Shown here piece by piece: positions 1 to 64,000 of a DNA stretch of 64,000 bases. Source of the DNA: Verrucomicrobiia bacterium (GTDB taxonomy: Bacteria > Verrucomicrobiota > Verrucomicrobiia > Opitutales > Cerasicoccaceae); contig JAUIHT010000001.1 of the NCBI GenBank assembly GCA_030432235.1, positions 744,001-808,000 on the forward strand, read 5' to 3'. Below the pieces are notes generated by a model, which saw only the letters and a program-made list of their open reading frames with translations, was not told where the DNA came from and did not search any database. The position numbers and the translations under genes were made by a program. Every line of letters starts with the position of its first letter. Position 1 is the stretch's first letter.

Positions 1-1539
1 TCGGCAAAAACAGGAGAATTGCACGAGGACGGTCCTTTTGACTATATCATCATGCAGGAGGAGAAACAGTCCATTGCGGCGGTTGATATCTTCCTCAAAG
101 CCGCTGCAGAAGACCAGTATCCTAATGAGATGTTTGGCTTTAGTAATGTACGCAGCCTCCGGCAGCATTTCAAAAACGCCAGTATTTCCCGTGGTGAAAG
201 CTATCGCTGGGGATTTTGGGGGATTCGGTACCATGATATAAGCACGCCAAACGGAAATTTCCTGCAGTTTGACGGAGCCAGTAATCGCGGATTCTGGGGG
301 GATGGCTATTCGTCCAGCAGCCAAACGCATGTCGTCAGCTTTGAAGTGCCGACTTACCCTCCGGTGTCACTGGGGATGTACCAGCATCTTGATATTTCGC
401 CCTCGGCCTACAATCCGGCCTATGCGATCGGTAATTCACTGGCTAGTCCGTTCTTCGATAGGGATACATGGATTCGGGTGGGCTCTGGACAGGACCGTAC
501 GACTTGGGATGTGTCCTGGCTGGCCAATCGAAGTCTTTGGGACCGCTATTACCTTTCTTCTCTGGCGCCTGAGGTTGATTACGGAAGCAGCAGTTATAAT
601 GAGTTAAGCGATATTGAGGCGGTTGTTGCCTCGTTGGCTGGTGATGATGAGCGCATGCTCAGAAACGGACGCATGAAGTTGTATCGCGAGACAGGCACGG
701 ATTTAGCGAGTCAGCTCCTTTCTTCTGGTTCTCTTGATCCGCAAAGCTATCGTGCTTTGACCGGGCATTTGATGGTGGATGGTTCCTTTAATGTAAACTC
801 TACCTCGGTTGAGGCTTGGAAGTCCCTCTTGATGTCAACCTCTGGTGCTGAAGTGGATACTAACCAGGAAGGGGCAGGGGTCAGCGTAGAAGCCGTAGCC
901 AATGATCAGGCGGCGCTGGGACGCTTTTCACTGCCCGGAGGAGAGCAAGGTGACAATTGGAAGGGTTTTCGTGCTCTGACTGAACCGGAGGCCCAGACGT
1001 TGGCAGAGTTGATTGTAACTGAAGTCAAGACAAGGGGCCCTTTCCTGTCACTGGCGGACTTTATTAATCGCCGCTTGGCTAACGACGATACCGGCCTCAA
1101 GGGTGTCCTGCAGGCGGCCTTGGACAAAACCTCAATCAATAGTAGCGTTGAATATGATGCGGTGTACAAAAGCAACCGCATGCCTAACCCAGAAAATATG
1201 GGAGATGACACAGGCCGGGGGATTGCCGGGTATATCACGCAAGGAGACCTGCTTACTCCCTTGGCGCCACAGCTGGCGGCACGTTCAGACACATTCATCA
1301 TCCGTGCATATGGTGAGGCTTTGAGTTCTATCACGGGAAAGCCTGTTAGTGCGGCATGGTGCGAGGCAGTGGTTCAGCGATTTCCTGATTTCGTAGATGG
1401 TGCCAATGCTGCGCATACCCCCATGGATGATGCGGAAGCTGCGATGCTTGGCTTGAATACTCTTACTGAAGAGAACCGCGATTTCGGCCGTCGCTTCCGT
1501 ATTGTTTCCTTTCGATGGCTCAATGAGGATGAGGTCTGA
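1..1539 (+). CDS. Verru_Chthon cassette protein A-like protein (5' partial)
   Basis: The reading frame is open from base 1, so the true start lies left of the window and only the C-terminal part (about 512 residues) is present. The part seen contains the stretches GHLMVDGSFNVNSTS, FLSLADFINRRLA, TQGDLLTPLAPQL, RSDTFIIRAYGEA and a closing IVSFRWLNEDEV. From memory these match the conserved C-terminal half of the large 'Verru_Chthon cassette protein A' family, which in Verrucomicrobia sits beside pseudopilin-like cassette proteins. The family's function is not established; an assembly role in a type II secretion or type IV pilus-like machine is inference. The helix-hairpin-like stretch before 'RLA' recalls the type II secretion protein K fold. 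The next gene follows after about 100 bp and looks unrelated, so this is probably the end of its own operon. Confidence 0.6.
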   Translation, partial: SAKTGELHEDGPFDYIIMQEEKQSIAAVDIFLKAAAEDQYPNEMFGFSNVRSLRQHFKNASISRGESYRWGFWGIRYHDISTPNGNFLQFDGASNRGFWGDGYSSSSQTHVVSFEVPTYPPVSLGMYQHLDISPSAYNPAYAIGNSLASPFFDRDTWIRVGSGQDRTTWDVSWLANRSLWDRYYLSSLAPEVDYGSSSYNELSDIEAVVASLAGDDERMLRNGRMKLYRETGTDLASQLLSSGSLDPQSYRALTGHLMVDGSFNVNSTSVEAWKSLLMSTSGAEVDTNQEGAGVSVEAVANDQAALGRFSLPGGEQGDNWKGFRALTEPEAQTLAELIVTEVKTRGPFLSLADFINRRLANDDTGLKGVLQAALDKTSINSSVEYDAVYKSNRMPNPENMGDDTGRGIAGYITQGDLLTPLAPQLAARSDTFIIRAYGEALSSITGKPVSAAWCEAVVQRFPDFVDGANAAHTPMDDAEAAMLGLNTLTEENRDFGRRFRIVSFRWLNEDEV

Positions 1540-1640
1540 CCAGCGGCATGCCTGGGCTTCATTATGAAAAGAGGAGTGGTGCGTCCTGAGGAGGTGTTCT
1601 TGTTTCTCTTTATTATCATAAATAGACTTTATATAATAGT

Positions 1641-3194
1641 ATGCGAGGTTTTCATATTGATATGAATGGCGGCCATTATCCGCTAGAGTATTTAGAGACA
1701 TGGATACGCCAGTTGGCAGAGCTGGGTTACGATACGATTCTGTGGGAGGTCGAAAACTGCATTCAGTGGGAAACTTGCCCGGGATGTGTGGCTCCGGGGG
1801 CTCATTCCAAAGCGGATTTCAAGGTACTCTTGAAGGTAGCGAATGAGCTTGGCTTGCGGCCTATTCCTCTTCTGCAAACTATCGGGCATGCCGAGTATGT
1901 GCTTAAACGAGACGAATATAAATTCCTCGCCGAGCTGCCGGACAACATCTCGCAATATTGCCCCTCTAATACACAATTGCTCCCGTTTCTGCATCGCTGG
2001 ATAGGCGAATACTATGAGTTGTTTGGGGCGCTTGAATACTTCCACATTGGCGCGGATGAGGCATGGAGCCTTGGGCACTGTCCGAAGTGCGCCGAGACGG
2101 TTGCCAAGTCATCGCTTTCTGACCTCTATGTGAATCACGTAAACCGGGTTATCGAGCCCATCCTCGAGAAGGGCAGCACACCGGTAATCTGGAGCGACAT
2201 GATTCTTCACAACCATGAGGCAATTAATCGGCTTCATCCTGAAATTATGGTGTTTGACTGGATGTACGATATATCCTGTTCGGAAGAGAAGGCTTTTGTC
2301 TGGGGAGTCGGATTGAAGGGGCGTGATGAGTTTTCTCCGGATACGTTGAAAGTTTATGGGCGACATCTCTTTCCCCAGGGGCTCGAAGGGCCCTTGGATG
2401 TTTTTTACACGGCTAACTATTTGAAAGAGCATTCCCGTAAGGTGGTGACCTGCTCTGCCTCAAGCAGTTATGGAGACAGTGTTTTTGCCCCGCGTCTCGA
2501 TCATCATTTACATAACTGTCTGGATTCCATGCAAAGGGGCCTTAAGCCGGATATGAGAGGCTATCTGCTCACCAGTTGGTCGGTGCATCTTTTTCCGTGG
2601 GAACTTCAACGGATTTTCATCGCTGCCGGGGCCTTTAAACAAGAGCATCCGTACGGAAGCGTTGAAGCATTTGAGCCATGGTACTTGAAACGCTTTTACG
2701 GAAAGCAGTTGGATGGATTCTGGGAGGCGATACGATTGACTTCGGAGCCCGTGCGTTGGTCCAGAACTGTAGAGATCGGCCATTCGAAGAAGAACCTCGC
2801 TATCCCGAAGACATTTGTTCTGGATGAAATCAACAGAATGAATTCCCGAGAAAAGGAGGAAGAGCGTCGGCAGGTAGAGTTGCTAATCAAGGGTTACGAA
2901 AAGGCTATACGACTGTTTGAGACTATGGATGCTAACAGTACAGAGATTGTATGCTGGCATTTAGCGGCACGCAATTTATTGGCTCGGGCACAGGGAGTTC
3001 AGATTCTGCTTGATGAATATGGTTCAAAGACTTCTGCACAGGTTGAATCCATTAGAAGTGAAAGTATGAGTTTGATGGAAGAGACTTCCGCAATGTATGC
3101 GGGTAAACTTGTGCATAATCGAAAACGACAGTTCATCAGTTGGATGTATGATGCGTTCCATCATGCGCTCGAGGCTAAGGCTGCCTCGCTGTAA
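1641..3194 (+). CDS. GH20-like beta-N-acetylhexosaminidase family protein
   Basis: This is a cytoplasmic glycoside hydrolase of 517 residues with no signal peptide. It opens with RGFHIDMNGGHYP, which resembles the start of the GH20 TIM barrel, and carries HIGADEAW at residues 135-142. The Asp139-Glu140 pair is in the position of the GH20 catalytic Asp-Glu, where the Asp orients the substrate acetamido group and the Glu is the acid/base. The last 150 residues look helical. Two CxxC motifs (residues 46-49, and CPKC soon after the catalytic pair) are unusual and could bind a metal. The ATG is chosen because the conserved barrel start follows at once. There is no Shine-Dalgarno sequence, but TATAAT ends 3 bp before the ATG, so the message may be leaderless. 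The precise substrate cannot be read from the sequence. Confidence 0.75.
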   Translation: MRGFHIDMNGGHYPLEYLETWIRQLAELGYDTILWEVENCIQWETCPGCVAPGAHSKADFKVLLKVANELGLRPIPLLQTIGHAEYVLKRDEYKFLAELPDNISQYCPSNTQLLPFLHRWIGEYYELFGALEYFHIGADEAWSLGHCPKCAETVAKSSLSDLYVNHVNRVIEPILEKGSTPVIWSDMILHNHEAINRLHPEIMVFDWMYDISCSEEKAFVWGVGLKGRDEFSPDTLKVYGRHLFPQGLEGPLDVFYTANYLKEHSRKVVTCSASSSYGDSVFAPRLDHHLHNCLDSMQRGLKPDMRGYLLTSWSVHLFPWELQRIFIAAGAFKQEHPYGSVEAFEPWYLKRFYGKQLDGFWEAIRLTSEPVRWSRTVEIGHSKKNLAIPKTFVLDEINRMNSREKEEERRQVELLIKGYEKAIRLFETMDANSTEIVCWHLAARNLLARAQGVQILLDEYGSKTSAQVESIRSESMSLMEETSAMYAGKLVHNRKRQFISWMYDAFHHALEAKAASL

Positions 3195-3428
3195 TATTTA
3201 CGTGTTCCATCACGTTGCGAGAGTGGGAGTGTACCACCATTCGTTTTACAGTTTCAATGTTGTTTGGGCTGCTTGTTTTACTGGATAAACGCTCAAGGCG
3301 GTTGAGGGGTTTTTGATTCGCTTCCAAAAGAGTGGCAACCTCACCCGATCCGATAACTCAACTACCCCGCCCGCAAGTTATGCAGAAGCGAAGGCTTTGC
3401 CAAGCTTGTGGGTACCAGTACCCCAAAC

Positions 3429-6400
3429 ATGAAAAAAACACAGATTGCACTTGTCGCCAGTACCCTGACCCTGGCTGCGAACGCATGGGCTTATACTGAG
3501 TATAATGATACCATGCATGATGTCATGGGCGTTAATACGTCTTTCAGCCTATGGAACGATTATCTCAAAGACGGCGAATATGATAACATCGAAATAGAGA
3601 AAGCTTTTCGCTGGGTTCGAAACTATCAGCGGTGGGATTTTTTTGAAAGAGAGAACGATGTTTACTTCTGGAACGATGACACCGGTGGCAAAAAATTCTG
3701 GTTCGACGAGTACTATCGTCGCTTGAACGAACTGGATATCAATATCCTCGTGGTTCCCACTGGCGTGCCCAACTATGACTATACTGGGACTGGAGTAACG
3801 GCATGGCATCCGGGTACACCCCACCTTCCCGTAGACAATGGCGATGGCAGTGAGCCGGATCACTACAGGGAGCGTGCCGAGTTTCTTGCACAAATGGCGG
3901 CCCGCTATGGGCCGACTGGTGGTCATACGGAAACACGTCTGGAGACGGACGACAAGGTACAGGGGCTTGATTATGTTCGCTATTTTGAAGATGCGAATGA
4001 GCCCAACCAGACGACAAACGATATTATCTGGCCTGGTGAGCTTTTTGGGCACTGGTCCAATGCCGCGCATGATGGTCGCGGGGTAGCTCGTAATGGTAGC
4101 ATGCCGATCGCCGGCATTAAGCAAGGAGACCCCAATGCTGTTCACGTGTTGGCCGGAATGGTCGGCAACGGCGTGGAAGACAATTACTGGGGAAAACTTA
4201 CTTATGCGGCAGGGCGTAATGCCTTCGATATTCTTAATATGCACATGTACTGCCGTAGCAATCACCTCTTCCCTTTCGGTACCTATCCTTGGCCTCCGGA
4301 AGCCGTTGGGACTTCACCGGAGTATTATGTGATCGAAAGCGGATTGGATGAGATTCAGAACGCAGTGCGTTGGCGAGATCAGTTTAGCCCTGGTACGCCC
4401 ATTTGGCTGACGGAGTTTGGCTGGGATACCACCATCGACATTAATGGAACGCATTCGGTCACTTATGCGCCGGAACAAGCACAGGCGAACTATATCCTGC
4501 GTACCTTCCCTTTGGTTAAGCTCCTCGGTATTGACAAGGCCTTCCTGTACTTCGATTTCGACGGAGATACTTCCAAGCCCGGACTTTTTGCCAGTTCCGG
4601 CATGGTGACTGACCGCGATACCGGGCACCAGCCAAAGATTTCATACTACTACATGACGGCTATGAGCGCCGCAGTGGGCGAATACCATCTCGATGGTGCG
4701 TACTTGTTTGCCGTTGGGGATCCTAATGAGGTCTATGCCTACAGCTTTTCCAAGTCCGATGACGATATCGTCGTGATGGCGTTTTGTCGGGAAAAGGATT
4801 CCCACGTGGATAACGGAACGACGATTTCCAACTACGTCCTGAACGTGCCCAATATGGCGACATGCGAGTTGACCACTCCAACAGATAACGTCGTGGGCGG
4901 CGTCCAGTCCTCGCTTACGGTCAACCAACCATCCACAGCCAATGCGAATGTAACCATCCCCTTGCTCAGCGAAACACCGGTGTTCTTGAAAATAACGGGC
5001 ACGGACGTGCGCTTGAATGTCGTCCCTCAAGTATACGCCGGCAGTGATGTCGAGTTCGCTTCGCCCTTGTCCGACTACACTTTCCATGCCGAGGCTTCTG
5101 ACGCAGATGGGACGGTGGTTTCGTATCAATGGACCCAGATATCAGGTCCCACGGCCACGATGTCTTGGACGAGTACGGCCGACATGGAAGTCAGCAATCT
5201 CGGGGTGGGCGAGTACGTCTTCGAGGTGTCAGTGACGGATGACGACGGCGGTGTCGGACAGGACAGAGTGGTCCTGTTGGTAGCTGATCGGCAACCCTAC
5301 CTGAGTGGACCTCATGCGATTCCTGGTTTGATTGAGGCCGAAGATTTTGATGATGGTGGTGAAGGCGTGTCATACCATGACAATGACGTCGGCAACTACT
5401 ATGGCGAGTACCGGACGGATGTGGATGTCGACATCAATGACACCATCGGTGGCGGTTATCACGTTACCGGAATCACAACCGGTGACTGGCTGAAATACTC
5501 CGTGGACGTTCAGCAGAGCGGCTATTATCGGCTGGAGATTCACATTGAAGCCTTGGTTGAAGGTAAGCGTGTCTCGGTGGAGATAGATGGTAACTCCCTA
5601 ACCGGCTACACCCGGATAGGCAAAGTCGATGTATGGGGTGATTTTCCTGCTAATATCGTAGAGCCGGTGTGGCTGGACGCTGGTGAGCACGTCATGCGCA
5701 TTCTGTTCGTCAATGGCAATTCGAGATTCGACTCTATTGAGATTGTTCCGTTCGAAGACCCGTACGCAGATGGTGAGTACTATCGATTCTCTGTGGCTGA
5801 TGCATCGAAGCAAACCAAGCGGCTTTTTTACGAAACCAAGTGGAACGATGATGTCGATGTCACCGGTAGCGGAAACGACACTCTCGAGCTTTATGTTCGC
5901 GATGAGGCAGGAAGCGCAGGTGCGGATTGGGACAACGTGCGTTTGGCCATAAATGATGTATGGGGTGGTTACACTTGGGTTAATCTGGGCGACTACGCTG
6001 CCAGCATAGGGACAACCTGGACGAAGTTGAGCATACCGCTGACTGATTTCCCAAATATCGATTTTGAGCACCTGTGGTTGATGTCCCTCATATCCCAGTA
6101 TGCAGGGCCCTTCACGATTGGCGTGGACGAAGTAATATTCACCGGTTCTGGAACACCCTTTGTGTGGATGGGAGAAGGCCATACGGACAACGACTTCTCC
6201 GGCGGTACTGCCTTCACGCATGAGTTAGTCACCGATGGCGGCGTGGGCGCTGCACCCGTTTACAACGAACCGCCTTTTGTAGATGCTGGCTCGGATCAGC
6301 AGATTCGCTATCCGGAAGATTCCATTACTTTGAATGGTAGTGCGATCGATATCGACGGCACCGTGGCTTACTACGAATGGACTCAGGTAAGTGGTCCGAC

Positions 6401-7043
6401 CCCGGATTCTCTCACGGGAGTTTACTCGGCTGATTTGACTGTAACGGCTTCCACTTTCGGCGAGTACGTCTTCCGTTTGTCGGCCGAGGATGACGATGGC
6501 GGTGTTAGCGAAGACGACGTTATTCTGAAAGTAGAGGATGTCGGCGGGTATTTTACCATCAGTCACGATACCAGCAACTATCGCTCCATTGTGGTCTTTC
6601 ACGATGTTAGCTGGCAAGACGACGAGAACGTCGTCTCTGGCGGTAACACGAAACTGGAGTTCTATCTGAAGCGTGACGATTTGCAGTCAACGATAGATTG
6701 GGACGCGATCAACTTTTACCTGAGTGACACAACCCCGTTGGAAGTGGGGATCGTGGTGGGGGATTATGTTACCACCGTCGACGATCAATGGGTTCAGGTA
6801 AATGTGCCCTTGTCAGTGTTCTCCAACGCGGGGCTGGACTTGGAGCATGTGAAGTTTGCCATTATCGAGTCCGCATGGGCCGGGCCGTTTGTAGGCCTCG
6901 CCGTGGATGAAATCCGTTTTGAAGGCGGTACGGCGCCCTTCATATGGTACGGCGATGACCATCCCGACAATCCGTTTTCCGTGCCGTCTAACATGGACAT
7001 CCAGTTTTTGGGGTCCGGCGGCGTGATTCCCTCCCAGTTTTGA
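3429..7043 (+). CDS. Secreted clan GH-A glycoside hydrolase with PKD, CBM6 and tandem C-terminal modules
   Basis: The protein has 1,204 residues. An upstream in-frame GTG at 3408 would add seven residues, but the ATG at 3429 starts directly with a signal peptide (residues 1-21, cleavage after AWA). The catalytic domain spans about 25-500. It has DANEPN with Glu191 as probable acid/base and WLTEFGWDT with Glu329 as probable nucleophile, the arrangement of clan GH-A. After it come a PKD-like domain (about 530-620), a CBM6-like domain (about 626-776, IEAEDFD and TGDWLKYSVDV), module A1 (about 780-925), a second PKD-like domain (945-1037) and module A2 (1038-1185), a diverged copy of A1. The catalytic domain is related to the minus-strand glycosidase at 14672-16063. 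The exact GH family and substrate are not recognised; nearby sulfatases suggest a sulfated polysaccharide. The next gene begins 28 bp downstream. Confidence 0.8.
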   Translation: MKKTQIALVASTLTLAANAWAYTEYNDTMHDVMGVNTSFSLWNDYLKDGEYDNIEIEKAFRWVRNYQRWDFFERENDVYFWNDDTGGKKFWFDEYYRRLNELDINILVVPTGVPNYDYTGTGVTAWHPGTPHLPVDNGDGSEPDHYRERAEFLAQMAARYGPTGGHTETRLETDDKVQGLDYVRYFEDANEPNQTTNDIIWPGELFGHWSNAAHDGRGVARNGSMPIAGIKQGDPNAVHVLAGMVGNGVEDNYWGKLTYAAGRNAFDILNMHMYCRSNHLFPFGTYPWPPEAVGTSPEYYVIESGLDEIQNAVRWRDQFSPGTPIWLTEFGWDTTIDINGTHSVTYAPEQAQANYILRTFPLVKLLGIDKAFLYFDFDGDTSKPGLFASSGMVTDRDTGHQPKISYYYMTAMSAAVGEYHLDGAYLFAVGDPNEVYAYSFSKSDDDIVVMAFCREKDSHVDNGTTISNYVLNVPNMATCELTTPTDNVVGGVQSSLTVNQPSTANANVTIPLLSETPVFLKITGTDVRLNVVPQVYAGSDVEFASPLSDYTFHAEASDADGTVVSYQWTQISGPTATMSWTSTADMEVSNLGVGEYVFEVSVTDDDGGVGQDRVVLLVADRQPYLSGPHAIPGLIEAEDFDDGGEGVSYHDNDVGNYYGEYRTDVDVDINDTIGGGYHVTGITTGDWLKYSVDVQQSGYYRLEIHIEALVEGKRVSVEIDGNSLTGYTRIGKVDVWGDFPANIVEPVWLDAGEHVMRILFVNGNSRFDSIEIVPFEDPYADGEYYRFSVADASKQTKRLFYETKWNDDVDVTGSGNDTLELYVRDEAGSAGADWDNVRLAINDVWGGYTWVNLGDYAASIGTTWTKLSIPLTDFPNIDFEHLWLMSLISQYAGPFTIGVDEVIFTGSGTPFVWMGEGHTDNDFSGGTAFTHELVTDGGVGAAPVYNEPPFVDAGSDQQIRYPEDSITLNGSAIDIDGTVAYYEWTQVSGPTPDSLTGVYSADLTVTASTFGEYVFRLSAEDDDGGVSEDDVILKVEDVGGYFTISHDTSNYRSIVVFHDVSWQDDENVVSGGNTKLEFYLKRDDLQSTIDWDAINFYLSDTTPLEVGIVVGDYVTTVDDQWVQVNVPLSVFSNAGLDLEHVKFAIIESAWAGPFVGLAVDEIRFEGGTAPFIWYGDDHPDNPFSVPSNMDIQFLGSGGVIPSQF

Positions 7044-7071
7044 TTAACTAACTCCCATAGGAATAACGATT

Positions 7072-10000
7072 ATGAAAATACGAATACCCCTGATTGTATT
7101 AATCACATGCGTTATCGGTTTGGTGGCTCCGTCCTTGCTGGCGGTAACCATCGACGATTTTGAAGCGCGTGTTTACGACCCCGACAGCGATGCGCAAACC
7201 CTCAACATGCCGCATCGCTTGTTCACCCCGGAGAATTATGACCCAAATGCGGACTACCCGCTCGTTATCTATTTGCACGGCTTGGGTGCCGGTAACGGTG
7301 ACAACCTGCAGCAGATGGAGAACCACGGGCATGGAGGCATGTTTTTCGCCGAAGACGAACAGCAGGCCTACCAGCCATCGTTCGTGGTGCTGCCCCAAGA
7401 ACCTGGCGGCACCTCGGAGCACTGGCACCAGGGGACGGTGAAGCAGCTTTTGATGGGGTTGATCGATTCCTTGTTAACCGAGTTTCCCAATATCGACCCC
7501 GATCGCGTGTACATCGGTGGTATATCGATGGGAGGCCAGGGGGCCTGGGACCAGTTGGTGACTCAACCGAATAAATACGCTGCGGGTGTTGTCGTGGCGG
7601 GTGCTGGTGGTACTGGCGGCGCCGGCAGCATTGACCATTTGCCGCTATGGTTTCTGCATTCAACTCAAGATGGTGTGGTCAACGTAGCGTCGTCCGATAA
7701 TCGAGTGAGCGCACTGCGCGACCTTGGAGCTTCGACAATTTACAGTCGCTTTGGCGCCAGTGGTCACGTTATTGGCCCGAAATCCTGTCGCATTCCTGAG
7801 CTTTATAAATGGCTAGTTCAGCAGAGACAGGGCGAGGCACCTCAGGCGGCTCCGTTGCTGCGCATTACGGAATACTCCGTAGGTAGCGACCTGGACATCT
7901 CTGGTGTGGTCGCCGATGAAGCTGCCCAAGTGTCCGAAGTGAATTGGGAGAATAGCGCCGGTGGCAGTGGCCAGGCGACGCTTTTTGCTCAAAGTAGTGG
8001 AAGTTCGGCGTCTACGTTCACTAACTACTTCGAAGGCGGCAGCGGCTATTACGGCTTTCAGAATTGGCCTTTCACAAGCAAGGCTGCCTGGATAGTTGGG
8101 TTCAAAGAGTACCATCCGGTTGGCTTCGAAACGAGCGCGAAGTATCCGTGCATTATTGATGTCCACGGTACCGGTTTCAAATCTCGCGATCCCAGCAGCC
8201 TGAATGAGGGTCTTGCCCGATTCATCAATCAGAACAATGAGGTCGAAAACCCGATCAATGGACAAAAATACATCGCGATTTGCCCGGCAGGTGGTGAGTG
8301 GTTAAGTGTGGAAGAACTCTGCAACCTGATTGAGTACGCGTATAATCACCCAAACGTGGACCAGAGTCGCATCTTTGTCGGAGGTCTTTCTGGTGGGGGT
8401 ATGAGTTCCTTGCGCCTTCTGGGCCAGGCTTACGCATCCGATAATGTAACTGACATCACGCAATACGTCCAAAAGGTTGCTGGCGTTTACTCTCTTGCGG
8501 GTACCATGTTTTCGGGCTATGATCCCGCCATTGCGGCAACAAAGCCTATCTTGATTCATCATGGTGAGAATGATTCCACGCGCAGTCCTACGAATACCGC
8601 TAACCTTCGGGCCACGGTCGGCTCATCGGTAATCTTTAACTGCTTCCAGGGGCTGGGCCACTCTGGCAATGTTTGGGACAGAGTCTGGGTGGACGGCAAC
8701 GCGACAACCCCTATGGTGACGATCAACGGAATTCCGTCTGACCCTTACAAGAGCGTCTGGGAGTTCTTCATTGAAAATCAGAACGGTACTGCTTCGGCAT
8801 CGAGCGGTGCTGGCTGGTCGGTTGAAGGCATCGCGCTTTCGTCTGGTACCAATCAGATCAATATCACGGCGACGGGCTGGCCTTACTACGATAGTGACCC
8901 TGGCGAAACAACATTCAATCAGTCCGTTGATATCGATTTCACTGCCCCGAGCGGAGACACAACACCGCCGATCCTGGTTGTCAGCAGTCCAACGCACAGT
9001 GAATTTTCAATTAGCACGGAATCGTCATCATTAGCTTTTAGCGGTTCGGCTTCCGATAACGCGAGCTTGAGCAGTGTGACTTGGGAGACTGATCGAGGCC
9101 AGAGCGGAACCGCCTCCGGTACATCTTCCTGGTCGGCGACGGTACCGCTTAGCATGGGCTTGAACCGACTCAGCATTACGGCTGAAGACACCGCCGGTAA
9201 CATTCACACCCAGATATTCTATGTGGTCCGTACGGATACCATCGTCAACCAGGCTCCTCGTGTTCGTGGAGGCCCGGATATCCTGGCTTCGCTACCGGAT
9301 GACACGGTGGATCTGGACGCAACATTCTGGGATGATGGCTTGCCACAAGCGGCCACGCTTCAGTGGAGCAAGCAATCCGGACCGGGAACCGTTACCTTCG
9401 GCAACGCCAGTTCTGTGGATACCACGGCAACTTTCTCGGCGGTGGGCATCTATGTGCTGCGTTTGACCGCGGATGACACGGTGTACTCCGCTTATGATGA
9501 GATAATCGTGGAAATTACCGAAGCGCCCGTGGCGGCATCCGGTCCTGCAGTGGTCGGCATTAACTGCCATGGTGCTGAATACACCGCATCGGATGGAACC
9601 GTCTTTTTGTCGGATCGCGATGAAGGCTATCTCTTCGGTGGCGGCGGTTGGGATAATCCAACGGCGGATATCGCGGGTACCATTGACGACGAAATATACC
9701 GCTCAGGTATTACTCCGCGAGGTTCCGCTATCTGGACCAATATTCAGGTGCCCAACGGTGAGTATGTAGTCACTTTGAAACTGGTGTCTCCCAATAATGC
9801 CGTCGGGCAGCGAATTGGCGACTATTACATTGAGGAGAAGCGAGTTCTGAATGATCACGATGTCAGGGAGCATGTGGCAATGCTGACGGCACTTGATTAT
9901 GATTTTCTTGTGACCGTTACCGACGGAGTGCTCGATGTACGCTTGTTCGAGGTCAATGACCAGCCGGTGTTGTGCGGCATTCTTGTCCGCAACTCGGCTA

Positions 10001-13000
10001 CGGGAACTCCGGTTAATACCGCTCCGGTGGTGGATGCCGGCACAGATGAGACCGTGCTGCTGGCAAACGGGGCAAACCTGGACGGTACCGTCACGGATGA
10101 TGGCGTGGCCCCGGGCAATCCGACGCCCACCACGACCTGGAGCAAGGTAAGTGGTCCCGGGACCGTTGCCTTCGGCGATGCTAACGCAGTTGATACGACT
10201 GCGACATTCTCCGTCGAGGGTGTCTATGTCCTACAACTCTTTGCCACCGATGGTGACCTTAGCAGTACGGACACAGTCACGATTACCGTTCTCGACGAGT
10301 TGCCGCCTCAGCCGGCTCGTACCGTTCTGTATGATTTTGGCACGCAATCGATCCCAGGAAACGGCCATTGGAATCTGGTTCAGATGACCTTGGACGATGT
10401 GGTTCTAAATGCAACCGATACGGACGGAAATGCGACGCCTTTTGATCTGCTCATCACGGACGATTTCCGGAGCAGGGATACAACAGGCTCAACCGGGACC
10501 GGGCTTTATCCGGATGATGCCACCTCGGACTCATTCTATGCCGATGATGTCCGTAACGGTGAAGTGACGTTCGAAGACCTTGATCCGCAGGAACTGTACA
10601 CGATCAAGATCTTTGCCTCAGCGGCATCCGGTACGGGCGTGGGCGAGTACACCATCGGGGCCACGACGTTGACGTTGGATGCGATAGGAAACTCAACTCA
10701 GACGATTGCATTCACCGATCTGGCTCCCGACGTTTCGGGTAGTATCGTTCTGAACTGTGCTCCGCAGAATGGTGTCGGCAACGCATACATCAATGTTATC
10801 GAATTGATCGAGCAGTCGACCGGTTCGACGAACGAAGCTCCGGTCGTGGATGCGGGGGTGGATCAAACCGTCGCCATCTCCGCTGGGGCTACGCTGGACG
10901 GCACGGCTACGGACGATGGTGTGGCACCGGGCGACCCGACGCCAACTGTATTGTGGAGTAAGGTGAGTGGCCCGGGCACAGTGGGCTTCGGTGATGCTAA
11001 TGCCGCGGACACGACTGCCTCGTTTAGTGTTGTGGGTACCTATGTCCTGGAGCTTTTTGCAACGGACGGTGTCCTCAATAGCCAGGATACGGTAACCATT
11101 GTGGTCGAGACCGATCCACCGCAGGTATCTCGTCAGATTCTGTTTGACTTCGGTGGTCAGGTAATCCCGACCACCGGAAATTGGAATCTGGTGCGTCTCT
11201 TCCAGGACGATTTTGTGGAAAATGCCATCGATACAGATGGTAATGCGACCACGATCGACCTGAGGATCTCCGATGATTTCAGGAGTCGCGCCACCAATGG
11301 GCCTACCGGCACAGCTCTCTATCCAGACAACGCGACGTATGATTCCTTCTACACGGATGTTCACCGCTTGGCGGAAATCACACTGGAAGGATTGACTCCC
11401 TCGACAAACTACTCACTGACGATCTATGCTTCCGCAGCGTACGATCCCAATACTGATGCGGTTGGCGAGTACACGATTGGTAGCACGACCTTGACTCTGG
11501 ATGCTGCCGATAACACCACCCAAACGATTACCTTCAGCGATGTCCAGGCGGACGCAAATGGTGAAATCATCATCGGCTTCCATGCCACCGACGACCTGGG
11601 TAACGCCTACATCAATGTTTTGGACTTGGTGGAGAGCCCGAGCAACCAGCCTCCGGTAGCTGTGGCCGACAGCACCTCTGTGGATGAAGGCCAGAGTGTT
11701 ACCATCAATGTCCTGGCGAATGACAGTGATCCCGACAGTGGTCCATCCGCATTGACAGTGGTATCTGTTGGCTCGGCCAGCAATGGCTCTACGGAGATAT
11801 CCGGAAATCAGGTCATTTACACGCCTAATCCGGGATTCTACGGAGCCATTGATAGCTTCAGTTATACCATTAGCGATGGAGCCAGTATGGACCAGGCAAC
11901 CGTCACCGTAACGGTCAATGATACCTCCCTCGATGACGACCTGACCTCGGTAGGACTTACGGCGGCGACCATCGGCACTGGTGCTACTGGAAACAGCCGC
12001 ATTCTGGCCAACGGTGACTGGGAAGTGAATGGATCGGCCACCGGACTTGGTGGCACGGCAGACAGCCTGGTCTTCGAAAACGAGATGGTGTCCGGAGACT
12101 TCCGTGCACTCGTCAACATTCGTGATTTGGCTGGAGGAACATCGCCTCAGGCTGGCCTGCTGGTGCGTGAGTCTCTGAACGCGGATGCGCGTACCGTTGC
12201 CATAGCCACCGATAGTAGTACGGCTTACCAGATTGGGGAGCGCACGACCACAGGTGGCGCCTTCTCATGGGCGACGTTGACGAGCTCCTACAGCTACCCG
12301 GATGCCTGGGTGCTCCTGGAACGACAGGGCGACGATATCCATGTCGCCGTATCCTCGGATGGCGTGACCTTTGTCGAGGAGGATGTCATCACGTTATCCA
12401 GTCTGGCTTCCGATGTGTACGTCGGCGTCTACTCCACCAGTGGTTCGACGAGTACCACAGCTCGGGCCGTTTTTGCGGATTATGAGCTGACCTTGCTCGG
12501 CGGAGTCACCACTGTGAACTTCGATTTTGGAGTAAGCAGTCTGACTACGCCCGGAAACTGGAACAACATCACGGATATCAGCTCAGGCTCGGTGACGGAC
12601 GCCGTGGATTCCGATGGATGGGGGACCGGCATCAACGCAGCCATCACCACGGCCTTCGCTAATCAGATTGATGGCGGGGTTGCTTCCGGTGCGGTCTTCC
12701 CGGAAACCGCACAGCGAGACTCCATGTACCTGACCAATGCGACTCCGAGTGCAGAAGTCCTCTTTTCCGGACTGGACCCGGCGAAGACATATAGCTTCAC
12801 GTTCTTCTGCTCGCGTGATGCGACTGACAACCGCACTGCAGTCTATACCATTGGCGCGCAGTCCGTTACTCTTAACGCCTCAGGAAATACCGATACGACG
12901 GTGACGATTAGTAATGTCACCTCCAACGGCTCCGGCGAGGTTGTGGTAGGGATCAGTCGTGATACTGGGGTTACCTGGTCCTACCTCAGCGTAATCAGTG

Positions 13001-13014
13001 TGGAATACCAGTAA
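7072..13014 (+). CDS. Giant secreted two-esterase multidomain protein
   Basis: This 1,980-residue protein has a signal peptide (residues 1-24). The first alpha/beta-hydrolase (about 30-255) resembles CE1/feruloyl-esterase-type enzymes: GISMGG with Ser152, candidate Asp200 (TQDG) and His232 (SGHVIG). A second alpha/beta-hydrolase (about 320-570; GLSGGG with Ser440, Asp near 501, His530) sits inside an Ig-like region that is uninterrupted in the paralogue at 17593-21018. Then follow an Ig-like domain, PKD-like domains (about 726-818, 981-1079, 1253-1348), a malectin-like domain (823-978), three copies of a module starting with a DFG-type strand (1082-1247, 1352-1521, 1814-1980), a cadherin-like domain (1524-1619) and a LamG/DUF1349-like domain (1621-1809). 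It probably removes ester groups from an extracellular polysaccharide. TAGGAAT lies 6-12 bp before the ATG. It is likely co-transcribed with the preceding glycosidase and ends at a strong terminator. Confidence 0.8.
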   Translation: MKIRIPLIVLITCVIGLVAPSLLAVTIDDFEARVYDPDSDAQTLNMPHRLFTPENYDPNADYPLVIYLHGLGAGNGDNLQQMENHGHGGMFFAEDEQQAYQPSFVVLPQEPGGTSEHWHQGTVKQLLMGLIDSLLTEFPNIDPDRVYIGGISMGGQGAWDQLVTQPNKYAAGVVVAGAGGTGGAGSIDHLPLWFLHSTQDGVVNVASSDNRVSALRDLGASTIYSRFGASGHVIGPKSCRIPELYKWLVQQRQGEAPQAAPLLRITEYSVGSDLDISGVVADEAAQVSEVNWENSAGGSGQATLFAQSSGSSASTFTNYFEGGSGYYGFQNWPFTSKAAWIVGFKEYHPVGFETSAKYPCIIDVHGTGFKSRDPSSLNEGLARFINQNNEVENPINGQKYIAICPAGGEWLSVEELCNLIEYAYNHPNVDQSRIFVGGLSGGGMSSLRLLGQAYASDNVTDITQYVQKVAGVYSLAGTMFSGYDPAIAATKPILIHHGENDSTRSPTNTANLRATVGSSVIFNCFQGLGHSGNVWDRVWVDGNATTPMVTINGIPSDPYKSVWEFFIENQNGTASASSGAGWSVEGIALSSGTNQINITATGWPYYDSDPGETTFNQSVDIDFTAPSGDTTPPILVVSSPTHSEFSISTESSSLAFSGSASDNASLSSVTWETDRGQSGTASGTSSWSATVPLSMGLNRLSITAEDTAGNIHTQIFYVVRTDTIVNQAPRVRGGPDILASLPDDTVDLDATFWDDGLPQAATLQWSKQSGPGTVTFGNASSVDTTATFSAVGIYVLRLTADDTVYSAYDEIIVEITEAPVAASGPAVVGINCHGAEYTASDGTVFLSDRDEGYLFGGGGWDNPTADIAGTIDDEIYRSGITPRGSAIWTNIQVPNGEYVVTLKLVSPNNAVGQRIGDYYIEEKRVLNDHDVREHVAMLTALDYDFLVTVTDGVLDVRLFEVNDQPVLCGILVRNSATGTPVNTAPVVDAGTDETVLLANGANLDGTVTDDGVAPGNPTPTTTWSKVSGPGTVAFGDANAVDTTATFSVEGVYVLQLFATDGDLSSTDTVTITVLDELPPQPARTVLYDFGTQSIPGNGHWNLVQMTLDDVVLNATDTDGNATPFDLLITDDFRSRDTTGSTGTGLYPDDATSDSFYADDVRNGEVTFEDLDPQELYTIKIFASAASGTGVGEYTIGATTLTLDAIGNSTQTIAFTDLAPDVSGSIVLNCAPQNGVGNAYINVIELIEQSTGSTNEAPVVDAGVDQTVAISAGATLDGTATDDGVAPGDPTPTVLWSKVSGPGTVGFGDANAADTTASFSVVGTYVLELFATDGVLNSQDTVTIVVETDPPQVSRQILFDFGGQVIPTTGNWNLVRLFQDDFVENAIDTDGNATTIDLRISDDFRSRATNGPTGTALYPDNATYDSFYTDVHRLAEITLEGLTPSTNYSLTIYASAAYDPNTDAVGEYTIGSTTLTLDAADNTTQTITFSDVQADANGEIIIGFHATDDLGNAYINVLDLVESPSNQPPVAVADSTSVDEGQSVTINVLANDSDPDSGPSALTVVSVGSASNGSTEISGNQVIYTPNPGFYGAIDSFSYTISDGASMDQATVTVTVNDTSLDDDLTSVGLTAATIGTGATGNSRILANGDWEVNGSATGLGGTADSLVFENEMVSGDFRALVNIRDLAGGTSPQAGLLVRESLNADARTVAIATDSSTAYQIGERTTTGGAFSWATLTSSYSYPDAWVLLERQGDDIHVAVSSDGVTFVEEDVITLSSLASDVYVGVYSTSGSTSTTARAVFADYELTLLGGVTTVNFDFGVSSLTTPGNWNNITDISSGSVTDAVDSDGWGTGINAAITTAFANQIDGGVASGAVFPETAQRDSMYLTNATPSAEVLFSGLDPAKTYSFTFFCSRDATDNRTAVYTIGAQSVTLNASGNTDTTVTISNVTSNGSGEVVVGISRDTGVTWSYLSVISVEYQ

Positions 13015-13035
13015 AGGACGCATCTACTGGTATAC

Positions 13036-13068
13036 AAAAAGCCCCCGCTCCAAAGGCGGGGGCTTTTT
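13036..13068. terminator. Strong bidirectional intrinsic terminator
   Basis: AAAAAGCCCCCGC pairs perfectly with GCGGGGGCTTTTT around a 7-nt loop. The A and T tracts on both sides let it work in both directions, which fits its place between the plus-strand esterase gene and the minus-strand sulfatase operon. Confidence 0.93.
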
Positions 13069-13237
13069 CAGCGATACAGTTTCAGAGGAGAGAGGCCTTT
13101 GGAGAAAACAAAAAAAGGTGATTGCCAGTTCGTGCAGTATGTAGGGCAGAGATTGCCCAATCGCGTGAATAATTAAAAAAAGCTTCAGGTGCTATTGGAT
13201 GCTCTCCCTGGAGTTAGTGCTGCCGCTAGAAGTGAAC

Positions 13238-14647
13238 TCACGATGGCGCGTCAGCGCGATAAGCCGTGTACGCTTGTGGGAACAAGGTTTTCCCATCAGA
13301 GAAGCCTTCGGGGCGATTTTTTAAATGCGCGACCATTTGCTCGCGCCATGTCTTCAAAGTGTCCTGATGGTCATCTCGGCTGGCCAAATCGTGGCAGTCG
13401 TATGGGTCTTGTGTGCGGTCAAACAACTGCTCAGCACCTGTAATTGGGTTCCAGACATACTTCCAGTCCTGGCTGACAAGACACTGGTAAGCACATTCTT
13501 TATCATAGCAGGGGGAGTGCTCATGATGGTAGTAGAGGCGGGAGGCATTGGACGGCTTTTCGTTCAGGTATCCTGCAAGGCTTAGCCCATTGACTGTTTC
13601 GGGGATGGGTACACCGGCTGCTTCCAGAAGTGTCGGCATGATATCCTCCAGGCCAACAAGTCCATTGGATTGATGGTTTCTCAGGCACTCATGGTTTGCG
13701 GGTGGGTTGACAATGAAAGGTATCCTGGCGGATGCATCGTAGGGATACGTTTTGCGCCACAAATGATGATCACCCAGCATCTCTCCGTGGTCGGAGGTAA
13801 ACAGGGTGTAGGTATCCTGGAGCAATCCAGCACGGCTCAGGAACTCCATGAAGCGCCCAATCTGGGCATCGATGTAGGCCAGGTAAGCAAAAAAGCCCGC
13901 GCGGGCAACGTGGTTTTCCTCATCGCTAAGCTGTCCCCGCCAGGCATTGATGTTCATCGGGTACTGCGTGTCATTGGCATGATGTGCTGCCCATTCACCT
14001 GCCACAGGCCCCGGCAAGGTTTTGCGCATGAACTTGTCAAAGTAGTGTTGAGGCGGGCACCAGGGCGGATGGGGCCCGTTGAAGGAAAGGCAGAGGAAGA
14101 AAGGACGCGTTGGATCGCGTTTTTCCAGTCGCTCAATCGCCTGACTGGTCAGCCAGGTCTCCTCCATCTGAATTTCCGGGAGGTGGTTTGGTCGTGCCAT
14201 CCAGGAGTTGGCATGGACGCCGTGTGCCATGCGTGCTCGAGGAACGCCTGTAGTGCGATCAATCCACTCATCATAATCGACCGGTATGATTAGTTCCTCA
14301 AAACCCAGGTGCAGGCGCTTGGGATGAAAATGGGTTTTGCCGACATTGATGGTTTGATACCCCGCACGAGCTAGTTCACCTGCCAGGGGTCGTGTATAGT
14401 TCCACGGCCTGTGGTCCTGGTAGCCGACCATTTCGTGCCCGTCCGGCGTCATGCCGGTCATGATGGAACGTCGAGCAGGGATGCAGGACGGGCAGGGGGA
14501 AAAGGCGTTCGTGAAAGTTACGCCGGCTGCGGACAACGAATCCAGGTGCGGCGTTTCAACCGCGGGATTGCCAAGCCTGCCCAGGCAATCACCTCTCCAA
14601 TGATCAGTAAGAATGAGTAAGAGGTTGGGGCGGGGAGAGCTGGGCAT
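13238..14647 (-). CDS. S1-family sulfatase
   Basis: This 469-residue protein is a type I (formylglycine) sulfatase. It shows the N-terminal metal-binding start PNLLLILTDHWRGD and the modification motif CIPARRSIMTG, with Cys55 in the CxPxR core as the residue converted to formylglycine. Later blocks are the GKTHFHP region, TLFTSDHGEMLGDH (metal ligands) and KTYPYDASARIPF, all typical of S1 enzymes. No clear signal peptide is visible, so location is uncertain. It is the last gene of a four-gene minus-strand operon, 24 bp after the glycosidase, and ends before the bidirectional terminator. It should remove sulfate esters from a carbohydrate; the S1 subfamily cannot be assigned by eye. The Cys-type motif needs a maturase that is not in this window. 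Confidence 0.93.
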   Translation of the reverse strand: MPSSPRPNLLLILTDHWRGDCLGRLGNPAVETPHLDSLSAAGVTFTNAFSPCPSCIPARRSIMTGMTPDGHEMVGYQDHRPWNYTRPLAGELARAGYQTINVGKTHFHPKRLHLGFEELIIPVDYDEWIDRTTGVPRARMAHGVHANSWMARPNHLPEIQMEETWLTSQAIERLEKRDPTRPFFLCLSFNGPHPPWCPPQHYFDKFMRKTLPGPVAGEWAAHHANDTQYPMNINAWRGQLSDEENHVARAGFFAYLAYIDAQIGRFMEFLSRAGLLQDTYTLFTSDHGEMLGDHHLWRKTYPYDASARIPFIVNPPANHECLRNHQSNGLVGLEDIMPTLLEAAGVPIPETVNGLSLAGYLNEKPSNASRLYYHHEHSPCYDKECAYQCLVSQDWKYVWNPITGAEQLFDRTQDPYDCHDLASRDDHQDTLKTWREQMVAHLKNRPEGFSDGKTLFPQAYTAYRADAPS

Positions 14648-14671
14648 GGCCTATCGTCGAACACGATGAGA

Positions 14672-16063
14672 TTACATTTTAATGAATACCGGCGTTTCCG
14701 TGACCTCCAATTTGATCGCATCAAATCCTGCGCTTTCAAACGGCACCTCAGGCGCCGAACCTTCCTCCATGGGAGAAAGCTCAACTGACTTGGGTCGAGC
14801 GGGCATGTCCTTAAGGGTTACTTTCTTGCTCTGTCCATCCCCAGTGGGGGACCAGGCAACCCAGATGGTTCCGTCACGGTTGTTGCCTGCCTTGTATTCG
14901 TAGACGTAGAGATCGCCAGACTTCGGGGTTACGACGCGGCTGAAGCGGTAATCGCCCAGCGTATCGTAAAGGTGCTTGATGGCCCAAAAGGACTTCTTCG
15001 GCTTAAAGTTGCGGGTTAGCCCGGAAGCGCCGTGGGTACGCGCGCGATCCTTGTCGTTGTAGAAGTAGAGATAGGCTCGACCCACATCCCGTTCGGAAAA
15101 CAGGAGAAATGAACGAACAAGCCATTGGGCCTGATTTAGCTCGGTCTCGCCTCGCCATCCAAACTGCTTGAAGCCGCCCGTCCGCTCACTCAGAGCTGCT
15201 TCGGAGGGAGCGTCCCAGCCAAATTCCGTAATCCATACCGGCTTGCCTGGGGCGTTTTTGTTGCGCCATTCAATGGCGTCGTTCACCATGCTGAGGTACT
15301 CGGTGTTGTCGTTTTCCGGAAAAGTCCGTTCCCAAGGGTGCTCGCCTTCCCCGCGGGGAAGCAGCGCGTACGTGTGAATGCTGATGACGTCATACAGCTT
15401 TTTGATATCCGGATCATCGAAGATTTCGTTCAGGGATTTTGCCCATCTGTCCTCGTCGCCCTCTTTGACCGTACAGGTCAGGATGAGCGTCTCCGGGCTG
15501 GCGCGGCGAATGCCCCTGGCCATGCCTTTGAACAGGGTAGTGTAGAGCTCGCTATCAAACTCTTCACCAGGCTCGTTACCAATCTCAATTGAAGTGAAGA
15601 GCTTTTTGCCATCCTTTCCCCGGTATTTGGCGAGCGTATAGCCGTACTCTTCCATCCAGCCTTCCTGGTTCTCCCATATATCGAAAAAATCGTCGTTCCT
15701 CTTGGGGCCGAGAGTGCCGAACTGGGCACATAGGTCGATTTCGAACCCAGCTTCTTTCCACGACGCGTAGACACCGTCATCCCAGTTAAAGCCTTGGTTG
15801 TTTTCCGGAAAGACAATCTCATCGCCCGGTTTTTCCACATCCCAGCTTATATTGTGGTAGCTGCGAGCAAGCTGGCTAACCTCGCGATATAACTCGGGCT
15901 TGAACGATATGTGAGCGTTGATGCCCATGAAGTCACGCATGAGGGGTTTCGTGGGTTCAGCGTATGAAGTCGCCAGGTTAGCCAGCGTCACAACGCAGGA
16001 TAGGGCCGCTATTTTTAAAGTCATGATGCGCTTATTGGGATTGCAGGTTATCATATCGTTCAT
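14672..16063 (-). CDS. Secreted clan GH-A glycoside hydrolase
   Basis: The protein has 463 residues with a signal peptide. Translation may start at the first Met or at Met14 (ATG at 16024), which gives a more usual signal peptide ending near residue 35 (TSYA). The barrel carries IGNEP with Glu164 as probable acid/base and VWITEFGWD with Glu280 as nucleophile. A short C-terminal beta domain ends in ETPVFIKM, like the ETPVFLKI at the end of the catalytic region of the 3429-7043 protein. The two are therefore paralogues, this one without the PKD/CBM tail. Its start is 12 bp after the upstream sulfatase stop, so it is third in the minus-strand operon. It probably cleaves the same or a related sulfated glycan; the GH family is not recognised. 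Confidence 0.82.
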   Translation of the reverse strand: MNDMITCNPNKRIMTLKIAALSCVVTLANLATSYAEPTKPLMRDFMGINAHISFKPELYREVSQLARSYHNISWDVEKPGDEIVFPENNQGFNWDDGVYASWKEAGFEIDLCAQFGTLGPKRNDDFFDIWENQEGWMEEYGYTLAKYRGKDGKKLFTSIEIGNEPGEEFDSELYTTLFKGMARGIRRASPETLILTCTVKEGDEDRWAKSLNEIFDDPDIKKLYDVISIHTYALLPRGEGEHPWERTFPENDNTEYLSMVNDAIEWRNKNAPGKPVWITEFGWDAPSEAALSERTGGFKQFGWRGETELNQAQWLVRSFLLFSERDVGRAYLYFYNDKDRARTHGASGLTRNFKPKKSFWAIKHLYDTLGDYRFSRVVTPKSGDLYVYEYKAGNNRDGTIWVAWSPTGDGQSKKVTLKDMPARPKSVELSPMEEGSAPEVPFESAGFDAIKLEVTETPVFIKM

Positions 16064-16075
16064 GTGTTGGATCGT

Positions 16076-17596
16076 TCATTTAAGGGTTGTGAGAATCTGC
16101 TCGGGAGCATCAGGGAATCCATTAATGCCGCGCGAGCAGTCAAACTGGTAAAGGCGTTTTCGGGCGCGTTCTTGAAACGGGAAGGTACGGAGCTCATTCC
16201 CCTCGAGTGCCTCCGGTGGCCCCTGTAGACGAATAGCCTCTATGAGGTAATTCCTCATGGTGCTGGTAACCTCCGGTGAAAGGTCTGCCTGATTGTTCGT
16301 TTCTTCTGGATTCTCTTTGAGATTGAAGAGCTGCTCACGTGCTCCGTTTGACATGAAAATGTACTTCCAGTCGTCTTTGCGGGCCATCGCTTTGAACTCG
16401 GGCGTCCCGGGGATGCCATGATAGCCAAGCAGTAGCTTGCGACCGCTTTTTTTACCATCAAGCATACCAAGGATGTCGATGCCTTCCCGCAGTTCGGATG
16501 AGCCAGAGGCTGTGGTTGCAAGCGCAAAGAGGTCGGTCAGGCAGACCAGTTGATCGTTCGTTGTCTCCGCTTCGATTCGGTTCGGCCAACTCAGCAGGAA
16601 GGGAATGCGGCATGAGGATTCGAAAAAGCTCTCTTTCTGCCAGGCATGGTGATCGCCCATGTGATCACCATGGTCGGAGACAAAGCAGATTAGCGTGTTA
16701 TCTGCATCCGGACGTGCCTCAACAGCATCCAGTACCCGCCCCAGACATTGGTCGATGTAGGATATCTCACCGTAGTAGCGCGCGTAGAGAATCTGGTTGT
16801 GTATGTCGGAAACATCCTCGGCGAACACGGCATGGTTCATCCACGGGATTTGCTCGTCCATGTGATCAAGCGCTATGTCGCCCCGACAGGGTAGCGGCAT
16901 GCGATCCGGATCGTACATGCGGTTGAAGGGCAGGGGAGGGGCCAGCGGTGGATGGGGGCCGATGTACGAGATAAAGCCGAAGTAAGGGCGCTCGTCCTCC
17001 GAGTTAATCTGCTCAATCGCCCTGTCACTGGCCCAAGCCTCGACACCGAGGTTCGCCGGCAGAGGGCTCATTTGCGGCATGTAATACATCTCTGAGCGTT
17101 CGCCCATCAGCATCTCAACGAAATCATACTCCGGGTGCTGCTCGGATATCCATCGGGAATAAGCATCCACTTTTCGTCTATCGGGCGTGTAGTACATCTC
17201 TTCACTATGCAGGTGTACGTCATAGCCGAGATCTTCGTCCCAGGGTTTTGAATGAAATTTCCCGATGCCGAAAGTACGATAGCCCAGATTGCGCATGGTT
17301 TCCGCCAGATAAGGCCCGCAACGCTCCCGGATGGTGCCCTTATGGTTTTCGGAAGGTGGCAATACCCGGTTGGAGAACATGCGTATGCTTGGGGGTTCGC
17401 AGCCGGTTCGAATGATGTAGCGAGCAGGCATGCAGACCGGGCAGGTCGAGTACGCGTTGGTGAAGATGACTCCACGCCGCACCAATCGGTCCAGGTTTGG
17501 CGTGTATATACGCGAATTACCCAGCGCCGCTATGGTATCGTGACGTTGTTGATCGGTAACTACAAAAAGGATATTCGGGCGGCTTGACTGGCTCAT
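16076..17596 (-). CDS. S1-family sulfatase
   Basis: This 506-residue type I sulfatase starts with PNILFVVTDQQRHD (metal site) and has CMPARYIIRTG with Cys55 as the formylglycine precursor. FGIGKFHSKPWDED and CFVSDHGDHMGDH supply further active-site and metal residues, and KESFFESSCRIPF follows as expected. The start overlaps the stop of the upstream esterase gene by 4 bp, indicating translational coupling. It differs enough from the other sulfatase in the operon (13238-14647) that they probably attack different sulfate positions or different sugars; that is inference. No signal peptide is obvious. Confidence 0.93.
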   Translation of the reverse strand: MSQSSRPNILFVVTDQQRHDTIAALGNSRIYTPNLDRLVRRGVIFTNAYSTCPVCMPARYIIRTGCEPPSIRMFSNRVLPPSENHKGTIRERCGPYLAETMRNLGYRTFGIGKFHSKPWDEDLGYDVHLHSEEMYYTPDRRKVDAYSRWISEQHPEYDFVEMLMGERSEMYYMPQMSPLPANLGVEAWASDRAIEQINSEDERPYFGFISYIGPHPPLAPPLPFNRMYDPDRMPLPCRGDIALDHMDEQIPWMNHAVFAEDVSDIHNQILYARYYGEISYIDQCLGRVLDAVEARPDADNTLICFVSDHGDHMGDHHAWQKESFFESSCRIPFLLSWPNRIEAETTNDQLVCLTDLFALATTASGSSELREGIDILGMLDGKKSGRKLLLGYHGIPGTPEFKAMARKDDWKYIFMSNGAREQLFNLKENPEETNNQADLSPEVTSTMRNYLIEAIRLQGPPEALEGNELRTFPFQERARKRLYQFDCSRGINGFPDAPEQILTTLK

Positions 17597-20500
17597 GGAT
17601 TCAGCCCTGTTAAATTCAATCGGATAAACCGAACTTTATCCAAATCACTGAGTGCATGCTGGTCGGTGACGGTAACCTCTACCAGGCCATCTCCGGTTTC
17701 CATGACTTCAGCCGAGCCCGTCCATTCTGAACTTCCAGCCGGGCGCGTAGCAATGGCTTCCCAACTATCCGGCGCCAGGGAACCGGAAACCTCCACCGTG
17801 TAAGTGATGTCGCTGGAATTAGGGCGCAAGAAGGTGATTGCTAATCGGCCATCACTCGCTGTGCCTGCGACCGTATTCTTGTTTGAGACTGAGGGATTGG
17901 TGCCGAGAGAGTACTCCGTGTAGTTTGAGAGTCCGTCGCTATCGGGGTCGGCGAGCGGCCCAACATAATCATCATTTCCTGTCTGTCCCGGAAAGAAGTC
18001 GGGAATCCAACCGTCATAGTCCAAAGTGACTTCGTTCTTTTCTACCAGAATGAGTGTATTGATGTAGGCGTTTTGCCCGGCTTCCGCAGGGATGACTGAC
18101 AGTACGAGGCTTCCGCTGGGATCCGGATTGAGCTCGCTGAACTGAATGGTGCTTGTGGTGTTCCCGATCGCATCAAAGGTTTTTGTGACGGTATCGATGG
18201 AGTATTGACCCATGCCAGCTCCAGATGCGGCTGCAGCAAACAGAATGATGTCGTAGGTGCGCCCGGGATCCAGGTCTTCAAAAGTGACGCCTCCGTGGCG
18301 GTTGTCGTCGGCATAGAATGAGTCATAGGTAGCTTCGTTTGGATAAAGACCTGTGTCCTCTGGGCCGGTAGTGTTGCGGCCTCTGAAGCTACCGGTTATT
18401 TTCAGATCGAATGAAGTTGGTGAGCCGCTGGTATCTTCTGCGTTTAGGACTACATGATCCAAGGGTTGCTGAACCAGATTCCAGGTTTCGGAAGTGGGAA
18501 TGCTTTGCGTCCCAAAGTCAAAACGTACGGTGAGCCCCGGTGCTGTGGGTGGACGGTGCAAGACGTTTACTATAACCGTGTCCGAGGTTTCATATTCGCC
18601 ATCTGAGGCACTGACCTTCAGCTCGTAAACGCCAGCTTTGGAAAAAGTGGCATCTGTATCCGCACCGGCGGGATTGTTAAAACGAACTTTGCCGGAGCCC
18701 TTTTCCTTCTTCCAGAGGATGTTCGGAGTGGCAGTGCCAGGGGCCCGGCCGTCATCGATGATAAAGCTTGAGAGGCTTGCGCCTTCGGCCAGCGTGACCG
18801 TCACTTCGTCGATCAGTTCGACGATGGGCGGTTGGTTGGCCTGTGGGCCGATCACGGCTTCCTGTATCAAAATGCCGCAGAGAAGGAAATCATCTCTGCG
18901 CTGATGCAGCCTGACCGTAAGTTTGCCATCGGAGACAGTAACCGGGAACGAGAAATCCAAGGCGGTGTAGCGAGGCACGTAATCCAGCACGTCAAGGTCG
19001 TGCAGTACGCGTTTTTCTTCGATGTAAAAGTCGGCCAGTCTCTCTCCTTCAAATGGTCGGGGGGTAACGGTTTTCAACGTCACGATGTAATGACCGTTGG
19101 GGAAAGGAATGTTCCAGATTGAGGAGCCACGCGGGACAATAGCGGTTTGATAAATCTCCTGATCTTCCGTGCCAGCCATGACGGTCCCCGAGTCCCAGGA
19201 GCCACCACCGAACAGATAGTTTGCATCGCGGTCAGACACATATTCTGTGCCGTCGGTAGCGGTAAAGGCGTCTCCGTTGCAGTTGACTCCTAACAGGCCC
19301 GGCCCAAACGCCGGGTGCGCCTCCTCGGGTACGGTCACCGTCGTTTCGTCAAAAGCGGTTTTCTCAGTATCGTCCCCGGTTAGGCGCAGAACGTAGTCGC
19401 CCGGCTCGGAAAAAGTTGCCGTGGTATCCAGAGCGTTTGAGTCCTCGAAAGTGACCGTTCCGGGGCCGGATATTTTTGTCCAGGTGTAGGTTGCACTGAC
19501 CGGTAAACCATCGTCCCCTGCTGAGCCGTCGAGCTCGGCGATTCCCTCCGGTCCCGGCAACAGTAGATCGGGCCCTGCCCGGACAAAGGGTGTTGTGTTC
19601 TCTGCCGGAGCAACCCGGTACAAATAGAATACCTGGCTGCGGCTATTGCCTGCGGTATCGGTGACGGAGATCGTGGTAAGGTTAAAGCCCATTTCCAAAG
19701 GAATGTCCGCGGACCAGTCTGCCAAGCCGGTAGCGCTACCGCTTTGACCACGGTCCGTGCTCCAAGTGACTGCAGCCAAGCCGCCTGCATCTGATGCCGT
19801 GCCACTGAAGGTGAGTTCCGACAGTTCAGTGCGAAGTGAGAAGTCGGAATGTGTCGGAGCGTTGACGGTGAGCAGGGGAGGCGTGGCGTCTCCGGCGGGC
19901 ACGGAGAAGTCAATCGTTACAGCCTGACTGAAAGTGGTGGCCCCATCGGGATCACCGATTGCGTATGGGCCACTGGTGGCGATGATATTGATAAGGTTCG
20001 AGCCTGATTCCAGAGACACACCTTCGACGGACCAGGGCTGTTCTCCCGAGTCCGGGTCAGGTGTGTCTAGATTTACAGGCCCGGTAATAGGAGCTCCAGA
20101 TGATGGCGCGACGTCTCCACGATACCAGTCCACCTGAGTGGCTCCGGTCGCCTCATCGAGCGCAAATCCTGAAATGTCCAGAGAGTCTCCCACCGCGTAT
20201 TCGGTAATCCTCAGCAATGGTGCAGCCTGCATAGCTTCCCCTCGCTTCTGCTCAACCAGCCATTCGTAGAATTCCAGAACAGAGCAGACCTTCGGGCCGA
20301 TGACATGGCCGAATGAAATGAATTCTGTATAAATGTGAGGGGCACCAAGATTGCGCAGTGCGCGGGCGCGGCTGCGCGATGAGCCTTCACCGACAACACC
20401 GTCTGCGACCGAATGCCATTGCCAGATGGGGATATGATCAACGTTCGAAGCACCGCCCGATCCTCCTGCGCCAGCCAGGATGAATGATGCGGCATACTTC

Positions 20501-21018
20501 TCTGGTTGAGTCGTCAATTGGCTCCAGGTTCCTGCGCCACCCATCGAAATGCCGCCAATATAGATACGGTCTTGATCGATGTTTGGGAACTCATTCAGAA
20601 CGGAGTCAATCAAGCCCATCAATAACTGCTTAACTTCACCCTGGTGCCAATGCTCGGTAGTGCCACCTGGCTCCTGTGGTAGTAGGACGAAAGAGGGTTG
20701 TATGGCCTGTTGCTCGTCTTCGGCGAAATACATTCCACCATGGCCATGATTCTCCAGTTGCGAAACGTTGTCTCCGTTGCCTGACCCGAGGCCGTGAAGA
20801 TATATTATCAAAGGATACTTTTCACCCGGCTCTGTATTTTCAGGTATGTAGAGTCGGTTGGACATGTTGAATGTCCCCGGGTCGTTATCGGGATCGTAGA
20901 CCCGGGGCTCAAAATCATCGATCGATACCGCGGAAGCGGTGGTCAGTGTTGCTAAAAAAAGGCCAAGGGCCAGTGCGGGAATCCGGTGGCTTTCGAATTT
21001 GGGGAATTGGCGAGCCAT
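17593..21018 (-). CDS. Secreted CE1-like esterase with Ig, PKD, malectin and C-terminal modules
   Basis: The protein has 1,141 residues with a signal peptide (residues 1-30, ending ASA). The N-terminal alpha/beta-hydrolase is very close to that of the 1,980-residue protein at 7072-13014: GISMGG with Ser158, VADG with Asp207, FGHVIG with His238. Then come an Ig-like region (uninterrupted here), a second Ig-like domain, a PKD-like domain, a malectin-like domain, another PKD-like domain, and one copy of the DFGTQSIP/WNLVQ module. The C-terminus carries a DPDSDGLSNYTEYSLGTNP calcium-binding thrombospondin-3-like segment followed by a small beta domain, common at the ends of verrucomicrobial secreted proteins. 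It is the first gene of the esterase-sulfatase-glycosidase-sulfatase operon. The likely role is deacylation of the polysaccharide before or during cleavage. Confidence 0.82.
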   Translation of the reverse strand: MARQFPKFESHRIPALALGLFLATLTTASAVSIDDFEPRVYDPDNDPGTFNMSNRLYIPENTEPGEKYPLIIYLHGLGSGNGDNVSQLENHGHGGMYFAEDEQQAIQPSFVLLPQEPGGTTEHWHQGEVKQLLMGLIDSVLNEFPNIDQDRIYIGGISMGGAGTWSQLTTQPEKYAASFILAGAGGSGGASNVDHIPIWQWHSVADGVVGEGSSRSRARALRNLGAPHIYTEFISFGHVIGPKVCSVLEFYEWLVEQKRGEAMQAAPLLRITEYAVGDSLDISGFALDEATGATQVDWYRGDVAPSSGAPITGPVNLDTPDPDSGEQPWSVEGVSLESGSNLINIIATSGPYAIGDPDGATTFSQAVTIDFSVPAGDATPPLLTVNAPTHSDFSLRTELSELTFSGTASDAGGLAAVTWSTDRGQSGSATGLADWSADIPLEMGFNLTTISVTDTAGNSRSQVFYLYRVAPAENTTPFVRAGPDLLLPGPEGIAELDGSAGDDGLPVSATYTWTKISGPGTVTFEDSNALDTTATFSEPGDYVLRLTGDDTEKTAFDETTVTVPEEAHPAFGPGLLGVNCNGDAFTATDGTEYVSDRDANYLFGGGSWDSGTVMAGTEDQEIYQTAIVPRGSSIWNIPFPNGHYIVTLKTVTPRPFEGERLADFYIEEKRVLHDLDVLDYVPRYTALDFSFPVTVSDGKLTVRLHQRRDDFLLCGILIQEAVIGPQANQPPIVELIDEVTVTLAEGASLSSFIIDDGRAPGTATPNILWKKEKGSGKVRFNNPAGADTDATFSKAGVYELKVSASDGEYETSDTVIVNVLHRPPTAPGLTVRFDFGTQSIPTSETWNLVQQPLDHVVLNAEDTSGSPTSFDLKITGSFRGRNTTGPEDTGLYPNEATYDSFYADDNRHGGVTFEDLDPGRTYDIILFAAAASGAGMGQYSIDTVTKTFDAIGNTTSTIQFSELNPDPSGSLVLSVIPAEAGQNAYINTLILVEKNEVTLDYDGWIPDFFPGQTGNDDYVGPLADPDSDGLSNYTEYSLGTNPSVSNKNTVAGTASDGRLAITFLRPNSSDITYTVEVSGSLAPDSWEAIATRPAGSSEWTGSAEVMETGDGLVEVTVTDQHALSDLDKVRFIRLNLTGLNP

Positions 21019-21368
21019 AGGTGATGGGTGTTTCTTAGGGTTATTGACTGCGAGGATTGACAGATTGCTTCACGTACAATCCTCAAGTGCCGTTAGGCTA
21101 TTCAATATCCTCTCATTTATGCCGGTGGCATAGCAATCAAGGCGACAATTGAAGCTATAAAACGGATCTGCTGCCTTTAGGGACCACGAAACAGGATTCT
21201 GGTTCTTTTAGGCCACCCGTTTTTCCGGACCTTGATGTCTCCTCAAACTAGTGTAGGTGCCGGATGCGGGCATGTTACAGGTAAAACGGAAACCGACCTT
21301 GAAGCCGATATTCGGATATGGTCAAATCCAGTAACACAGCAATTTATTAACCCCCCCACATCACAGTC
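21019..21368. promoter_or_regulatory. Divergent regulatory gap between the esterase operon and the PEP-CTERM gene
   Basis: This 350-bp gap lies between divergently transcribed genes and must hold promoters for both. No coding sequence is convincing. The only clear motif is the operator-like site listed at 21273-21287. A run of C residues (CCCCCCC) shortly before the PEP-CTERM start replaces any Shine-Dalgarno sequence. Confidence 0.6.
21273..21287. promoter_or_regulatory. Operator-like site, TTTAC-NN-GTAAA type
   Basis: TGTTACAGGTAAAAC contains TTAC-AG-GTAA and matches 11 of 12 positions of the two perfect TTTACAGGTAAA sites at 27460-27471 and 27777-27788. It lies between divergent genes, the place expected for a shared operator. 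The regulator is unknown; the LacI-type protein at 22407-23432 is the nearest candidate. Confidence 0.4.
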
Positions 21369-22238
21369 ATGCGAACAATATATACCTCAATCACTACAGC
21401 CTGTGTCGCTCTGCTAATTGCGTCGTCGGCTTCTGCTCAGTTTTTCCTCTATGAGGGCTTTCAAACTCCCGGCGATTACACGGATGGGGCCAATATCAAT
21501 GGCCAATCGGGTGGAACGGGAGACTGGGCGGCTAATTGGACGGATCTGGACCCTCAATCGGGGAGTTCGGGCGTATTCTTAACTGAAGATACCTCTTTGA
21601 ATTATACCGAGGGCTTGAATCAGTTGGATACCACAGCTGGCTCACTACAGAAATCGACATCGCTTCACACCCAGTATTCAAGGCAATTCGACAATGCCGC
21701 TTTTAATACCTCGTTTGGAAACGGCGAAGATGTCTGGTTCAGTGTATTGTTTTCCGCAAACACCAGTTCCCGATTCTATTTTTCGATTGATAACGACGGT
21801 GGGGCTTCCGCTGGCACCCCTGGTGGTCCTGGTTTCCGGCAGCAGACTGCAGGCGGCAATCTCCAGGCTCAATTCAATAATAGTCTTTCGGCCTCTGTAA
21901 CCTATAACGCCGATCAAACCTATTTCATACTTGGGCGCATAACTCAGGGCGAAGATGGCGTTGTCAATGATGTACTGGATGTATGGATCGATCCTGTGCT
22001 GGGTGGTAGCCTGGGTGCTGCGGATTTGACCTCTAGCAATGACTACAACATGTCATTCTCGGAGTATATTAATATTCGAAGCAACAGTTCGAACGCCATT
22101 ATATTTGACGAAATACGTGTCGGTGTTTCTCAGGCAGCAGTCACTCCTTACACTGCAGTTCCGGAGCCTGGCGTTTGTGCCGCCCTCCTTGGAGTTCTGG
22201 CGCTGGGAGTTGCACACTTCCGACGCAAGCGCGCATAA
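21369..22238 (+). CDS. PEP-CTERM sorting-domain protein
   Basis: This 289-residue secreted protein has an N-terminal signal peptide (about residues 1-23, SSASAQ) and a C-terminal sorting tag: VPEPG, a hydrophobic helix and a final RRKR cluster. Such proteins are cut by an exosortase and anchored or exported; no exosortase gene is in this window. The body is rich in Gly, Ser, Asn and Asp and looks beta-sheet rich, like a lectin/LamG jelly-roll. It opens with FLYEGFQTPGDYTDGANINGQ, a form frequent in verrucomicrobial PEP-CTERM proteins. Its place between the polysaccharide operon and the LacI-type gene suggests a surface role in glycan capture, which is inference. A terminator follows 36 bp after the stop. 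Confidence 0.88.
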   Translation: MRTIYTSITTACVALLIASSASAQFFLYEGFQTPGDYTDGANINGQSGGTGDWAANWTDLDPQSGSSGVFLTEDTSLNYTEGLNQLDTTAGSLQKSTSLHTQYSRQFDNAAFNTSFGNGEDVWFSVLFSANTSSRFYFSIDNDGGASAGTPGGPGFRQQTAGGNLQAQFNNSLSASVTYNADQTYFILGRITQGEDGVVNDVLDVWIDPVLGGSLGAADLTSSNDYNMSFSEYINIRSNSSNAIIFDEIRVGVSQAAVTPYTAVPEPGVCAALLGVLALGVAHFRRKRA

Positions 22239-22273
22239 AGCAGTGATAAGGGATTAAAAATGTTCTTTCCTGA

Positions 22274-22304
22274 AGCCGGGCACTTGGAGTGTCCGGCTTT
22301 TTTT
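22274..22304 (+). terminator. Intrinsic terminator after the PEP-CTERM gene
   Basis: AGCCGGGCAC pairs with GTGTCCGGCT (one G-U pair) around a 5-nt loop, followed directly by a run of T. It closes the single-gene PEP-CTERM unit. Confidence 0.9.
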
Positions 22305-22406
22305 ATGGATTTAGGCAATGATCTGCGTGTGAACGATACAAGTAGTCTTCGTTACTGTTGCCTGCTGCTTCCCAATCTTGGTGAAGGGGTGCTTTTGCGT
22401 CCAAAC

Positions 22407-23432
22407 TCACCCGACGCTTTGCGGGATGACTGTTGTGCCAGCATGCCACTCTCCCTCAATCACCAGATTCATCGGGTTCTTCGGGCAGCCGAGCTGCCTG
22501 CTCATCATCAACATGTGCAGTAGATTGATCGCTTGTGCGCCGGCAATTTCGGATTTCATGAATATTCCTGAAATATCGCCACGCTCTTCCAGGCATAAGC
22601 AGCTAAATCCGACGTCGTCCGGGACTTGATAACCGGCCTCCTTCATATAGTGGTATGGAGTGGTTTTATTGCTGATGACCACATCGCAGCGGTGTTTTTT
22701 AAGCCAGCTCAAGAACGGCTTTTTCTCGAATTCTTGAACCAGATAGGGCGGTACCTGGGTCATTTCATCTGAAAAATCGTACTGCTTTACGAGATATGAG
22801 GCTAACCAGCAGCGGCGGTGTAACTGATGCTCTTTCTCGGTAATTGCTAATCCAATGCGATGGTAACCTCTTTTGCGTAACGTATAAATCGTGAAATGCA
22901 CCGCGTTATAATGATGATGGATCACGGAATTCACCGACGGCCAACTTAGGGTCCTGCCGACTTGTACAACGGAAAACCTTGAAAAATCAAAATGCATCTG
23001 GCGAATTTCCGGAGGATTGGGTAAGAGCAGAATCCCCTTGATTCCTCGGTTAAACAAGATGGATGCTGTTCGTGCTTCACCTCCATTCTCTCCAAGGTGA
23101 AATTCTTCCAGCTTGTATCCCAGCTCTTCGGCCATCTGCATGGCACCGTTGTAATAGTTCAAAATGCTGGGGAATTTTTTCCATTCCCCCCTGTGCTCCC
23201 AATTGGTTACCATGGCGATGGTTGTGTTAGGCGTCGCCAATTTAGAGGTGTGCCGATACGAGGACAGAGAGGAGAGCCATGGGTCTGGCATATAGCCCAA
23301 TTGATCGGCAAACCTCTTTACTCTCCTGATGGTTTCCTTGGTCAAGCGTGAATCATTACGCAGTGCTAAAGAAACAGTAGTAGTCGATACTCCAGCTTTT
23401 TCTCCGATATCCTTGAGAGTAATCCGTTTCAT
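22407..23432 (-). CDS. LacI-family transcriptional regulator
   Basis: This 341-residue DNA-binding regulator has the LacI helix-turn-helix at residues 1-25 (TLKDIGEKAGVSTTTVSLAL) and the hinge helix region near 45-60. The following PDPWLSSLSSYR replaces the usual 'NPxARxL' and is a variant I associate with verrucomicrobial LacI proteins. The rest is a periplasmic-binding-protein-like sugar sensor. It probably represses nearby glycan genes until an oligosaccharide binds; the target is inference. The ATG has no Shine-Dalgarno sequence, and TACAAT lies only 2 bp upstream, so the message may be leaderless. It is transcribed away from the GH116/oxidoreductase pair. Confidence 0.92.
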   Translation of the reverse strand: MKRITLKDIGEKAGVSTTTVSLALRNDSRLTKETIRRVKRFADQLGYMPDPWLSSLSSYRHTSKLATPNTTIAMVTNWEHRGEWKKFPSILNYYNGAMQMAEELGYKLEEFHLGENGGEARTASILFNRGIKGILLLPNPPEIRQMHFDFSRFSVVQVGRTLSWPSVNSVIHHHYNAVHFTIYTLRKRGYHRIGLAITEKEHQLHRRCWLASYLVKQYDFSDEMTQVPPYLVQEFEKKPFLSWLKKHRCDVVISNKTTPYHYMKEAGYQVPDDVGFSCLCLEERGDISGIFMKSEIAGAQAINLLHMLMMSRQLGCPKNPMNLVIEGEWHAGTTVIPQSVG

Positions 23433-23768
23433 TAATTGTATTTGGGCGAAGCTTCTTCAAACTTCTATGATAAAGTTGGAGTGCGCCTCAACCTCCATAA
23501 AATAGAGATTGGAAGCATGGAACACTCGTAAAGCCTATTCTGGTGTCGCCGTAATACAGATCTAACGGATGTCTTATAGGCATAGGGTATGAACGGTCGA
23601 AACCTGCCTTATTTATGTGCATCAGGCTAAGTAGCGTCAAATGAAAAATATGCTCTGATGTTCAATGTCCCTGGGAATTTCCTCACGATTGGATTCACTT
23701 ACTTGTGGACCAAGCCCTCCACTAATAATTGGTTCAAGGCCGGTATTTATAGGGCACGTATTTGTCTC
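23433..23768. other. Intergenic gap upstream of the LacI gene
   Basis: This 336-bp, fairly AT-rich gap lies between the 3' end of the oxidoreductase gene and the start of the LacI-type gene. It should contain the LacI promoter. I see no convincing gene, no clean terminator and no copy of the TTTAC-NN-GTAAA site. A short plus-strand frame from 23665 merely runs antisense into the oxidoreductase gene. Confidence 0.6.
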
Positions 23769-24809
23769 TCAACTGTACTTGGGCTTTAGCGTTTCTCCGG
23801 AAATTGCGCTTTGTGTTGCCAATTCCAATACATGGATGGGGCGACGTGCCCACTCCGGAGTGATCACCAAATCCTCGGCACCAGTCAGGTAGCCCGCGAT
23901 ATTTTGATAAAACCGTTCGTGCTCGTTAGGGGGTTGTTCTTCTTCTGTGACCAAGCGCTCGCCCTCCTTCCACTTTACCAGTGTATATTTCTTCTTCGGG
24001 TTGGGGAATGTTAGGCTCCCTTCGGTGCCAACAAATTCGATCATCCCCGGTTTGCGGTCAGGATCGAGCTGGGAAACAGTTAGATTCAACCAGGCCCCAT
24101 TGACGAAGCGTACAGTTGCGTGAACTTCGTCTTCGATATGGTCCTCGCCCCATTGACTGCTTAACCCCCAGTGCCCTGATTTGGCGTAACCCGAGACTTC
24201 GGCGATGGGGGAATCAATCAGTTGAAAGGCATACTCGAGCAAGTGTACGCCCCAGTCGTAAAGAATGCCTCCGGAGATCGAGCGACTCGCACGCCAGGTG
24301 TCCGCGATTTTTCCATACCAGCCATTGCGACACTCGATTTTGTAAAGACTTCCAATGGCATGCTGCTCCTTTATCAGTTTCAAGGCAGTACGCGGGATGC
24401 CATCCCAGTGGCGATTGTGGTAGGTCGTCACAAGGGCGTCGTTGGCCTCCGCCTGTGCGATCATCGCATCCACCTCCTTTGTGGTGATGGCCATTGGCTT
24501 TTCGCAAATAACATGCTTGCCCTTGGCTAGCGCTTCCAGTGCGAGCGGTGCGTGTGTATTGTGGGGCGTGATGATTGCGACTAAATCGACATCTGATTCC
24601 TCGAGCATTTGCTGCAGTGAGCTATAACGGCCAATATCCGGAAAGTCGGTTTCAGCGCTCTCCAGGCGAGTCGGGTCGATTTCTGCCACGGCTACTGGTG
24701 TCATGCCGGCGTCCTTCATCTGGGACAGATGCTTGAGCCCCATGTTGTAGGCACCGCCGTAACCAATGACGCCGACTTTTATGTCCGATTTTTGGGAATA
24801 GATCTTCAT
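23769..24809 (-). CDS. Gfo/Idh/MocA-family NAD(P)-dependent oxidoreductase
   Basis: This 346-residue cytoplasmic dehydrogenase has an N-terminal Rossmann fold (VGVIGYGGAYNMG at residues 12-24), the family's CEKPMA motif near residue 100, and a C-terminal sugar-binding alpha/beta domain with the GGILYDWGVHLLEY stretch, whose Asp and His are typical active-site positions. Members oxidise or reduce sugars and sugar acids; the substrate cannot be told here. It starts 6 bp after the GH116 stop, so the two form an operon and the enzyme probably works on the sugar released by GH116. Confidence 0.92.
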   Translation of the reverse strand: MKIYSQKSDIKVGVIGYGGAYNMGLKHLSQMKDAGMTPVAVAEIDPTRLESAETDFPDIGRYSSLQQMLEESDVDLVAIITPHNTHAPLALEALAKGKHVICEKPMAITTKEVDAMIAQAEANDALVTTYHNRHWDGIPRTALKLIKEQHAIGSLYKIECRNGWYGKIADTWRASRSISGGILYDWGVHLLEYAFQLIDSPIAEVSGYAKSGHWGLSSQWGEDHIEDEVHATVRFVNGAWLNLTVSQLDPDRKPGMIEFVGTEGSLTFPNPKKKYTLVKWKEGERLVTEEEQPPNEHERFYQNIAGYLTGAEDLVITPEWARRPIHVLELATQSAISGETLKPKYS

Positions 24810-24815
24810 TCGAAA

Positions 24816-27371
24816 TTAGAGCACCACTGTTTGTGGGAGTACGAAATTTACTGGTTTGCCGGCTGCCAGTTTGACCGCCTCAAAGAGGATGTCTTCGCCG
24901 TTCAGTTGGATGGCATTTAACTCCAGGGTTCCTTCAGTCAGAGTGATAACAAGTGAGTCTGCCCTCAGCTCAAGTGTGCCGAAGCAGCCATCACAGGCGA
25001 AGAACGTACGCAGCGGGGTGGTCTCGGTGGCAGGCGCCAGCCAGAGCGTTTTTGTAACCCGACTGTAGCGTAGACCAGTCCAAGCCTGGAGCAGTCCGTA
25101 GCTGGCCATGGCTCTGGCATAGTAGGAGCCACACTCGTATTCATTCCAGGGGTTGCGTATTTTACCATCGTAGCGTTTTCGCACTGCACGAACGATGCGT
25201 AAACCGGCTTCGACGCGGCCTTCCATAATCAAGTGGCTGGCTACCTGGTATTCGATACCGGTCCAGGCTTCGTCGGAATAGACAAAAGGCAGCGAGGGCC
25301 GGCCGCCATGCGGCCAAGTGCAGAGAACGAGCCCCGCTTCATTGGCCAGTGCATAGCCAGGCCGTTGAGTGTTTGGATGCCAAGTGAGGTCTTCCTTGAA
25401 GTTGTATTTTACAATGGCATCCAGTGCCAGGCGGACATGTTCGCGATCAATGGGAGTTTCCAGACCACATACGGCGGCCAGCCATATTCCGAATACCCCG
25501 TCGGCGAGGCAGCCGTTGCCATACTGATACTTGGGACCTTCCTCTTGTAGCAACTTGGTCAGCTCTAGTGACGTGGAGTCAGCGTCAGGATCGAAAGCAT
25601 CCTCATCGGTAATGACCTCCTGCTCATAGTACTCACCGTTGAAAAGACGTTCGTCGAGTATGTTGGCCGCCTTTTTCGCCAGCACTTCGTATCTCTCCAC
25701 GTCTTCTGTCTTACCCAAATATCCAGCCATTCGACTCATGGCTGTGAGTGCTCCCAGATAAATAGTGCCACAAAGGCCGTCCGGGCCGTGAAATTGAATA
25801 TCGTAGGTGTTGTGGTGAGATTTAATGAGACCACCGGTTTCATCCGGATCCCAGGTGCGAATACAGTATTCGATACTCAATCGAGCCAGTGGATAAATCG
25901 TTTCGAGCCAGGCGTCATCACCGCAAATTTGCCAGTCTCGGTAGAGCTTCATCAAGCCGCCTAGCTGTCCATCTGCGGCGGGGATTCCTTGCTGGGTGAT
26001 TTTTGTTGTAGGGACGGAGAAGCGAAAGCCGACGAAGCCATCCTCGTCCATGGAATAGTAATACTCCTGGTCCCGTAGCGTCCGCTCAAGTGACGGAAAA
26101 AGGTGGGCCAGCGCTTGTGCGTAGTTATAGACATGGGTGCAGTTTCCATGGCAACTGCCACGGTCTGGGAAGCAGCCTTCCCAGCCCCAAAAATCGCCGT
26201 TTTCCTGGCGTAGTACCGTGGGAGACTTCAGGATGCCCAGATTTGCCGATAGCGCGTCAATAATTTCCGGCGGTATCGTTACGTCGTGGAGAGCGCGATG
26301 GAAACTTTCCGTACGATTTCGCAATTCGCTGTAGCGTTCGACCAGTTCGAGGGCCACTGACTGAGCGTTATCCCATTGTGTCGTGTACCATGGACGCCAC
26401 CAGGGTTGCGGGTTTAACGGATCGGTGACATTCGGCTCATGTCCGAATTGGAAATGAACGTTTGGGAAATACCATGCGATGCCGACGGGGAAGCTTCGGC
26501 TTTCACCGGGGGCCAGCGTGGCTTCGAAACACAGGGAGCCACCGTTCCACCCTTGTGCCTGCGCGCAGTCACTTCCGTCATTTTCATGGAATTGCCCATT
26601 CGACACCTCCTTCCAGAGCATGGATACGGCATCGAACCATCCTCCTCGAAACCACATAGCCTTGATTTTAGGAGTGCCCTCAAGTGCAATCAGAGCGGCG
26701 TTTCCAAACTCATCGCTTCCCTGATGTTCTTCATTGTAGAAGTAGATACCGCGCTCGGGAATTACCCGGTTTCGACTTAAGTCAGGTTGTTGTTTTTGGC
26801 GCTTTTTGCGTTGGGAAAGGTGCGAAAGATGGAAGGAAAAGGAGATGTCAACCGGCCGATCGCTCGTATTGGTAAAGGTATACTCAGCGATAGCAACGGG
26901 AAGTCCCGTGTCCCTGTCATTGCCGGGAATAAAGGGGCTCCAGGCAGTAATGCTGGCCGTCAAAGGCATGGTTTCGTCCCGCAGATCTACTCGAGCGAAG
27001 GGAAAACTGCCTTGAAAGGTCGCCTGCTCAAAGCGCGGCAGTCCGTCTTTGCCGCCATGTCGATAGCCTTGGCCTTTGATGCCTAAAGCGTAGATTTTTT
27101 CAGAGGGCAGGGGGCCTTCCAGGAGGCGGGTTTCGGACTGACCATTTTGGCGTAGGTGAATCAAGCCGAAAGCGGAATCATGAATGGCGCCATGTCCATC
27201 TGGCATGGCGCTCAGTTCGGGCCGGTTGCGCAGGGAAAAGTCCTGGAATCCGCCCTGGCCATTAATGCAGAGCCCCCCGGCGCCAAGGCCACCAAGGGGT
27301 AGCGCCGTTTGGATGTTATTCTGGCCGCTGAGGGTGCGCGTTGAAGGGTACTCCAGGTTAATAGCTCTCAT
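24816..27371 (-). CDS. GH116 (DUF608) glycoside hydrolase
   Basis: This 851-residue cytoplasmic protein has the two-part layout of GH116 (GBA2-like beta-glucosidase/xylosidase family). The N-terminal beta domain begins with ALPLGGLGAGGLCINGQGG. An (alpha/alpha) barrel follows with NCTHVYNYAQALAHLFP, GQLGGLMKLYRDW and SHHNTYDIQFHGPDGLCG; the Asp of NTYD corresponds to the GH116 acid/base. No signal peptide is present, so it probably acts on imported oligosaccharides. It is the first gene of a two-gene operon with the Gfo/Idh/MocA oxidoreductase. GACATATGTC, a perfect palindrome, lies about 45 bp upstream of the start. Confidence 0.9.
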   Translation of the reverse strand: MRAINLEYPSTRTLSGQNNIQTALPLGGLGAGGLCINGQGGFQDFSLRNRPELSAMPDGHGAIHDSAFGLIHLRQNGQSETRLLEGPLPSEKIYALGIKGQGYRHGGKDGLPRFEQATFQGSFPFARVDLRDETMPLTASITAWSPFIPGNDRDTGLPVAIAEYTFTNTSDRPVDISFSFHLSHLSQRKKRQKQQPDLSRNRVIPERGIYFYNEEHQGSDEFGNAALIALEGTPKIKAMWFRGGWFDAVSMLWKEVSNGQFHENDGSDCAQAQGWNGGSLCFEATLAPGESRSFPVGIAWYFPNVHFQFGHEPNVTDPLNPQPWWRPWYTTQWDNAQSVALELVERYSELRNRTESFHRALHDVTIPPEIIDALSANLGILKSPTVLRQENGDFWGWEGCFPDRGSCHGNCTHVYNYAQALAHLFPSLERTLRDQEYYYSMDEDGFVGFRFSVPTTKITQQGIPAADGQLGGLMKLYRDWQICGDDAWLETIYPLARLSIEYCIRTWDPDETGGLIKSHHNTYDIQFHGPDGLCGTIYLGALTAMSRMAGYLGKTEDVERYEVLAKKAANILDERLFNGEYYEQEVITDEDAFDPDADSTSLELTKLLQEEGPKYQYGNGCLADGVFGIWLAAVCGLETPIDREHVRLALDAIVKYNFKEDLTWHPNTQRPGYALANEAGLVLCTWPHGGRPSLPFVYSDEAWTGIEYQVASHLIMEGRVEAGLRIVRAVRKRYDGKIRNPWNEYECGSYYARAMASYGLLQAWTGLRYSRVTKTLWLAPATETTPLRTFFACDGCFGTLELRADSLVITLTEGTLELNAIQLNGEDILFEAVKLAAGKPVNFVLPQTVVL

Positions 27372-27423
27372 AGGTGAACGTCGGCACGGCCAAGTATTTT
27401 TATTACGATTAACAGGACATATG

Positions 27424-27630
27424 TCATAGTCCGTGGCCGGATTCTAGATGGGCGTCCATTTTACCTGTAAACCCAGGCGATTGTGTATTGGACAGTACCC
27501 ACTTTAGCAGGGCTTGGAAGGTGCTAAAGGCCGATGGATGTGCACCATCCATCGGTAGCACGGCCCCGGTAATGTAGCTTGCTAATAGATCAGTTGCCCG
27601 CATGCGCGACCGCTTGTAATCTTGTCTCAT
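27424..27630 (-). pseudogene. Probable remnant of a short-chain dehydrogenase 3' end
   Basis: The minus frame reads LASYITGAVLPMDGAHP, which resembles the conserved C-terminal end of SDR dehydrogenases (SxYITGxxLPVDGG). Nothing else of an SDR gene, such as the Rossmann start or the YxxxK motif, is present nearby. The frame continues past the point where an SDR would end. It looks like a decayed fragment; chance similarity cannot be excluded. Confidence 0.35.
27460..27471. promoter_or_regulatory. Operator-like site TTTACCTGTAAA
   Basis: This is a perfect 5-bp dyad with a 2-bp centre. It is the exact reverse complement of the site at 27777-27788; similarity extends to 16 bp (ATTTTACCTGTAAACC). 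It lies about 90 bp upstream of the GH116 start. Confidence 0.5.
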
Positions 27631-27776
27631 TCGTCAAGTGCGTCGAAGTCAGTGAGAGGTTTAGGATTAAAACACTGCAGTATGGGAAACTCCCGGCTTG
27701 AGCGCTAAAGCATTAGCACGGCTCCGCTTTTGCATACGGCTACTGGTCATGTGTGAGAGATCTGTTCGCAGGGCGG

Positions 27777-27788
27777 TTTACAGGTAAA
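27777..27788. promoter_or_regulatory. Operator-like site TTTACAGGTAAA
   Basis: This is a perfect 5-bp dyad about 210 bp upstream of the ABC importer operon, inverted relative to the copy at 27460-27471. Placement of two copies in one divergent gap suggests a looping or dual-promoter operator for a LacI-type regulator. Confidence 0.5.
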
Positions 27789-27995
27789 ATGATGTGCGTG
27801 AATTTGGTCATTGAGCGAATCAAATGGTCACACTTTATTTAGTAAGAGTTGCTTAGAGCGCCTTTATGAAACCTTACGTGAAAGGCTGCTCTTGTAATCA
27901 ATGAAGGCCAAATGGGGTCACCATTAATGAATATTTATGTTCGTTTAGGGAAATGGTTTAATGTTTAAATTGTAGTTTTTATTTTTATTAAATAT

Positions 27996-28889
27996 ATGTG
28001 TAAGCTGGCTTTATTTATATGCGCTATGGGCATATTCGTAGCTTGCTCGGATACAAGCGAAGTCTCGGTTTCTGATTATGATATGAAGCTCAGCGAGGCG
28101 ATTCGTTCTCTGCAGATATTCAACTTCGATGAGGCATACCAATCTTTGAGCACGGTGATGCCATTTGTTCCGGATAATGATCCTGACTGGCCAATGCTAG
28201 CCTACTGTCTGGCGGTCTCTGCCTGGCACAAAAGTCCCCCGAGCCAAGAGGCGATGAAGGAGGCAGAGTCCTACTTTAAAGCAGTTATTGAGAAGGCTCC
28301 GGAGTCGGAACTTGCGGCCAGTTCGTTGCTGGAACTGGGACGGCTTTACGAAATTGCCGATTTTCGTGATGACATTGCTGATTTGTCTGCCGCTCGGAAT
28401 TGCTATCAGCGTGTTCGTCAAGACTTTACCCGGTCAGACATGTCGGCACGTGCTGCATTATTCCTGGCACAGACTTATGCGCAAGAGTTTGAGCGGCCAT
28501 CTGTGGAGAAGGCGATCGAGGTCTTGACCAACGAAATGGCCATGCAGCCGCATTCGCCATGGTTTGGTGTCATGGCACAGTTTGCCTCGCAAATATATGC
28601 ATTCTATTTAGACGACTCGGTGGCGGCGGTTAGCTACTATGGAAAAGCGTCGGAGGCCGGTTTTCCGCGACCGGCTGAGGCGGATATTTCACTTTGGCAG
28701 TTCGGCCTTCTCGCTGAAGCAGCGGGACAAGAGGAACTGGCCGCCGATGTTTATGGGCGTATTGTAGAGGATTACCCTCGTAGCATTTTTGGTAGTGTCG
28801 CCAGACAGCGTGTTATCCGGATCGCAGAGAGAAATCCAGACTCTGAAATCAGGATACCCGAACTTCCCAAGATAAGCCTTGGGCGCTGA
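27996..28889 (+). CDS. TPR-like lipoprotein of the sugar importer operon
   Basis: This 297-residue protein starts with a hydrophobic signal and a lipobox (FVACS, Cys at residue 17), so it should be a lipid-anchored envelope protein. The rest is helical with repeat-like units (ASSLLELGRLYEIA, AALFLAQTYAQEF, FGLLAEAAGQEELAADVYGRI) that fit tetratricopeptide or Sel1-type repeats. It is the first gene of an apparent operon, 29 bp before the solute-binding protein gene. A role as a scaffold for the importer is inference. The upstream region is very AT-rich. Confidence 0.75.
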   Translation: MCKLALFICAMGIFVACSDTSEVSVSDYDMKLSEAIRSLQIFNFDEAYQSLSTVMPFVPDNDPDWPMLAYCLAVSAWHKSPPSQEAMKEAESYFKAVIEKAPESELAASSLLELGRLYEIADFRDDIADLSAARNCYQRVRQDFTRSDMSARAALFLAQTYAQEFERPSVEKAIEVLTNEMAMQPHSPWFGVMAQFASQIYAFYLDDSVAAVSYYGKASEAGFPRPAEADISLWQFGLLAEAAGQEELAADVYGRIVEDYPRSIFGSVARQRVIRIAERNPDSEIRIPELPKISLGR

Positions 28890-28918
28890 TTCGTAGTCCT
28901 GGGAACTTTGATATCACT

Positions 28919-30748
28919 ATGCGTTTGCCGAGAATAAACACTAATTGGATAGCAGCAGGGATTCTCCTCGGAGCCTTTGTTATTAGTGCGGTACGCTATT
29001 ATCTTATCTCGGGAAGCACAAGTGATCTATCGGAAGATGGTGGCAGCGTGATTCGCGTAAGCCATTGGCAACTGGAGCCAGGCTTTCGGGAGGCGCTGCA
29101 GTGGGCGATCGATGAATATAATGATCTGCCACATGTTAAACAATCCGGCATCCAAGTTGTCCAGATGCCCATCACTGGAAAGGTGTACAATCAGTTTATG
29201 AATGTACACCTGATTAGTGGAACGGCCCCGGATATTGCCGTTCAGGGAGGCCGAATTGCGGAAGGCAATGCCCTGGCCAAGTTCTACGCGCCACTGGGTA
29301 CCTACACAAGTGAGCCTAATCCCTACAATAGCTCCGCGTATCAGGTCGATGATTTGGATCCAGCCCTGGCTGAATTTCTGGAGCAAGCTCCGTGGAGTGA
29401 GACTTTTTTCGATGGGCTACACGGAGGCTACAATATGCTTTTGGGGGATTATTATGGAATCCCTGTTTGCACCTTTGGGGGGGCGAGAATTTTCTATAAC
29501 CTGAGTATTCTTGCGGAAGTTAAAGCTTTTGCACGCGGCCAGGTAGAGCATGCACCACAGGCGAGTTGGCTGAAAGCGCTTTGGCGTGACGAATCCAATC
29601 CGGAAGGTTACTTGCCCGAGTGTGAGGGAATCGCCTGGCTGGCGCATGATGCTATTCCACAGACGCTTGGGGAGCTCATCTTCTATTCCTATGCCGTCCA
29701 GGCTTACGCCGAATCCTCTGGCCATAGCTACCTGGTTCCCATTGCGGCCAGCAATTATAGCCTGAATGACCTGGCTTCGGCTTACCAGATTCTGTTTTTC
29801 TCTCAATTTTGGGAAAAGGCCAGTATGGAAATGGGCTTGCCTCCATCCAACTTGGAATATCTGGCAGCCTATCAACGGGGTGATTGGGATTTCGATGATC
29901 CAGCGTTGAAAAGCTACTTTGAAATAGCAGCGCTGCTGTCCCAATTTTATCCATACGGATTTCTTGGCTTGGATCGCGAACAGGCCCAAAGGCGCTTCGT
30001 ACTCGGTCAGGCGGCTATGATTTACACTGGGGCATGGGATGCTCCGGGCATATTCAGTGGTGCCAAGTACCGGGATAATCCGGAAGACGTTTTTGAGATA
30101 AAAGTCGCACCGCCACCCACGCCTGCACCTGGAGAGCGCTGGGCGGAATATATTACTATGCGGCGGTCGGAAGCTAATTCCAAAGGTGCCGTTCCGTTCG
30201 CGATTAATAAAAGTACGCCTCATTTCGAGGAATGCCTGGATTTTTTGAAGTTCATCTCTTCCCATCGGATTAATGAGGGCATGAGTACACGTTCAGGCTG
30301 GCTTCCGGTTATTGTAGGAGCCCAGGCTCCGGATAACGTGGCTGCCTTTACCCCTATTGTAGAAGGAATGCCAGCGCGCCTGTCGATGAATTTGAGTAAT
30401 GCCGGAGTGCCTCCAATTATCCGAAATGCGTGGACGGCCAACTACAAGCTCTACATCTCGGGTGACATCAGTTACGAGGAACTGGCCAAACGAATTGATA
30501 CCGTACTTAACAACCCTCGCTATGGTATCGAACATGCCTGGACTACCATCCTCCAACAGGAGATAGACCAGTCCAGGGCGAATACCCGTACCATATCGGT
30601 TGAGCGTCTGAATGCTCTACTCGGCTCAGACGAGGCGGCTCAAAGGGAGCGCGCGATCACCTACTATAACCTGCTCAAGGATGAAGGCGTACAGATTCGG
30701 CATTGGTGGCAAAAGGACAATCCGGATGTCCCGCTATCGGAGTACTAG
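28919..30748 (+). CDS. ABC importer extracellular solute-binding protein (family 1-like)
   Basis: The protein has 609 residues. An N-terminal hydrophobic segment (about residues 11-31) without a lipobox suggests a membrane-anchored binding protein. RVSHWQLEPGFREALQWAIDEYN and SGTAPDIAVQGG match the first lobe of carbohydrate-binding proteins of the MalE/UgpB type, and RFVLGQAAMIYTGAWDAPG is the typical mid-protein stretch. At 609 residues it is longer than the usual 420-450. It is followed by two permease genes, fitting a sugar or oligosaccharide importer. The substrate is unknown. Confidence 0.85.
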   Translation: MRLPRINTNWIAAGILLGAFVISAVRYYLISGSTSDLSEDGGSVIRVSHWQLEPGFREALQWAIDEYNDLPHVKQSGIQVVQMPITGKVYNQFMNVHLISGTAPDIAVQGGRIAEGNALAKFYAPLGTYTSEPNPYNSSAYQVDDLDPALAEFLEQAPWSETFFDGLHGGYNMLLGDYYGIPVCTFGGARIFYNLSILAEVKAFARGQVEHAPQASWLKALWRDESNPEGYLPECEGIAWLAHDAIPQTLGELIFYSYAVQAYAESSGHSYLVPIAASNYSLNDLASAYQILFFSQFWEKASMEMGLPPSNLEYLAAYQRGDWDFDDPALKSYFEIAALLSQFYPYGFLGLDREQAQRRFVLGQAAMIYTGAWDAPGIFSGAKYRDNPEDVFEIKVAPPPTPAPGERWAEYITMRRSEANSKGAVPFAINKSTPHFEECLDFLKFISSHRINEGMSTRSGWLPVIVGAQAPDNVAAFTPIVEGMPARLSMNLSNAGVPPIIRNAWTANYKLYISGDISYEELAKRIDTVLNNPRYGIEHAWTTILQQEIDQSRANTRTISVERLNALLGSDEAAQRERAITYYNLLKDEGVQIRHWWQKDNPDVPLSEY

Positions 30749-30784
30749 CCGTATGCCAATCACAATACGTAACTAGGCTTAATC

Positions 30785-32293
30785 ATGAAATACAGGCAAC
30801 CCGCTTCGGACAGTTCCCCGGCTTCGACATCGCATCGTAGTGCTTGGCTGACGGCATTCTCCCAGCGAGGTAAACTCTATCTGGCACTGTATCTCCTAAT
30901 CCTGCCGACAGTGCTATCTTTGCTGATCTTTAGCTACTATCCCAAAGTAGATATATTCTTGATGTCCGTCTATCGCTGGCAGCCTCCCACGATTAAGGAA
31001 TTCATTGGTTTAAGAAATTTCAAGGAAGCCTTTTCCGATCCGATCTTCTGGCAGTCTTTTGAGCTCGTCGGCATTCTACTGGTCGCTAATTTGCTCAAGC
31101 TTTGGCCCGGGATCCTTGCTGCTATCGCATTAAACCGGGTAAAGAGCGATCGGTTACGTTACTGCATTCAAGTATGCTTTGTAGTGCCGATGATCATACC
31201 GGGAATGGTTTTCCTGTTGATGTGGAAAAATTTTTATGATCCTGATTTTGGCCTTATCAACCGCTTCCTTAATGCGTCTGGAGGCATGGAAGTTTTAAAC
31301 TGGCTGGACACTACAATGCCTCGCGTTTCCGCGCTCTTGGCACCCGTACAGGATGGCGTTGTTGGGCCGGTTTTCGGTGGTGTTGGAGGGTTGATTGTAC
31401 TGGGTGCGCTCATCATCGCAGTAGGCAAAATCAAGTCACATGACAGGAGCCGCTGGGGAGACTACACTGTATTGATGCTTGGGGCCTTGATCATCCCCGT
31501 AGCGAGTGTGTTCGGCCTGCAATCGAGTCCGACCGAAGGCAAGGCGCTGGCTGTATTGCTTATCGTGATCGCGTGGATGTTTGCCTGCGCCAAGAGATTA
31601 GGAAGGGCATGGATTGCATGGCCTTTTCTGCTACTGATCGGCACTTGCGTCTTCTGGCACGAGATATGGCGGCTGCCGCTGGCCTTTATCATAGCTGTAT
31701 CCTGGCGGGAGTTGATTCGTGCACGCTTGGATGACTACGATAGCGCTCCCTATTTTCGTGCAAGCTCTTTGCTCCTTATTGGCTTGGGGATCTTCTTTAT
31801 ACTTTTTGGCAATATCTGGACAGCGCCAACTCAGCAATTTTCAAACGGAACCCCCGCATGGCTGGGAAATAAAGACTTGGTGATACCTGCCATACTATTT
31901 TGGGGCTTTCCCTGGGTTGGTACCGTAGGCGTGCTCATCTACCTGTCCGGCCTGCAGAATATTCCGCAGGACGTCTACGAAGCGGCCAAGCTCGATGGTG
32001 TTACGCCGCTCGGAATGATATTCCGGATCGAGCTGCCGCTAATCATGACGCAAATCCGGATTAATCTCATTTTTATGACAATCAGCACCCTTTCGACCTA
32101 TGAGATGTTTTTGATCTTACTCGGGCCGGAAGGTGGTCCTGGGGGCAGGGGTATGGTTCCGGGGCTGTACTTGTTTAGTTCTGCCTTCAGTGAGGGACGT
32201 TTTGGTTATGCCTGTGCCTTGGGTATCGTGCTCTTCTTCATCATCCTTCTTCTAACCATTGTCTACCAAAAGTATGTCAAGGTGGACAAATAA
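30785..32293 (+). CDS. ABC sugar importer permease, MalF type, with an inserted membrane segment
   Basis: This inner-membrane permease has 502 residues, against about 300 for most MalF/UgpA-type proteins. The N-terminal part (TM near 31-52, then about 88-118 and 125-150) and the C-terminal part (TM near 368-390 and 425-500) match the family. The EAA loop is EAAKLDGVTPLGMIFRIELP at about 399-418. Between FGLINRFLN (about residue 163) and PAWLGNKDLVIPAIL (about 357) lies an extra stretch of roughly 190 residues with four or five hydrophobic helices. It pairs with the MalG-type permease 15 bp downstream. No ATP-binding subunit gene is in the operon. Confidence 0.85.
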   Translation: MKYRQPASDSSPASTSHRSAWLTAFSQRGKLYLALYLLILPTVLSLLIFSYYPKVDIFLMSVYRWQPPTIKEFIGLRNFKEAFSDPIFWQSFELVGILLVANLLKLWPGILAAIALNRVKSDRLRYCIQVCFVVPMIIPGMVFLLMWKNFYDPDFGLINRFLNASGGMEVLNWLDTTMPRVSALLAPVQDGVVGPVFGGVGGLIVLGALIIAVGKIKSHDRSRWGDYTVLMLGALIIPVASVFGLQSSPTEGKALAVLLIVIAWMFACAKRLGRAWIAWPFLLLIGTCVFWHEIWRLPLAFIIAVSWRELIRARLDDYDSAPYFRASSLLLIGLGIFFILFGNIWTAPTQQFSNGTPAWLGNKDLVIPAILFWGFPWVGTVGVLIYLSGLQNIPQDVYEAAKLDGVTPLGMIFRIELPLIMTQIRINLIFMTISTLSTYEMFLILLGPEGGPGGRGMVPGLYLFSSAFSEGRFGYACALGIVLFFIILLLTIVYQKYVKVDK

Positions 32294-32308
32294 TACCCTT
32301 CTTTCGAT

Positions 32309-33148
32309 ATGCCCACGATTATTAATAACCGAGTAGGCGAGAGTATAAAACTAGGCTACTTGGCCTTTGTTCTTATGTTTGCCTTTTTCCCTCTCTATAT
32401 TGTCATTGTTGTTAGCTTTAAAAGTAACGAACAATTCCTTTCAAACCCTTGGTTTTTTGATCCGGTTTCGGAATGGCGATGGGAAAATTGGGCGATTGGC
32501 TGGCACAGTGTAAGCGGGTATATCTTCAACTCAATCTTCGTTTCTTTCCTGGGAACACTATCGACGCTGATCATCGTATTGATGTCCGCATACGCCATTG
32601 CGCGCTATCGTTTTCCGGGAAAAAGCGTTCTTTACTATCTTATTATGGCTACGATGTTTCTACCTGGAACGGTTGCCGCACTTGTCACGCTGTTTAATCT
32701 CCTCAGGCAGATGGGACTTATCAATAATTTGTGGGCGTTGGTGTTAATGGCATCCGTGTCCGGGCAAGTGACGGGCGTCTTCATCCTGCGCAACTTCATT
32801 GAAGACATCCCCAAGGAGCTTTTTGAATCTGCACAGATCGATGGTGCGGGCCATTTACAGCAGATACGTCATATCGTATTACCGATGTCGGCTTCCATTA
32901 TTTCCGTTACGTGTATTATGGATTTTCTGGCCTCATGGAATAATGTAATCCTGCCGCTACTACTCATTCGTGATGACCAATTAATGACCATTCCGGTGGG
33001 CCTTTTTCACTTGGACGGAGAGTATGTCAAGCAATACGGGCAGCTCATGGCCGGCTATGCCATAAGCTCGATACCGCTATTAGTGATCTTTGTTTTTTCC
33101 ATGAAGTTCTTTGTCAAGGGACTGTCGGCCGGTGCCATCAAAGGTTAG
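32309..33148 (+). CDS. ABC sugar importer permease, MalG type
   Basis: This 279-residue inner-membrane protein is of normal family length with about six membrane helices. The EAA motif is KELFESAQIDGAGHLQQIRH, which docks the ATPase. YIFNSIFVSFLGTLSTLIIVL and LFHLDGEYVKQYGQLMAGY are typical MalG/LacG-type stretches. It is the last gene of the importer operon; an ATPase of the MsiK/UgpC type encoded elsewhere probably powers it. Confidence 0.92.
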   Translation: MPTIINNRVGESIKLGYLAFVLMFAFFPLYIVIVVSFKSNEQFLSNPWFFDPVSEWRWENWAIGWHSVSGYIFNSIFVSFLGTLSTLIIVLMSAYAIARYRFPGKSVLYYLIMATMFLPGTVAALVTLFNLLRQMGLINNLWALVLMASVSGQVTGVFILRNFIEDIPKELFESAQIDGAGHLQQIRHIVLPMSASIISVTCIMDFLASWNNVILPLLLIRDDQLMTIPVGLFHLDGEYVKQYGQLMAGYAISSIPLLVIFVFSMKFFVKGLSAGAIKG

Positions 33149-33249
33149 GTTTGGCCGCGAGTTTCCTTGCTCTGGGCGTGAGCGTCGGTACGCCAACCAT
33201 CTAGTGTGCCGGACAGCCGCCAGACCTCGTTTCCGCTGGGGTTGATGAA

Positions 33250-33271
33250 TTTGCCAATTTATTTTGGCAAA
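33250..33271 (-). terminator. Hairpin downstream of tRNA-Ser
   Basis: TTTGCCAA pairs perfectly with TTGGCAAA around a 6-nt loop, about 25 bp beyond the tRNA 3' end and 100 bp after the importer operon. It may end transcription of either, but the U tract is weak on both strands. Confidence 0.4.
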
Positions 33272-33295
33272 TATCGGCGAAATATCGATAAATAG

Positions 33296-33384
33296 TGGCG
33301 GAGAGGGCGGGATTCGAACCCGCGGAACCCAGAAGGTTCGCATCTTTAGCAAAGATGTGCTTTCGGCCACTCAGCCACCTCTCC
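33296..33384 (-). tRNA. tRNA-Ser(GCU)
   Basis: Read on the minus strand this gives an acceptor stem GGAGAGG/CCTCTCC, a D arm (GGCTGAGTGGCC), an anticodon stem CATCT/AGATG around loop TTGCTAA (anticodon GCU), a long variable arm as expected for serine, a T arm with GGTTCGAATCC, discriminator G and an encoded CCA. It decodes AGC/AGU. It lies at the junction between the moderate-GC glycan region and the GC-rich region, with its 3' end facing the glycan region. Confidence 0.95.
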
Positions 33385-33427
33385 AAAGGAACGAGCAGAC
33401 AACGGTAGCGGTATGGGACTGTCAACG

Positions 33428-34516
33428 TTATAAACGCGTTACGTTGCGTGGGCTTGCCATAATGTGGACGGCTTCCTGATAGGCTTCCTCGGCATCGAAG
33501 CGGCGCACGATTCGGCGGGCCAGCCGATGCGGGGGTTCGTAGGGAAGGGGGAAAGCAGGCTTGGTATAAATGCGCACGGCTTTGCCCAGTGGGTTCCAGC
33601 GCTGCGGGCTCATCAGGGCCGTCGAATTAATAAAAAAGGTGAGGGTGGGGCAGCCGACGGCGGCGGCCAGGTGCGCCGGACCGCTGTCACGCGATACCAT
33701 TAGCGAGGCAGCGCAGGAGAGACCCGCCAGCTCCTCAACCGAGGTTTTGCCGGCCAGATTGAGCACGGAGGAGGCGATAGGGCCCAGCCTATCGAGAAAG
33801 GGGGTGATGCCGGGGTCGTCTTCGCTGACGCCTACGATGACGAGCTTCATGCCTTTGCGTTCATGCAGCCGGCGGGCGATTTCGGCGAAGAAGGGGGCGG
33901 GGACGCGCGGCTTGTTGCCGAAGGAGGCCAGGTGAAACAGAGCGGCAGGCCTTTCCTGCAATTGCTGGCGGGCTTGCTCTACGACAGAGGCGTTCACTGT
34001 CACCCGTGGCTCCAGGAGCCGCGGAGCGGTGATTTGGTAGGGCTCAAGCAGGTCAAAGTTGAACAGCGCTTCGTGTTGGCAGCCGGTTTTCTTCCAGCGA
34101 TAGGGCAGCCAGGCGGTCAGGCGTTCGCCTCGCTTACGAGAATAGCCAATACGTACCGGGATGTTTGCTTTGTCTGCGGCGGTCTCGATTTCCATGGATG
34201 GATTCAAGTGCACGATGGCGTCCGCCTCCAGGGCGCGAAGCTCGCCCGCAAGGGTTTCCGGATTTGCATCCTCCGCGACGGTCAGGCAGGCGTCGATGTC
34301 GGGGTTGCCTCGCAGCATGAAGGCAAAAGGCTCCCGCACGGCGAAGATAATGCGTGTATCCGGAAGCTGTCGTCGGATTTCGGCGAGGCAGGCGGTGGTG
34401 ATGACGACGTCGCCGAGGCGGTCCAGTCGGGTCAGCACCAGGCAGCGCGGATGGGGCAGCTTAGAGGCGTTTGGCGGCAAATGCCATCGCTTCGCCAATT
34501 TTGGCCAGATCGTCAT
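33428..34516 (-). CDS. GT9-family glycosyltransferase (heptosyltransferase-like)
   Basis: This 362-residue GT9 enzyme resembles the ADP-heptose:LPS heptosyltransferases WaaC/WaaF. The N-terminal fold is RCLVLTRLDRLGDVVITTACL, and the donor-side motif is VSRDSGPAHLAAAVGCPTLTFF. It should transfer a heptose or similar sugar during lipopolysaccharide core or other envelope glycan synthesis; sugar and acceptor are unknown. Its start overlaps the end of the alpha-oxoamine synthase gene by about 56 bp in another frame, and no later ATG precedes the conserved start, so the overlap is probably real. It is the last gene of the cluster before tRNA-Ser. Confidence 0.87.
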   Translation of the reverse strand: MTIWPKLAKRWHLPPNASKLPHPRCLVLTRLDRLGDVVITTACLAEIRRQLPDTRIIFAVREPFAFMLRGNPDIDACLTVAEDANPETLAGELRALEADAIVHLNPSMEIETAADKANIPVRIGYSRKRGERLTAWLPYRWKKTGCQHEALFNFDLLEPYQITAPRLLEPRVTVNASVVEQARQQLQERPAALFHLASFGNKPRVPAPFFAEIARRLHERKGMKLVIVGVSEDDPGITPFLDRLGPIASSVLNLAGKTSVEELAGLSCAASLMVSRDSGPAHLAAAVGCPTLTFFINSTALMSPQRWNPLGKAVRIYTKPAFPLPYEPPHRLARRIVRRFDAEEAYQEAVHIMASPRNVTRL

Positions 34517-35654
34517 CAGTATGCCGCGCGGAGATGGAGGTGCGAATCAGGTCCTTGCCGGGGGGGACGGCCGGTGCGATGGACATGACGGTAAAGATGC
34601 CGTGCTCGCGCAGCAGTTTCCAGAAGCGGTAGGCGCGTTCCTTGGAGCCCATGACTATCGGAATGGCCGGCGTTTCGCTGCCCCAGGTATCCAGCCCCAG
34701 CTCGTCGAGCATCGCCTTGTAGCGGCGGGTATTGTCCCACAGGCGCGAGAGGTGCTCGGGCTCTTCCTGCAGGACATCGAGCGCGGCACTGGCGCAGTAG
34801 GCCTGTACGGGGCTGAGCGCGGCGCTAAAAATGGTTTGCTTGGAGTGGGTGCGCAGGTACTCGATGACGTCCCGCGAGCCGGCCACGAACCCGCCGGTGC
34901 TGCTGAGCGATTTGGAGAAGCTGCCGCAGATGACGTCGACTTGCGAGGTCACCCCGCAGTGGTCGGCGGTGCCGCGGCCCTCATAGCCGAGGACGCCAAA
35001 GCCGTGGGCGTCGTCCATGACGTAAAAGCAGTCCTGGTCCTGGCTGGCGTTGAGCAACTCGGGGATGGGCGCGATGTGGCCCTCCATGGAGTAGACGCCT
35101 TCGAAGACGACCATCTTGGGCGTGCCCGTTTTTTCGAATGAAAGCACCTCGGCCAAGTCGGCGGGATTGTTGTGGGCAAAGCGTTCGACCTTGGCCTGGG
35201 TCAGCCCGATGCCGGCCCAGAGAGAGGAGTGTACGTTGCGGTCGACCAGGATCAGGTCGCCCTTTTGGGTAAAGGCTTGCACGGCCGACATGCAGGACAG
35301 GTAACCGGCGGAGCTGACCTGGCAGTCCTCCTTGCCGAGAAAGGCAGCCATCTTTTCCTCCAGGGCGCGGTGGTAGGCCCGGCTGCCGTTGGCCAGGCGC
35401 GCGCCGGTGGTGCTGGAGCCCCATTCGTCCAGGGCTCGTTTGCCGGCTTCGATAATGCGTGGATGATGACTCAGGCCCAGATAATCATTGCTCGAAAGCA
35501 TGATCATTTCGCGGCCGTCTTCCCAGACCCGTGACCCATCCTGACGTTCGAACGTATGATAGTAGACGTCGTATTTTTTGCGCAGGCGGGTAAATTCGTC
35601 TGATTGGCAACGCTTGGTCAGCGAATTGGATTTCTTGGTAAATACGGAAAGCAT
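34461..35654 (-). CDS. Alpha-oxoamine synthase (serine palmitoyltransferase / KBL / AONS family)
   Basis: This 397-residue PLP enzyme of class II fold condenses an amino acid with an acyl-CoA. SSNDYLGLSHHP and STTGARLANGS mark the N-terminal region, His142 (RNVHSS) should stack on PLP, DDAHGFGVLG binds the cofactor, and Lys248 in GSFSKSLSSTGG is the Schiff-base lysine. The ATG at 35654 is chosen because the alignable protein starts there; the same frame stays open far upstream but only antisense-like through the neighbouring GT4 gene. Subfamily is uncertain. The company of glycosyltransferases, not biotin or threonine genes, favours a lipid-related role such as serine palmitoyltransferase, which is inference. 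Confidence 0.85.
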   Translation of the reverse strand: MLSVFTKKSNSLTKRCQSDEFTRLRKKYDVYYHTFERQDGSRVWEDGREMIMLSSNDYLGLSHHPRIIEAGKRALDEWGSSTTGARLANGSRAYHRALEEKMAAFLGKEDCQVSSAGYLSCMSAVQAFTQKGDLILVDRNVHSSLWAGIGLTQAKVERFAHNNPADLAEVLSFEKTGTPKMVVFEGVYSMEGHIAPIPELLNASQDQDCFYVMDDAHGFGVLGYEGRGTADHCGVTSQVDVICGSFSKSLSSTGGFVAGSRDVIEYLRTHSKQTIFSAALSPVQAYCASAALDVLQEEPEHLSRLWDNTRRYKAMLDELGLDTWGSETPAIPIVMGSKERAYRFWKLLREHGIFTVMSIAPAVPPGKDLIRTSISARHTDDDLAKIGEAMAFAAKRL

Positions 35655-35718
35655 ATTCGGATTGGGCGGGTAGCAAGATTCCCGCCTGAAATGTTCAATA
35701 TCGCTAATATTGCGATAT

Positions 35719-36948
35719 TTATATGCTTTTGGCAAGGCTGGCTTCGGCATCTTCGGCCACGGATGCGACGGTCTCCGAGTGCCATTGCCGTACGCATGCC
35801 AGGAGGTCCCCGGCGTAGTCATGCCAGGTGCGCAATTTTCTCGACCGGGCTTCACTGGCCAGCGATTCGAGCAGCTTGCGGTTATCCAGCAGCTTGGCGA
35901 TACCGGCCGCCAGGGAGGAGGGAGAGGTGGTGTCGACGAGAACACAACCGCCGCCTGAGGCCTGCTCCACGATGGCGCTGGAATTGGCGGTGACGCAGGG
36001 GCGGCCAAACCGGATGCTCTCAGCGACTGGCAGGCCGAAGCCTTCCGCGATTGAAGGGTAAACGGTGAAGTGGCAGCGTGCGTACTCTTCGCGCAGCCGT
36101 TTTTCACTGACCGCCCCGAGCCATTTTACGGGCCGACCTTCTTTTTCCATGGCGATGACGCGGCGCATGGCGGCGGATCCGGTTTCCAGATTGACCATGC
36201 CGACGAGAGTCAGCTCGAAATCGATGCCGCGGCGCCAGAGCAGGTCCGCGGCGTCCAGCAGGGTGGTGTGATTCTTACGCGCCTCAAGGGTGCCCACGCA
36301 GAGGATGCGGGCTTTGCGTCCCTGCGGCAGGGGCGAGGGAGAAGCCTCGGCGATATCTGTCCCCAGGGGTACGGATTCGACCCTTGGGCGGTCATGCCGG
36401 CCCTGCTGGTCCCAATAGTCCGTCAGGCTGTCCCGGGTGCTGGCGGAATTGGCGGCAATGCCGTCGAACATGAGCAGGTGCTCCAGATAGCCGGGGAAGC
36501 GGGTCCGGGCGCCTTCCGTGCTGAGCGACGGGTGGGTAATAGCGAGCAGGTCGTGGCAGATGGCGACCATGGGGCCGTCAAGGAGAGGGCGTAGCTGGGC
36601 ATAGGCTTCGCCGACGGATTCGGAAAAAATCTCCGGTGCGATCAGTCCGGCGTAGCGTTGCCCTTCGAGGCGGCCGGTATGGCCACGGAGGAGGTTCAGG
36701 TAGCCCCGGCTGCGCTGACCGAGCGTCCAGCGCTGGCCGCGCGAGGAGTCCGGCTTATCCTCTGTCGGGGGACGCAGGTAGACGGCCTCATCGTTGTTGA
36801 GCGGGCGCCAGCATTTGGCGAAGCGATCATAGCAGACGGGCAGTAGGGGAACCATCCGGCTGAGCTCGGCATACAGGCAGCGGCTGACCCGCTGGATTCC
36901 GGTATGGGCGCGGCAGTGGCTGGTATGGGTTAGGTCGATTAAATACAT
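35719..36948 (-). CDS. GT4-family glycosyltransferase
   Basis: The protein has 409 residues. It starts MYLIDLTHTSHCRAHTGIQRVSR, a start found in GT4 enzymes of capsule and O-antigen clusters. The C-terminal nucleotide-sugar domain is clear: ILCVGTLEARKNHTTLLDAA, VKWLGAVSEKRLREEYARC, and FTVYPSIAEGFGLPVAESIRFGRP with the EGFGLP donor-binding motif. No membrane segment is seen. It lies 64 bp upstream of the alpha-oxoamine synthase gene in the same direction, so it is part of the envelope-glycan cluster. Confidence 0.9.
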   Translation of the reverse strand: MYLIDLTHTSHCRAHTGIQRVSRCLYAELSRMVPLLPVCYDRFAKCWRPLNNDEAVYLRPPTEDKPDSSRGQRWTLGQRSRGYLNLLRGHTGRLEGQRYAGLIAPEIFSESVGEAYAQLRPLLDGPMVAICHDLLAITHPSLSTEGARTRFPGYLEHLLMFDGIAANSASTRDSLTDYWDQQGRHDRPRVESVPLGTDIAEASPSPLPQGRKARILCVGTLEARKNHTTLLDAADLLWRRGIDFELTLVGMVNLETGSAAMRRVIAMEKEGRPVKWLGAVSEKRLREEYARCHFTVYPSIAEGFGLPVAESIRFGRPCVTANSSAIVEQASGGGCVLVDTTSPSSLAAGIAKLLDNRKLLESLASEARSRKLRTWHDYAGDLLACVRQWHSETVASVAEDAEASLAKSI

Positions 36949-37067
36949 GGCCTCGGGTAGCGCGGGGCTGTGGGCTATTGGTAGAACGACAAAGTCAGGC
37001 AGGCAATCCGGGATTTGGCAATCGCTTCTCGGTTACATTTTCGGAACATTCTATAAGTCATTAATAG

Positions 37068-37769
37068 TCAATATCGTGACCATAGGTTGTATTTGAGGAT
37101 GGCATAGATGGCGCGGACGCCGTCCCGCCAGCCGATTTTCTTCCCTTCCGCGTAGGTTCGCCCGTAGTAGCTGATGCCGACCTCGTAGATGACGAGTTGT
37201 TGCCGGGCCAGCTTGGCGGTGATCTCGGGCTCGAAGCCGAATCGATTTTCCTCGATGGTGAAGGTATCGAGCAACTCGCGCCGGAAGACCTTGTAGCAGG
37301 TTTCCATGTCGGTCAGGTTGAGATTGGTCAGCATATTGGAGAGCAAGGTGAGGAAGCGGTTGCCCACCATATGCCAGAAATAAACCACGCGGTGTGGTCC
37401 CCCGCCCATGAAGCGCGAGCCGAAGACGACGTCCGCCTCGCGGTTGAGGATGGGCGCGATAAGGCCGGGGTATTCCTTGGGGTCGTATTCGAGGTCGGCA
37501 TCCTGGATGATGACGATGTTTCCGGTGGCTGCCGCCATACCGGTGCGCAGCGCCGCGCCTTTGCCCTGGTTGACCTCATGGAAGAGCAGCTTGTCGTACA
37601 GGTCTTTTTTGCTCTCCAGCAGGGCGCGGGTGCCGTCGGTGGAACAGTCGTCCACGATGATAAGCTGCAGCTCGTGCTCGGTAAAGACCGGGCTGTCCCG
37701 AATCGCGTGCAGGACCTCCTCGACGGTCTTCACCTCGTTGTAGCAGGGCACGACTACCGACAAAAGCAT
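37068..37769 (-). CDS. GT2-family glycosyltransferase (polyprenyl-phosphate sugar synthase-like)
   Basis: This 233-residue GT-A fold enzyme has [28 protein letters not shown] and the metal-binding QDADLEYDP, followed by DVVFGSRF and [13 protein letters not shown]. This is the layout of single-domain dolichyl/undecaprenyl-phosphate mannosyl- or glucosyltransferases. The C-terminus reads [19 protein letters not shown], typical of that group; no C-terminal membrane helices are present. It probably makes a lipid-linked sugar donor for the nearby glycosyltransferases. Confidence 0.9.
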
Positions 37770-37793
37770 ACCTAGTAATCAACGAAAACCGTG

Positions 37794-38984
37794 TCAGTCG
37801 GCAATGCCTTTTTGCGCCAACAGGTTATGCAGGGAGTCGGCCAGGGTTTCTTCGAAGGCCTCGCGGTTGTGCTCCCGGCGGACGTGCTCCGCCAGGGAGG
37901 GCAGGGGAGCGCAATAGGCTGCGGAATTTTGGGCGAAGCTCTCCAGAAGCTCCCGCAGCGCCTCGGGGTTGTTGCGCGGACAGGTCCATTCGGAGGGGAG
38001 GAATTCTCCCAGGCCGTCGACATTGGACGCCGCGATGGGCACGCCGCAGACCAGCGCCTCCTGCATGGTGATGGGCAGGCCCTCGAAGCGGGAGGGCATG
38101 ACCAGCAGGTCGAAGGCGGGGTAAATGCGCTCCGGGGTGTCCGTCCAGGGCTGCCAGAGGATGCGGCCCTCCCAGCCCTGCTTTTTAAGGTTGGTTAACA
38201 TGCCTTCCTTCTCGGGGCCGTCTCCCAGCAGGAGAATCCAGGCCTGGCGGATGGGGTGGTCAGCGGAGAATCCGGCCAGGGCATCCAGAAAAACATTCGT
38301 ACCCTTCTGGATGCGGTCCAGGCGTCCGGCCATGCCGAGCACGCAGGCGTCCTCCGGGAGCCCGAGGGCGCGCCGCGCCGCTCGCTTGTCCGGCGATTCC
38401 GTGAGCGTGATGCAATTGGGGATGAGGTCGATGGGTTGCCGCGCCCCGCGTTGGCGCAGGCGCTCCCGCATGGCCTCGGAGATAGTCAGCCAGCGGTCCG
38501 GCACGGTGGCCAAGTAGCCGTTGAAGAGGTCCCGCCGTCGCGGCTTGTTGATGCCCAGCTCGACAAAGCGATGGGTTATCGGAATGTAACTGAGGCACGG
38601 AATCCCAGCTTGTTTGGCAGCCAGCGCTCCGGGAGCCGAAATTTCCAGATTACCTTGGGCGATGAAAGCAGCGGTGTGGTTTTCCTCTTGGAAGCGCCCG
38701 GCCAAGCTGCGCACCAGCTCAGGATGGAAAAGGTGAAAGGGCCGGTGAAAGCGGATGGCCGGCAGCTCCAGCGGATGCATTTTCAGGGTGCCCAGATCCG
38801 AGGCATTCATCAGGGCAGCCTGATGTGCCTCGTTGCCCGCGCGGTAGTAGCACGACACTTCCGCTCCCTCCCGCAGCATCCAGCGCAGGGCATGCAGGGC
38901 CTGTATTTCGTGCCCGCCGAAGCCCTTGGCGTCATTGTAGAAAATCAACCGCTGACCGGCCAACTTACCTGTGCCCGCATTCAT
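37794..38984 (-). CDS. GT4-family glycosyltransferase
   Basis: This 396-residue GT-B enzyme has an N-terminal acceptor domain starting RLIFYNDAKGFGGHEIQALH and a C-terminal donor domain with LGMAGRLDRIQKGTNVFLDA and LLVMPSRFEGLPITMQEALVCGVPIAAS (EGLP motif). It is the first gene of the minus-strand cluster, 24 bp before the GT2 gene. Its start lies near the divergent efflux operon, leaving about 90 bp for promoters of both. Confidence 0.9.
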   Translation of the reverse strand: MNAGTGKLAGQRLIFYNDAKGFGGHEIQALHALRWMLREGAEVSCYYRAGNEAHQAALMNASDLGTLKMHPLELPAIRFHRPFHLFHPELVRSLAGRFQEENHTAAFIAQGNLEISAPGALAAKQAGIPCLSYIPITHRFVELGINKPRRRDLFNGYLATVPDRWLTISEAMRERLRQRGARQPIDLIPNCITLTESPDKRAARRALGLPEDACVLGMAGRLDRIQKGTNVFLDALAGFSADHPIRQAWILLLGDGPEKEGMLTNLKKQGWEGRILWQPWTDTPERIYPAFDLLVMPSRFEGLPITMQEALVCGVPIAASNVDGLGEFLPSEWTCPRNNPEALRELLESFAQNSAAYCAPLPSLAEHVRREHNREAFEETLADSLHNLLAQKGIAD

Positions 38985-39075
38985 TCACCGACATCCCGGC
39001 AAAGCCGCGCCAGCTTGGCAAGGGGCGATTTTGCCCTTGAAAGCCGGTTGGCTCCTGCGCTTTAACCCTCTGTTG

Positions 39076-40683
39076 ATGCGCGCGATTTTCACCGCTGGAC
39101 TTTTTTGTCTCCTGCCCGCCTGGCTGCCCGCCGTGGAGCCGATGGTCATGGGGGCTCCTGATGGCGACCCCGGTATGGCTCCTTTGGGGGTACGGGTGGA
39201 CCCCGCCGTGGCCGAGGTGTCCGAGCCGGTTACTATTGAGGTGCCGACCGACCCGGGCGCCGAGCTAGTCGCTGAGGCCGAGGCCATTGAAACCCGGGAA
39301 GTTCCCCGGATTGCCGAAGCCGAGGTGGTACTCAATGAGGAGGTGGTTTACGAGCCCTTCGATAGCGAAAAAGTGGTCCTGCCCGAGAATATCTTCAAGG
39401 AGTTGCGGGAGATTATCTATCAGATGTCCGACCGTGCCCCCGCCGCACAGATGGCCCGTGAACGCCTGGTCGAGGCGCAGGGGCTGGGCCTGGTGGACCG
39501 CAGCGCGCGCCTGCCCAAGCTCGGCGGTTACGCGCAGTACAACTACCAGACCGAGCAGCGCGAGTCCGGCGCCACCAAGGACGGCCCGGAGTTTTTCTGG
39601 AGTATCAACGCCAATCAGCCCGTCTACCAGTGGGGGGCGTTGGAGGCCCGCGACGAAATCGGCCAACTCCGCATGCAGTCCGTGCGGACACAGAACGAAG
39701 GTGCCTATAGCGACCTGCTCAAGCAGGTGCGCGACTTGTACCTGCGAATTTTCCAGCGCAAGGTCTCGCTCGAGCTGGCCCGCGAGTGGCTCCGCATCGC
39801 CGAGCAGGATTACGCCAAAGCCCAGCGCCAGGAAAAGGCCGGCGAGCTGACCGACCTGAGCCTTATCGAGGCGGAGGTGCGTGTGCAGGAAAACCGCGCC
39901 GACATTCTCAACCAGGAGCAGGACCTGGCCTACCTGGAGTTGCGCCTGCGGGCCATCAGTGGCTGGACCGGGCCGATCATCGCCAATTACAACTACGCCT
40001 TGCGTACCTTCCTCGACACGCCGGTGGTCGATGAAAAGCCGCCTCCCAGCGGCAACCCTACCGAGGGCTGGACCTATCAAAACATTCAGACGCAGATCGA
40101 AATCGAGAAACGCAATTACACCATTGCCAAGGCGGAGGTACTGCCGCGCTTCAGTGTGGTCGGCGGCATCTTTCAGGACCGCATCGACTCCGCCTTTCTG
40201 GCCACCTCCGAGGACCGCATCAACTACTTCGTGGGCGGTTTGGTGAGCTGGAGCCTGTTTGACGGCAACGCCTCCAGTGGTCGTAAGATGGCCGCTCTGG
40301 CCCGTCAGCGACAGCTTGAGCGGCAGGCCGAGTTGGAAGTCGATCTTTATCGGGCTGAGTACGCGCGTATCGCCTCCACGCTGAACGTTACCCGTCGCGG
40401 GGTGGAGATCAACCAGCGGCTTTTCGAGCTTTCCGAAGCCAAGCTCTCCGCTGCCACCCGCCGTTATGAGAGCGGTGCGATTTCGAGCTCGGAGTTGCTT
40501 TACGCCAAGTCAGGGCTTAACCAGTCCCAGTTGTCTCTGATCGAATCGAAGATTTCCTACCTGAATGCCTTGGGCGCGTACCTGACCTTGACCGGCCAGG
40601 ACCCCGCTCTGGAAATGATGGATTCGAAGTTAAAGCCGGAAGAGCTGCCGGCCGTGCTCAACCCCTGGGACTCCTATAATTGA
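39076..40683 (+). CDS. TolC-like outer-membrane efflux protein
   Basis: This protein has 535 residues from the ATG at 39076, which begins a signal peptide (about residues 1-19, ending PAV); the frame is open earlier but without protein-like character. It carries the duplicated long-helix pattern of the outer-membrane efflux protein family (ARERLVEAQGLGLVDRSARLPKLGGYAQYNYQ; later AKLSAATRRYESGAISSSELLYAKSGLNQSQ). It should form a trimeric outer-membrane channel for the MFP/ABC exporter encoded just downstream (18-bp gap). Residues 20-120 are acidic and Pro/Glu/Val-rich, longer than usual before the first helix. Confidence 0.9.
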   Translation: MRAIFTAGLFCLLPAWLPAVEPMVMGAPDGDPGMAPLGVRVDPAVAEVSEPVTIEVPTDPGAELVAEAEAIETREVPRIAEAEVVLNEEVVYEPFDSEKVVLPENIFKELREIIYQMSDRAPAAQMARERLVEAQGLGLVDRSARLPKLGGYAQYNYQTEQRESGATKDGPEFFWSINANQPVYQWGALEARDEIGQLRMQSVRTQNEGAYSDLLKQVRDLYLRIFQRKVSLELAREWLRIAEQDYAKAQRQEKAGELTDLSLIEAEVRVQENRADILNQEQDLAYLELRLRAISGWTGPIIANYNYALRTFLDTPVVDEKPPPSGNPTEGWTYQNIQTQIEIEKRNYTIAKAEVLPRFSVVGGIFQDRIDSAFLATSEDRINYFVGGLVSWSLFDGNASSGRKMAALARQRQLERQAELEVDLYRAEYARIASTLNVTRRGVEINQRLFELSEAKLSAATRRYESGAISSSELLYAKSGLNQSQLSLIESKISYLNALGAYLTLTGQDPALEMMDSKLKPEELPAVLNPWDSYN

Positions 40684-40701
40684 GGCCACCCTTCTTTCTG
40701 C

Positions 40702-41820
40702 GTGAAAACCCTTATTAAAGTATTACTCGCGTTGGTGGTTGTGGCCGCCGTGGTTTTCTGGGTGCTGTCCACCGCGGCACCGGAGGCCCAGGTCTCGCCT
40801 GTGCGGCGGGATCTGGCCGTGGATGCCGTCTCGGGCAACCTGCGTATTTTCTCGGCCAAAAGCCTGCTCTTGCGAACTGCCCAGGAGGGCCGCGTCGCGT
40901 CGGTGCTGGTCCCGCCCAATTCCGGTCCGGTGCCGGTTAAAGCGGGCGAGGTGGTGGTGCGCCTGGCGACGGAGGACCTGCAGCGCGAGCTGGACTTGGC
41001 GAAAATCAAACTGGAGTCCGCGCGTCGCCGCCAGGGTGCCGGCTCCATCCACGACGCCCCCATCGGTGATGCCAAAGCGGATTTGGTCATTCAGGAGGAA
41101 CTGGTGGAGAACAATCAGTTTCCCACCGCCGACCTCCAGAAAACGCGCCGCCTGTTGCAGTCCCTGCAGGTCAAGCGCGAGTTGGAACAGGCGCTCCTTC
41201 GCGAGGAAATCGCGGGGCTGGAGGCCGAGGTTTCCCGGCTGGAGTCCGACATTGAAGATCTGGCCATCGCCAGTCCGTTCGACGGTTACGTCACGGATGT
41301 CTTCACGCTTGAGGGCGATCTGGTCAAGGAGGGCGCGCCGGTGGCCCGTATGATTTCCAGCGAGAACATCGTCGAGGTCAGCCTCAGCGAGGAAGACTTC
41401 GCTCGCGTTAGCCCCGGACAGACGGTCACCGCGCGGCTGTTGTCCCAGGGTACGAATCTCTACGGCGGAAAGGTCGACGTGCTCATGGCAGAGGCCGACC
41501 CGAGGACGCGCCGTCGTGCCGTCTACGTGACCCTGGATGCGCCTGCCGAGGCGCTGGTTCCCGGCACCACCGGTCAGGCCAGCGTGACCAAGGCCCAGCG
41601 CGAGGACGTGCTGGTCATCCCGCGCCGTGCCCTACTGGGCAAGAGTGTGTTTGTGGTCGAGAACGGCCAGGTCCGGCGACGCGAGGTGGAAACGGGCTTT
41701 CTCGGGCTCAACCTGGCCGAGATCAAGAGCGGCCTGGACGAAGGCGACCTCGTAATCGTTGAAACGCCGCATCTCTTCCGCGAGGGTGAGGAAGTCAGCC
41801 CGGTGGAATCCGGCCAATAA
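40702..41820 (+). CDS. Periplasmic membrane-fusion protein (HlyD/MacA type)
   Basis: This 372-residue adaptor starts at a GTG. An N-terminal membrane anchor (about residues 4-24) is followed by a lipoyl-like half (EGRVASVLVPPNSGPVPVKAGEVVVRL), a coiled-coil hairpin (about 95-175), the second lipoyl half (DLAIASPFDGYVTDVFTLEGDLVKEGAPVARM), and beta-barrel and membrane-proximal domains. It links the TolC-like channel to the MacB/LolC-type permease. The gap to the permease is 11 bp. Confidence 0.9.
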   Translation: MKTLIKVLLALVVVAAVVFWVLSTAAPEAQVSPVRRDLAVDAVSGNLRIFSAKSLLLRTAQEGRVASVLVPPNSGPVPVKAGEVVVRLATEDLQRELDLAKIKLESARRRQGAGSIHDAPIGDAKADLVIQEELVENNQFPTADLQKTRRLLQSLQVKRELEQALLREEIAGLEAEVSRLESDIEDLAIASPFDGYVTDVFTLEGDLVKEGAPVARMISSENIVEVSLSEEDFARVSPGQTVTARLLSQGTNLYGGKVDVLMAEADPRTRRRAVYVTLDAPAEALVPGTTGQASVTKAQREDVLVIPRRALLGKSVFVVENGQVRRREVETGFLGLNLAEIKSGLDEGDLVIVETPHLFREGEEVSPVESGQ

Positions 41821-41831
41821 CGCGAACTGTC

Positions 41832-43082
41832 ATGCCCCCGACGCTTCTCATCGCCTGGCGCTTTATTACTTCGCGCAAGCGTTCCATGGCCATGACCCTC
41901 TGCGGCATCGTCTTCGGGGTGGGCTTTTTCATCGTTACCCAGGCCCAGACCAGCGGCTTTCAGCGTTTCTTCATTCGCACCATTCTGGGTACCAGCGGGG
42001 CCATCCGCATCGAGGATCGCTTCCAGGATACCATCGAAAGCGCCGTTGCCAGTGGCGAGGGCGGGCGGGCCAGCAGCTTTCGTGTCCGCACCGATGCCGG
42101 GCACTACGTCGAGGGCGTGGATTTCCCGGACAAACTCCGCGAGGCCCTCGCGCCCTTCGACGACATCACGGGCATCTCCGAGGTCGTCAGTGGACGCGGC
42201 GCCATCCGTTCGGGCTTTCGCGAGCAGTCCATGCGGCTCTTCGGTATTCGGCTGGAGGATCACCTGGCCGTTTCCGATCTGGGCAGGCAGATTATCTTTG
42301 GCGACTTGCAGGACTTCGCCACCGACCCCAATGCCGTCATTATCGGGGCTGACCTGGCCAAGCGCCTCAATGCCCGCCCCGGCGACACTCTCACGCTGGA
42401 AACCGGAGGGCACACCGGCCAGTACCGCCTCGCGGCCATTTTTGAGTCCGGGGTACGCGACATCGACAAGCAGTACGTCTATCTGGACCTTTCCGAGGCG
42501 CGTTCGCTAATGGAAAAACCCTTCGGTGGGGCCTTCCTGCAAATCAGCTTGAGCGATCCCGACCGCGCGCCCGAATTGGTCGTCCAGATGGAGGAGACGC
42601 TACGCCACAGCGCCATGAGCTGGCAGGAGCGCGAGAAGGTGTGGCTGGATGTCTTCAAGGCGCTACGGTTTTCGTCTGCCATCACAGTGTCGACCATCAT
42701 CCTGCTGGCGGGGCTGGGGATGTTCAACACCCTCGCCATGATGGTCATGGAAAAGACCCGGGAAATCGCCATCCTCCGCTCGATGGGCTACGAGCGCAAG
42801 GACGTCGCGCAGGTATTCCTCTGGCAGGGGGCCATCATCCTGGTGGCCGGAACCGTCCTGGGCTGGGCGCTGGGCGCGCTGGCCACGTGGGGCATCTCGC
42901 GCGTTCCCCTGCGCATCCGCGGTATTTTCGCCACCGATCATTTCGTCGTCAACTGGGACCCGGCGCACTACGTCGTGGCGGCGATTGTGGCCACCGTCGT
43001 GGTCATGCTGGCCAGCACCATACCAGCGCGCCGGGCCGCCCGCTTGGAACCCGGCGCCATCATACGGGGGTCTGCCGCATGA
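41832..43082 (+). CDS. ABC transporter permease, MacB/LolC-type (FtsX family)
   Basis: This 416-residue permease has TM1 at about residues 20-40, a large periplasmic MacB-core domain (about 45-270) and three C-terminal helices (around 280-305, 330-355 and 375-400) with MVMEKTREIAILRSMGYERKDVAQVF, the signature of FtsX-type permeases. It works by mechanotransmission with the ATPase next door: its stop and the ATPase start overlap as ATGA. Substrate unknown; lipid, lipoprotein, peptide or siderophore-like export are all possible. Confidence 0.92.
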   Translation: MPPTLLIAWRFITSRKRSMAMTLCGIVFGVGFFIVTQAQTSGFQRFFIRTILGTSGAIRIEDRFQDTIESAVASGEGGRASSFRVRTDAGHYVEGVDFPDKLREALAPFDDITGISEVVSGRGAIRSGFREQSMRLFGIRLEDHLAVSDLGRQIIFGDLQDFATDPNAVIIGADLAKRLNARPGDTLTLETGGHTGQYRLAAIFESGVRDIDKQYVYLDLSEARSLMEKPFGGAFLQISLSDPDRAPELVVQMEETLRHSAMSWQEREKVWLDVFKALRFSSAITVSTIILLAGLGMFNTLAMMVMEKTREIAILRSMGYERKDVAQVFLWQGAIILVAGTVLGWALGALATWGISRVPLRIRGIFATDHFVVNWDPAHYVVAAIVATVVVMLASTIPARRAARLEPGAIIRGSAA

Positions 43083-43783
43083 GCCAGCCGTCGACAGAGC
43101 CCGTCCTGCGCGCCGAGGGTCTGCACCGCAGCCTGGGCGATGGCGAGGCGAAGGTCCACGTCCTGCGCGGGGTGGGGCTGGAGGTGCTCCCGGGTGGCAC
43201 CTATGCCATCGCCGGGCCCTCCGGCTGTGGCAAGAGCACGCTGCTATACCTGCTGGGGCTCCTCGACCGCCAGGACGCCGGCGACATCTGGATCGCGGGC
43301 GAGAAGATGAGCACGGCCTCCGATGTCAGCCGCACCGCCGCGCGCAACCGCCACCTGGGCTTCGTTTTCCAGTTTCACTTTTTGCTGCCGGAGTTTACCG
43401 CCGCCGAAAACGTCATGATGCCCATGCGCAAGCTCGGTCAACTCTCTGCCCGGGAGATGCGTGACCGCGCCGAAGAGCTCCTTGACGGGGTAGGCCTCGG
43501 GGACAAGGTGGACCGTTTGGCCACACAGCTTTCCGGCGGCGAGCAGCAGCGCGTGGCGGTGGCCCGCGCCCTGGCCAACCGGCCGTCGCTCCTGCTGGCG
43601 GACGAGCCAACCGGGAACCTCGACGTGGCCAATTCCAACGCCGTCTTCGACTTGCTTCGACGGTTGGCCAAGGAGCAGAGTCTGGCCGTGCTGATGGTCA
43701 CGCACAACCCAGAGTTGGCCGCCCGTGCCGACGTGCTCCTGACCATGCGCGACGGCCTATTCGTCGAGGATATCACGGACTAA
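43079..43783 (+). CDS. ABC transporter ATPase, MacB/LolD type
   Basis: This 234-residue ATPase has Walker A GPSGCGKST (residues 46-54), Q-loop FQFHFLLPEFTAAENV, signature LSGGEQQR, Walker B LLLADEPTGNLD and the switch histidine in VTHNPELA. These are hallmarks of the LolD/MacB/FtsE subgroup. The frame continues upstream inside the permease gene, but the ATG at 43079 starts exactly where the family does and gives an ATGA overlap, so translational coupling is likely. Confidence 0.95.
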   Translation: MSQPSTEPVLRAEGLHRSLGDGEAKVHVLRGVGLEVLPGGTYAIAGPSGCGKSTLLYLLGLLDRQDAGDIWIAGEKMSTASDVSRTAARNRHLGFVFQFHFLLPEFTAAENVMMPMRKLGQLSAREMRDRAEELLDGVGLGDKVDRLATQLSGGEQQRVAVARALANRPSLLLADEPTGNLDVANSNAVFDLLRRLAKEQSLAVLMVTHNPELAARADVLLTMRDGLFVEDITD

Positions 43784-43858
43784 ACCAAGATTGTTATCTT
43801 GATTTTATTTTCAATTAACAATTGACGGCGAGAGCGTCTTTACCTTCCTCATGAGGGA

Positions 43859-45823
43859 ATGTTCCTGAAATCCCCCCTGACCTATTTGCTGAGCCTGTTC
43901 CTGGGTGCGTCTATCGCCGGCGCCCAGGAGGTGGCGGATACGCCCGAGGAGTCGTCCACGGAAGCTGCGACGGAGGCCGCCAACGACGTCGACGAGGAAA
44001 CCGAGCCCGCCGCATTCTACGAGTTACCGGAGTTTGTCGTCTGGGAAAGCCGTGTGGCGCGCGAGCAGCCGGTCAGTACGTTCCCGATGCCGATTTCGGC
44101 GCTGACTTACGAACCGCAGGTGGATGTTCAGGGGCGCACGATTTCCGAGGCTCAGGCGGATGTTTCCATTCGTGGCGGCACGTTTGAGCAGACGGGCTTC
44201 AACATCGGCGCGGCGGGCCTGTGGGACCCGCAGACCGGGCACTATTTCGCCGAAATCCCTGTCACGCCCAACATGCTGACCCGGCCGGTGGTCTACACCG
44301 CGCTGGATAACGCTCTCTACGGCTTCAACAGCACCGCTGGCTCGGTCGAGTACAACTGGCTGCCCATCGCGGGCAGCACCGCGGCCATCACCGGAGGCGC
44401 AGGCAACAACGGTCTCGTCTTCGGCAGCGCTTATGGGTCCGCCCTGGCTCAGGTGCCCGACAGCCAGTGGCAGGTAGGCGTCGACGCCGAGACGGCGGGC
44501 AGCAGCGCCAGTGGACCCGAGGCCAACTATACCGGCAGCGAATTCGTACGCTACAACGGGCGCATCCAACTCCTCGGGCCGCAGTCGCAGACGGACGCCT
44601 TTTTCGGCTATCAGAGCAAGCAGTTCGGGTGGCCACAGATGTACGTGAGCACCGCCACCTTCAACGAGCAGGAAAATATTCAGACCAATCTCTTCGCGCT
44701 CAATCACACCCAGCGCTATGGTGATGCCGACTACGTGGAAGTTTCCGCTTACGCCCGTCGCAACAAGGACTATTACGTGCTGGAGCAGAGCAACCCGTCC
44801 ATCTTCAACGCGCAGCACCAGACCTGGGCCTACAGCGGCGCGGTCAATGGCCGCCACGATTTCAACGAGCTTTTTATCGTGCGTTACAGCAGCCAGTACC
44901 TGGCCGACACAATCAATTCCTCGAATCTCTTTGCCGGGCCGCCCTACCGCACTGCCGGCACCGGCGACGGCGTTTACTCCGAGTCCCTTTACAAGCTCAC
45001 CGTCCTGCCCGAACGGACTTTTCATCTGGCATCGACTTGGGATCTGACGGTGCAGGCGGGGGGCACGCTCGATTACTCGAATCGCCACGGCTCGGCCGGT
45101 TCGCCGTTGGGCGGGCTGACCGCGCAGCAGGTAGTCGAGGGCGGGCGCAATCTCTACTACGCCAGCTTCGCCAAGACCACCCAGGTGCCCACCGGTACAG
45201 CCACGGGGGCGTCGCCGTTGGGCGGGCTCTTTCGGGGCAATCCCGGGCTGGGCCGTGAGAACGCCAACAACTACGAAATCGGCATCGAGCTGGAGCGCGG
45301 CACCTGGCAGGCCCACACCGCTTTGTTTTACCGGCAGGACAAGCACCTGACGGACTGGGTTTACTCCACTGCCGTGCCCGCCGCGCGCTTCGCGACCCCG
45401 GTGGATGTGGATACGCTCGGCGTCGAGGTCATCGGCACCAAGAGTTGGGAGCCGGTCGACCTTATCCTGGGGTACACTTATCTGAACAAGGATTTCGACT
45501 ACTCCGTGCCTGGCGTGAACGCCAGTTTCTACGGGGGCAATTACGCCCGCCATCGCATCACGGCGGCGGTCGTCTGGCGCATCCTCGATCAACTGGAACT
45601 GCGCAGTGACAACGAATACCGTGTGCAGGCGCCCAACGCCTTGCGCCGGGGCGTGACCGACCCGGTGCTGTCCTCATTGGGGCTGTACTGGTTCCCGCCT
45701 CAGGTGCCCGAGCTGGAAGTCGCTCTGGCGGTGGACAATCTCTTCAACCAAGCCTATGAAGAGGTGCCTGGTGTGCCGGCTTATGGGCGTCAGTTCTCCG
45801 CCAGTGCGGCCATAAGATTTTAA
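43859..45823 (+). CDS. TonB-dependent outer-membrane receptor
   Basis: This 654-residue receptor has a signal peptide (about residues 1-22, AGAQ) and an acidic linker (about 24-55). The plug domain has ADVSIRGGTFEQTGFNIGAAG and DPQTGHYFAEIPV, resembling BtuB/vitamin-type receptors, then a 22-strand-type barrel ending in a terminal Phe (QFSASAAIRF). A canonical TonB box is not obvious; ELPEFVVW near residue 57 is the best candidate. It follows the efflux operon by 75 bp in the same direction, so import and export parts may be linked. Substrate is unknown (cobalamin, siderophore or glycan are possible). Confidence 0.9.
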   Translation: MFLKSPLTYLLSLFLGASIAGAQEVADTPEESSTEAATEAANDVDEETEPAAFYELPEFVVWESRVAREQPVSTFPMPISALTYEPQVDVQGRTISEAQADVSIRGGTFEQTGFNIGAAGLWDPQTGHYFAEIPVTPNMLTRPVVYTALDNALYGFNSTAGSVEYNWLPIAGSTAAITGGAGNNGLVFGSAYGSALAQVPDSQWQVGVDAETAGSSASGPEANYTGSEFVRYNGRIQLLGPQSQTDAFFGYQSKQFGWPQMYVSTATFNEQENIQTNLFALNHTQRYGDADYVEVSAYARRNKDYYVLEQSNPSIFNAQHQTWAYSGAVNGRHDFNELFIVRYSSQYLADTINSSNLFAGPPYRTAGTGDGVYSESLYKLTVLPERTFHLASTWDLTVQAGGTLDYSNRHGSAGSPLGGLTAQQVVEGGRNLYYASFAKTTQVPTGTATGASPLGGLFRGNPGLGRENANNYEIGIELERGTWQAHTALFYRQDKHLTDWVYSTAVPAARFATPVDVDTLGVEVIGTKSWEPVDLILGYTYLNKDFDYSVPGVNASFYGGNYARHRITAAVVWRILDQLELRSDNEYRVQAPNALRRGVTDPVLSSLGLYWFPPQVPELEVALAVDNLFNQAYEEVPGVPAYGRQFSASAAIRF

Positions 45824-45847
45824 AGACGTTTCTGCTCCAAATCCTTT

Positions 45848-45908
45848 GGCCGGGCAGCGGCGCTCATGGGCAACCTCCTCCTCCTACGCCCGCGCCGCTG
45901 CCCTGGCC
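45848..45908. terminator. Long GC-rich hairpin between convergent genes
   Basis: GGCCGGGCAGCGGCGC pairs with GCGCCGCTGCCCTGGCC (one bulged base) around a 28-nt loop. It lies between the convergent TonB-dependent receptor and kup genes. It lacks a U tract, so it may be a Rho-assisted or bidirectional stop rather than a classical terminator. Confidence 0.55.
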
Positions 45909-45941
45909 ATTTAGGGTAGCAGCCCATCGCTTGTTGCCCTG

Positions 45942-47852
45942 CTATAAAAATACGGGCACGACGACTTCGATGGCCTGGCCTGGGGGGTACCTGAACAGCT
46001 CCTGAGGAGGCTGGCTGTTCTTGGACATCACGATGAACAGGATTTTCAGTGGTCGGGGCATCCGGGTTGCATTGCCGGAGAAGACCCGCTCACGGGAGAA
46101 GTGAAAGATAACGTCGTCCAGCGGTAAATCGTCGGTGGTTTTTTCAGCCAGGGCTTTGGTGAGCTGCATCAGGTCGGGTTGCTCCTTGTAGCCGAAGCGG
46201 AAGGTGGCCCGGTAGAAATGCTCGTCCACCTGCTCTATGTCGGAAAGCCCGCCCGTGCCGACACGCGGCCGGTTATCCAGGACAGGGGTCAGGATGAGGT
46301 TTTTCTCGCGAAAGACATGGTAGTAGCGGCTCAGGCTCTCCAGCGTGCTCGGCGCGGTCAGGTAATGCGGCGTGATGAAGACGGCCAGCCCGGGCGCATG
46401 GTGGATATCGTCACGGTGCAGTGTTTTGAGGAAGTCGTCCAGGCTGCGCCGGCTGCTGTACACGCTGCGTATGATGTGCCAGCGACCGATCTTCCAGGTG
46501 GCCATCAGGGTGAACAGGCCGCCCGCGATGATGATGGGATAGATGCCCCCGGAGCCGAGCTTGAGCAGGTTGGCCCCGAGGAAGGCCAGGTCCATAATGA
46601 GGAAGCCGCCGACCAGCAGGACGCTCAGCAGGAGGTTCTTTTTCCAGTGCTTCACCCGGACAAAGAAGTACCCGATGGAAGTGATGAACATGGTGCCGGT
46701 AACGGCGATGCCGTACGCTGCGGCGAGGTTTTCCGAGCTTTTGAAGATCAAGACGGTCAGCACGCAGGTGACCGCGAGGAAGAGGTTGACCAGCGGCAGG
46801 TAGATTTGTCCCTCCACCTTCTCCGAGGTGTGTACGATGGGGATGTTGGGCCAGAAGCGGAGTTGGATGGCCTGTCGGGTCAGTGAGAACACGCCCGCAA
46901 CCACCGCCTGCGAAGCGATGATGGTTGCCACCGTGGCCAACCCCACCAGCACGTAGGTCCACAGGCCGGACGGCACCATGCTGAAAAAGAGGTTTTTCGG
47001 GACCAGGTCGTGGCTCAGCACCAGTGCGCCCTGCCCGAAGTAATTCAGGAGCAACGCCGGCATGGCAATGAGCAGCCAGGCCCGCGCGATGGCAGGCCGT
47101 CCGAAGTGCCCCATATCCGCATACAGCGCCTCCGCGCCCGTTACGCAGAGCACGACTGCGCCCAACACGCTGAGGGCGGTGCCTTTTTCATGGATGAGGA
47201 ACTCTGCCGCGTACCAGGGGTTGACGGCCTTGAGGATTTCCGGGCCGCCCTGGATGAGCTGCCACAGCCCCAGTCCGCCGATGGTCGCGAACCATACCAG
47301 CATGATGGGCCCGAAGGCCATGCCGATGCGTCCGGCGCCCAACCGCTGCACGAGGAAGAACACCAGCAGGATAGCGACGGCCAGCGGTACCACGTAGTCT
47401 TTAAATGCCGGGCTGGCCACCTCCAGCCCTTCCATGGCGCTGAGTACCGAGATGGAGGGGGTGATGACGCCGTCGCCCACCAGCAGCGCCGCACCGAAGC
47501 CCAGGATGAGGAAGAGCCACGGCACGCGCTTCTCGTCGGAAAAGTAGTCCTGCAGGAGAGCTTGCAGGGAGAAGATGCCGCCCTCGCCGTCGTTGTCGGC
47601 CCGCATGACGAAGAGCAGGTATTTAACCGTCACCACCAGCAGCAGCGTCCAGAAAAACAGGGAGACGATGCCCAGGACATAGTAGTGCAGGCTGGCCTTG
47701 TTGGCAAAGGCGCAGGCGGCGTTCAGCGCGTAGAGCGGGCTGGTGCCGATGTCCCCGAAGACCACGCCCAGCGCCGCCAGGGTCAACCCACGCTTCAGCT
47801 CGGGAGAGGGCGCCTTGGTGTCGCCCCCGGGACTGGCGGAATCCTTCGGCAT
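45942..47852 (-). CDS. kup: Kup-family potassium uptake protein
   Basis: This 636-residue membrane protein has about 12 helices and the Kup signature blocks: LGVVFGDIGTSPLYALN near the N-terminus, RADNDGEGGIFSLQALL, LVGDGVITPSISVLSAMEG, GAEALYADMGHFGRPAI and SENLAAAYGIAVTGTMFIT. A cytoplasmic C-terminal domain of about 150 residues completes the usual length. It imports K+ by proton symport. It is a single-gene unit between a convergent receptor gene and the terminator of the glutaredoxin gene. Confidence 0.96.
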   Translation of the reverse strand: MPKDSASPGGDTKAPSPELKRGLTLAALGVVFGDIGTSPLYALNAACAFANKASLHYYVLGIVSLFFWTLLLVVTVKYLLFVMRADNDGEGGIFSLQALLQDYFSDEKRVPWLFLILGFGAALLVGDGVITPSISVLSAMEGLEVASPAFKDYVVPLAVAILLVFFLVQRLGAGRIGMAFGPIMLVWFATIGGLGLWQLIQGGPEILKAVNPWYAAEFLIHEKGTALSVLGAVVLCVTGAEALYADMGHFGRPAIARAWLLIAMPALLLNYFGQGALVLSHDLVPKNLFFSMVPSGLWTYVLVGLATVATIIASQAVVAGVFSLTRQAIQLRFWPNIPIVHTSEKVEGQIYLPLVNLFLAVTCVLTVLIFKSSENLAAAYGIAVTGTMFITSIGYFFVRVKHWKKNLLLSVLLVGGFLIMDLAFLGANLLKLGSGGIYPIIIAGGLFTLMATWKIGRWHIIRSVYSSRRSLDDFLKTLHRDDIHHAPGLAVFITPHYLTAPSTLESLSRYYHVFREKNLILTPVLDNRPRVGTGGLSDIEQVDEHFYRATFRFGYKEQPDLMQLTKALAEKTTDDLPLDDVIFHFSRERVFSGNATRMPRPLKILFIVMSKNSQPPQELFRYPPGQAIEVVVPVFL

Positions 47853-47908
47853 TTGGCGGCAGCTTGTTGAGAGGGATTGGTTTTGTCAGCCCCGGATTTA
47901 GGGCCTCC

Positions 47909-47942
47909 AAAAAAAAAGCCGCCGCATGGGGGTGCGGCGGCT
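47909..47942 (-). terminator. Intrinsic terminator of the glutaredoxin gene
   Basis: On the minus strand AGCCGCCGCA pairs with TGCGGCGGCT around a 6-nt loop, followed by nine T. It ends transcription of the gene at 48015-48350, before kup. Confidence 0.93.
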
Positions 47943-48014
47943 CCCGGGTGATTGGGAAAAACCCGGGGATGGGGTTGAGGAGGAAATTTTTTAACTGTCA
48001 GTTTTGGGGAGGAA

Positions 48015-48350
48015 CTAAAAGAACCGGATGGTCTTCGAGGCCATGCGCTCGTGCTCTTCGTCGGTGCAGGCGGCATTGATGGGGACTTCGGGCTCTTCGT
48101 CACTGGCGGAGACGAGACCGTTGCTGAGCATGTAGTTCTCGACTTCTTCGCCGCTGACGTCCGCCAGCATGACGCCGTCAATCTCGACGCAGGGGGACAG
48201 GGTTTGCCCGGATTTTTCCACCATTTCGGCGTAATTGGAGGGCTCGTTGATGATATCGATGTCGTCGAATTCGATCTGATACTTTTTGAAGATGGCGCGT
48301 ACACCGTTACTCCAACCGCAGTAGGGTTTTAACCAGGCTTTAACTTTCAT
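48015..48350 (-). CDS. Glutaredoxin-like protein with a CGWS active site and acidic tail
   Basis: This 111-residue protein starts at the ATG at 48350; the frame is open upstream but the thioredoxin fold starts here. KAWLKPYCGWSNGVRAIF has Cys11 and Ser14 in a CxxS motif, as in monothiol glutaredoxins (CGFS), followed by the cis-Pro region LSPCVEIDG. A C-terminal tail of about 35 residues (rich in Glu, ending SKTIRFF) extends beyond the usual 85 residues and contains another Cys. It probably takes part in glutathione-dependent reduction or Fe-S handling; the monothiol site makes disulfide reduction of the dithiol type unlikely. Confidence 0.82.
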   Translation of the reverse strand: MKVKAWLKPYCGWSNGVRAIFKKYQIEFDDIDIINEPSNYAEMVEKSGQTLSPCVEIDGVMLADVSGEEVENYMLSNGLVSASDEEPEVPINAACTDEEHERMASKTIRFF

Positions 48351-48473
48351 GACTAATGTACTATTCTTATTGTAGGTTCCGGGTAGTTGTACGTAGCAAG
48401 CTACTCTAATTGCCAAAAATTTCAAACGATCGTGCAACATTAAAGTTACCCCTGGGGCAGGTGCCAGTATCGC

Positions 48474-48905
48474 TTATTCTGATAATGAGCTCGCATTAAC
48501 GAAGTAATAGCGGCCGTTTTGCTCCCCTAGAAGGTAGGAAGTATGCAGGTTTTCGGGGTTGTCGAACACGACAACGAGGCGCTTCACCGGCTTAAGATTG
48601 GGCCCCCAGGTGCGTCCGTCATGCTCGTAGCGGTAGTCATCCTCGGGAGCGGTCGGCTCGAAGTGAAGATTCTTGATGGGGTAGGTCAGCTCCTGCTCGA
48701 TAGCCATGCGCAGGAGAAACTGATCCTGCTCCGTAACGCCCTCCAGCCAGTGCAGGACGAGCATTTGCTCAACCTCGCCGCTGGCATGCGCCGCCCGGTA
48801 GCGCTCCGCGAAATCCTGTTCCGCAGGAGTGGATTTCTCCCCCGCACAACCCGCCAACCATAACAGGCTGGCCAGCACGGCGAGGAAGGGCAGGGAGCGT
48901 CGCAT
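48474..48905 (-). CDS. Small lipoprotein of unknown function
   Basis: This 143-residue protein starts at the ATG at 48905, with a signal sequence and lipobox LAGC (Cys20), so it is lipid-anchored in the envelope. The mature part begins with helical, Glu/Ala-rich sequence (EQDFAERYRAAHASGEVEQML) and then a beta-rich segment with GPNLKPVKRLVVVFDNPE and NGRYYFVNA. I do not recognise a domain. It is divergent from the UbiA-like gene, with 77 bp between the starts. Confidence 0.75.
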   Translation of the reverse strand: MRRSLPFLAVLASLLWLAGCAGEKSTPAEQDFAERYRAAHASGEVEQMLVLHWLEGVTEQDQFLLRMAIEQELTYPIKNLHFEPTAPEDDYRYEHDGRTWGPNLKPVKRLVVVFDNPENLHTSYLLGEQNGRYYFVNASSLSE

Positions 48906-48982
48906 CAGGCTACGATGCGGCAAGATGCAAAATTCACAAGCCCGCGCTTGGCGTAGTGGGTAATGTGCGCTTTGCTCTCCCA

Positions 48983-49873
48983 ATGGAGTCTTCGCAACGC
49001 ATCCGCTGGTGGCAGTGGCCCAACGTCCTCGCCCTGGATGCCGCGCTGGTGGGTGTGGGCTGGTTGTGGCTCATCGGTAGTTATACAGTGGATTACGCCT
49101 GGGGCACTTATTCAATGACTGGAAAAGTCCAGCTTGCCGTTATGGGCTTGTCCATCTGGCTGGTATATTTCGCGGATCGTTGGCTGGATGTTCGGAAGCT
49201 GGATGAGACGGCCATTCCTACGTTACGGCATCATTTTATGAAGCGGTACGGAAATGCCATGATTCCGGCGTGGATATTTCTCTTTGTCTTCACTTTTTTG
49301 CTGGCGATGCTGGGCTTGCCATTCATCGAGTTGGAGGAAGGCCTGGGCTTGCTGATGTTATGCGTTTTGCATGGCTGGCTGGTGCAAAAGAAATACTTCC
49401 GGTTGCCGCTCAAGGAGGCAGTCATCGGCCTGGCTTTTGCATCTGGCGTGTATGTTTTCCTTGGTAATGAATCCTTGGTTCTTTCTGTCGCTCCGGTGGT
49501 GGTTCTGACCAATGACGAACTCCTGCTCGCTGCGGGTCTCTTTGGCTCGCTCTGTTTTGCTAACTGCGCGCTCATCGCCGAACGCGAGCGAGACATTGAT
49601 CGTGCGCTGGGGCGCGCCTCCGTCGCCCGACAGTTTCCTCATCTGCAACTGATTTGGGCAGGTCTGGCATTGGCAGTGGGGGGCTCGGCCTGTTGGCTAC
49701 TGCCTGCTGGCGTAGTTGGGATAAAAGCCGCCCTGGTCGTCACCGGCGCGTTTCTGGGCCTGCTGGGTGTTTTGATGAACAGACTCCCGCCGGAGGTCTT
49801 CCGGGTTCTGGCTGATACCGCCATGCTGACGCCGTGGGTGGTTATGGGGTGGCAGGTGGCAAGTGGCATGTGA
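48983..49873 (+). CDS. UbiA-like membrane prenyltransferase family protein
   Basis: This polytopic protein of 296 residues (ATG at 48983; a GTG at 48956 would add nine residues) has about eight membrane helices. YFADRWLDVRKLDE in the second loop resembles the aspartate-rich prenyl-diphosphate motif of UbiA enzymes, and AERERDIDRALGRAS the second conserved loop, though both are atypical. It could transfer a prenyl chain in quinone or related synthesis; menB lies 1 kb downstream, but clear MenA motifs are not seen. Its stop codon falls inside an inverted-repeat element. Confidence 0.6.
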   Translation: MESSQRIRWWQWPNVLALDAALVGVGWLWLIGSYTVDYAWGTYSMTGKVQLAVMGLSIWLVYFADRWLDVRKLDETAIPTLRHHFMKRYGNAMIPAWIFLFVFTFLLAMLGLPFIELEEGLGLLMLCVLHGWLVQKKYFRLPLKEAVIGLAFASGVYVFLGNESLVLSVAPVVVLTNDELLLAAGLFGSLCFANCALIAERERDIDRALGRASVARQFPHLQLIWAGLALAVGGSACWLLPAGVVGIKAALVVTGAFLGLLGVLMNRLPPEVFRVLADTAMLTPWVVMGWQVASGM

Positions 49874-49993
49874 CAGGGGACGAGGGACATTTTACGAGGG
49901 AGAACCTTTGAAGCGTCTTTCCTCCACATCCGTCACCCGTCCCTTGTCACTCGCCACTCTTTAGGCTTTCGTCTTTCGTCTTTTGTCTTTTGT
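49862..49993. repeat. Inverted repeat plus heptanucleotide tandem repeat upstream of thrH
   Basis: The left arm (49862-49888, starting AGTGGCATGTGACAGGGGAC) and right arm (49932-49958) are imperfect inverted copies of about 27 bp. The UbiA-like stop codon lies in the left arm. Directly after the right arm come four 7-bp units at 49966-49993: CTTTCGT twice, then CTTTTGT twice. The element runs up to 9 bp before the thrH ATG and leaves no Shine-Dalgarno sequence. The same units recur at 60491-60574. Confidence 0.8.
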
Positions 49994-50002
49994 CTCTGCG
50001 CC

Positions 50003-50605
50003 ATGAACGTCGTTTGTCTGGACCTCGAAGGGGTGCTCGTCCCGGAAATCTGGCAGGCCGTCGCCGACAAGACCGGCGTCGAGGCCCTGCGCCGCACCAC
50101 CCGTGATGAGCCCGACTACGACGTGCTCATGCGCTACCGGTTGGACATCTTGGCCGAGCACGACATCCGCATCGGCGACATCCAGGAGGTCATCGGCACG
50201 CTCAAGCCCCTCGACGGCGCCCAGGAATTCATCGACTGGCTCATGTCCGAGACCCGCGTGATCATCCTGTCGGACACCTTCGCGCAGTTTGCCCAGCCGC
50301 TCATGGCCCAGCTCGGCTACCCCACGCTCTTCTGCCACGATCTCGTCATCGACCCCGAGGGCCGCATCACCGGCTACCAGCTCCGCCAGCCCGACCAAAA
50401 GAAGAAGTCCGTCGAGGCCCTCCGCTCGCTGAATTTCAAAATCCTCGCCGCCGGGGATTCCTACAACGACCTCTCCATGCTCCTCTCTGCCGATGAGGGC
50501 ATCCTCTTCCGTCCCTCGGAGCAATTCGCCAAAGAGCAGTCCCAGCTCCCCGTCGCCACCACCCACGACGAACTGAAGGCGCTGTTGCTGGAAAGGTGGT
50601 CATAA
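50003..50605 (+). CDS. thrH: ThrH-type phosphoserine phosphatase / homoserine phosphotransferase
   Basis: This 200-residue HAD-family enzyme starts VCLDLEGVLVPEIWQ, the ThrH variant of HAD motif I (Asp7-Leu-Glu9). It has RVIILSDTF (motif II), a lysine-rich QPDQKKKSVEAL (motif III), and AAGDSYNDLSML (motif IV). In Pseudomonas ThrH dephosphorylates phosphoserine and can pass the phosphate to homoserine. Here it probably serves the last step of serine synthesis. The start follows an intergenic repeat with no Shine-Dalgarno sequence. Confidence 0.93.
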   Translation: MNVVCLDLEGVLVPEIWQAVADKTGVEALRRTTRDEPDYDVLMRYRLDILAEHDIRIGDIQEVIGTLKPLDGAQEFIDWLMSETRVIILSDTFAQFAQPLMAQLGYPTLFCHDLVIDPEGRITGYQLRQPDQKKKSVEALRSLNFKILAAGDSYNDLSMLLSADEGILFRPSEQFAKEQSQLPVATTHDELKALLLERWS

Positions 50606-50618
50606 ATATTCTCCGCTA

Positions 50619-50861
50619 ATGACTAAGGTGGGAGATAAGAAAGATTACGCAGGATGTTTTCTTTTCCTTGTCTATCTTCTGGTTGCGTTTCTGTTGCTAC
50701 CCGTCCCTGGCTTCATAATAGCCAAATTCGTTTTTGGCGTAGATACGATAGTTTCTGTGCTTTTCGGATACCTAGGTGGAGCCTTTGTGCTTTGTTTGCT
50801 TGATGTACTCTCTGGTGGGAGTTTCATTTTGAAGCGATTGTTTGGGAAGAAAAGTAATTAA
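50619..50861 (+). CDS. Small two-helix membrane protein, unknown
   Basis: This 80-residue frame has two hydrophobic segments (about 13-36 and 43-64) and a basic end (LKRLFGKKSN). Base use is AT-rich compared with the GC-rich genes on both sides. It starts 13 bp after thrH. No family is recognised. It could be a recent acquisition or an orphan; the predicted helices favour a real gene. Confidence 0.5.
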   Translation: MTKVGDKKDYAGCFLFLVYLLVAFLLLPVPGFIIAKFVFGVDTIVSVLFGYLGGAFVLCLLDVLSGGSFILKRLFGKKSN

Positions 50862-50936
50862 CTAACCGAATCATATTCTGCTTTTGTTGAGTGGTTTCGA
50901 ATATCAGTGTGCATTGTGGCTCATAAAATTTAATCC

Positions 50937-51779
50937 ATGGAAGATTACTGGAAAGTCGCCGGAGAGTACTCCGAGATTCTTTATCATAAAAGCGAAGATG
51001 GCATCGCGAAGGTGACGATCAACCGGCCGCATCGCCGCAACGCCTTCACGCCAGATACGGTTAGCGAGATGATTGCGGCCTTCACCGATGCGCGCGAGGA
51101 CCCGCGCATTGGCGTGGTGCTGCTCTGCGGCAAAAACCCCCAGACGGACGGCAAGTACGCCTTCTGCGCGGGTGGCGACCAGAAAATCCGCAGCCACCAG
51201 GAGGGCGGCTACAAGGGTAACGACGGCGTCCCGCGCCTCAACGTCCTCGACCTGCAAAAGCTCATCCGCTCCATGCCCAAGGTGGTCATCGCGCTCGTGG
51301 CGGGCTACGCCATCGGCGGCGGGCACGTCCTGCACGTCGTGTGCGACCTCACCATCGCGGCGGACAACGCCGTCTTCGGGCAGACCGGGCCCAAGGTCGG
51401 CAGCTTCGACGGCGGCTTTGGCAGCAGCTATTTGGCGCGCATCGTCGGGCAAAAGAAGGCCCGCGAGATTTGGTACCTCTGCCGCCAGTACAACGCCGAA
51501 GAGGCGGAAAAAATGGGCCTGGTCAACAAAGTCGTGCCGGTGGCCGACCTCGAGGCCGAGGGCATCCAGTGGGGCCGGGAAATCATGCAGCACAGCCCGC
51601 TCGCCATCCGTTGCCTCAAGAGCGCCTTCAACGCCGATGTGGACGGTCAACAGGGCCTGCAGGAGCTCTCCGGCAACGCCACACTGCTCTACTACCTGAC
51701 TGAGCAGGGCGACGAGGGCCGCGCCGCCTGGAACGAAAAGCGCGCGCCGGACTTCAAAAAATACCCCTGGCTGCCGTAG
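50937..51779 (+). CDS. menB: 1,4-dihydroxy-2-naphthoyl-CoA synthase (MenB)
   Basis: This 280-residue crotonase-fold enzyme forms the second ring of menaquinone by Dieckmann cyclisation of succinylbenzoyl-CoA. [46 protein letters not shown] (oxyanion hole) and [22 protein letters not shown] are diagnostic MenB blocks, as is the C-terminal [12 protein letters not shown]. Full length. No other men genes are in the window. An intrinsic terminator follows about 105 bp downstream. Confidence 0.97.
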
Positions 51780-51784
51780 TGTGT

Positions 51785-51861
51785 GGCAAATGGCGAATGA
51801 CGAGTGGCGGGTGACTACGTAGCGCTACGTATCCATCACTCGCCCCTTGCCCCGCGTCCCC
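51785..51861. repeat. Intergenic inverted repeat centred on a 16-bp palindrome
   Basis: A perfect palindrome TACGTAGCGCTACGTA (51816-51831) is flanked by imperfect inverted arms (AGTGGCGGGTGAC to the left, CATCACTCGCCCCTT to the right). The arm words (GTGGC, GAGTGAC, GGGTGAC) recall the arms of the element at 49862-49958, so they may be one family. Confidence 0.6.
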
Positions 51862-51884
51862 ATTAAAAGGTTGCATTCGAAGCT

Positions 51885-51911
51885 GCCGCCGTCAGGGTCG
51901 GCGGCTTTTTT
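51885..51911 (+). terminator. Intrinsic terminator after menB
   Basis: GCCGCCG pairs with CGGCGGC around a 7-nt loop, followed by six T. Confidence 0.93.
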
Positions 51912-52008
51912 GTAAATCGAGAATGGGGGACGGATGACTGCTCAGGGCGGCATCCCACATTAAAAGTCAATCGGGAATGGCATCACGACGATGCCTCCAG
52001 GATAAAAA

Positions 52009-53628
52009 ATGTTTCAGTTAATCTATCGCAAGTTTGGCAATCGCATCCAGACCAAGGACGACCTGCTGTCCGGCCTGACCGTCGCTTTGGCGCTGGTGCC
52101 GGAGGCGGTGGCGTTCTCGCTCATCGCCGGCGTGCCGCCGCTGGTTGGTCTCTACGCGGCCTTCATGGTCAGCATCATCACGGCGCTGGCGGGTGGACGA
52201 CCGGGCATGATCTCCGGCGCCACGGGTGCGCTGGCCGTCATCGCGGTGGGGCTGGTCAAGCTGGGCGAGGAGCGCGGCATCGCGTTGGGCCTGGGAGAAG
52301 GTATGGGTTTGCAGTTCCTTTTTGCCGCCGTCATCCTGCAAGGCGTCCTCCAGATGCTCTTCGCCGCTTTCAAGCTCGGGCGGCTCATTCGGCTGATTCC
52401 GCACCCGGTCATGCTGGGTTTCGTCAATGGCCTGGCCATCGTGATTTTTGAGGCGCAGTTTCCCATGTTCAAGGTCAGCCCGACCGAGGCCGGGGCTGCC
52501 TGGCTCAGCGGCAGTCCGCTGGTAGTGATGGTCGTACTGGTGCTCATCACCATGGCGATTATCCAATTCCTGCCCAAACTCACCACGCAGGTGCCGTCGT
52601 CGCTGGTGGCCATCGTAGCGGTTTCGCTGGCGGTGATTTTCCTCAATCTGGACACCCTGCGGGTCATCGATATGGCACCCATCGCGGGCGGCTTTCCTGA
52701 CTTCGCCATGCCACAGGTGCCGCTGACCTGGGACACGCTGGCGTTCATCGCGCCGTTCAGTTTTATCCTCGCGGCGGTGGGTTTGATCGAGTCGCTCATG
52801 ACCCTCACGCTCATCGACGAACTGACGGAGACGCGCGGGCACGCCAACCGCGAGAGCTTTGGCCAGGGCCTGGCCAATGTTGTCAACGGCTTCTTCGGCG
52901 GCATGGGCGGCTGCGCCATGATCGGCCAGAGCATGATCAACATCCGCTCGGGCGGACGCGGGCGGCTGTCCGGGGCCTCGGCGGGCGTTTTTCTGCTTTG
53001 CTTCATCCTTTTCCTTAGCCCGCTGATTGAAAAGATCCCGCTGGCTGCGCTGACCGGCGTCATGTTCATGGTGGTCATCGGCACCTTTGAGTGGTCGAGC
53101 TTCCGCATCATCCGTAAGATACCCAAGACGGACGCCTTCGTGCTTATCCTGGTCTCCCTCGTGACGGTCTTCACGCACAACCTTGCGCTGGCCGTCATCC
53201 TCGGCGTAGTCGTGTCGGCCTTGTGCTTCGCCTGGAAGAGCGCGCACCACATCCACTTCACCTCCGAGCTGCGCGACGACGGCGTCAAGGTGTACTATCC
53301 CAACGGCCCGCTCTTCTTCGGTTCCGTGCAGGACTTTGCCGATGCCTGCGACCCGAAGAACGATCCGCCGGAGGTCATCTTCGACTTCAAGAACGCGCGC
53401 GTCTGGGATCACTCCGGCCTCGATGCGATTCAGAAGCTGGCCGAGCGCTACCGCGCCAACGGTACGCGGCTGCACATCCAGCACCTCAGCCACGACTGCG
53501 CGGACATGCTGGATAAGGCGGGTAAGCTGGTCGAGGTCGAACGCCTGGACGACGACCCGGTCTACCACGTGGCCAACCTCGCGCATCCCAAGCGTGGCCC
53601 TCGCCAAAGCGAAGCTTTGGAATCTTGA
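52009..53628 (+). CDS. SulP-family anion transporter with STAS domain
   Basis: This 539-residue transporter has about 12-14 membrane helices: LTVALALVPEAVAFSLIAGVPPLVGLYAAF and GRPGMISGATGALAVI are the SulP signatures. A C-terminal cytoplasmic STAS domain (about 430-525; VIFDFKNARVWDHSGLDAIQKL) completes it. It may carry sulfate, bicarbonate or organic anions; a link to sulfate from the sulfatases is possible but they are 35 kb away. The last codons and stop lie inside the first hairpin of the repeat array at 53604, so the C-terminal tail was shaped by that element. Confidence 0.94.
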   Translation: MFQLIYRKFGNRIQTKDDLLSGLTVALALVPEAVAFSLIAGVPPLVGLYAAFMVSIITALAGGRPGMISGATGALAVIAVGLVKLGEERGIALGLGEGMGLQFLFAAVILQGVLQMLFAAFKLGRLIRLIPHPVMLGFVNGLAIVIFEAQFPMFKVSPTEAGAAWLSGSPLVVMVVLVLITMAIIQFLPKLTTQVPSSLVAIVAVSLAVIFLNLDTLRVIDMAPIAGGFPDFAMPQVPLTWDTLAFIAPFSFILAAVGLIESLMTLTLIDELTETRGHANRESFGQGLANVVNGFFGGMGGCAMIGQSMINIRSGGRGRLSGASAGVFLLCFILFLSPLIEKIPLAALTGVMFMVVIGTFEWSSFRIIRKIPKTDAFVLILVSLVTVFTHNLALAVILGVVVSALCFAWKSAHHIHFTSELRDDGVKVYYPNGPLFFGSVQDFADACDPKNDPPEVIFDFKNARVWDHSGLDAIQKLAERYRANGTRLHIQHLSHDCADMLDKAGKLVEVERLDDDPVYHVANLAHPKRGPRQSEALES

Positions 53629-53698
53629 TGCTGCGCATCATGATGGGGCGTTGCCCCATGCCTTACATGCTCCGCATGGCGAAGTCGTTCTTCTTCGC
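53604..53698. repeat. Array of five short hairpins (REP-like element)
   Basis: Five hairpins lie end to end. They are CCAAAGCGAAGCTTTGG (53604-53620), TGATGCTGCGCATCA (53626-53640), ATGGGGCGTTGCCCCAT (53643-53659), CATGCTCCGCATG (53666-53678) and GCGAAG with CTTCGC (53679-53698). The first four have perfect stems of 5-7 bp and 3-nt loops. The array covers the SulP stop codon and fills the gap to the convergent Dabb gene, so it may end transcription or protect mRNA ends. Confidence 0.85.
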
Positions 53699-53717
53699 TG
53701 TCCCAAGGATGGGGTGG

Positions 53718-54044
53718 TTACGTGACCGGCAGAGAGTCGTAGACGACGACCTTGTCCCAGAGGTCCTTGCATTGTTCGACGAAGCGCAGGTGCGGTGGTT
53801 CGTCCTGGTACTTCTGTTGGGCCTCGGCGGATTCAAAGGTCACCACCAAAGAGTAGGTGAAGGAGTCGTCAACCACTTCGCGCACGGCCTTGGGCGGCGT
53901 ACCGATGAAGCAGGTTTTGGCGTAAGCGGAATCGTTCAGGAACTGCTTCAGCTCCTTTTCAAACAGCTCCCGGTCGCTGGCGCTATCGGGACGCTTGAAC
54001 CAGAAGAAAACCGTGTGGCAGTAGGCCGGATCGAAGGTTGTCAT
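53718..54044 (-). CDS. Dabb (stress-responsive A/B barrel) domain protein
   Basis: This 108-residue protein is one ferredoxin-like Dabb domain: HTVFFWFKRPDSASDRELFEKELKQFL near the start and SYSLVVTFESAEAQQKYQ-type sequence (FTYSLVVTFESAEAQQKYQ) followed by HLRFVEQCKDLW. Such domains dimerise into a barrel; many bacterial members are of unknown function. It is last in a minus-strand series after the dsbB-like gene and the hemF remnant. Confidence 0.9.
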   Translation of the reverse strand: MTTFDPAYCHTVFFWFKRPDSASDRELFEKELKQFLNDSAYAKTCFIGTPPKAVREVVDDSFTYSLVVTFESAEAQQKYQDEPPHLRFVEQCKDLWDKVVVYDSLPVT

Positions 54045-54054
54045 GGAGTATCAA

Positions 54055-54114
54055 CTATGAATCCCGGTTGCGTGGGACGAGGTATTTCTTCAAAAGCTCT
54101 ACTTCGGCAGAGCG
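54055..54114 (-). pseudogene. Remnant of a duplicated hemF 3' end
   Basis: The minus strand encodes RSAEVELLKKYLVPRNRDS followed by a stop. The intact hemF nearby ends [15 protein letters not shown]. The DNA is similar too (GGGACGAGGTATTT is shared). Only about 20 codons remain, in a frame different from the end of the dsbB-like gene just upstream. It is best read as a leftover of a tandem duplication or an imprecise rearrangement. Confidence 0.75.
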
Positions 54115-54124
54115 AAGCCTGGTT

Positions 54125-54673
54125 TCATCCTCCGAACAGCCGGTAGCTGTCGGGGTTGTCAGGCAGGACCCAGTGGAAGCCGGCTTCGCAGAAGACCGCG
54201 ATGGCGTTGGCCAGGATAATGAGGGCAAAGAGTCCCAAGGTGGCTTTGCTAAGCATGCCCAACTTTTTGGGGGCTTCCGAGCCAAAGCTTTTATCGAATA
54301 TCAGGTGGAGTCCGCAGAGCAGTATAATAACGACAAAGACGACAAAGGCCCAGGTATAGAGGTGCATGCCGAAGGCCGGATTACCGTAGCCGGGGTCGTC
54401 GGGAGCGATGTGCAGCAGGACCTGCCGTCCTGAAATCGACGCGCCGATCAAAGCCCCGACGATGGCCATTCCGAAATGGCTGGCCTGGGTGCCGCGGACG
54501 ATGTTGAGCACGGCCCCGCTGGCTGCCAGCATCATGCCCATGCGCTGCAGGATGCAGAGGGGGCAGGGGTACTCGCTATCGAGGAACTGTATCCCGAAGG
54601 CCCCCAGCAGGACACCGCTGATACCCAGAATGTAGAGGTGATTGAGAAAGTGGGATATGCGTGCCGAATCCAT
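54125..54673 (-). CDS. DsbB-like disulfide bond formation protein
   Basis: This 182-residue inner-membrane protein has about four to five helices. YPCPLCILQRMGMM (Cys37, Cys40) is the quinone-linked CxxC and Arg region of DsbB. The second periplasmic Cys pair of E. coli DsbB is missing: the loop GRQVLLHIAPDDPGYGNPAFGMHLYTWAF has no cysteine. A shortened mechanism or a partner protein supplying the thiols is possible. A 51-residue membrane protein gene ends 15 bp before its start, probably in the same operon. Confidence 0.82.
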   Translation of the reverse strand: MDSARISHFLNHLYILGISGVLLGAFGIQFLDSEYPCPLCILQRMGMMLAASGAVLNIVRGTQASHFGMAIVGALIGASISGRQVLLHIAPDDPGYGNPAFGMHLYTWAFVVFVVIILLCGLHLIFDKSFGSEAPKKLGMLSKATLGLFALIILANAIAVFCEAGFHWVLPDNPDSYRLFGG

Positions 54674-54688
54674 GGTGAGTCGTGCGGA

Positions 54689-54844
54689 TTACAGGCTGAC
54701 GGGCAGCGTGTCACTGGTATGATAGAGAAACAGCCCAAGTATGCACGCAGCGGTCACAAAAAAGAGAATCAGGGGCAGATGTTTCTTTTTGGAAAATGCA
54801 GACGCTGTCAGTGCCAGGAGTAGTAGAAAAATGAGTGCATCCAT
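54689..54844 (-). CDS. 51-residue two-helix membrane protein upstream of dsbB-like gene
   Basis: The minus strand from an ATG at 54844 reads MDALIFLLLLALTASAFSKK, then a second hydrophobic segment (about residues 23-41), and ends DTLPVSL with a TAA at 54689. The hairpin of two helices joined by KKKH is well formed. It lies between hemF (66 bp upstream) and the dsbB-like gene (15 bp downstream). No family is recognised. Position suggests an accessory small protein of the DsbB-like enzyme, which is inference. Confidence 0.6.
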   Translation of the reverse strand: MDALIFLLLLALTASAFSKKKHLPLILFFVTAACILGLFLYHTSDTLPVSL

Positions 54845-54910
54845 GCGCCGATGTAATTTGCGGCCAGGCCTGCTGTCAATGGACGAAACGGCCTGTCAGT
54901 AGTTGCCAGG

Positions 54911-55819
54911 CTACACCCAGTCGCGGGGGACGAGGTATTTTTCCAAAAGCTCGGCCTCGGGGGTGCCTTGTTCGGGTGTGTGCCCGTACTCCCAGCGGAC
55001 TTCCGGCGGGAGAGACATGAGGATGCTTTCAGTGCGGCCCTTCGATTGGAGCCCGAAGAGCGTGCCACGGTCGTAGAGCAGGTTGAACTCCACGTAGCGG
55101 CCCCGGCGGATGGTTTGCCAGCGGCGTTCGCGTTCGCCATAGGGGGTGTCCTTGCGGCGGGCCACGATGGCGCGGTAGGCCTCGGCATAGGTCTTGGCCA
55201 CGCCGAGGGTGAAGCTTTTTGCCGCCTCAAAGCCTCCCTCATTGTAATCGTCGAAGAAGAGGCCGCCGATGCCGCGCTGCTCGTTGCGATGGGGCAGGGC
55301 AAAGTAGTCGTCGCACCACTGCTTGAGGCGCGGGTAGAGGTCCTCGCCGTAGGGCTCACAGCACTCCCGCGCGGCGCGATGCCAGTCCTGCGCGTCCTCC
55401 TCGAAGCCGTAGTAGGGCGTCAGATCAAAACCGCCGCCGAACCACCAGACGGGCTCCTCGCCGGGCTTTTCCGTGAGGAAGTAGCGCACGTTGGCGTGGG
55501 AAGTGGGCGCGTAGGGGTTGCGCGGGTGGATGACCACGCTCACGCCCATGGCCTGGAAACTTCGCCCGGCCAGCTCTGGACGTCGCGCACTGGCGCTGGG
55601 AGGTAGGGCCGGACCGCCTACGTCGGAGAAGTTCACACCGGCCTTTTCAAAGACCTCGCCGGTGAAGGCGCGTGATTCGCCCCCGCCGCCATCTGGGCGC
55701 TCCCACTGGTCGACGGTGAACGTGCCTTCGGGATCGAGCTCGCTCAGGACGCGGCAGATGGTCTCCTGGGCATTTTGCAGTTGTGCGCGGATGTCGTCGA
55801 TGTCTTCGGGCTTTTCCAT
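54911..55819 (-). CDS. hemF: Oxygen-dependent coproporphyrinogen III oxidase (HemF)
   Basis: This 302-residue cytoplasmic enzyme converts coproporphyrinogen III to protoporphyrinogen IX with O2. [70 protein letters not shown] and [20 protein letters not shown] are the family's signature blocks; normal length. It indicates aerobic haem synthesis. It is divergent from the PlsC-type gene, with 72 bp between the starts. A partial second copy of its 3' end remains at 54055-54114. Confidence 0.97.
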
Positions 55820-55891
55820 GGGCGTTGCCGCGGAAAAATCGGCCTGCCGCTTGCGAATAGCAAGGGAAATGGCATATTAGCGCCGCTTAAG

Positions 55892-56653
55892 ATGCTAACG
55901 GATCGCACCAGTGCTTTGGCCACCCGCACCTTGCAGGGCTACCTGTGGTGGAAGTTTCATCGTCATTTTCACAGTGTGAGAGTCAGTGGGGAGCACGGGC
56001 AGCTTGAGGTGCAGGGGCACGATTCGAATCGCCCGCTTATCCTGTACGGCAACCATTGCAGTTGGTGGGATGCCTTTTTCGTTTTCATGCTGGGGCGGCG
56101 TTTTGGTTTGGACATGAGAGTGATGATGGAAGAGCGCAATTTGCGCCGCTATCCGTTCTTTAGGTATACGGGTGCGTTCGGTGTTGATTTGTCGAACGAG
56201 CGTTCCCGGGCCCGGAGTCTGTTGCATGCCGTTCGTTTTTTGCGTCAAGACACGCAGCATCCGCGTGCGCTGCTGATTTACCCGCATGGGCGGTTGGTCT
56301 CCCCACTGGAAAAGCAATGGCCGCCTTTCCAACCCGGGCTGGAGGCGTTGCTGCGTTTGTGTCCTCAGGCAAGGGCGGTGCCTGTCGCGCATGAGATCGT
56401 GCCAGGCCGGCATGATCGACAGGAGGTTTTTATCGAGGTGGGTCGCCCGCTTTCCGCTGCGGCCAGGCCGTGCGTGGAAGCTCTGGAAAAGGCGCTTCAC
56501 CAAACGCGTGCTGTGCTTGTGGCCAAAGCCCTTGGTGAACCGGACGAACGGGCATTTTACCTGAGAGCCCCCTCACAAGGCTTGCAGTTGACCCCGCGCC
56601 GTGGAAACTCCGTCCCCAAATGGACTTTTCAGGAAAAAGCCTCTGCATCCTAG
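55892..56653 (+). CDS. PlsC-type acyltransferase
   Basis: This 253-residue protein (ATG at 55892; the frame is open earlier only antisense to hemF) has the acyltransferase block I as LYGNHCSWWD: His55 and Asp60 in the Hx4D motif. Block III is LLIYPHGRLVSPL, where the usual 'FPEGTRS' Glu-Gly is replaced by HG, so substrate binding may differ. It probably acylates a lysophospholipid or another lipid-like acceptor. Its end overlaps the SDR gene start by 34 bp in another frame. Confidence 0.8.
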   Translation: MLTDRTSALATRTLQGYLWWKFHRHFHSVRVSGEHGQLEVQGHDSNRPLILYGNHCSWWDAFFVFMLGRRFGLDMRVMMEERNLRRYPFFRYTGAFGVDLSNERSRARSLLHAVRFLRQDTQHPRALLIYPHGRLVSPLEKQWPPFQPGLEALLRLCPQARAVPVAHEIVPGRHDRQEVFIEVGRPLSAAARPCVEALEKALHQTRAVLVAKALGEPDERAFYLRAPSQGLQLTPRRGNSVPKWTFQEKASAS

Positions 56654-57528
56654 GCTGCGGTTACGTGGGCGAAGCCGTTGCGCGTGCGGCACTGCAAGGC
56701 GGCATGACCGTGACTGCACTCACACGTAACCCGGAAAAGGCTGCGGCTCTGCGCGAACTGGGCCTGGCGAAGGTGGTCGTGACGGAGTTGGATAAAGACG
56801 ACTGGCATGGTGAGCTTTCGCCGGAGCAGGACTTCGTGCTGAACTGCGTTAGCAGCGCCGGGGGCGGGCTGGACGGTTACCGCAAGTCCTACGTGGACGG
56901 CCAGCGGTCCGTGCTGCGCTGGGCAGCCGCCGCCGGTACGATCGGCACGCTGGTTTATACGGGCGTGACCAGTGTCTACGCGTATTACGACGGCGAACTG
57001 GTCACCGAGGACGACGTCACGGAGGCGCAATCGCCTTCCGGTGAAATCCTCCTCGAAGCCGAGAAGGTACTTTTTGATAAGCCGCATCCCGGTATTGAGC
57101 GCGCGATGGTCCTGCGGCTCGGTGGCATCTACGGGCCTACACGTCACCACTTGCTGGACCAACTTCGTCGGGGCGAGACCACCTTCGCCGGGCGAGGGGA
57201 CTTCGTCGTGAATTACATCCACCGCGACGATATAGTCAGCGCGGTCTTTGCCTGCTTCGGCGCGCCGGAGTCCATCGGGGATCGCGCCTACAATGTTGTC
57301 GACGGTCACTATCCGAGCAAGGCGGAGATCGTCGAGTGGCTCGCTGCGCAGCTCGGCATGTCCAAGCCGGATTTCGACCCAGACGCCCAGACGGCCCGCG
57401 CGGGTGTCCGCCAGGGCCCCCAGGGCAAGATGCCCAATCGCCGCGTCGACACCACACGCATCCGAAAAGAACTCGGCTGGTCACCGAAGTATGTAGATTT
57501 CCGCGAAGGCTATCGGGAACTTTTGTAA
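56620..57528 (+). CDS. NAD(P)-binding extended-SDR family protein (YeeZ-like)
   Basis: This 302-residue protein has an N-terminal Rossmann motif LCILGCGYVGEAVARAAL and ends as an extended SDR (VRQGPQGKMPNRRVDTTRIRKELGWSPKY). TGVTSVYAYYDG lacks the full YxxxK motif at the expected spacing, as in the YeeZ/atypical group, so catalytic activity is uncertain. Partly overlapping the PlsC-type gene, it is probably co-transcribed with it. Confidence 0.85.
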   Translation: MDFSGKSLCILGCGYVGEAVARAALQGGMTVTALTRNPEKAAALRELGLAKVVVTELDKDDWHGELSPEQDFVLNCVSSAGGGLDGYRKSYVDGQRSVLRWAAAAGTIGTLVYTGVTSVYAYYDGELVTEDDVTEAQSPSGEILLEAEKVLFDKPHPGIERAMVLRLGGIYGPTRHHLLDQLRRGETTFAGRGDFVVNYIHRDDIVSAVFACFGAPESIGDRAYNVVDGHYPSKAEIVEWLAAQLGMSKPDFDPDAQTARAGVRQGPQGKMPNRRVDTTRIRKELGWSPKYVDFREGYRELL

Positions 57529-57650
57529 GGTGACTGAACAAATCGCGCCTCTACTTTGTGAAAAGGTGATATTTGACATTGTGTGGCGTGGGTGCTGAGC
57601 ATGAGGATGCGCGGACGTCACCTCCTTCGCCTTATCGCCATTTCCTTATC

Positions 57651-58550
57651 ATGTCCGCAGACTGTGTATTGCAAACCAAGGCGCTGACCAAGCGCTTCCG
57701 CCAGGTCACTGCGCTGGATCGCTTAAATCTTGAGCTCCACGCCGGCGAGGTGCTGGCCCTGCTCGGGTCGAACGGCTCGGGCAAGTCGACGACCTTCCGC
57801 TTGCTGCTGAATATTTACCAGCCGACCGATGGCGAGGCCTTCCTCCTGGGTCAGCCCAGCCGCAAGCTCAACGGGCGCGACTTCGACAAGGTCAGCTATG
57901 TTTCCGAGGGGCAAAAGCTGCCTCTCTGGATGACCGTCCGGGGCTTTCTGGATTTCTGCGCGGGCTTCTACCAGGAGTGGGATGCCGGGATGTGTCAGCG
58001 CCTGGTCGAGAGTTTCGGGCTGCACGAGGGGCAGAAGCTGAAATTCCTCTCCCGGGGCCAGCGTATGAAGGCGGCTCTGGCCAGTGTGCTGCCCTCGCGT
58101 CCGAAAATTCTGCTGCTGGATGAGCCGTTCAGCGGGCTTGACGTGGAGACGCGCGCGCAGGTCAGTCACCTGCTGCGTACATTAGCCCAGGAGCATTCCC
58201 TCGCCATCGTTCTGACCACGCACGACGTCGAGGAGGTGGAGCCGGTGGCTACACGCGTAGCGATTCTCAGCCGGGGAGAGCTTAAGCTGGACGAGCCCTT
58301 GGCCAACTACCTCGGGCGGCACCGTCTGCTCCAGCTTGAAGGCGCGTCGCTGGAATCCCTGCCGGAGGAGCTACGGGCACTTTTTCGCCCGATGCCGAAT
58401 ACGCCGCCACCGGGCTGGTATTTTACTGACCGCAATGAGCCCGCACTGCAAGAGCGCCTCCAGGCCTCCATGTCGGAGGGGGCGCGGGCCAGCCTGCTTC
58501 CGATGAACCTGCGCCAGATTTTAACAGCCCACTCCCTGCCGGTAGTATGA
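57651..58550 (+). CDS. ABC exporter ATPase (ABC-2 type)
   Basis: This 299-residue ATPase starts at the ATG at 57651. It has Walker A LLGSNGSGKST (residues 38-48), signature LSRGQRMK, Walker B ILLLDEPFSGLD and switch His in TTHDVEEVE. The C-terminal 80 residues are a variable domain seen in YtrB/CcmA-like exporters. The stop overlaps the start of the membrane protein gene (ATGA). Substrate is unknown. Confidence 0.93.
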   Translation: MSADCVLQTKALTKRFRQVTALDRLNLELHAGEVLALLGSNGSGKSTTFRLLLNIYQPTDGEAFLLGQPSRKLNGRDFDKVSYVSEGQKLPLWMTVRGFLDFCAGFYQEWDAGMCQRLVESFGLHEGQKLKFLSRGQRMKAALASVLPSRPKILLLDEPFSGLDVETRAQVSHLLRTLAQEHSLAIVLTTHDVEEVEPVATRVAILSRGELKLDEPLANYLGRHRLLQLEGASLESLPEELRALFRPMPNTPPPGWYFTDRNEPALQERLQASMSEGARASLLPMNLRQILTAHSLPVV

Positions 58551-60064
58551 AGACTCTGCTGCATATTTTGAAAAAGGACCTGCGGCGGTATGCCTGGGCC
58601 TGGGGGGTGCTGGCGGTCTGCGCGGTTGCACGGGTTTACCTCGACGGCACCACGGCGGGTATGCTGGATAATGACTTCAACCAGTTCCTCAGCTTTGTCA
58701 CCAGTATCATTGGCAGTATTCTAGGCTTCGTGCTGGTCGTCATGGTCGTGCAGGAGGAAAGCCTGAGCGATCCCGACGCCTACTGGATTACCCGTCCGGT
58801 CAATCGCCTGCATCTGCTCTTCAGCAAGTTGGTCTTCCTCGTGCTGGTGGTCATCCTGCCGCAGGTGCTGGCCGATAGCCTGGTTTTGGTTCTCAACGAC
58901 GGCTCCGGCCGCGTGGGCTTTGCACTGGCGGGGATTTTTCCGGCCCTGGCGATATGGCAGTCCCAGGTCTTCCTCGCCGCCCAGACGCGTTCGCTGCCGC
59001 GCTACCTGCTGCTGGTGGTCTGCCTCGTCGTGGGCTTTTACATCGTGTTGTTTGCGCTGGCATTTTTGGGAACCTCCATTCTGGGGGACATCTACGATAT
59101 CGACATGGGAGTGCTCCCGGCGGACACGCCCTCGTGGGTTACAGAGCTGGTGCAAACGGTTCTCTGGCTCGCGGGTGGCTTCGGGATATTGGCCTTTTAC
59201 TACCTCCGCCGCAAGCGCCTGCTGGCCTGGTTGTGCCTGCTGCCGCTGGTCCTGGCCTCCGCTATCCTGACCACCGGAGGCAGCAGTTCGGGCTTCCTGC
59301 CGGGTTTCGATATGAACTTCGAAAGCGACGTGGAGATTATCTCCGTGCGCGAGAGTGGCACCCGCTTTACGCCAGAAGGGGAGTTTGTCACGTACGAAGC
59401 GGAGATTCAGGTGCCGCAGGTGGAGTCCGGCCAGGACGTCTGGGTCCAGGTTAACTACATGGAGTTGGCCTCAGCCGGTGCGAGCTTCCATATTGAGGGC
59501 AACTACCGGAGCCAACTCCTGAACTCGGCGAGCCTGCGTGGCGACACCTACCAGTTGCGGCTCGGTTCGCTCAAAAAAGCCGACGCCGAAAAGCTCGGGG
59601 ATGCGATCAATATCTCCGGAGGGCTGGAGATCAGCCTGTCCAGCCAGCAGCCGCTGGCAACGCTGCCGCTCAAGGAAGGCGCGAGCCTTACCGTGAATGG
59701 CAAACGCCTTGTCATCGGCTCCTATTACCGCGATGAAGGCAACCTGGTGCTTGAGCTTGCCGCTATCATCCCGAATTCCAGCTTCGAGGCGGAGCAGCTC
59801 AGCGACCCCGCTGAGGCGTTCCTCGGGCAGTTCAGCTTTGCCCTCAAGGACAAGCAGAGCGGTCAGCTTCAGATTGGGGAGCTGGGCGGCGGCTATGACT
59901 TTGGCATGTCGGCTAACAAGATCACCGGGCAGGCTCAGTTCAAGCTGGCTCCGGATGAGTCGGTTGACGCCTACGAGCTTCAGGTTTTTACCCGTGTGGT
60001 CGATGGACGTGATTGGGTATTCGTCGATGCCGACAAGGTGCCGTTGCAAAAGCAAACCCGTTAG
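58547..60064 (+). CDS. ABC exporter membrane protein with large C-terminal domain
   Basis: The protein has 505 residues. The N-terminal 240 have about six hydrophobic helices (near 17-33, 48-72, 88-112, 120-150, 160-185, 205-250). The C-terminal half (about 250-505) is mostly beta-rich and soluble, probably periplasmic, with no recognised domain. It forms the membrane part of the exporter with the upstream ATPase, as shown by the 4-bp overlap. Confidence 0.82.
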   Translation: MKTLLHILKKDLRRYAWAWGVLAVCAVARVYLDGTTAGMLDNDFNQFLSFVTSIIGSILGFVLVVMVVQEESLSDPDAYWITRPVNRLHLLFSKLVFLVLVVILPQVLADSLVLVLNDGSGRVGFALAGIFPALAIWQSQVFLAAQTRSLPRYLLLVVCLVVGFYIVLFALAFLGTSILGDIYDIDMGVLPADTPSWVTELVQTVLWLAGGFGILAFYYLRRKRLLAWLCLLPLVLASAILTTGGSSSGFLPGFDMNFESDVEIISVRESGTRFTPEGEFVTYEAEIQVPQVESGQDVWVQVNYMELASAGASFHIEGNYRSQLLNSASLRGDTYQLRLGSLKKADAEKLGDAINISGGLEISLSSQQPLATLPLKEGASLTVNGKRLVIGSYYRDEGNLVLELAAIIPNSSFEAEQLSDPAEAFLGQFSFALKDKQSGQLQIGELGGGYDFGMSANKITGQAQFKLAPDESVDAYELQVFTRVVDGRDWVFVDADKVPLQKQTR

Positions 60065-60178
60065 CTGCGGCTTTAGGCATTTGCATTCGGCGGGGCTTGA
60101 CTCTGTGGGTCGGTCCGCGCTTTGTTAGACCTTTTAGAGAAACCCGCAAACTTTCAAAACCCCAAACATTTTAATACT

Positions 60179-60487
60179 ATGGCAGGCGTCGGTAAATTGA
60201 TGAAGCAGATGAAGAAAATGCAGCAGCAGATGGATACGCTGCAGGAAGAACTCGCGGCGATGGAGCTACCCGTCTCCAGCGGTGGCGGGGCCATCAACAT
60301 CACCGTCAACGGCCAGGGCGAATTCAAGGCCCTGAAGCTCGACCCCGAATTTCTCAAGGAAGACGCCGCCTTTGTTGAAGAGACGCTGCTGGCCGCCATT
60401 CAGGAGGCAGCCGCCAAGGCCAAGGAGGTTAACGAGGCCGAAATGGGCAAGCTCACGCAGGGCATCCAAATGCCGGGGCTGATGTAA
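60179..60487 (+). CDS. ybaB: YbaB/EbfC nucleoid-associated protein
   Basis: This 102-residue protein starts at ATG 60179 with GKLMKQMKKMQQQMDTLQEEL, the N-terminal helix of the family, and ends GKLTQGIQMPGLM, also typical. SSGGGAINITVNGQGEFKALKLDPEFL is the core sheet. It forms tweezers-like dimers that bind DNA. As in most bacteria it lies just before recR; dnaX is not upstream. Confidence 0.95.
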   Translation: MAGVGKLMKQMKKMQQQMDTLQEELAAMELPVSSGGGAINITVNGQGEFKALKLDPEFLKEDAAFVEETLLAAIQEAAAKAKEVNEAEMGKLTQGIQMPGLM

Positions 60488-60490
60488 GGG

Positions 60491-60574
60491 TAAGTCGAAA
60501 GACAAAAGCTAAAAGACGAAAGCTAATGATACGATTTTTGCTTTAGACTTTAGGCTTTCGACTTTTGACTCTTA
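60491..60574. repeat. Inverted repeat with heptanucleotide units upstream of recR
   Basis: The left arm (60491-60526, starting TAAGTCGAAAGACAAAAGCT) and right arm (60541-60574) are imperfect inverted copies built of 7-bp units like AAAAGAC, GAAAGAC and AAAAGCT. The same units occur at 49966-49993 before thrH, including TTTAGGCTTTCG in both. The element fills the gap between ybaB and recR and leaves no Shine-Dalgarno site for recR. Confidence 0.8.
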
Positions 60575-60579
60575 CTCCC

Positions 60580-61176
60580 ATGAACGAGTCCCTCGATAGA
60601 GTCCAGGAGCTGCTGAAGAAGCTGCCGGGGCTCGGCTATCGCTCGGCCGAGCGCATCGCCCTGCATTTGCTGGTGGAGAAGCCCGAGAGGCTCGAGCCCC
60701 TGCTGACCGCCTTGCAGGATGCCGCGACCACGTTGCATCGCTGTCCGGTGACGGGAAACATCACCGAGGGCGAGTACTGTCCCATCTATGATAATCCCGC
60801 GCGGCGGCGTGAGCTGGTCTGTGTGGTCGAGACCGTGCCGGATCTGCTGGCCTTTGAGCGCGCCGGGGTTTTTCAGGGCACCTATCACGTCCTGCACGGC
60901 AAGCTCTCGCCCCTGCACAACGTGGGCCCGGAGGACCTCAATCTGACCGCGTTGAAGGAGCGGGTAGAGCGCGACGGCGTCACGGAGATCATCCTGGCGC
61001 TGGGCAATGACGTCGAGGGCGAGTCCACCTGCCACTACATTCAGGATGTCCTGTTGGGTGGGCGCGAGGGTCTGGAGATGAGCCGGATCGGCTTCGGCTT
61101 GCCGAGCGGGGGAGGGGTGACCTTTGCCGACTCGGCTACATTGCGTAGCGCGATTGAGGCCCGTCGTAAATTTTGA
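60580..61176 (+). CDS. recR: Recombination mediator RecR with a degenerate zinc site
   Basis: This 198-residue protein (ATG at 60580) starts with the RecR helix-hairpin-helix (LLKKLPGLGYRSAERIALHLL) and has the Toprim domain (ELVCVVETVPDLLAFERAG; GHLSP-like KLSPLHNVGPEDL) and the C-terminal IGFGLPSGGGVTFADSATL. The zinc-ribbon part reads CPVT...CPIY: Cys55 and Cys67 remain but the second Cys of each CxxC pair is Thr58 and Tyr70. RecR normally has four zinc cysteines, so this one may be metal-free. It works with RecF/RecO in gap repair. Confidence 0.95.
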   Translation: MNESLDRVQELLKKLPGLGYRSAERIALHLLVEKPERLEPLLTALQDAATTLHRCPVTGNITEGEYCPIYDNPARRRELVCVVETVPDLLAFERAGVFQGTYHVLHGKLSPLHNVGPEDLNLTALKERVERDGVTEIILALGNDVEGESTCHYIQDVLLGGREGLEMSRIGFGLPSGGGVTFADSATLRSAIEARRKF

Positions 61177-61260
61177 TCGGAGCTTTCACCGATACCTTCA
61201 AATCCTGCGAAGTTTGGCCCATGATTTGCTTTTAAATGAAGCAGGACTGGCCCGGTCGAA

Positions 61261-61277
61261 TGTTACAGATTGTAACA
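61261..61277. promoter_or_regulatory. Perfect inverted repeat upstream of the TonB-energising operon
   Basis: TGTTACAGATTGTAACA is a 7-bp perfect inverted repeat with a 3-bp centre, followed at once by TTGTTACG, which repeats one half site. It lies about 120 bp before the DUF3450 gene, a good position for an operator. The regulator is unknown. Confidence 0.55.
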
Positions 61278-61394
61278 TTGTTACGTTAGGGTGACGCGGA
61301 TATTACGGTAGGGCAAATTCTTCCGACGAGAGCCGCGAAAGGGGTTATCGGCGTTGACGATCTGGGAAAAGTCGCCCGTTTTGGCGCCTTTCCC

Positions 61395-62159
61395 ATGAAA
61401 ATCCGAACCCTTTCACTAGCTATTGCTACCGGACTCGCTGCCCTGAGCGCCTCAGCCCAGGATGCCAGCATCGATAAGACGCGTACCTCCCTGCAGGAGT
61501 GGGTCGAGACGCGCCAAATCATCGCCAAGGAGAAGGCTGACTGGACCCTCCTCAAGCAGACACTTATAGATACCAAGGAGCTGCTCAGCACCCAGCAGAC
61601 TCAGCTTGAGGAGAAGCTGAAGGAGCTGGAGGAGTCCAAGACGGCAGCCGATGACGAACGCGAAAAGCTCATGGCCGAGAATGCCGAGCTGAAGGCAGCC
61701 ACGGACGTGCTCAAGGCCAAGGTCAGCGAGATAGAGGTCAACCTGCTCGCCATTATTCCCTCCTTCCCGGAAACGCTGCAGGACGCCATCGACCCGCTCA
61801 TGCGCCGTATTCCCAAGCCGGGCTCCGAGAGCAAGGCCTCTCTGGGCGAACGCGTGCAGAACATCGTCGGGATTCTTAGCCAGGCGGAGAAGTTCAACGG
61901 CAAAATCTCCCTCGTCAACCGCACCCAGGCGTTGCCCGATGGCCGCGAGGTGCAGGTCAGCACGCTCTACTGGGGACTCGGCCAGGCCTACTTCGTCGAC
62001 ACCACCGGTACTTACGCCGGTGTCGGGTTCCCCACGTCTGAGGGCTGGGTCTACGAGGAAGTCGCCGGCTTCGCCCCCGACGTCAACAAGCTCATCTCCA
62101 TCTACGAGGGGGAAGCCACGGATGTGACCTTTATCCCGGTGCCAGCCTCCATCAAGTAA
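61395..62159 (+). CDS. DUF3450-family periplasmic protein
   Basis: This 254-residue protein has a signal peptide (residues 1-21, SASAQ), a long coiled coil (about 45-115) and a C-terminal region with RVQNIVGILSQAEKFNGKISL and YWGLGQAYFVD, typical of DUF3450. In many Proteobacteria and related groups DUF3450 genes precede the TtpC-ExbB-ExbD-TonB cluster that energises outer-membrane receptors. Here it is followed by exactly such genes, 19 bp away. Confidence 0.9.
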   Translation: MKIRTLSLAIATGLAALSASAQDASIDKTRTSLQEWVETRQIIAKEKADWTLLKQTLIDTKELLSTQQTQLEEKLKELEESKTAADDEREKLMAENAELKAATDVLKAKVSEIEVNLLAIIPSFPETLQDAIDPLMRRIPKPGSESKASLGERVQNIVGILSQAEKFNGKISLVNRTQALPDGREVQVSTLYWGLGQAYFVDTTGTYAGVGFPTSEGWVYEEVAGFAPDVNKLISIYEGEATDVTFIPVPASIK

Positions 62160-62178
62160 GCCTTTTGCTCCTCAAGCT

Positions 62179-63564
62179 ATGAAACATCTTATATGCTTTC
62201 TCTTTGCCGCGTTGGCCGTCACGGCTTCGGCGCAACAAAACTACCAGGCCGCCTCGCAAAAGGTGCAGGACGACCTGAAGAGCGCTCTGGAAGAGCTGGC
62301 CAAGACCCGCAACGAAATCGCGAGCGAGCAGATCGAGCTTAACCGCGAGGTCAACAACCTCGAGGGCGACGTCATCTCCAAGACTCGCGAGGTCGAGCAC
62401 TTGCAGATGCAGGCCGACAATCGCGCCGTCGGTGTCAGCGCTCTGACTCAGGAAGTGCAGTCCCGTCGCGACGAAATGGACTACATCTCCGGCCTGCTGA
62501 ATGAGTTTGTCCGCAGCTTCGAGACGAAGATCCATATCTCTGAAACGCAGATTTACGAAGACGCCATCAAGGAGGCGCGCCTCTCCATCGAGGACATCAA
62601 CCTCAACCAGTCCGAGAAGCTCGAACTCCAGATGGACATCGTCAGTCTGGCCGTGGATCGCCTGGGCGAAGTCCTTGGGGGCATGACCTACGAGGGCAAG
62701 GCCCTGACCGAGGGCGGTGTCCTGGAGTCCGGCAAGTTCGCTGCCATCGGTCCGACGGTTTTCTTCAAGAGCACCCAGAGCAACGCCACCGGCCTGAGCA
62801 TGCTCGAGGTTAATAGCGCCGATTCCGTCGTGGTTTCCCTCGATCCGTCTTTCAACTCCGGCATCATTTCTCTTATCGAGAACGGCTCCGGTGACATCCC
62901 GGCGGACTCCAGCCTGGGCAATGCCCTCAAGATGGAGCAGACCAAGGACAGCATCAGTGAGCACATCGGCAAGGGCGGTCTCTGGGGTATGGTTATTATC
63001 GTCCTCGGCGCCATCGCGGTACTGCTGGCCTTCTTTAAGATCGGTGACATCAGCGCGGTCAAGATGCCGCCGGTGGACTCCATCCAGGGCATGCTTTACG
63101 ACATTGATGCCGGCAAGAGCGACGAGGCTATGAAAAAAGCCGAGTCCATCCCCGGTATGACTGGCAAGGTCTTCCAGGACGCCGTAGCCAACGTCAAACA
63201 GCGCCGTTCCGTGCTCGAGGAAATCATGTTCGCGCGCTTGCTGGAAATCCGCCCGCGCCTGGAGCGCTACCTGGCCTTCCTCGCGCTGGTGGCCGCCGCC
63301 GCTCCCTTGCTCGGTCTGCTCGGCACCGTCACCGGTATGATCAAGACTTTTAATCTTATCACCATCTTTGGTACCGGGGACGCCAAGAAGCTTTCCAGCG
63401 GTATCTCCGAGGCCCTCGTCACCACCGAGCTCGGCCTCGCCGTGGCCATCCCGGTCCTGCTCGCCCACGGCCTGCTGAATCGCATGGCCAAGCGCAAGAT
63501 GGCCGACCTCGAGCAGGGTGCCGTGGCTTTCCTCAACGGTATCGAAGTGCAGAAGGAATCATGA
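62179..63564 (+). CDS. TtpC-like MotA/TolQ/ExbB family protein with periplasmic coiled coil
   Basis: This 461-residue protein has a signal-like N-terminus (residues 1-18), a periplasmic coiled coil (about 25-110), a further soluble part, a membrane helix (about 268-292, WGMVIIVLGAIAVLLAFF), and a C-terminal TolQ/ExbB channel domain (RYLAFLALVAAAAPLLGLLGTVTGMIKTFNL and LVTTELGLAVAIPVLLAHG). The layout is that of TtpC, the extra component of Vibrio TonB2 systems. It is translationally coupled to the next gene (ATGA overlap). Confidence 0.9.
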   Translation: MKHLICFLFAALAVTASAQQNYQAASQKVQDDLKSALEELAKTRNEIASEQIELNREVNNLEGDVISKTREVEHLQMQADNRAVGVSALTQEVQSRRDEMDYISGLLNEFVRSFETKIHISETQIYEDAIKEARLSIEDINLNQSEKLELQMDIVSLAVDRLGEVLGGMTYEGKALTEGGVLESGKFAAIGPTVFFKSTQSNATGLSMLEVNSADSVVVSLDPSFNSGIISLIENGSGDIPADSSLGNALKMEQTKDSISEHIGKGGLWGMVIIVLGAIAVLLAFFKIGDISAVKMPPVDSIQGMLYDIDAGKSDEAMKKAESIPGMTGKVFQDAVANVKQRRSVLEEIMFARLLEIRPRLERYLAFLALVAAAAPLLGLLGTVTGMIKTFNLITIFGTGDAKKLSSGISEALVTTELGLAVAIPVLLAHGLLNRMAKRKMADLEQGAVAFLNGIEVQKES

Positions 63565-64000
63565 ACCAGTCTTTCTGGGAGTTTGCTTATACCATCTGGT
63601 TGAGCGGCGGTATTCTGATGATACCGCTGTTCTTCCTGGCTGCGCTGGTATTTGCCAACTGCGTCCAACTCTACTTCTACATGAGCAAGCAGAACTTGCC
63701 CGCGGCCTCCAAGGAAGAGCTCGTCAGCTACATTCGCGAGCCGGAGAAGGCACCGGTAAACTATGCGCGTATCCTGCGCTACGTGACCGATTCCGACTGG
63801 GACGAGCCCACCATTCAGGCGCGCTTCAACGAGGTCTCTCTCGCTATCCTGGCTATCGTCGACCGGCGCATTACTTACCTGAACACCTTGGTCGCCTCCG
63901 CCCCGTTGATGGGGCTGCTCGGCACCGTCATCGGGATGCTCGTGACCTTCAGCGGTCTGGCCAGCAGCGGTGGGGAAACCGTCGATGTTGTCGCGGGAGG
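63561..64000 (+). CDS. exbB: ExbB/TolQ-family proton channel subunit (3' partial)
   Basis: The gene runs off the right edge; about 146 residues are visible. ATG overlaps the upstream stop. It begins MNQSFWEFAYTIWLSGGILM (first helix), has a cytoplasmic region with DWDEPTIQARFNEVSLAILAIVDRR, and then TLVASAPLMGLLGTVIGMLVTFS, the pore-lining motif of ExbB/TolQ/MotA. ExbD and TonB genes are expected to follow. Confidence 0.92.
   Translation, partial: MNQSFWEFAYTIWLSGGILMIPLFFLAALVFANCVQLYFYMSKQNLPAASKEELVSYIREPEKAPVNYARILRYVTDSDWDEPTIQARFNEVSLAILAIVDRRITYLNTLVASAPLMGLLGTVIGMLVTFSGLASSGGETVDVVAG

Follow-up and report, generated by a model that had tools for sequence, protein, structure and literature searches.

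A predicted sugar-inducible regulon joining GH39/PslG-like glycosidases, esterases and sulfatases on convergent arms of a Verrucomicrobiia genome

Gene content of the locus

The window, the whole 64,000-nucleotide stretch of DNA that was analyzed from a marine member of the Verrucomicrobiia, contains two convergent arms with six open reading frames. The plus-strand arm has two (3408-7043, 1211 aa; 7072-13014, 1980 aa), and the minus-strand arm has four (13238-14647, 469 aa; 14672-16063, 463 aa; 16076-17596, 506 aa; 17593-21018, 1141 aa). Position 3429, taken as the start of the first gene in the original prediction, is an in-frame ATG within the frame 3408-7043. The features of the locus are given below, where 'kit' refers to the set of genes that recurs around copies of the first glycosidase, LGH.

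1-1539, plus: C-terminal portion of PILX, a giant GspK-like pseudopilin protein of 1209 aa (full gene G000:C37:741910-745539)
1641-3194, plus: GH20-like glycosidase without a signal-like N-terminus (PF00728, E 2.1e-9)
3243-3258: predicted operator GTTTTACAGTTTCAAT, upstream of LGH
3275-3290: predicted operator GTTTTACTGGATAAAC, upstream of LGH
3429-7043, plus: LGH, secreted GH39/PslG-like clan GH-A glycosidase with two PKD, CBM6-like and further unassigned domains
7072-13014, plus: EST2, very large secreted protein containing two alpha/beta-hydrolase (esterase) domains along with PKD, malectin and Big domains
13041-13063, both strands: terminator-like hairpin between the arms
13238-14647, minus: SULA, Cys-type S1 sulfatase without signal peptide; closest solved relative 7oz8 (BT1918, S1_46)
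14672-16063, minus: sGH, single-domain secreted GH39/PslG-like glycosidase
16076-17596, minus: SULB, Cys-type S1 sulfatase without signal peptide; copies in kits B and F 67-70% identical
17593-21018, minus: EST1, secreted esterase that also carries PKD and malectin domains; 66% identity to the EST2 N-terminal domain
21272-21287: predicted operator ATGTTACAGGTAAAAC, divergent EST1/PEPC promoter region
21369-22238, plus: PEPC, secreted protein with a tail that we take, from its motif, to be PEP-CTERM-like; homologs in all six kits
22407-23432, minus: kit regulator of the LacI family, with VSTTTVS as recognition helix (PF00356, E 5.7e-12)
23769-24809, minus: Gfo/Idh/MocA oxidoreductase
24816-27371, minus: GH116 glycosidase without a signal-like N-terminus (PF04685 and PF12215)
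27458-27473: predicted operator ATTTTACCTGTAAACC, 86 bp before the start of GH116
27775-27790: predicted operator GGTTTACAGGTAAAAT
27955-27970: predicted operator GGTTTAATGTTTAAAT, 25 bp ahead of the importer operon
27996-28889, plus: TPR protein, at the head of the importer operon
28919-30748, plus: ABC importer solute-binding protein (PF13416, PF01547)
30785-32293, plus: ABC sugar permease, UgpA/MalF-like (PF00528)
32309-33148, plus: ABC sugar permease, GlcU/MalG-like (PF00528)

Genes within each arm are tightly packed, with gaps of 28, 24 and 12 bp and one overlap of 4 bp, and the converging ends are separated by 223 bp (13015-13237). The hairpin in this gap scores on both strands, with two found where shuffled sequences gave a mean of 0.6 (sd 0.7). 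A plus-strand pair and a four-gene minus-strand operon converging on one putative terminator, as originally described, are thus found at the places given. The span assigned to them (3429-21018) was too short for the system, whose genes and operator sites extend from some 3 kb outside the window, ahead of position 1, to about 33.1 kb. The N-terminus of PILX has weak matches, below the cut-offs, to NF037980 (GspK) and to TIGR02600 (Verru_Chthon cassette protein A).

Bacteroidetes polysaccharide utilization loci of the SusC/SusD type group glycosidases, sulfatases and esterases under a substrate-responsive regulator. The window locus likewise groups these enzymes but has an ABC importer instead, and a Pfam scan of 16 genes between positions 1 and 33,148 found no SusC, SusD or TonB.

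Two apparent distant relatives of GH39 glycosidases

The structure model of LGH (pLDDT 78) is a clan GH-A barrel followed by a C-terminal beta-sandwich, for which GH39 structures are closest: 5jvk from Bacteroides cellulosilyticus WH2 (Z 26.8, rmsd 3.5, 375 aligned) and PslG from Pseudomonas aeruginosa (Z 26.0-26.2) have the same fold, and the next family, GH30, reaches only Z 22.5. Single-sequence prediction gave no usable model for sGH (pLDDT 35); its profile in a PDB search retrieved GH39 entries first (PslG, E 1.9e-10; 5jvk, E 2e-9). The NE acid/base and TEFG/SEFG nucleophile positions of GH39 are conserved in both proteins. In LGH, these are N173-E174 (acid/base) and E312 (nucleophile, in an EFG motif), with all three residues invariant in the 24 aligned sequences; model residues E174 and E312 correspond to E198 and E336 of the 1211-aa frame.

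Identity to these nearest solved enzymes is just 18-19%, with PslG the nearest by sequence, and LGH differs from them in its PKD and CBM6-like modules and in the sulfatase and esterase kit around it. The LGH catalytic domain has no Pfam or NCBIfam match at E values up to 0.1. The Pfam GH39 model PF01229 matches neither glycosidase at E 0.1, and its four matches in the genome all lie elsewhere. The broad GH5 model PF00150 scores 26.8 bits against sGH, over a cut-off of 23.5, and aligns just residues 159-286. LGH and sGH look like distant GH39/PslG-type clan GH-A enzymes, neither of which falls cleanly in a well-characterized family, in agreement with the initial failure to recognize one.

The two had also been called paralogs. 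They are homologous, but because they share only 22% identity and belong to separate, fully supported groups, the term applies in a deep sense only, and a recent duplication is ruled out. At six other loci examined, sGH occurs without the surrounding kit; in one sister genome it carries the operator of the kit, though unlinked. Searches of genome contigs with short peptide patterns, which reach close relatives only, returned no relative for sGH alone and one named relative for the LGH alignment, Cerasicoccus frondis NBRC 105381. This cultured relative, the bearer of kit F, makes the question of the substrate directly testable.

Esterases and sulfatases

The N-terminal esterase domains of EST1 and EST2 are 65.7% identical over 289 aligned positions and are therefore clear paralogs, as had been proposed. 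EST2 has serine motifs in two alpha/beta-hydrolase domains (GISMG and GLSGG). Together with EST1 this gives three esterase domains, the upper of the two counts first suggested, next to the two expected Cys-type sulfatases, which match PF00884 (E 4e-43 and 9e-42) and carry the C-x-P-x-R motifs CIPAR and CMPAR. It follows reasonably from this gene content that the target glycan would be both sulfated and acylated.

SULA and SULB begin at the catalytic core and lack signal peptides, which makes desulfation inside the cell probable. In PDB searches both match 7oz8 best (286 bits for SULA, 173 bits for SULB), the structure of BT1918, described in PMC10154620 as an S1_46 sulfatase specific for 3S-GlcNAc; the resemblance is one of best match only. 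Relatives of SULB (52-58% identity) occur in six genomes of family f14, with no LGH or kit seen at those loci (L102-L107).

A kit of genes that recurs with LGH

At least seven full-length copies of LGH were found, in four of the 372 genomes of the order, and six of the seven are surrounded by a kit; the remaining copy (L043) stands alone. All six kits include a LacI-type regulator of the same clade, PEPC and PILX. An esterase, an S1 sulfatase, and GH42 or a GH78-like enzyme are each present in five of the six (GH42 in three, GH78-like in three). PILX was rejected as a kit-specific part since it is generic, with matches in 10 of 10 genomes of the family. Seven copies of the regulator (54-100% identity) were found in 273 genomes, all confined to the four with LGH, and six of them lie within about 25 kb of an LGH.

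Two independent glycan operons might lie tail to tail by chance in a sulfatase-rich genome, with common gene types accounting for what they share. At E 1e-20, S1 sulfatases match 32 times in the window genome, and at E 1e-10 there are 20 matches to the esterase protein, of which many are partial; convergence alone is uninformative on function, and close counterparts of sGH and SULA are missing from the other kits. We consider this coincidence unlikely, as LGH, SULB (67-70% identity in kits B and F), an esterase, LacI and PEPC recur jointly at other loci, and one predicted operator motif joins both arms.

Not all kits are alike. In kits C and E, the sulfatases share no more than 26-34% identity with SULA and SULB, and the esterases of kits E and F are 32-35% identical to those of the window. 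Because these contents vary, substrates may differ between kits. Two proteins, u892 and u908, have no Pfam or NCBIfam match, and u892 also has no PDB match.

Predicted operators of the window

We predict that the operator of the window kit is close to GTTTTAC-NN-GTAAAAC, diverged from the type in sister kits. Five promoter regions contain the motif. They include those of the plus arm, the divergent promoter that serves the minus arm, and the GH116/ABC-importer promoter beyond the original span. With a matrix built from three sites, the next-ranked among about 64,000 window positions are five more sites, all in the LGH, EST1/PEPC and GH116/importer promoters. When each region was left out in turn, the motif ranked first of about 69,750 in five of five cases. 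A de novo pipeline run in the same leave-one-region-out manner returned the same motif in the same five of seven regions, and none of 200 shuffled sets or 200 sets of other intergenic regions did as well. A cruder seed statistic was weak: of 300 shuffles 7 reached the same value, as did 89 of 300 stretches of 28-64 kb chosen at random. The EST1/PEPC region also contains a single palindrome, TATGCCACCGGCATA.

A proposed sugar-inducible regulon

We consider it likely that both arms, the LacI regulator, PEPC, the GH116/oxidoreductase pair and the ABC importer form one sugar-inducible regulon for an acylated, sulfated polysaccharide. The original idea of one polysaccharide system is supported by the kit at other loci and the predicted operator common to both arms. 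From gene content, kit recurrence and the promoter palindrome, all read from sequence, we infer the following enzyme action, import and repression. Secreted LGH and sGH, acting as retaining enzymes, would cut the polymer, with secreted EST1 and EST2 removing acyl groups that block them. The ABC transporter would take up sulfated oligosaccharides, whose breakdown could be completed in the cytoplasm by the two formylglycine sulfatases, GH20 and GH116. This order of secreted cutting and deacylation, import, and cytoplasmic desulfation is suggested by the absence of signal peptides on the sulfatases. The LacI-type protein, bound to the palindrome, would repress the promoters until released by a sugar or oligosaccharide. 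As sister kits contain GH42 and GH78-like enzymes, galactose and/or deoxy-sugars are probably constituents of the substrate, which would be a heteropolymer.

The glycosidases could instead remodel an exopolysaccharide of the cell itself. PslG, their nearest solved relative by sequence, is described in PMC11912335 as a GH39 retaining endo-beta-glucosidase of an exopolysaccharide cluster, and relatives of sGH in other genomes lie outside kits. This role appears very improbable: the predicted regulon has an ABC sugar importer and GH116, alongside the GH20-like enzyme and sulfatases, sister kits carry the GH42 and GH78-like enzymes, and a Pfam scan found no glycosyltransferase among the 16 window genes of 1-33 kb.

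Algal glycans that carry sulfate resist degradation, and some of them are a specialty of Verrucomicrobiota, according to PMC8857213, which describes clusters in Puniceicoccaceae and Akkermansiaceae metagenome-assembled genomes with GH78 and GH106 rhamnosidases amid sulfatases and likely galactosidases. These fucosidase/rhamnosidase-sulfatase clusters resemble the GH78-like and GH42 genes of the sister kits; the main text of that paper has no occurrence of GH39, esterase, LacI, PEP-CTERM or Cerasicoccus. PMC10288369 has no mention of sulfatase or CAZyme, and PMC6388578 has none of GspK, pseudopilin, GH39, LacI, type II secretion or PEP-CTERM. A literature search, mostly at the level of title listings, found no record naming this cluster. 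Where a genome has many sulfatases and glycosidases, assigning enzymes to a common pathway is difficult. In this locus, the predicted operator delimits the enzyme set, would place both arms and the importer under one inducer, and singles out LGH as a candidate for an uncharacterized catalytic family.

A second predicted operator type in the sister kits

In kits B, C and E, the predicted sister-type operator TTCAA-N4-TTGAA has 11 exact sites, all intergenic. With a matrix from these three kits only, the summed scores of kit D and of kit F were each reached by none of 300 shuffles. Two of five promoters in kit D (shuffle mean 0.68, maximum 3) and five of eight in kit F (mean 0.13, maximum 2) scored at least 8 bits. 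The window has no exact site and none of its seven promoters at 8 bits, and its summed score was matched by 16 of 300 shuffles. The recognition helix of the LacI regulator differs between the two operator types. Pairs of regulator and operator type predict distant members for each regulon, and the unlinked sGH has already been added in this way in the sister genome.

More tentatively, and with some doubt, LGH may found a new lineage-restricted family of secreted GH39-fold glycosidases whose target is a sulfated, acylated glycan not yet described. Its paralogous kits would be insulated from one another by a switch that co-evolved: when the LacI helix changes from VSISTVS to VS[TA]TTVS, the operator would shift from TTCAA-N4-TTGAA to a palindrome of the TTTTA-N4-TAAAA type. 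The cell of the window (G000) would then run the system in two orthogonal versions, perhaps one for each of two glycan variants.

Some exact sites of the sister type lie away from any kit (L048, L057/L085 and L101). Genome-wide, they were found at 40 places in 10 genomes, mostly not in kits, compared with 8 for a control pattern. Such sites were also mapped in G003, G008 and G007, with one in G001 (L115-L118).

Two convergent arms of a probable glycan-use cluster

The cluster is a variant of the known glycan-use gene clusters; its GH39-like enzyme is uncharacterised, and it has an operator that is predicted and would be switchable. The six genes that the original prediction had read as one polysaccharide system are all present in the ORF list at the places it gave, in two convergent arms:

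3429-7043, plus strand: LGH, the large glycosidase (start at GTG, 3408, in the ORF list)
7072-13014, plus strand: EST2, esterase, plus arm, 3' of LGH
13041-13063, scoring on both strands: terminator-like hairpin inside the 223-bp convergent gap
14647-13238, minus strand: SULA, sulfatase, last gene of the minus arm
16063-14672, minus strand: sGH, small single-domain glycosidase, after SULB
17596-16076, minus strand: SULB, sulfatase, after EST1
21018-17593, minus strand: EST1, esterase, first gene of the minus arm

Within the arms the genes are separated by 28, 24 and 12 bp and overlap once by 4 bp, the spacing expected of two operons. Scored on both strands, the hairpin of the convergent gap gives 2 hits against 0.6 expected. 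A tRNA-Ser (GCT) gene lies at 33296-33384 on the minus strand, after the importer operon.

SULA and SULB are S1 sulfatases (PF00884) with the motifs CIPAR and CMPAR. Neither has a signal peptide, the catalytic core beginning at the first residues, and we therefore infer that both are cytoplasmic. Signal-like hydrophobic N-termini were recognized by reading the ORF sequences of LGH, EST1, EST2 and sGH. EST1 has one alpha/beta-hydrolase domain and EST2 two; across 289 positions their N-terminal domains share 65.7% identity. Among solved esterases, 3doh is the nearest.

Glycosidase family and fold

The catalytic domain of LGH is not covered by any match to Pfam or NCBIfam at E up to 0.1, and sGH matches the broad GH5 model PF00150 at 26.8 bits (cut-off 23.5) over residues 159-286 only. 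The best solved sequence relatives of both enzymes are PslG and 5jvk. The LGH domain, modeled with AlphaFold (24 input sequences, pLDDT 78, pTM 0.84), aligned with the GH39 enzyme 5jvk at Z 26.8 (rmsd 3.5, 375 aligned) and with PslG at Z 26.0-26.2, the next family being GH30 at Z 22.5; Foldseek also ranked PslG top. All 24 alignment rows share N173-E174 and E312 (model numbering). A passage of PMC11912335 describes PslG as a retaining endo-beta-glucosidase of GH39 and names beta-glucosides, galactosides and xylosides among the substrates of that family. The modeled fold suggests that LGH is a retaining, possibly endo-acting enzyme, and leaves its substrate unfixed. The Pfam GH39 model PF01229 detected neither LGH nor sGH, which counts against plain GH39 membership. 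LGH and sGH share 22% identity, and a tree places LGH, the sGH type and a mid type of greater length in separate groups with support of 99-100.

A recurring kit around LGH

The window's genome (5.7 Mb) belongs to the same family as Cerasicoccus frondis, which has an LGH locus on record JAVDPC010000008.1. Among 372 genomes of the order, 14 match the LGH profile at E 1e-10; four of these carry full-length LGH, in at least seven copies, and the remaining ten have mid or small types only. The copy numbers are minimum values, since scoring took three candidates from each genome.

The neighbourhoods of all seven LGH copies were mapped by BLAST and Pfam. Six share a LacI regulator of one clade, a secreted protein with a PEP-CTERM-like tail (PEPC) and a giant pseudopilin-like protein (PILX), forming kits A-F, with kit A in the window and kit B about 0.35 Mb away in the same genome; the seventh copy (L043, in genome G001) stands alone. 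An esterase is found in five of six kits (none seen in C), a sulfatase in five of six (none seen in D), GH42 in B, C and F, and a GH78-like gene in D, E and F, the GH78-like proteins being 22-25% alike. SULB copies of kits B and F show 67-69% identity, the sulfatases of C and E 26-34%, and the esterases of E and F 32-35%; besides kits A, B and F, G041 too has a SULB-like protein at ≥65% identity. In that last genome, of another family, the SULB relative (65%; L101) adjoins a GH106 rhamnosidase, a PL8 lyase and a further sulfatase.

The LacI clade (54-100% identity) has seven copies among 273 genomes, confined to the four LGH genomes, six of them within ~25 kb of an LGH. The remaining copy (L110) adjoins a mid-type glycosidase, with a uronate isomerase and a PfkB kinase nearby. 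Around sGH, by contrast, no kit was found at six other loci (L017, L040, L041, L045, L047, L049), L045 having only a generic LacI-type match (26%).

The PILX-like protein of ~1200 aa (window 1-1539; L060:3911-7540) has matches in all ten family genomes, with 6-58 matched segments each, and its N-terminus weakly resembles GspK and Verru_Chthon cassette protein A; a literature search on 'Verru_Chthon cassette' found no paper. Kits B and F also hold u892 and u908 (L016:15535-18213, L054:13932-16658), which are 53% identical, with counterparts at 37-38% in L112. Neither has a Pfam or NCBIfam match, nor u892 a PDB match, and they are possibly an undescribed enzyme family.

Proposed mechanism and substrate

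Secreted LGH and sGH would cut the polymer, EST1 and EST2 would remove acyl groups, and PEPC would be anchored at the cell surface. The ABC importer would take up sulfated oligosaccharides, on which SULA, SULB, GH20, GH116 and an oxidoreductase may act inside the cell. The LacI protein would govern both arms, PEPC and the importer through predicted binding to a common motif, the motif itself being shown by sequence. Kit recurrence and this motif add independent support to the reading of one polysaccharide system, which is right in its main point. GH42 and GH78-like genes of the sister kits point to galactose and a deoxy-sugar as probable constituents of the substrate. An amino sugar is possible, because the closest solved relative of SULA, 7oz8, takes 3-O-sulfate off GlcNAc according to a passage of PMC10154620, and a GH20-like gene lies in the window.

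The predicted operator of the sister kits

Repeated palindromes were sought in 40 upstream regions, and ATTCAA-N4-TTGAAT emerged. Kits B, C and E contain 11 exact TTCAA-N4-TTGAA sites, each of them intergenic and 50-275 bp from kit-gene starts. A matrix from these three kits was tested on the unused kits D and F, whose summed score was matched by 0 of 300 shuffles. Promoters reaching 8 bits numbered two of five in kit D (shuffle mean 0.68, maximum 3), five of eight in kit F (mean 0.13, maximum 2) and three of 60 control regions, two of which are kit E copies.

Genome-wide, WTTCAA-N4-TTGAAW is found 40 times in 10 genomes (reversed control, 8), with two places in the window's genome (one in kit B) and 12 in G001 (three in kit C; control 3); most of these places are not explained by kits. 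In G001, one place is 62 bp upstream of the genome's own sGH, which shares 64% identity with the sGH of the window, and >2 Mb from the kit, so this sGH appears to be a regulon member in trans. Exact sister-type sites outside kits are found in L048, L057/L085 and L101. A perfect sister-type operator far from kits (L114:9422-9437; G001:C1:4883421) lies between divergent genes, ~100 bp from each start; one codes for a 798-aa protein that no Pfam model matches, the other for a 1041-aa Big_9 protein.

The predicted operator of the window

Kit A has no exact sister site and 0 of 7 promoters at 8 bits, and its summed sister-matrix score was reached by 16 of 300 shuffles. The recognition helix of its regulator reads VSTTTVS, against VSISTVS in B, C, E and F. 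As seed, three sites of partial similarity, lying ahead of a FlaA-like gene, PILX and LGH, were chosen by eye. Across ~64,000 window positions, the next five sites of the three-site matrix were 3275 (LGH), 21272 (between EST1 and PEPC) and 27458, 27775 and 27955 (between GH116 and the importer), at 13.7-14.9 bits, the next position having 11.6. When each of five regions was left out in turn, its site ranked first of ~69,750 every time (13.6-19.1 bits; best position elsewhere 11.0).

An automatic pipeline arrived at the same seed and the same regions (five/seven), all at rank 1, with a fourth site picked in the GH116 region. None of 200 shuffled sets equalled this result, and neither did any of 200 sets drawn from 32 intergenic regions of the window's genome, a few being the kit's own. 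A cruder statistic was weak, being reached by 7 of 300 shuffles and 89 of 300 random stretches. Exact TTTAC-NN-GTAAA occurs four times in 5.7 Mb, twice between GH116 and the importer (control 1).

Strong window-type sites are present at two loci whose regulators are also of the VS[TA]TTVS type: in L113 the site (16.6 bits) precedes a solute-binding protein, and in L109 it lies beside an esterase, ~8 kb from the regulator (20.0 bits); L108, L110 and L112 have none above 11.7 bits. The LacI copy of L113 (44% identity) lies beside that solute-binding protein. Its other neighbours are two short-chain dehydrogenases, an enolase of mandelate-racemase-like type and a protein of metallo-beta-lactamase fold, and the set looks like a non-phosphorylating sugar-acid pathway. 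The L108 copy, also at 44% identity, has like surroundings, by reading only.
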